This document shows positions 1 through 17,226 of a stretch of 17,226 nt of DNA, one piece after another. The translations under genes and the position numbers were made by a program. The stretch covers positions 1-17,226 of the forward strand of contig CAAEKI010000137.1 of NCBI GenBank assembly GCA_900756495.1, in the 5' to 3' direction. The stretch comes from an uncultured Oscillospiraceae bacterium. GTDB lineage: Bacteria > Bacillota > Clostridia > Oscillospirales > Oscillospiraceae. Each line of letters starts with the position of its first letter. Position 1 is the first letter of the stretch. The notes below the pieces were generated by a model that worked only from the letters and a program-made list of their open reading frames with translations, ran no database searches and had not been told where the DNA came from.

Positions 1-11
1 AGGTTTCTCAT
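1..11 (-). CDS. 5' end of an S-layer-type (SLH) protein gene, running off the left edge
   Basis: Only the start codon (positions 11-9 on the minus strand) and two and a half more codons are inside the window, reading M-R-N-L. A strong AAGGAGG-type ribosome site precedes it with good spacing. The identification rests on the leader: the sequence from here to position 55 is an exact inverted copy of the leader and start of the S-layer-type gene at 16798, which also begins M-R-N-L. By inference this is a paralogous surface-layer gene pointing outwards. The gene body is not visible, so it could be intact, truncated or only a leader remnant. The region at the distance where the right copy has its promoter shows no match to a -10 or -35 box. 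Confidence 0.55.
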
Positions 12-64
12 TGGAACTTCCTCCTTCTGATTTTTGAGTGCAAGGGGCGTATAACGCCTCTTGC
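1..64. repeat. Left arm of a 16.7-kb-spaced inverted repeat (S-layer leader)
   Basis: Position i on the plus strand is complementary to position 16809-i. Positions 1-55 match 16754-16808 without error, and the match continues to 64/16745 with mismatches only at 56 and 59. The arm covers the start codon, ribosome site and leader hairpin of the left S-layer-type gene. It probably extends past the left edge, so its true length is unknown. Confidence 0.95.
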
Positions 65-65
65 A
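39..65 (-). promoter_or_regulatory. 5'-leader hairpin of the left S-layer-type gene
   Basis: On the minus strand the leader folds as GCAAG-A-GGCG, loop TTATA, CGCC-C-CTTGC, with one A/C mismatch in the stem. The loop is identical to that of the copy upstream of 16798, where the left arm differs in sequence but the stem still forms. It sits just upstream of the ribosome site. A role in mRNA stability or translation is inferred. Confidence 0.55.
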
Positions 66-137
66 GCCACAGGGGAGGTATCGGGTGAAGGGAAAATTCA
101 GAGAAAACCTCAGCTTTTGCGGAATAAAAGTACATCT

Positions 138-232
138 GGTAGACTTTTGGTAGACATTTTATATGGGGTGGGCCCGAAAACCCCTGCAATTGCAGACCTT
201 GAGCCCGTGTTTTTGGTAGACTTTTGGTAGAC
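138..232. repeat. Four GGTAGAC direct repeats in 11-bp register
   Basis: GGTAGAC occurs at 138, 149, 215 and 226. Spacing is 11 bp inside each pair and 66 bp between pairs, so all four lie on the same helix face. Each pair belongs to an identical 20-bp unit (138-157 and 215-234), and the later copies are preceded by TTTT. Such iterated short repeats are typical of recombinase arm sites or of operators for multimeric regulators. No recombinase gene is inside the window, so the role is open. Confidence 0.7.
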
Positions 233-332
233 ATGGAATGAAAATCTATCGAAGGTATAGCTGATCTCTGAACAAGAGACGCAGAGATGCCATAGAGAGG
301 CGGCAAAAGAAAAACGAACGGGGAGAAAGAAG

Positions 333-371
333 TCAAAGGGCCGGCTCAGACAAAGAGAGCCGGCCCTTTGA
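333..371 (-). terminator. Terminator downstream of the LysR gene
   Basis: A 15-bp perfect stem (333-347 with 357-371, core AAAGGGCCGGCTC) closes a 9-nt loop. It lies about 40 nt after the LysR stop codon. On the minus strand it is followed by a T/C-rich stretch rather than a clean U tract. It may work in both directions and would also shield the left S-layer leader from LysR read-through. Confidence 0.75.
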
Positions 372-411
372 TAAATTGATACAAGCCAATTGGCAAATAA
401 GCTCTTGCTCT

Positions 412-1356
412 TTAGCCTTGACGAGTCCTGTTGCCAGAGGTCGCCGCCCATTGCAGAACGACTTTGGTCAGGTTGTCTAAGAACTGCTGAGCCTCGTTGG
501 ATAAGCTCTTATGGCTCAATTTAAACCAGCCCAAGCGCAGCTCTTCCTCACAGTCGCTGATATCGAGAAGCTTGGTACAGGCAGCTTCTCGTTCTGTGCG
601 CATACCAGAGCAGATCTGGTATGCATCAGAATTTAAAATAAAATCATAGATGGAAGCGCGATCTGTTACGTAAATGAGCTGAGAGGGATTGTGACGAGAG
701 AAGAGCCTGATCTCTTCAATATGATCAAAGGGGGTCGAGTAGTCCTGGTACATGGCTAGGTAAGGATACGGAGTGAGATCAGAATTTTTTACCCGCTCAA
801 ACTTGGCGAGAGGATGTCCGAGCCGCACGCAGACTTGGGGCCGAATCCGGCAGAGCTCATGAAATTCCAAGCCGCGGCTTGCCATGCTGTTAATCAGGTG
901 CTGCATTACATCAGAGAGAAACATAATGCCCAAGTCACTTTTGTCCTGCATTACGTCTTCCAGAAGATCATTGCTCAAAAGTTCCTTAATACAAAATTCA
1001 CATCTGGTATTTCCAAGCGCCTTAATCATATCGATCATTGCTTTGGTGGGAAACGCAAGATGCTGAGAGGCAATGGTCAGCCGGCTGAGATGTTTGATAT
1101 TGGATTTTTTAAACAGCTTCTCTACGTGATTTTTCTGATCCAAAAGAGAGCGCGCATGTGTGAGAAATTCCTTGCCGTCCGGAGTAAGGCAAATACCCAC
1201 TGTAGAGCGGGAAAAAATTTGGATTTGAAACTCCGCCTCTAAAGCTTTAATGGAATTGCTGATGCTGGATTGGGAAATAAACAATTTTTGGGCGGCTTTA
1301 TTGATAGAGCCGAGGTGTGCAACCTCAGATACGTAAAGCAGCTGTTGAAATGTCAT
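412..1356 (-). CDS. LysR-family transcriptional regulator
   Basis: This 314-aa protein has the standard LysR layout. An N-terminal winged helix-turn-helix covers about residues 1-60 (FQQLLYVSEVAHLGSINKAA, then SQSSISNSIKALE), followed by a linker helix and an effector-binding domain from about residue 90. The start chosen at 1356 has GGGAGG seven bases upstream and begins the family's usual M-x-x-x-Q-L sequence. An upstream ATG at 1407 would add 17 residues that do not fit the family. Length is normal. A strong terminator follows. The gene is more AT-rich than the transporter and S-layer genes. LysR proteins usually act on a neighbouring operon with a small-molecule co-inducer, so the peptide-import cluster starting at 2034 is the natural target. 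Nothing in the sequence names the effector, and the 680-bp gap is longer than usual for a divergent LysR pair. Confidence 0.9.
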   Translation of the reverse strand: MTFQQLLYVSEVAHLGSINKAAQKLFISQSSISNSIKALEAEFQIQIFSRSTVGICLTPDGKEFLTHARSLLDQKNHVEKLFKKSNIKHLSRLTIASQHLAFPTKAMIDMIKALGNTRCEFCIKELLSNDLLEDVMQDKSDLGIMFLSDVMQHLINSMASRGLEFHELCRIRPQVCVRLGHPLAKFERVKNSDLTPYPYLAMYQDYSTPFDHIEEIRLFSRHNPSQLIYVTDRASIYDFILNSDAYQICSGMRTEREAACTKLLDISDCEEELRLGWFKLSHKSLSNEAQQFLDNLTKVVLQWAATSGNRTRQG

Positions 1357-1409
1357 GACGGTACCTCCCAAGCTGAGATAGAGATAGAAATGGCTGTAAT
1401 TCATCAAAG

Positions 1410-1415
1410 ACTATA
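1410..1415 (-). promoter_or_regulatory. Possible -10 box of the LysR gene
   Basis: TATAGT on the minus strand lies about 55 nt upstream of the LysR start codon. The -35 region is poor, which would fit an autoregulated or weak promoter. Assigned by position and one hexamer only. Confidence 0.3.
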
Positions 1416-1450
1416 CCAGAAAGACAAGTGAAAAGGAATCGCTATTTGGA

Positions 1451-1615
1451 TATAATGCCAAGTCATTCAGAGAAAGCCCGAGGTGTAAATAAACGGGTGC
1501 TGTAAACCGTCTTTGAGCCTCCTGTGTGCTGATGTACTGGAGAGCTCTAAATGAGATGAGCGGCAAAAAAGAGATAACAAGTGGTGCAGAAAGCAGCACT
1601 TGTTATCTCTTTTTT
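1451..1615 (+). ncRNA. Candidate small RNA ending at an orphan terminator
   Basis: A perfect TATAAT (1451-1456) on the plus strand, with a weak GTGAAA 18 bp upstream, is followed about 150 nt later by a textbook terminator (1565-1615). No gene with a credible start lies between them, and the LysR gene points the other way. A transcript of roughly 150 nt starting near 1463 would explain both signals. Seen: promoter hexamer and terminator. Inferred: that they form one transcription unit. No known RNA family is recognised. Confidence 0.3.
1565..1615. terminator. Strong bidirectional terminator with no obvious gene
   Basis: An 18-bp perfect stem (1565-1582 with 1598-1615) carries A6 at its base on one side and T6 on the other. 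An inner stem with one mismatch closes the loop AGAAA. The symmetric A and T tracts allow termination on both strands. It follows no recognised gene on either strand. Confidence 0.85.
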
Positions 1616-1662
1616 ATATAACGAGACGAGCGTAATCTCAATGGAAAACACAGGAGTTATAT

Positions 1663-1731
1663 ATGGAAATATGTGTGCGGCAGGGAACCTGCTCTGCCGC
1701 AGTGAGTTTCAACGTCTGGCATAAGATTTGA
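1663..1731 (+). CDS. Possible 22-aa peptide ORF (leader peptide candidate)
   Basis: ATG at 1663 is preceded by AGGAG with 6-bp spacing and runs 22 codons to TGA. The predicted peptide starts M-E-I-C-V-R-Q-G. Inside the frame two hairpins compete: GCGGCAG/CTGCCGC (1677-1683 with 1694-1700) and GCAGG/CCTGC (1680-1684 with 1688-1692). This could be a translated leader or a chance ORF; the short length gives no statistical support. Confidence 0.2.
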   Translation: MEICVRQGTCSAAVSFNVWHKI

Positions 1732-1922
1732 GCCAAATTCTAGATGTCGTATTTTGCAGTGAATGCTGCACCGCCAGTGATATAACCGGAACTGTTTTGT
1801 ACGTTAGCGATGCAAATTGAGAAAGGAAGCTGCACAAAAAGTTATCGGGAATAAGTATTGCGAACTGCCAAAAAATCCGTTGAATCACCAAGAAATATGT
1901 GATAAAAGTGAATTAAATACAC

Positions 1923-1944
1923 GGAAAACGTGCGCACGACTTCC
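1923..1944. promoter_or_regulatory. Palindromic operator candidate upstream of the 240-aa protein gene
   Basis: A 10-bp perfect palindrome CGTGCGCACG (1929-1938) sits inside a wider dyad with outer arms GGAA (1923-1926) and TTCC (1941-1944). It lies about 90 bp before the start codon at 2034, where a repressor or LysR-type site could act. The GC-rich core stands out from the AT-rich surroundings. Confidence 0.4.
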
Positions 1945-2033
1945 GATGTAGGGTCAATCTGTCAGACGAATGAGTACTCGTCATCAAGCTGCTTAGCAAT
2001 ATACTTATACGCATCTGAAAGGGGCAGGAATAC

Positions 2034-2756
2034 ATGGAATTCGTGAACGACTTTGATATCGGACATGCTTTTATCGGCGTGATCGTAGGGTTTGGAGAAA
2101 ATCCGTCGGGCAGGACAGGGTATCAGGTTACGATGTTTCTCAGGGGAGAAGAGCGAACTCTGGATGTGACGGAAGGAGCCTACCAAATACGCTGGACTAC
2201 GCGTTATTTCCCCTACCCTGTGCTGGGTGAGGTCGTCTTCATGCTGAAGTTTGACCAAAACGGCATTGTGACTGAATTCGTGGATATCAACGACATCAGC
2301 GGCGGAAAGAGCCCCATCAAGACCGGCTTGGTGATGGGAACCTGCAGGATGTTTAAAAAGCCGATCTTAGAAAATACGCCTACCTTTGGAGATATCCTGG
2401 CGATTGAGGGGGACACCGTTACTTTTAAGGATTTTGACCGCAACAGGGCCAATGGTGAGATTGCCCACTGTGTCTATGGAGGCGCTATGCCGGAGCCCCA
2501 TGACGGCGTTTCGTTTAAGCTGGCAAAGGATGTAAACGTTTACACATGGGACTGGGCCAGCGCGCAGGGGCCCTTCCGCCGCTGTACCCGCGAAGAGGCA
2601 AAGAAGCTCCATTTTGTAGAGCGGTTTTCAGCGGGGTCTCCTGCCGATATCCTGAAAAACTGCTATTGGGTCAGCTTTTTTTCCACGCGGGGCAACGAGC
2701 AGGAAATTGATTTTATCAAATGCTTCCTGAATAAGGCGCCGGGCTGGATAGACTAA
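2034..2756 (+). CDS. Unrecognised 240-aa cytoplasmic protein, first gene of the peptide-import cluster
   Basis: I do not recognise this family. The ATG at 2034 follows an AAAGGGG/CAGGA ribosome region. There is no signal peptide or membrane segment, so the protein is predicted to be cytoplasmic. The sequence alternates short hydrophobic strands with turns and looks beta-rich. Two halves can be suspected (about residues 1-105 and 115-220), with Gly/Asp turns such as FGENPSGRTG and IEGDTVTFKDFD. Aromatic residues are frequent in the C-terminal part (TWDWASAQGPF, NCYWVSFF), and the protein ends GWID. Four cysteines are scattered without a metal-site spacing. The gene precedes the solute-binding protein gene by 101 bp on the same strand, so a substrate-related or regulatory role in peptide use is possible but only inferred from position. 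Confidence 0.75.
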   Translation: MEFVNDFDIGHAFIGVIVGFGENPSGRTGYQVTMFLRGEERTLDVTEGAYQIRWTTRYFPYPVLGEVVFMLKFDQNGIVTEFVDINDISGGKSPIKTGLVMGTCRMFKKPILENTPTFGDILAIEGDTVTFKDFDRNRANGEIAHCVYGGAMPEPHDGVSFKLAKDVNVYTWDWASAQGPFRRCTREEAKKLHFVERFSAGSPADILKNCYWVSFFSTRGNEQEIDFIKCFLNKAPGWID

Positions 2757-2801
2757 CGGCAACCCGCGGCTTAGGCAGGAGTGCGGGGTAAGATCTTCCA
2801 G

Positions 2802-2831
2802 CCGCCAATGTCTGGCGGACTGTGGTATGAT
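2802..2831 (+). promoter_or_regulatory. Hairpin and extended -10 promoter candidate before the binding-protein gene
   Basis: CCGCCA (2802-2807) pairs with TGGCGG (2813-2818) over a 5-nt loop without a following T tract. Just after it comes TG-G-TATGAT (2823-2831), an extended -10 type element without a good -35 box. Transcription would start near 2838, leaving a leader of about 20 nt with the AGGAGGG ribosome site. This could give the binding protein its own promoter. Confidence 0.35.
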
Positions 2832-2857
2832 TGATTTTAGCTTAGGAGGGAGAAACA

Positions 2858-4417
2858 ATGAAAAAGAAATCGACTATCATCGCGTTGATTCTGTGCGCTG
2901 CCATGATCGCAGGGATCCTGGCAGGCTGCAGCGGAACACCGAACGGAGGAGGCGGCAGTGAACCGGACGGCAGCTCCGGCGGCGGGACGGCGAAAGACAC
3001 CATTGTGGTGGCATCCCAGACAGAGCCTACTACCTTGGGAACCTGTGACCACGCCGCACTTGCCAGCGACTATGTAAACCAGCTTATTTACTCTGGTCTC
3101 ACCCGTGTGGATGAGAACAACGAAATGGTTGGAGATATTGCGGAAAGCTGGGAGCAGGTCAGCGATACCGAGTGGATCTTCCACCTCAGGGAGGACGTAT
3201 ACTTCCACAACGGAGAACATCTGACCGCAGATGACGTGGTGGCCACGCTGTACTGGGTTCAGGGCTTTGAAGCCAGTTCTACCTATGCACTGTCTTTTGC
3301 CACTGCAATTGAGACGGTCGATGAGTACACCGTCCGCATTGTGACGGAAGTGCCTGTCGCTACCCTGCTGTACTACCTGTCCAATCACGCGAACTTCATT
3401 GTGCCGAAGTCTCTGATTGACAGCGGCAACGATTTCAACGAGAATCCTGTCGGCTGCGGTCCGTATAAGTTTGTCTCCTGGGATGCGGGAGAGAAGCTGA
3501 CCTTTGAGGCATTCGAGGATTTTTATGAGGGTGCTCCTGCCATTCAGCATCTGACCTACATGATCATCCCGGAGTCCTCCAGCCGTACGATGGCGTTGCA
3601 GAGCGGCGACGTGGACTATGTCATTCAGGTCAACGCCCCCGACTACGAGCTGCTGGTTGCCGACGAGAATGTTGAAGTCCTTGAAAAGCCAGGCACCTCT
3701 CTGAATCACATGATGCTTAACAACGCGGTCGCCCCCTTTAATGACGAGAACTTCCGCAAGGCCGTCAATGCCGCGATCAACAAGCAGGACATTGTAGATG
3801 GCGCCCTGTACGGCCTAGCCAGCCCAGCCGTTGCCCAGACACCCGATATGCTTGCCGGTACCGTGACCACCAACGCAGACGAGTACGACGTGGAACTGGC
3901 CAAGCAATATATGGAGGCATGGGGCGGGGATCCCGCTGACGCCACCTTTACGGTTATGTGCTCAAATGACACGAAGGTAAAGATTGCCGAGATCATCCAG
4001 GCAGCCCTGAGCGAAATCGGCATCACAATGAAAATCGAGTCGTGCGACACAGCGGCATATCTCGCCCAGACAGCTCCCGGCGTCGGTGAGTATCAGGCTG
4101 CCATTGGCGGTTATAACCACTCCAGCATGTATAACTTTGCAAATTATGAGTTCCTGTCCACCGCCATGGGGGGCGGCACCAGAAGTCAGGCCCAGTATGA
4201 GGATGTGGACGAACTGCTGATAAAGGCGGGCAGTACCGTGGATCCGGAGGAGAACCTGGCCGTTCTGGAAGAGCTCTCCGCCACGCTCAACGATCGCTGT
4301 ATCTATATTCCGCTCTACTCGGATTATAATCTGCGGGCCTATAACAAGGATCTTGGCGGCGTACAGATCAACGGCAGCAATGAAAACAACTGGAGGACCC
4401 TCTACTGGAAGAGCTGA
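2858..4417 (+). CDS. Extracellular solute-binding lipoprotein, family 5 (peptide-binding, DppA/OppA type)
   Basis: This protein captures the substrate outside the membrane and delivers it to the permease pair encoded downstream. The 519 residues begin with a lipoprotein signal peptide: MKKK, a hydrophobic stretch, then the lipobox L21-A22-G23-C24, so Cys24 is the lipidated residue. A Gly/Ser/Pro linker (about 25-46) leads into a family 5 solute-binding domain. That domain shows the usual features: the early T-E-P-T-T-L segment, the NPVGCGPYKF segment near the hinge, and SGDVDYV in the second lobe. Length is typical. The start at 2858 has AGGAGGG nine bases upstream. The family binds di- and oligopeptides, nickel-chelates or glutathione; the adjacent peptidase favours peptides, but the ligand cannot be read from sequence. 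A hairpin after the gene may raise its expression above that of the permease genes. Confidence 0.93.
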   Translation: MKKKSTIIALILCAAMIAGILAGCSGTPNGGGGSEPDGSSGGGTAKDTIVVASQTEPTTLGTCDHAALASDYVNQLIYSGLTRVDENNEMVGDIAESWEQVSDTEWIFHLREDVYFHNGEHLTADDVVATLYWVQGFEASSTYALSFATAIETVDEYTVRIVTEVPVATLLYYLSNHANFIVPKSLIDSGNDFNENPVGCGPYKFVSWDAGEKLTFEAFEDFYEGAPAIQHLTYMIIPESSSRTMALQSGDVDYVIQVNAPDYELLVADENVEVLEKPGTSLNHMMLNNAVAPFNDENFRKAVNAAINKQDIVDGALYGLASPAVAQTPDMLAGTVTTNADEYDVELAKQYMEAWGGDPADATFTVMCSNDTKVKIAEIIQAALSEIGITMKIESCDTAAYLAQTAPGVGEYQAAIGGYNHSSMYNFANYEFLSTAMGGGTRSQAQYEDVDELLIKAGSTVDPEENLAVLEELSATLNDRCIYIPLYSDYNLRAYNKDLGGVQINGSNENNWRTLYWKS

Positions 4418-4449
4418 AGCAATAACAGATAAACTGCTCGAAAGCAGCC

Positions 4450-4487
4450 GCTGGCGTAGGGCAAAGGAGCCTTGTCCCTACGCCAGC
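4450..4487 (+). promoter_or_regulatory. Intercistronic hairpin between binding-protein and permease genes
   Basis: A 12-bp perfect stem (4450-4461 with 4476-4487, GCTGGCGTAGGG/CCCTACGCCAGC) encloses a 14-nt loop. No T tract follows, so it is unlikely to be a full terminator. Structures like this between a binding-protein gene and permease genes are known to protect the upstream mRNA or to cause partial termination. Either would give more binding protein than permease. Confidence 0.65.
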
Positions 4488-4549
4488 ATTGCTATAGAGC
4501 GCTGTACTTGCAGAGAGGATTTCTGCTGCGTTTGAGTGAGGAGAAAAAT

Positions 4550-5476
4550 ATGCTCAAATACATAATCAAACGGTTGCTGGCCATGATTCCGGTGCTGTTG
4601 GGCGTGATTCTGGTTGTCTTTCTGATTATGTCCATGACCAACGGAGACGCAGCGACCATTATCCTGGGAGAGACAGCTTCCGAAGAGGCGCTTGAGGCGG
4701 TTCGGGAAGAGTGGGGGCTGAATGATCCGCTTCCGGTGCAATATGTCCGCTATATTTTCAATTTGTGCAGAGGCGATTTCGGCACCTCATACCGTACGGG
4801 GAAAGCTGTGGCGGATGAAATCTTTACAAACCGGTTTCCCGCCACGCTGCGTCTGGCGGTAGCCGCACTGGTGTTTTCGCTGATTTTGGCGTTACCCCTG
4901 GGCATCTTTGCCGCGATCAAACAGAATACCTGGTTTGACACGATTAGCATGGTCATATCGCTCATTGGGATCTCTATGCCGGCGTTCTGGTTAGCGCTAT
5001 TGGCAATCCTATTGTTTTCTGTTACATTGGGCTGGTTTCCGGCCACCGGCGCAGAGGGCTTCAAGAGCCTGATCTTACCAGCCCTGACCTTAGGTTTTAT
5101 GCATATGGCCGCCATCGCCCGTACAACCCGCTCCTCTATGCTGGAGACCGTCCGGCAGGACTATATCCGCACGGCGCGGAGCAAGGGCGTGTCTAAAATG
5201 GATACCATTATGAATCATGCCTTACGTAACGCTATGATCCCTACGCTCACTGTGATTGGAATCCAGGTGGGTTCTCTTTTGGGAGGAGCCGTTCTAACGG
5301 AGACGGTCTTTTCATGGCCGGGCATGGGGCGCTATCTCGTGCTCTCTATTCAAGGGCGAGATACCCCGGCGGTACTGGGGTGCATTGTTGTATTCACGGT
5401 CTGCTTCTCTCTGGTAAACCTGTTTGTGGATATTCTGTACGGTTTTGTTGATCCCCGGATCAACGCCAGAAATTAG
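4550..5476 (+). CDS. Peptide ABC transporter permease (DppB/OppB type)
   Basis: This 308-aa inner-membrane subunit forms half of the translocation path with the next gene's product. The start at 4550 is set by GAGGAG upstream and by the MLKYIIKRLL opening usual for the family; an in-frame ATG at 4472 would add 26 atypical residues and overlap the hairpin. A first membrane segment lies at about 11-29, followed by an external region of about 70 residues ending in GDFGTSY, typical of DppB-like proteins. Further membrane segments lie near 100-123, 132-161, 174-190, 230-250 and 276-299. The ATPase-coupling EAA loop is about residues 205-231 (YIRTARSKGVS...HALRNAMIP). It ends in the family signature FVDPRI. 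It is followed 11 bp later by the partner permease gene. Confidence 0.95.
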   Translation: MLKYIIKRLLAMIPVLLGVILVVFLIMSMTNGDAATIILGETASEEALEAVREEWGLNDPLPVQYVRYIFNLCRGDFGTSYRTGKAVADEIFTNRFPATLRLAVAALVFSLILALPLGIFAAIKQNTWFDTISMVISLIGISMPAFWLALLAILLFSVTLGWFPATGAEGFKSLILPALTLGFMHMAAIARTTRSSMLETVRQDYIRTARSKGVSKMDTIMNHALRNAMIPTLTVIGIQVGSLLGGAVLTETVFSWPGMGRYLVLSIQGRDTPAVLGCIVVFTVCFSLVNLFVDILYGFVDPRINARN

Positions 5477-5487
5477 GGAGGTGCCCA

Positions 5488-6381
5488 ATGACGATCCAAA
5501 CAAAGATAGCGGCCGCAGGCAGGCCAACCTATAAAAAGCAGAGCAAGGTCCTGGACGTTTGGAGGCGCCTGCGAAAAAACCGGGGTGCGATCATCGGACT
5601 CATCATTATTCTGGTGATTATTTTGACCGCCGTCCTCTGCCCCCTGTTCCTGGACTACGAACAGGATATTGTAAAACAAAACATCTCTGAGCGCCTGCAG
5701 TTTCCGTCGCTCCAACATTTACTGGGGACGGACACTCTGGGAAGAGACCTCTTCGCCCGCATTGTCTGGGGCGCCCGGGCTTCTGTGGGCATCGGCTTTG
5801 CTTCGGTAGCTATCGCTCTCATCGTTGGTGGGGTCATCGGCGCGGTCGCCGGTTTTTGGGGCGGCGGGGTTGATATGCTGCTAATGCGCATCATGGATGT
5901 GTTCTTGGCCATCCCCGCTACTCTGCTGGCCATTGCCATTGTAGCGGCTTTCGGAGGCAGCATCCGGAACCTGATCATCGCGCTTGCTATATCTATGGTA
6001 CCAAATATGGCGCGGGTCACCCGCGGATCGGTCATGACGGCGAGAGATCAGGAATATGTGGAGGCAGCGCGGGCCATTGGGGACCGCAAACTGGTCATCC
6101 TGTTCTGTCATGTGCTTCCCAACAGCCTGGCCCCTGTTATTGTGCAGACTACTTTGAGCGTGGCCTCCGCCATTTTGATCACTGCCGGGCTGAGTTTTAT
6201 CGGCTTGGGTGTTGAAGCGCCTATGCCCGAATGGGGCTCGCTGCTCTCCAGGGGCCGGGAGTGTATTCGCACACATGGCTATTTGTCGGTTTTCCCCGGC
6301 GTTGCCATTATGCTGACAATTTTATCTTTGAACCTGCTGGGCGATGGGCTGCGCGACGCACTCGATCCAAGGCTGAAGTAA
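5488..6381 (+). CDS. Peptide ABC transporter permease (DppC/OppC type)
   Basis: This is the second membrane subunit, 297 aa. The N-terminal cytoplasmic tail (1-33) precedes a first membrane segment at about 34-52. The DppC-type motif LLGTDTLGRDLFAR follows at 78-91. More membrane segments cover about 100-125, 137-157, 161-175, 215-240 and 268-287. The EAA loop that contacts the ATPases is at about 189-215 (EYVEAARAIGDRK...HVLPNSLAP). The protein ends with the common GDGLRDALDPRLK tail. The start at 5488 has GGGAGGTG seven to eight bases upstream. Short spacing on both sides (11 and 15 bp) indicates one transcript with the neighbours. Confidence 0.95.
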   Translation: MTIQTKIAAAGRPTYKKQSKVLDVWRRLRKNRGAIIGLIIILVIILTAVLCPLFLDYEQDIVKQNISERLQFPSLQHLLGTDTLGRDLFARIVWGARASVGIGFASVAIALIVGGVIGAVAGFWGGGVDMLLMRIMDVFLAIPATLLAIAIVAAFGGSIRNLIIALAISMVPNMARVTRGSVMTARDQEYVEAARAIGDRKLVILFCHVLPNSLAPVIVQTTLSVASAILITAGLSFIGLGVEAPMPEWGSLLSRGRECIRTHGYLSVFPGVAIMLTILSLNLLGDGLRDALDPRLK

Positions 6382-6396
6382 GGAGGAAGCACCCAC

Positions 6397-7398
6397 ATGG
6401 AAGGAAAACATGAAGCAGCCGATGTGGTGCTGGACATTCAGGATCTCTGGGTAGAGTACAAAACGGATACTGGGATTGTGCAGGCACTCAATGGGCTTGA
6501 GCTTCAGGTGAAGCGGGGCGAAACGCTTGGACTGGTGGGAGAAACGGGAGCAGGCAAGACAACTGCCGGTCTCAGTATCCTCGGGCTGGTTCCGGACCCT
6601 CCGGGGAGGATTGTGAGGGGCAGTATTACGCTCAACGGCGAACCGCTGTTGAAAAAATCCGATAAAGAGATGGATAAGATCCGGGGACGGAATGTGGCGA
6701 TGATTTTCCAAGACCCCATGACCGCCCTGAACCCCGTTAAGCGGGTAGAGGTGCAGATTGCCGAGGGAATCCGTCTGCACAAAAAGCTCTCTGCTCGTGC
6801 GGCATTGGATGAGGCCCGCAAAATGCTGGAAACCGTAGGAATTCCGGCTGAGCGCGGCTCTGAGTACCCGCACCAGTTCTCCGGCGGCATGAAGCAGCGC
6901 GTCGTGATTGCCATTGCACTGGCCTGCAACCCGGGCTTTCTGATCGCGGATGAGCCCACCACAGCGCTGGACGTGACCATTCAGGCACAGATCCTGGACA
7001 TGATGAAAAAACTGCGGGATGAGCGGGGCTCTTCCATGCTGATGATCACGCACGACTTAGGGATTGTTGTGGAGATTTGCGACAAGGTTTCCGTTGTTTA
7101 TGCCGGCCGGGTTGTAGAACACGGCGATCTGGAGGACATCTATGAACACACCAAACACCCGTATACGGTGGGGCTGTTTCAATCCCTGCCCAATTTGAAC
7201 GACCGAAAAGCCAAGCTGCAGCCCATTCGCGGGCTGATGCCGGACCCGACCAATCTGCCCTTGGGCTGCGCATTCTGTCCCCGGTGCGGGTTTGCCAAGG
7301 AGATCTGCCGGACGGAAAAACCTCCGCGGGTTTACCTGAATGGGGAGCACTATGTGGAGTGTCACCTATACGCCGAGGAAGGGAGGGAGGCGACTTGA
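6397..7398 (+). CDS. Peptide ABC transporter ATP-binding protein (DppD/OppD type)
   Basis: One of two ATPases that power import. The 333-aa protein has Walker A GETGAGKT at 48-55, Q-loop Gln105, signature FSGGMKQR at 161-168, Walker B FLIADEP at 181-187 and switch His219. The C-terminal extension is of the oligopeptide/dipeptide type (HPYT at about 254) and carries a cysteine set C291, C294, C297, C304 and C322. In related DppD proteins such cysteines hold an iron-sulfur cluster, which is plausible in an anaerobe. The start at 6397 has AAGGAGG upstream. The stop codon overlaps the next gene's start. Confidence 0.95.
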   Translation: MEGKHEAADVVLDIQDLWVEYKTDTGIVQALNGLELQVKRGETLGLVGETGAGKTTAGLSILGLVPDPPGRIVRGSITLNGEPLLKKSDKEMDKIRGRNVAMIFQDPMTALNPVKRVEVQIAEGIRLHKKLSARAALDEARKMLETVGIPAERGSEYPHQFSGGMKQRVVIAIALACNPGFLIADEPTTALDVTIQAQILDMMKKLRDERGSSMLMITHDLGIVVEICDKVSVVYAGRVVEHGDLEDIYEHTKHPYTVGLFQSLPNLNDRKAKLQPIRGLMPDPTNLPLGCAFCPRCGFAKEICRTEKPPRVYLNGEHYVECHLYAEEGREAT

Positions 7399-8372
7399 TT
7401 ACCCCAGAAAACGATATCTTGCTGGAGGTCCGGGAGCTGAAGAAGTATTTCTCCACGCCCAAGGGGATGCTCCATGCGGTGGACAACGTCTCCTTTACAA
7501 TTCCAAGGGGCAAGACCCTGGGAGTGGTGGGAGAGTCCGGCTGCGGAAAGTCAACCACAGGCCGGGTAATACTCCGCCTGCTGGAAGCCACCTCCGGTCA
7601 GGTGCTGTTTGAGGGAAAGGATATTCTGTCCCTTTCAGAGCGGCAGATGAGAGAAATGCGGAGAGAGATGCAGATTATTTTCCAGGATCCATTCAGTTCC
7701 ATCAATCCCCGCAAGTCCATCAGTGAGACCATTGCCGAGCCCATACGCCGGCACCGCATCATAACCAATAAACGGGAGCGCGAGGAGAAGGTCTTCGAAA
7801 TTATGAAGACGGTGGGATTGGCAGAGCGCTTCTACAATGCCTATCCTCATGAACTGGATGGCGGCCGCCGTCAGCGTGTGGGAATTGCACGGGCTCTGGC
7901 ACTTAACCCCAAATTTATTGTCTGTGACGAGCCCGTCTCAGCCTTGGATGTCTCAATTCAGGCACAGATTCTGAATTTGATGCAGGAGCTCCAGGAGCAA
8001 ATGGGGCTGACCTATATGTTTATCACCCACGATCTCTCGGTGGTCAATCACTTCTCTGATGAGATCGCCGTTATGTATCTGGGGCAGATTGTAGAGAGAG
8101 CCCCCACCGATGAAATCTTTGAACATCCGGTTCATCCGTATACGCAGGCGCTGCTCAGTGCAATTCCGGTGCCTTCGCTCCGAAACCGCCGCAAGCGTAT
8201 TCTGCTGAAAGGAGAGCTCACCTCCCCTGTCAATCCCGCTCCGGTCTGCCGTTTTGCAAATCGCTGCATTTATGCAACTGAGCGGTGCAGAGGTGAAGAG
8301 CCTGCGCTGCGTGAAATTTCCAAGGGGCACTTTGTTTCTTGCTTCCTGGCAGATGAAAAGGGAAAGGATTGA
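7395..8372 (+). CDS. Peptide ABC transporter ATP-binding protein (DppF/OppF type), TTG start
   Basis: The second ATPase, 325 aa from a TTG start at 7395 that overlaps the previous stop codon as TTGA. The run GGGAGGGAGG sits just upstream, which decides the start; an in-frame upstream ATG at 7284 would lie deep inside the previous gene. Walker A is GESGCGKST (46-54), Q-loop Gln97, Walker B FIVCDEP (174-180) and switch His212. The ABC signature reads LDGGRRQR (154-161), with Asp where Ser is canonical. I recall this form in other DppF-like proteins, so the site is probably active. The C-terminal extension carries HPYT (247-250) and C285, C291, C298 and C316, matching the cysteine set of the partner ATPase. 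Confidence 0.93.
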   Translation: MITPENDILLEVRELKKYFSTPKGMLHAVDNVSFTIPRGKTLGVVGESGCGKSTTGRVILRLLEATSGQVLFEGKDILSLSERQMREMRREMQIIFQDPFSSINPRKSISETIAEPIRRHRIITNKREREEKVFEIMKTVGLAERFYNAYPHELDGGRRQRVGIARALALNPKFIVCDEPVSALDVSIQAQILNLMQELQEQMGLTYMFITHDLSVVNHFSDEIAVMYLGQIVERAPTDEIFEHPVHPYTQALLSAIPVPSLRNRRKRILLKGELTSPVNPAPVCRFANRCIYATERCRGEEPALREISKGHFVSCFLADEKGKD

Positions 8373-9725
8373 ATGCCGATGGAACAGGTTTTAAACTACA
8401 TTGACACGCACAAAGAGGAATATGTGGGACTACTGCAGCGCTTTTGCCGGCAGCCCAGCGTATCCGTCACCGGAGAGGGTATCCCGGAGATGGTAGAGAT
8501 GGTAAAGGAGGCGCTGCAGAACATCGGAGCTGAGCCGGTGGAATACCCCACCGGCGGCAATCCAATCCTGTATGCGGCTCTGCCTGGGGAAAGCCCCAGG
8601 ACGTTCGGCTTTTACGACCACTACGATGTCCAGCCAGTGGAGCCGCTGGAGGCCTGGATAGATGCCCCCTACTCCGCCGCCATCCGGGACGGAGCTATTT
8701 TCGCCCGTGGGACAGTGGACAATAAGAATGGGATTGCCGCCAAAATCTGCGCAGTGGATGCCTGGCAGAAGGTGCATGGCGCCATCCCCTGCGGAGTCAA
8801 GTTCTTCATTGAGGGGGAGGAGGAGACCGGTAGTCCCCATCTGGAGCAATTTGCTCAGGAGCATCGGGAGTTGCTGCGCTGTGACGGCTTCCACTGGGAG
8901 AGCGGCTTCAAGGATCCGGGCTGTCCGCCGCAGATTGAATTCGGCGTAAAGGGAATGCTCTATGTGGAGCTGCGCGTCCGCTGTACAGAGACCGACTCTC
9001 ATTCCAGCAACGCCGGTATTGTGCCCAATCCCGCGTGGCGGCTGATATGGGCACTGTCCACCATCAAGGGCCCGGATGACAAAATCCTCATCGAAGGCTT
9101 CTATGATGGCGTTCAGCCGCCGACACAAAAGGATTTGGATATTTTGGAGCAGGACCCCTTTGACGAGGCACTGTTTAAAAAGAGCCTGGGGCTTTCAGGC
9201 TTTATCGGCGGACTGACGGGGAAGGAGCTGCTGAAGAAGCACTACTATATGCCGACGGCCAATATCTGCGGGCTGTGCGCCGGGTACACCGGCGAGGGGA
9301 GCAAGACGGTGCTTCCCGCCCAGGCGTCCGTAAAGATGGACTTCCGGCTGGTGCCGGGCCAGGAGCCGGAGCGGATTTTTCAGCTGCTTCGGGAGCATCT
9401 GGACGCCCATGGATTTTCTGACATAGAATTAATCTGGCATTCGGGGGCCAAGGCGTTCCGCAGCGACCCGGACAGCGTTTTTGGCCGGGCAGTGGTATCC
9501 GCACTGAATAAGCTGTTCGGCAGCACAATCGTTCACCATACGCTGGCTGGGACCTCTCCCATGCCCACATTCTGTGCTGCAGATCATATCCCAGTGGCAT
9601 CATTTGGAGGCACCAGTACCGGCGCAAACATGCATGCCCCCAATGAATTTATTTATGTAGACTCTTTTGTGGATGAGATCAAGATGATTGCCGCGGTGAT
9701 GAAGGAGATCTCTGAAATCAACTAG
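8373..9725 (+). CDS. M20-family metallopeptidase (dipeptidase/carboxypeptidase-like)
   Basis: A 450-aa cytoplasmic zinc peptidase with no signal sequence. The M20 active-site residues are in order: His83 in YDHYDVQP, with Asp85 supporting it; bridging Asp116 in ARGTVDNKNG; general base Glu150 and metal ligand Glu151 in EGEEETGS; probably Glu176 as the next ligand; and His421 in NMHAPNEF. The lid/dimerisation domain covers about residues 190-320. His83 is preceded by Asp, where Gly is common in the group. The gene begins directly after the stop codon of the ATPase gene, with AAAGGA upstream of ATG 8373; ATG 8379 is an alternative start. Position suggests that it cleaves the peptides brought in by the transporter. 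The exact substrate (dipeptide, acylated amino acid or other) cannot be set from sequence. Confidence 0.93.
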   Translation: MPMEQVLNYIDTHKEEYVGLLQRFCRQPSVSVTGEGIPEMVEMVKEALQNIGAEPVEYPTGGNPILYAALPGESPRTFGFYDHYDVQPVEPLEAWIDAPYSAAIRDGAIFARGTVDNKNGIAAKICAVDAWQKVHGAIPCGVKFFIEGEEETGSPHLEQFAQEHRELLRCDGFHWESGFKDPGCPPQIEFGVKGMLYVELRVRCTETDSHSSNAGIVPNPAWRLIWALSTIKGPDDKILIEGFYDGVQPPTQKDLDILEQDPFDEALFKKSLGLSGFIGGLTGKELLKKHYYMPTANICGLCAGYTGEGSKTVLPAQASVKMDFRLVPGQEPERIFQLLREHLDAHGFSDIELIWHSGAKAFRSDPDSVFGRAVVSALNKLFGSTIVHHTLAGTSPMPTFCAADHIPVASFGGTSTGANMHAPNEFIYVDSFVDEIKMIAAVMKEISEIN

Positions 9726-9764
9726 GACAGGCGCATTCAGAGCGGTATAAACCACAGCGAAACG

Positions 9765-9800
9765 CATCAGGGCCCAGGAGCACGCTCCTGGGCCCTGATG
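9765..9800 (+). terminator. Terminator of the peptide-import operon
   Basis: A 16-bp perfect stem (9765-9780 with 9785-9800, CATCAGGGCCCAGGAG on the left) closes a 4-nt loop and is followed by TATTTATAT. It lies 40 nt after the peptidase stop codon. The T tract is weak, but the stem is very stable. Confidence 0.8.
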
Positions 9801-9823
9801 TATTTATATGATGGGAAGCGAAA

Positions 9824-9862
9824 AAACCGGGCTGCAAGGTCAATCTCCTTGCAGCCCGGTTT
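9824..9862 (-). terminator. Terminator of the minus-strand surface-protein operon
   Basis: A 16-bp perfect stem (9824-9839 with 9847-9862, AAACCGGGCTGCAAGG on the left) has a 7-nt loop. Read on the minus strand it is followed by six T residues in total (complement of A 9821-9826). It begins 11 nt after the stop codon of the SLH protein gene, so it ends that operon. Confidence 0.88.
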
Positions 9863-9873
9863 GCAGGCGTTCC

Positions 9874-12219
9874 TTATTCGGCAACCACGACGCGGACCTT
9901 GCCGCCGTCCTCGGGGGCCTTGTCGTAATAAACGGTCAGGGTCTCGGAGAAGGCGCGGGCCAGGTTCAGGGCATCCATGGGGTCGGTGTCCTCACCGCCG
10001 AACCAGGTCTTGGTGGTCTTATTATAGCATTGTACGTCGTCCGAGATGGGGAGGACCATATTGGGCGTAGTCACCGTCTGAGCCTCCATGTCGAAGGCGG
10101 AACGGGAGACGCCGCTTACCTTGATGAGTTCAACGGAACCGGCGAGTTTTTTGCCGTCCAGCGTGGCCGCAATTCCCATGAGTGCGCCGTTCTGGAAGTG
10201 GACGCCACAGTCAATGGGGCCCAGGGAACCGGTGCCATTGGTGACTGTTACGGTGGCATTGGTACCGGGATCCATAGGGTCGTCCTCCGCACCGGGTACA
10301 GCGTTCGTATAGAAGATGTGGCCGTAAGTATACTGGTCGCCCGTCACATCGTTGAGAACCATGATGTTGATACGGCCGGCGTAGTCCTTGCCGGCGTACA
10401 GAATTTTGCTTGTGGGAATTGTGCTGCAGGTGATGTCATCCACATCGACACGCTGAGGCTTGCTGGTGCCGACCCGCTCATAGATCACCGCGTTGGGAGC
10501 GAGGGAGACGTTCCCCATCATGCCGGTGCCCATATCCAGCGCACTGCTCGCTCCGCTGCCCGAGAGGCGGGACAGGTTGATGCGATCAACACTGCTGGAA
10601 GAGACCGTGACCAGCTGGCCCTCCATTTGGGCGGCCTTGGTGCCGGAATAGCTGCTCTTGCCGGAGAGGGACGGCAGGGCGGTGTTCAGGGGATCCACGG
10701 TGGCGTTGCCGTCCGAGTCAATTTTGGAGACCACACCCACGGTGTTGGAGCGAAGGGTGTCGTTGGAGACTACGCCGGCCACCTGGCCGTCCACGGTGAG
10801 AAGAAGGGTGATGGTCTGGCCGATTTTGAAGGACTTCAGGTCAGAAGCCGCCGAGGGAAGCACGGTGAATTTTGCGCCCAGGACGGTGATTTCGGCGGGC
10901 GTAGAGGTGTTGGGATATACGTTTTCATACACGCCGGTGAGCCGAAGATCGGAGACATTCAGGATTTTGGTGTTGGCGTCATAGGTCGCGGCGTCGTACT
11001 GCCGGATATCGGAGACCGTGGCGGGCGTACCATTTTTATAAATCTGGTAGTCGGTAACCCGATTGACCAGGGAGCCAAAGGGATTAGAAGTGCCGTTGGG
11101 CTTGTTTTTCGCCACCATGGCGGTCTCGGCGACAGCGGCGGTGCGCAGGAAGAGGTAGTCCACCTTGCCGGCGGCGGTATAGTAGATGGTAAGCGGCGCG
11201 CCGGCACGCTGATCCTGCCATACGTCCTTGTAGACCTTCTCGGCGCCGTCGATGTAAATGGCGCAGTCAGGGTCGATGTCCAGTTTGTTTTTATTCGTGT
11301 CGGTCACATAGTTATAGGCCCACTCACTGACACTGAGGGAGCGGCTGGTCAGATCCTCGTCCGCCTGGAAGGCCAGCAGCTTGCCGTCCTTGTCCAGGAG
11401 GATATCGCCTTGCGTTCCCTCCAGCGTGGAGGAGAGCGTGGCGCGATCGGTTTTATAGGTGCCGGTCGTGGTCTTGACTGCGCCTTGGGTGCCGTCCGCC
11501 GCTGCGGCATCCACATCCAGAAGGATGCCGCCGTCGGTCTTCTTCCCACCCAGGGTGGTCAAATAAATATCCCCTGTGCCCTTGTTGGATTTGGCAAAGA
11601 GCAGATTATAAAACAGAATTGCCGCCTGACCGCGGGTGACAGTAGAGGTAGCGGCAAGGCTGATTCCGTCGGTGAGGCCCGCCTCGCCGGCTACCGCCAT
11701 ATAGCCGTCATACCAATTGATACCGGAGGCCACGTCGGAGTCGCCGTAGCCCAGCACCCGCATCAGGATGGTAACCGCCTCGCTGTAAGTTATCTTGCGG
11801 TCGGGCTCAAAGTTGCCATTGCCCACGCCTGCGATGAGGCGGGTACCGCCCTTGCCGTCCTCACCGCCCCCCAGGGTAATGGTGGACGCCAGATTGACAT
11901 AGCCGCGGGCCCAATGGGTGGGCCCCACATCCAGAAAAATGGTGCGGTTGCGCTGGCCGGGCTCCTGATCGCCCTTGTCCATAACCTCTACAGTCATTTT
12001 GCAGAATTCGGCCCGGGACAGGATGCCGCCGGGGTTAAAGGATCCGTAGCCGGTGCCGCTGACCACGCCCAACAGGCGCAGAACCTCGGCGGCCTCGGCC
12101 ACCTGCGGGTCGGAGATGTCGGTAAAGGCGCCGCTCTCCGCAGCGGAAGCGGGATAGACCAGCAGCCCTGTCAGCATGGCGGCTGCAAGGAGCAGGGTCA
12201 GCATTCGTTTCAGTTTCAT
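9874..12219 (-). CDS. SLH-domain cell-surface protein, last gene of the MacAB-like operon
   Basis: A 781-aa exported protein. The start at 12219 has AAGGAG upstream and opens a classic signal peptide, MKLKRMLTLLLAAAML... ending PASAA near residue 27. Three S-layer homology modules follow: about 32-80 (FTDISDP...SRAEFCKMTVEVM), 95-157 (FLDVGPTHWARGYV...ITYSEAVTILMRVLG) and 168-210 (WYDGYMAVAGEAGLTDG...TRGQAAILFYNLL). SLH modules bind pyruvylated wall polymers, so the protein should coat the wall surface. The remaining 570 residues are rich in Thr, Ser, Asp and Gly with repeated beta-strand patterns, and I do not recognise them. Cleavage gives an acidic mature protein ending VVVAE. The gene lies 58 bp downstream of the permease gene with no clear promoter between, so it is probably cotranscribed. 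A long open frame on the opposite strand is a codon-bias shadow. Confidence 0.92.
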   Translation of the reverse strand: MKLKRMLTLLLAAAMLTGLLVYPASAAESGAFTDISDPQVAEAAEVLRLLGVVSGTGYGSFNPGGILSRAEFCKMTVEVMDKGDQEPGQRNRTIFLDVGPTHWARGYVNLASTITLGGGEDGKGGTRLIAGVGNGNFEPDRKITYSEAVTILMRVLGYGDSDVASGINWYDGYMAVAGEAGLTDGISLAATSTVTRGQAAILFYNLLFAKSNKGTGDIYLTTLGGKKTDGGILLDVDAAAADGTQGAVKTTTGTYKTDRATLSSTLEGTQGDILLDKDGKLLAFQADEDLTSRSLSVSEWAYNYVTDTNKNKLDIDPDCAIYIDGAEKVYKDVWQDQRAGAPLTIYYTAAGKVDYLFLRTAAVAETAMVAKNKPNGTSNPFGSLVNRVTDYQIYKNGTPATVSDIRQYDAATYDANTKILNVSDLRLTGVYENVYPNTSTPAEITVLGAKFTVLPSAASDLKSFKIGQTITLLLTVDGQVAGVVSNDTLRSNTVGVVSKIDSDGNATVDPLNTALPSLSGKSSYSGTKAAQMEGQLVTVSSSSVDRINLSRLSGSGASSALDMGTGMMGNVSLAPNAVIYERVGTSKPQRVDVDDITCSTIPTSKILYAGKDYAGRINIMVLNDVTGDQYTYGHIFYTNAVPGAEDDPMDPGTNATVTVTNGTGSLGPIDCGVHFQNGALMGIAATLDGKKLAGSVELIKVSGVSRSAFDMEAQTVTTPNMVLPISDDVQCYNKTTKTWFGGEDTDPMDALNLARAFSETLTVYYDKAPEDGGKVRVVVAE

Positions 12220-12277
12220 TCTGATTTCTCCTTCACTCTCTGAGATTGCGCAGAGGACAGGCAGAGACCCCCCGCGG

Positions 12278-13489
12278 CTATTCGGCCCGCAGCGCCACAA
12301 CAGGCTGGAGGCCGCTGGCTTTGATGGCCGGATACAGGCCGAAGGCGATACCCAGGCCCAGGGAGACGCCAAAGGCCAGAAGTGTGATAAAGGCATCCGG
12401 GTAGATGATCATATTCAGCAGTGCCTTTCCGGCGATGAGGGTTCCCAGATAGCCGATGAGGATGCCGATCAGGCCGCCGATACAGCACAGCATACAGGCC
12501 TCAATGAGAAATTGAGCCACGATGCTTTTGCGCTCGGCGCCAATGGCCTTGCGGATGCCGATCTCACGGGTGCGCTCGGTGACGGTGACCAGCATGATAT
12601 TCATGATGCCGATGCCGCCGACCAGCAGAGAGATTCCCGCAATACCGCCCAACACCAGGGCCTGAGAGCGCAGGTACTCGTTGGCGCTGTCGATGGAGGC
12701 GTTGCTGCCCTGTGCGTTGTAGTAGCCCGTGCCCTCCGGGATGAGACCGGAGAGATAGCCCTGAAGCCAGGTGGTTGCCTGGGTGGAGGCCAGGGCGCTG
12801 ACCGCTTTCACGGAGTAGGACTCAATGGGCTGGTTGTTGTTCATGCTGCGGTTAAACGTATAGGGAATGAGGATGATGTTGTCCATCTCAGGCCAGTTGT
12901 CCACGTTCTTCCGCTCATAGACGCCGACCACTTTGAAGGGCGTACCGTTGAGCGTAATGGTTTTCTCCAGCGGGTCCACAAAGTCGAAGAGCATTTCGGC
13001 CACGCGGCCGCCCAGCACACAGACATTGTGCTCCTTTTCTACATCCAGATGGGAGAGTTCCCGACCCTTGGCGATGGTGTAGTTGTTGCAAAGTCCATAC
13101 TGATCATTGCCCAGGTTAACGGAGATCATATCCTCCCAGTTATCCCAGTTGTAAGTGGAATAGGTCTTGGTCCCGTATTTGACGACGACTTCGTTGTTAA
13201 TCTGCCCGTTGGGCGTGATTCCCTCGATGAGGTCGCTCAGGCTCAAACAATAATTGTACAGATCCTGAGACACATCCTTGCCGTCGTAGCGCCAGGCCCG
13301 CACGTCGATCTTGTTGGTGCCCTGGCTCTCGATGTACTCCATGTTCTTCTTGTTCTGGCCCTGGATGGTGGAGACCATGATGACGACCGCTGCCACGCCG
13401 ATGATGATGCCCAGCATCGTGAGGAGGGAGCGCATCTTCTTGGAGAGAATGGACTTGACTGCCATTTTAAAGGCCTGGCTCAGATTCAC
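12278..13489 (-). CDS. MacB/FtsX-family ABC transporter permease
   Basis: A 403-aa membrane subunit with the MacB-type fold. Membrane segment 1 is at about 22-42. A large extracytoplasmic domain covers 43-277, with the conserved late segment FKVVGVYE (185-192). Three C-terminal membrane segments lie at about 278-302, 330-352 and 365-387. The family signature GIMNIMLVTVTERTREIGIRKAIGA sits at 294-318, given here only by its key residues: the TERTREIG stretch and the KAIGA end. The start is GTG at 13489, overlapping the ATPase stop codon (GTGA) and preceded by GAGGGGG. Proteins of this type do not form a classical pore; they couple ATP hydrolysis to movement of peptides, antibiotics or lipoproteins at the outer face of the membrane. 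It works with the two genes upstream, in the manner of YknXYZ in Bacillus. Confidence 0.94.
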   Translation of the reverse strand: MNLSQAFKMAVKSILSKKMRSLLTMLGIIIGVAAVVIMVSTIQGQNKKNMEYIESQGTNKIDVRAWRYDGKDVSQDLYNYCLSLSDLIEGITPNGQINNEVVVKYGTKTYSTYNWDNWEDMISVNLGNDQYGLCNNYTIAKGRELSHLDVEKEHNVCVLGGRVAEMLFDFVDPLEKTITLNGTPFKVVGVYERKNVDNWPEMDNIILIPYTFNRSMNNNQPIESYSVKAVSALASTQATTWLQGYLSGLIPEGTGYYNAQGSNASIDSANEYLRSQALVLGGIAGISLLVGGIGIMNIMLVTVTERTREIGIRKAIGAERKSIVAQFLIEACMLCCIGGLIGILIGYLGTLIAGKALLNMIIYPDAFITLLAFGVSLGLGIAFGLYPAIKASGLQPVVALRAE

Positions 13490-14181
13490 AGTCCCGCCCC
13501 CTCTCTGTTTCCATCATAGATGATTTCGCCGTCGGAGATCCGGATAACCCGCTCTGCAGTGGCGGCGATACCGTTATCGTGTGTAATGAGGATAATGGTG
13601 GATCCCTCACTGTGCAGGCGGTGGAGGATTTCCAGTACATGCTTGCCGGTGCGGGAGTCCAGAGCGCCAGTGGGTTCGTCGGCCATGATGATGGGAGGGT
13701 GGGTGGCGATGGCGCGGGCGATGGCCACGCGCTGCTGCTGTCCGCCCGACATCTCGGTGGGCTTATGCTTTGCACGGTCCGCCAACCCCACCCGCTCAAG
13801 GGCTTCTTCCACCAAATCCTCCCGCTTGAAGATGGAGATCCCCTGATAGATCAGGGGAAGCTCCACATTCTCGTAGGCGTTGAGCCCGGGGATCAGGTTA
13901 AAACCCTGGAAGATAAAGCCGATCTGCTTGTTGCGGATGTGGGCCAGCTGCCGGTCTGAGAGTTCGGTGATGTCCGTGCCGTCCAGGTGGTAATCTCCGT
14001 AGGTCGGGATATCCAGGCAGCCCAGGATGTTCATCAGGGTGGACTTTCCGGAGCCGGATGCGCCGATAATGGCTACGAATTCCCCGCGGTCGATATCCAG
14101 AGAGACCCCGTTAAGGGCGCGGACCTCGCTTTCCTCTCCTTCATTATAAATCTTATAGAGATTTTTTACATCTATCAGCAT
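13486..14181 (-). CDS. MacB/LolD/YknY-type ABC ATP-binding protein
   Basis: A compact 231-aa ATPase, the usual length for this class. It shows Walker A GASGSGKS at 40-47, Q-loop Gln92 in FIFQGFNLIPGLNAYENV, signature MSGGQQQR at 144-151, Walker B IIMADEP at 164-170, D-loop SALD-like GALDSRTG and switch His201. The start at 14181 follows AAGGGG. In-frame codons upstream lie inside the preceding gene and encode an unlikely Arg-rich stretch. It is 11 bp downstream of the membrane fusion protein gene and overlaps the permease gene by 4 bp, so the three are translated together. It energises the MacB-type permease. Confidence 0.95.
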   Translation of the reverse strand: MLIDVKNLYKIYNEGEESEVRALNGVSLDIDRGEFVAIIGASGSGKSTLMNILGCLDIPTYGDYHLDGTDITELSDRQLAHIRNKQIGFIFQGFNLIPGLNAYENVELPLIYQGISIFKREDLVEEALERVGLADRAKHKPTEMSGGQQQRVAIARAIATHPPIIMADEPTGALDSRTGKHVLEILHRLHSEGSTIILITHDNGIAATAERVIRISDGEIIYDGNREGAGL

Positions 14182-14192
14182 GGCGCAGCCCC

Positions 14193-16214
14193 TTAATAGC
14201 CATAGCTGTTGGCGTTGTCCGTCGCGTAGCCGATGAAGACCTCGTCGCCTTCGTTCAGGCCGCTGATGATCTCTACCCGGGTGGAGTCGGACAGGCCTAC
14301 TTCGACAGGGACAGTCCAGAAGCCTTCGGGGCACTCCCAGGCGGGGTCGGGCTCCAAAATGGCGTTCTCAGGGGCCTTGGCCGCCTTGACAAAGACCACA
14401 TAGCCGGTGCCGTCGTCGCTGGAACCTCCAAAGGATCCCATGGAACCGCCAGAGGAAGAGCCGCCCATGGAGATGGAGCCGCCGGTTGCGGGCATGACCA
14501 TGACGGACAGGGGCCGTGCTGTTGCGCCGCCGGTGTAGGACTGGGGTACAGCCTCAGGCACAGCGATGTCTCCGCCTGCAGCGCCGTCGTCGGCAGCAGG
14601 GGCTTCCGATTCGCCGCCGCTCTCTTCGGGCAGGGCGTCTCCGCCGTCCTCCAGGCCCGGATCGGCCATGCCGCCGTCGAGTCCGGGCTCCGTCATACCG
14701 GGATCAGCCGTATCTCCGCCCATCCCGTCCAGCATACCTGGAATGTTGGCAAAGCTGACGTACTTGACCGCCTGAACCGGTACGGTGAGACAGTCTTCGG
14801 ACTGACTGGCTACAAAGGAGTAGTTGGCATATGTATTGCTCATCATCATGCCGTCGGGATTGTCCACCTTGACTACGGCGGGGAAGGTGGACATGCCGTT
14901 TTCGGCATTGCCGGTGAGTGCGACAGACTCCACAATACCCATATAGTAGTTGCCATACTGCTCAATGTCCACCATCATGCCGGCTTTGACGTATTGGATG
15001 TTGCGCTCGTCCACAGAGATCTCGATGGTCATGACGCTGGTGTCGGCGATGGTGATGGCCTGGCCGCTGGTGACCTCCTGGCCGGCAACCAGATTACAGG
15101 TGAGAACAGTGCCCGAAATCGGGGCCACGGCGTTATACTTGCCCAGCTCCTCCAGGGCCTCGTCCAGCTTCTCCTGAGCGGCCTTCAGAGCGTTCTCCTG
15201 CGTGGCGATCTCGGTGTCGGTATCCTTGGCGCCCAGCTGGACCAGAACCTGCCCCTGCCGCACATCGGCGTAGTTCAGGAGGTTTACGCTCTCCACCGGG
15301 CCGGTGGCTTTGGCCTTGATGACGGTGGTTTCGTAATACTCCAAGGTGCCGTTTTCATATGGGTAGATGGGAGTTCCGTCAGAAGCAGTAATGGCGGCCG
15401 AGGCGTCCATTCCCTCGGTGAGGGTGCCCGGATTGTCCATCACAAAGACGACCTCGAAATGAATGGCGCCCTCGGGAGTGACGTAGCGGACCTTATTGAT
15501 GCTCTCCACAGTGCCGCTGCGGGTGCCCATAGTGGCGGGAATGGAGATCTGGGCGCTCTGGCCCACATGAATCTCGTCTTCATAGGCATAGCTGTAGTAA
15601 AGGGAGAGGCGCAGCTTGGTGTCGTTGACCAGAGTGGCGATGGTGGTCCCCTCCGACACGGTATCACCGATCTTGAAATCTCCCACCTCCCTCAGGTTGC
15701 CGGCATGGGGCGCAGTGATGGTCAGCTCGGCAATTTTGTCATAGACGGCCTGAAGCTCCTTCGTACAGTTATCCACTGTCTTCTGTGCATCCGTCACAGC
15801 GTCCTGGGCGGTGGTGTCGTCCATCGTATACAAGGGCTGGCCCTCGGTAACCACGTCGCCCTCCTTTACGAAAAGCTCCTCAATGGTGCCGCCGGTGTTG
15901 GGGGTAATGGTGGCGGCGTCCTTGGCCTTGGTCAGGCCGCTGCCCTCCACCATGCTCTGGATAGAGCCGCGCATAACCACATCGGTCATGGCCTCGCCCT
16001 TATCGGTGTTTTCCCGGAAAACAAACATCCACAGAATAACCCCTATCGCGATGACGACAGCCGCCACGATAATCAATGCAATGACGATTTTGAGCGCTTT
16101 GGGCATTTTTTTCTTTTTCTTCTTTTTCGGCGTCTGTGGAGGCCCCGCAGGCGGTGTGGTGCGCGGCTGTTCCGCTGCGGTCGCTTCCATAACAGGAGTT
16201 TGCTGTTCCGTCAT
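14193..16214 (-). CDS. Membrane fusion protein (MacA/YknX/HlyD family) with duplicated core
   Basis: A 673-aa periplasmic-adaptor-like protein, well above the roughly 370-400 aa of MacA or YknX. A Pro/Thr-rich cytoplasmic tail ends in a run of seven lysines (30-36), then one membrane segment at about 41-66. The outer part contains two consecutive lipoyl/hairpin/barrel units. The first covers about 100-235 (ITPNTGGTIEELFVKEGD... then ITAPHAGNL...GDTVSEG). The second covers about 297-430 (VIKAKATGPVESVN... then VAPISGTVL...GQEVTSG). A Gly/Asp/Pro/Ser-rich stretch at about 493-603 interrupts the last domain, which resumes as YVVFVK and ends with VEIISGLNEGDEVFIGY. The start at 16214 has AGGAGG eight bases upstream. 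It is the first gene of a four-gene operon and probably links the transporter to the cell envelope. Confidence 0.92.
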   Translation of the reverse strand: MTEQQTPVMEATAAEQPRTTPPAGPPQTPKKKKKKKMPKALKIVIALIIVAAVVIAIGVILWMFVFRENTDKGEAMTDVVMRGSIQSMVEGSGLTKAKDAATITPNTGGTIEELFVKEGDVVTEGQPLYTMDDTTAQDAVTDAQKTVDNCTKELQAVYDKIAELTITAPHAGNLREVGDFKIGDTVSEGTTIATLVNDTKLRLSLYYSYAYEDEIHVGQSAQISIPATMGTRSGTVESINKVRYVTPEGAIHFEVVFVMDNPGTLTEGMDASAAITASDGTPIYPYENGTLEYYETTVIKAKATGPVESVNLLNYADVRQGQVLVQLGAKDTDTEIATQENALKAAQEKLDEALEELGKYNAVAPISGTVLTCNLVAGQEVTSGQAITIADTSVMTIEISVDERNIQYVKAGMMVDIEQYGNYYMGIVESVALTGNAENGMSTFPAVVKVDNPDGMMMSNTYANYSFVASQSEDCLTVPVQAVKYVSFANIPGMLDGMGGDTADPGMTEPGLDGGMADPGLEDGGDALPEESGGESEAPAADDGAAGGDIAVPEAVPQSYTGGATARPLSVMVMPATGGSISMGGSSSGGSMGSFGGSSDDGTGYVVFVKAAKAPENAILEPDPAWECPEGFWTVPVEVGLSDSTRVEIISGLNEGDEVFIGYATDNANSYGY

Positions 16215-16256
16215 GTTCTTTTCCTCCTAAAATACTTGCATGGATTCACAGATACC

Positions 16257-16284
16257 ATTGTATCACGGGATGCCGGGAAGACAA
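16257..16284 (-). promoter_or_regulatory. Promoter of the MFP-ATPase-permease-SLH operon
   Basis: On the minus strand TTGTCT (16284-16279), 16 bp, TACAAT (16262-16257). The -10 box matches five of six consensus bases and the -35 four of six. Transcription would begin near 16250, with a leader of about 35 nt before the start codon at 16214. Confidence 0.55.
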
Positions 16285-16300
16285 ACCACAATTCAGTGAC

Positions 16301-16322
16301 AAATTCTTAAATAATCCTTAAG
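16301..16322 (-). promoter_or_regulatory. Tandem 11-bp box, candidate response-regulator site
   Basis: Two adjacent 11-mers on the minus strand, CTTAAGGATTA and TTTAAGAATTT, agree at 8 of 11 positions. They end 16 bp upstream of the -35 box of the operon promoter. Head-to-tail half sites repeating every 11 bp just above -35 are typical of OmpR/PhoB-type activators. No two-component genes are in the window. Confidence 0.5.
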
Positions 16323-16705
16323 CTTTTCCCGCTGGTCATTAGACGGTTCAGAAGGGAAAAAAGTTCCGCACATGTTATATATATTATAAGGTAGGGCAGG
16401 TCATAAAACTGCTGTCTCTGCCTGCCCCCCTCCCTGACCGTTTTCATTGCGCCCTCCTTTTATTCATTTGCAGTCTGCCGGAGCGCAGGTGCGGCAGACC
16501 GGGAATTGGAGATGCGGCGCAGGGCGGACATGCGAGGCGGCTCTGGCGGGGGATATCCGGGAGGGGCGTGTCTGCTGTATTTCGACGCAGTTCCCCGGAA
16601 AGCAGCAGGAACTTTCGCGAAAGACCAGCGTCTAAGGATAAAAATAGCCCCCAGCCCAAGGGCTGGAGGCTATTTTACAGCTTTGTTACAAATGGCCCAA
16701 ACCGG
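16323..16705. other. Structured non-coding region upstream of the right S-layer gene
   Basis: Short open frames here lack ribosome sites and recognisable products. The region shows inverted repeats GGGCAGG/CCTGCCC (16394-16400 with 16421-16427) and GTCTGCCG/CGGCAGAC (16473-16480 with 16492-16499), a perfect palindrome CTTTCGCGAAAG (16612-16623) and the terminator at 16641-16676. A TATAAT is present on the minus strand (16388-16383) but without a -35 partner. No known riboswitch core is recognised. Confidence 0.5.
16641..16676. terminator. Bidirectional terminator insulating the right S-layer promoter
   Basis: AAAATAGCC pairs with GGCTATTTT and CCAGCC with GGCTGG around the loop CAAG, with one C/A mismatch between the two helices. 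The A-rich and T-rich ends suit termination on either strand. It ends 30 bp before the -35 box of the S-layer promoter and follows no recognised gene. Confidence 0.75.
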
Positions 16706-16734
16706 TTGACGAACGGCCGATTTTGTTTTATAGT
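16706..16734 (+). promoter_or_regulatory. Strong promoter of the right S-layer-type gene
   Basis: TTGACG (16706-16711), 17 bp, TATAGT (16729-16734), the best sigma-A type promoter in the window. Transcription would start near 16741, so the leader hairpin would sit almost at the 5' end of the mRNA. The matching position beside the left S-layer copy lacks both hexamers. Confidence 0.8.
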
Positions 16735-16744
16735 CTTCGCAGAG

Positions 16745-16769
16745 GCAAGGGGAGTTATACGCCCCTTGC
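16745..16769 (+). promoter_or_regulatory. 5'-leader hairpin of the right S-layer-type gene
   Basis: GCAAGGGG-A-G, loop TTATA, C-G-CCCCTTGC forms an 8-bp stem, then one A/G mismatch and a closing G-C pair. The loop is the same as in the left copy, while the left arm differs at two positions. A 5'-terminal hairpin of this kind can stabilise abundant mRNAs, as expected for surface-layer proteins. Confidence 0.6.
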
Positions 16770-16808
16770 ACTCAAAAATCAGAAGGAGGAAGTTCCAATG
16801 AGAAACCT
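16745..16808. repeat. Right arm of the 16.7-kb-spaced inverted repeat (S-layer leader)
   Basis: Exact inverted copy of positions 1-55 (16754-16808), continuing to 16745 with two mismatches. It covers the leader hairpin, ribosome site and first codons of the gene at 16798. Similarity ends just downstream of the predicted transcription start, so the promoter itself lies outside the shared segment. Confidence 0.95.
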
Positions 16809-17226
16809 CAAAAGGGCGCTCTCTCTGGTGATGGCCGCCGCCATGCTGATCGGCATGATGGCCGTCTCCGCGAGTGCGGCCGACAACTACGAGGATTTCA
16901 CCGACAAGGATGAGATCCAGAACTCTGAGGCCGTGGCCACCATGGTCTCCCTGGGCGTCTTCAACGGCAAGGAAGACGGCTCCTACTTTGATCCCACCGG
17001 GATCGTCACCCGCGCTGAGATGGCCAAGATCATCGCCGTGTCCCTGAACGGCGGCAAGGATCTGGTCATCGGCTCCGGCGCCTCCACCACCCAGTTCAGC
17101 GACACCAAGGGCAACTGGGCCGAGGCCTACATCGCCTACTGCGCCAACCTGGGCATCATCAACGGCAAGGGCGACGGCACCTTCGGGCCCAACGAGCCTG
17201 TCACCGGCACCGCCGCCGCCAAGATG
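16798..17226 (+). CDS. S-layer homology (SLH) domain protein, 5' part, running off the right edge
   Basis: The first 143 codons are visible. The start at 16798 has AAGGAGGA seven bases upstream. A signal peptide (MRNLKRALSLVMAAAMLIGMMAVSASAA) is followed by two SLH modules. The first covers about residues 34-82 (FTDKDEIQNSEAVATMVSLG...VTRAEMAKIIAVSLN). The second starts near residue 98 (FSDTKGNWAEAYIAYCANLGIINGKGDGTFGPNEPVT) and is cut by the window edge. The protein should be exported and bound to the cell wall through its SLH modules. Codons are strongly biased to C and G in third position, and the promoter and ribosome site are strong, all pointing to high expression. It shares leader and first residues with the gene at the left edge but not with the SLH gene at 9874-12219. 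Confidence 0.93.
   Translation, partial: MRNLKRALSLVMAAAMLIGMMAVSASAADNYEDFTDKDEIQNSEAVATMVSLGVFNGKEDGSYFDPTGIVTRAEMAKIIAVSLNGGKDLVIGSGASTTQFSDTKGNWAEAYIAYCANLGIINGKGDGTFGPNEPVTGTAAAKM

Follow-up and report, generated by a model that had tools for sequence, protein, structure and literature searches.

The DNA analysed here, a stretch of 17,226 nt from contig CAAEKI010000137.1 of an uncultured Oscillospiraceae bacterium (hereafter the window), carries an inverted repeat with its left arm at positions 1-64 (minus strand) and its right arm at 16745-16808 (plus strand). Either arm spans a 5' leader, a Shine-Dalgarno sequence (GGAGGAA) and an ATG, with three codons, the ATG included, on the left and the first codons of a gene on the right. 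According to a repeat search the arms are 64 nt long, 97% complementary and spaced by 16,680 nt, and they form the longest inverted repeat listed for the window. Base-by-base reading confirms the earlier note's perfect stretch of 55 bp (1-55 versus 16754-16808), past which positions 56 and 16753 (C/A) and positions 59 and 16750 (A/G) are mismatched. A perfect match of this length within 17 kb is not chance. It starts exactly at a 7-bp word, GTTATAC, which recurs with small changes in relatives and marks where the likeness between their promoter copies and silent copies begins; an integron-like attC core, for which we assume the consensus GTTRRRY, was dropped since GTTATAC does not fit it. No Rfam family reached its gathering score in the window, so the repeat is not explained by a known riboswitch or leader RNA.

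The right repeat copy combines a strong promoter with an SLH (S-layer homology) gene. The promoter, assigned by rule, lies at 16706-16734 (plus strand; TTGACG, 17 nt, TATAGT, with a GTTACAAA box upstream), and it is followed by the core word at 16754-16760 (plus strand), which is preceded by an A and is the putative crossover region of an expression site. The presumably expressed S-layer-type gene occupies 16798-17226 (plus strand) and has a signal-peptide-like start and SLH domains (PF00395, 5.1e-25), with 143 amino acids up to the window end, which cuts the gene. By the same rule that was used on the relatives, the left repeat copy has no promoter of the expression-site type, and instead carries two CTACC direct-repeat pairs, both found by repeat search on the minus strand. 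The inner pair (138-153) is 98 nt off the core word and the outer pair (215-230) 77 nt off the inner one, and both are candidate arm-type sites of an integrase. Here the core word, where the perfect repeat begins, is found at 49-55 (minus strand) with a C before it, again as a putative crossover region, and the start codon of the left, supposedly silent gene (ATGAGAAACCT on the minus strand) is found at 9-11, a start as in many relatives. The earlier note had proposed two outward-facing S-layer genes. For the right gene this is what the SLH domains indicate, and leader, Shine-Dalgarno and ATG are indeed present in both arms; since only three codons of the left gene lie inside the window, its probable S-layer identity rests on the common leader and on the relatives.

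Between the arms, Pfam bears out the peptide importer and the MacAB-like operon that had been named as the segment's content. From left to right there are a LysR-type regulator (412-1365, minus strand; PF00126, PF03466), the oligopeptide importer OppA, B, C, D and F (2858-8372, plus strand; PF00496, PF00528, PF00005/PF08352), an M20 peptidase (8373-9725, plus strand), a 781-aa SLH-domain protein that closes the MacAB-like operon (9874-12219, minus strand), and a MacB-type permease, a MacB-type ATPase and a MacA/HlyD-type protein (12278-16214, minus strand), with macA divergent from the expression site. None of the window's ORFs scanned with Pfam is a recombinase. The order of a MacAB operon and then an SLH protein recurs at L001, L126, L127 and L218, and a promoter copy adjoins macA in L001, L126, L127, L216 and L218. 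Relatives have their nearest inverted partner at a distance of 0.6-12 kb; genomes G001 and G237 have the MacAB block between their inverted copies as well, and no match to the Opp genes was found between these copies. The Opp and MacAB cargo, like the regulator and the peptidase, are probably incidental passengers.

Promoter copies and silent copies in related genomes

In total, 86 copies were collected from the window and 27 genomes, one genome per species, with relatives taken from the matches listed in a genome-contig scan, such that nearer relatives of the window may exist. Promoter copies account for 21 of the 86. The window and 20 genomes contribute one apiece, and two promoter copies never occur in the same genome (0 of 27 genomes and the window). 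Further copies accompany 18 of the 21. A strict promoter copy is absent from seven genomes, six of which have the copies on short contigs. Among copies with at least 280 nt of upstream sequence (7 of the 86 are too short), CTACC at 90-200 nt or in pairs was present in 0 of 20 promoter copies versus 54 of 59 other copies; a single, unpaired CTACC is found farther up, at 230-352 nt, in 10 of the 21 promoter copies. In copies with a recognisable GTTATAC-like word, the core is preceded by A in all 11 that have the promoter and by C or T in all 34 silent ones, with both kinds of copy present in 10 genomes and the window. We read this as support for a switch in which the upstream side would stay with the place and the downstream side would be exchanged.

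Paired arms are present in 42 copies, and 30 of these have the core word at a distance of 60-140 nt; in all 30 the inner pair is located 96-99 nt from the core. The spacing between pairs, 74.5-88 nt in 12 genomes and the window, keeps step with the turn of the DNA helix (R = 0.87). A different core word, TGTTCC/TGTCCC, together with only one to three CTACC words, is seen in G031, G087, G127, G214, G239 and their relatives. Core and leader are retained even where the DNA upstream is unrelated and lacks a promoter of the conserved type. One silent copy, at 2707692 in G276, has an 11/12 sigma-70-like match. A 20-mer of the leader had no match in viral contigs, nor did the pattern CAAGNGGNGTTATACGCCCCTTG in 117 loci, and Pfam and PHROGs returned nothing for a few small ORFs beside the cassettes.

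The copies combine a common 5' UTR and signal peptide with a variable remainder, and the products scanned, those of the window gene and of two relatives, are SLH-domain proteins. Median identity of the gene bodies over residues 1-150 is 78% within and 50% between genomes, and beyond residue 200 identity is 34% within and 28% between genomes. For six within-genome pairs profiled per 100-residue block, identity over the first 200 residues is 84-99%. Mosaic genes are present, one displayed part belonging to an expressed gene in G137 and to a silent one in G127, and the expressed gene of G137 is 85% identical to the copy at 571830 over 1 kb only. Seven contigs carry a promoter copy plus a single other copy, and on all seven the pair is in inverted orientation. 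An inverted partner is present on 10 of 11 contigs, and the eleventh (G137) has one that was missed by the start pattern. This genome holds five silent copies in direct orientation next to the inverted one, and these five cannot be used through inversion alone.

Co-occurrence with a tyrosine integrase

A lambda/Tn1549-type integrase is encoded in 25 of 32 arm-positive versus 16 of 268 arm-negative genomes (Fisher, p = 1e-19, with counts read off the per-genome tables by hand). A backward control pattern, which matches equally many genomes (32, of which 30 once only), has no such relation to the integrase (p = 0.17). In seven genomes the integrase starts 167-264 bp from a promoterless copy and is divergent from it; in G001, G137, G253 and G276 it is located outside the S-layer cluster. 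The co-occurrence has exceptions on both sides, as 7 of the 32 arm genomes lack the integrase and the looser arm pattern is missing in 16 of 41 integrase genomes. Four of these 16 (G059, G214, G276, G294) do have CTACC-bearing silent copies, and for two genomes with integrase and without the arm pattern, G065 and G142, the ORF starts listed around the integrase included no recognisable S-layer copy. Serine recombinases (PF00239) were also considered; they are present in seven of seven genomes searched, with none inside S-layer clusters.

The integrase columns R208/R209, K243/K246, H322, R325, H348 and Y358 are invariant in 11 sequences, and we take these residues to be the catalytic R-K-H-R-H-Y set. 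In a structure predicted for a protein that came from a homology search, not from the genome loci, residues 10-60 comprise three strands and a helix, a putative arm-binding N-domain of beta-beta-beta-alpha type. The model matches Tn1549 and lambda integrases, lambda Int aligning over 376 columns but at an rmsd of 15.7 Å.

A proposed single-promoter switch and its alternatives

The window probably represents the two sites of a single-promoter S-layer switch resembling Vpma, driven by integrase-mediated inversion. The right site would be the expression site, consisting of promoter, GTTATAC core, leader, signal peptide and expressed S-layer gene, while the left site would be a silent donor, in which two CTACC pairs serve as integrase arm-type sites ahead of the same core and leader and a promoterless gene. 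A tyrosine integrase of the lambda/Tn1549 type, whose gene presumably lies elsewhere in the genome, would bring together the arm-bearing and the armless site, and strand exchange within the core would invert the 16.7 kb between them. The flip would carry the promoter, and with it the macA operon, to the left gene for transcription from there, and would shift the CTACC arms to the right gene. Because the arms occupy one side only, both site types would be rebuilt at every inversion, which would make the reaction reversible. What the sequences show is the repeat, with a promoter on one side and arms on the other, and in relatives the same division and spacing along with an accompanying integrase; from these we infer integrase binding at the arms, crossover in the core, inversion in this strain and alternative S-layer products. 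The earlier suggestion that inversion exchanges what lies upstream of each gene fits the relatives, with their single promoter per genome at most, silent copies, inverted order and integrase. We also lean, with less confidence, towards a switch that is family-wide in gut Oscillospiraceae, in which the host would have adopted a mobile-element-type integrase, attP-like arms would be confined to silent cassettes, and the arms would control a reversible inversion.

Could the paralogues, sharing a leader, instead exchange by RecA-dependent homologous recombination or gene conversion, with CTACC and integrase not being the machine? The common region reaches the SLH domains and, at the identities given above for the first 200 residues, is long enough for RecA; mosaic genes occur; and the portion of the Campylobacter fetus literature used here treats S-layer inversion with and without RecA. 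We nonetheless consider this unlikely, as it leaves unexplained the fixed arm-core spacing, the mutual exclusion of promoter and arms, the co-occurrence with the integrase, and the base before the core that is always tied to the site type. RecA exchange may act in addition, homogenising the N-termini. Even less probable, in our view, is that the copies are differentially regulated paralogues that do not invert, in which CTACC would represent transcription-factor operators and the 'silent' copies would have other promoters. Direct repeats on one helix face are typical of operators too, and the promoter-like match at one silent copy is in line with this, but such regulation does not explain why core and leader persist despite unrelated upstream DNA, or why the integrase tracks the repeats and adjoins the promoterless copy in seven genomes.

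The earlier note had also raised the possibility of an assembly artefact at the left end, with the contig end extended into a collapsed repeat. The window begins inside the repeat, the draft contigs of relatives end there too, and 10 of 11 arm-bearing stretches examined reach their contig end 117-175 nt past the inner arm pair. The left end is probably an assembly break in a repeat, of the kind that a true repeat family causes. That the arrangement is no artefact follows from the relatives, since inverted copies are seen inside contigs of 2.9-4.3 Mb in G087, G214, G276 and G137; G127 has them inside a 547-kb contig, and the left upstream region is a proper silent site with its arms at the expected distance. 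An artefactual inverted repeat in the window thus has very little credibility. For the integrase-driven switch, the draft contigs would break where recombination is proposed to take place.

Relation to known switching systems

The arm sites of lambda Int and of the Tn916/Tn1549 integrases are paired short direct repeats away from the core. The enzyme described here appears to resemble these integrases in fold, catalytic residues and a predicted N-terminal fold like that of an arm domain. Those enzymes integrate or excise a mobile element, whereas the present one goes with S-layer genes of the chromosome, and only one of the two partner sites has arms. No description of such a switch was found in the literature searched, and the phase-variation switches known to us have simple symmetrical sites, unlike an arm-controlled inversion. 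The sap locus of Campylobacter fetus, which belongs to a different phylum from the Oscillospiraceae, comprises S-layer genes with a common 5' end and one promoter that is moved by inversion. The analogy that had been drawn with sap would hold for this geometry and probably not for the enzyme, in this case a lambda/Tn1549-type integrase with arm-type sites; we know of no arm-bearing integrase sites in sap.

Judging from the parts of the published accounts drawn on here, Lactobacillus acidophilus slpA/slpB likewise swaps a dominant and a silent S-layer gene by inversion, with one silent gene compared to up to six silent copies per expressed one in our set. Bacteroides thetaiotaomicron BT1927, from another gut bacterium, also places an S-layer under the control of DNA inversion, but there, by the same partial accounts, one gene is switched ON or OFF through flipping of its promoter, while here one promoter would be common to several genes. 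Closest are the Vpma and Vsp systems of Mycoplasma agalactiae and M. bovis (Xer1, Mbr), which, as far as the consulted parts go, resemble the proposed switch in having one promoter and several silent genes that start with a common 5' UTR and signal peptide, in placing the recombination sites within that UTR, and in encoding a tyrosine recombinase close by. Their products are a family of surface lipoproteins; because the product here is an SLH protein, we do not class the switch as a member, even though it would work like Vpma. In the same sources the putative sites span -1 to -72 with no mention of arm-type repeats, in contrast to the CTACC arms; the genes form one locus, while copies here can be on several contigs; and the recombinase is near the locus, as opposed to the four genomes named above with the integrase outside the cluster.

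If this reading is correct, a large family of commensals would possess a hidden system for surface variation whose enzyme, sites and genes can be named, and an integrase of phage or transposon type would have been domesticated for antigen switching. Many bacteria have very abundant S-layer proteins as their outermost component, the first that phages and antibodies meet. Short-read assemblies would tend to break exactly at the switch points, and contig ends at SLH leaders in these genomes could mark recombination sites and not random gaps.

The inverted repeat and its counterparts in relatives

Of the inverted repeats listed for the window, the longest pairs positions 1-64 with 16745-16808 (64 nt, 97%). 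Within it, as the earlier note had claimed, 1-55 is identical base by base to 16754-16808, and this 55-base perfect part has the word GTTATAC, here called the core, as its exact start. A leader, a Shine-Dalgarno site and an ATG are present in both arms of the repeat, in agreement with that note. Of the two S-layer-type genes it proposed, the right one (+ strand) stands, with a signal-peptide-like stretch at its start followed by SLH domains (PF00395, 5.1e-25, Pfam), while the left one (- strand) is visible for only three codons within the window. The proposed cargo of a peptide importer and a MacAB-like operon is borne out by Pfam, which finds between the arms OppA-OppB-OppC-OppD-OppF and, at 12278-16214, MacB permease, MacB ATPase and MacA, together with a LysR regulator, an M20 peptidase and a 781-aa SLH protein; a 240-aa ORF before oppA (2034-2756) gave no Pfam match. 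No recombinase is found among the 13 window ORFs scanned with Pfam, and an Rfam search of the window returned zero family matches. Beside the LysR gene, at 1565-1615, a near-perfect 23-nt inverted repeat encloses a 5-nt loop and is accompanied by A/T runs; it is probably a bidirectional terminator.

The two sites differ upstream. A promoter, TTGACG-17-TATAGT, stands 5' of the right arm, with a GTTACAAA box farther upstream. Upstream of the left arm a promoter of this kind is absent, and TGGTAGACTTTTGGTAGACAT is present twice, forming two pairs of CTACC direct repeats on the gene's strand (153/142 and 230/219), with first words 98 nt (inner pair) and 175 nt (outer pair) away from the core. We refer to these pairs as CTACC arms, to an occurrence of the shared leader and signal-peptide start as a copy, and to copies as promoter copies (expression sites) or promoterless, silent copies.

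Among the matches listed for the MacB permease, the nearest named organisms are Pseudoflavonifractor, Flavonifractor and other Oscillospiraceae (46-51% identity), and the leader DNA has a match in 4 of the 9 genomes searched from these relatives. It is also matched in 50 of 300 Oscillospiraceae genomes (two candidates scored per genome), a single draw from one family with one genome per species. In 30 genomes picked for having leader, arm or integrase matches, a signal-peptide-start pattern occurs at 82 places in 26 genomes, and its backward control at none. The copies classified number 86, including two from genome G059 and two from the window. Draft assemblies repeatedly stop inside the shared leader, just past the core (contig ends in G096, G282, G023, G125, G188 and G278), and the system therefore fragments assemblies of these bacteria.

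Gene order in relatives, a comparison that the earlier note had suggested, repeats the inverted geometry: by script, 10 of the 11 contigs with a promoter copy and another copy carry an inverted partner, and on the eleventh (G137) the inverted partner was overlooked by the start pattern and is accompanied by five direct ones. Where a contig has exactly one other copy, the pair is inverted in 7/7, facing outward in G001, G188 and the window and inward in G031, G087, G127 and G214. Distances to inverted partners range from 0.6 to 24.8 kb. In the window, G001, G083, G168, G237 and G276, macA and the promoter copy point away from each other; the stretches examined from G031, G087, G137, G214 and G253 hold no macA match, and in G098 the MacAB block sits away from the leader copy. 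A constant pairing of promoter and macA would follow if the crossover left the two together on one side and swapped gene bodies only. Together with an SLH protein of about 780-810 aa, MacA-MacB-permease forms a conserved block beside the S-layer expression site in several genomes (window 12278-16214; stretches L001, L126, L127 and L218 from relatives), and this block may be connected with export or anchoring of the S-layer.

Promoters, CTACC arms and site anatomy

A promoter was called only where the first hexamer contains TTGAC, a spacer of 16-18 nt follows, the second hexamer has A in position 2 and T in position 6, 9 or more of the 12 positions match, and GTTAC or TTACA occurs no farther than 260 nt away. 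Of the 86 copies, 21 pass this strict rule, a single one in each of 20 genomes and in the window, and 18 of these 21 have further copies; two promoter copies in one genome were found nowhere among the copies classified. A strict-rule promoter copy is absent in seven genomes, six of them known from short contigs (G023, G096, G109, G125, G221, G278), the seventh being G098, whose single copy has a weaker TTGCGC-TATAAA match by eye that fails the rule.

Promoter and arms exclude one another. In copies with at least 280 nt upstream (7 of the 86 are too short), CTACC at 90-200 nt or paired occurs in 0/20 promoter copies vs 54/59 others, the five exceptions being two copies in G096 and a single copy in each of G098, G109 and G221. 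A lone, unpaired CTACC farther upstream (230-352 nt) in 10 of the 21 promoter copies, and an 11/12 sigma-70-like match without GTTACA box at the silent copy G276 2707692, count against a perfectly clean rule. Four copies (G096:C38:437, G096:C38:15524, G221:C16:9182 and G221:C85:342) have a much longer stretch before the ATG; G221:C16:9182 has an arm pair about 360 nt upstream, and the stretch read of the other three holds neither arms nor promoter.

Silent sites are ordered as arm pair, arm pair, core, leader and ATG. The inner pair lies 96-99 nt from the core in 30/30 copies with a GTTATAC-like word within 60-140 nt, the remaining 12 of the 42 copies with paired arms having no such word in that range. 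Median spacing between the two arm pairs ranges from 74.5 to 88 nt across the window and 12 genomes, with steps matching the turn of the DNA helix (Rayleigh R 0.87; the p of about 5e-5 is optimistic because the genomes are related). Likeness between promoter and silent copies begins at the core. Where the word was found, the base directly before it is A in 11/11 promoter copies; in 34/34 silent copies it is C (25) or T (9). Both kinds of site are represented in 10 genomes and the window; the base therefore tracks place, not gene, as expected if exchange were to occur to the right of it. A different core, TGTCCC/TGTTCC, with one to three CTACC words, is found in G031, G087, G127, G214, G239 and relatives.

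A candidate integrase

A tyrosine recombinase gene adjoins a promoterless copy in G031, G087 and G214, and with G059, G127, G190 and G278 there are seven genomes in which the integrase starts 167-264 bp from such a copy and points away from it. It is not within the S-layer clusters of G001, G137, G253 and G276. Integrase homologues occur in 17/17 genomes searched, with a single clearly best match in most. At a cut that we chose ourselves (385 bits or more, with nearly the entire profile covered), a full-length match is present in 41 of the 300 genomes; G292 has a shorter match of 376 bits, below the cut. The integrase is found in 25 of the 32 genomes with a looser arm pattern vs 16 of the 268 others (Fisher p = 1.2e-19). 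Read backward as a control, the pattern likewise hits 32 genomes, 7 of which carry the integrase (p = 0.17); 30 of these 32 have a single match. With at least two arm-pattern matches the figures are 21/23 vs 20/277, and only 2 genomes have two or more matches to the backward control. Among the 16 genomes that carry the integrase but lack the looser pattern, four (G059, G214, G276, G294) have silent copies that bear CTACC. The one-copy genomes G048, G083 and G168 (promoter) and G098 have no full-length match.

All three integrases scanned carry PF00589 and PF14659 (Pfam), and a profile run against solved structures retrieves Tn1549 Int and lambda Int. A model built from 48 database homologues (mean pLDDT 81.7; pTM 0.56) predicts three strands and a helix at residues 10-60, followed by helical and catalytic parts; how the domains are placed relative to one another is uncertain. 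In Foldseek the best-ranked match to this model is Tn1549 Int (3.9e-14), with full-length lambda Int in fifth place (5.1e-13, at 15.7 A rmsd).

From the site anatomy, the exclusion of promoter and arms, the spacing and the integrase co-occurrence, we infer that integrase-driven inversion between an armed silent site and an armless expression site is most likely. The integrase would sit on the CTACC arms of the silent site and synapse it with the armless expression site; strand exchange in the core would then invert the intervening DNA. Since the arms are confined to one side, every round would again produce an armed site and an armless one. The genes so exchanged would encode putative S-layer proteins.

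Displayed parts, known systems and small ORFs

The products measure 790-1173 aa, and Pfam SLH domains were confirmed in the window's gene and in two relatives scanned. Across 35 genes with over 500 aa read, median identity over residues 1-150 is 78% within genomes and 50% between, and past residue 200 it is 34% and 28%, respectively. For some displayed parts, similarity across genomes exceeds that within. The expressed G137 gene and a silent G127 gene are 44% and 34% identical in their first two 100-residue blocks, and 49-66% per block past residue 200; a related displayed part is therefore expressed in one genome and silent in the other.

In working, the closest known system is Vpma/Vsp of mycoplasmas, for which passages of PMC5634654 and PMC2268961 describe a single promoter and a common 5' UTR, with a tyrosine recombinase encoded close to the locus. 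In product, C. fetus sap, L. acidophilus slpA/slpB (passages of PMC7858073) and the Bacteroides BT1927 S-layer switch (passages of PMC12548429) come closest. Phase variation, inversion and recombination never occur in the text of a review of Gram-positive S-layers (PMC8056022). Among the titles listed by full-text literature searches, whose scope left out most subscription literature, there is no report of such a system in Oscillospiraceae, which is not proof that it is unpublished.

Small ORFs starting like MASNYTENYGLCQWEATDQVLREEFN also occur near S-layer cassettes (11 by motif script; 16 stretches), and Pfam and PHROGs gave no match for the few tested. In G137 they lie directly upstream of the arms, divergent from the silent gene (L128 10579-11259, 14806-15306 and 18947-19414); others are at L120 11375-12358, L118 11562-12617 and L131 4575-4988, and in L197, L198, L204 and L207.
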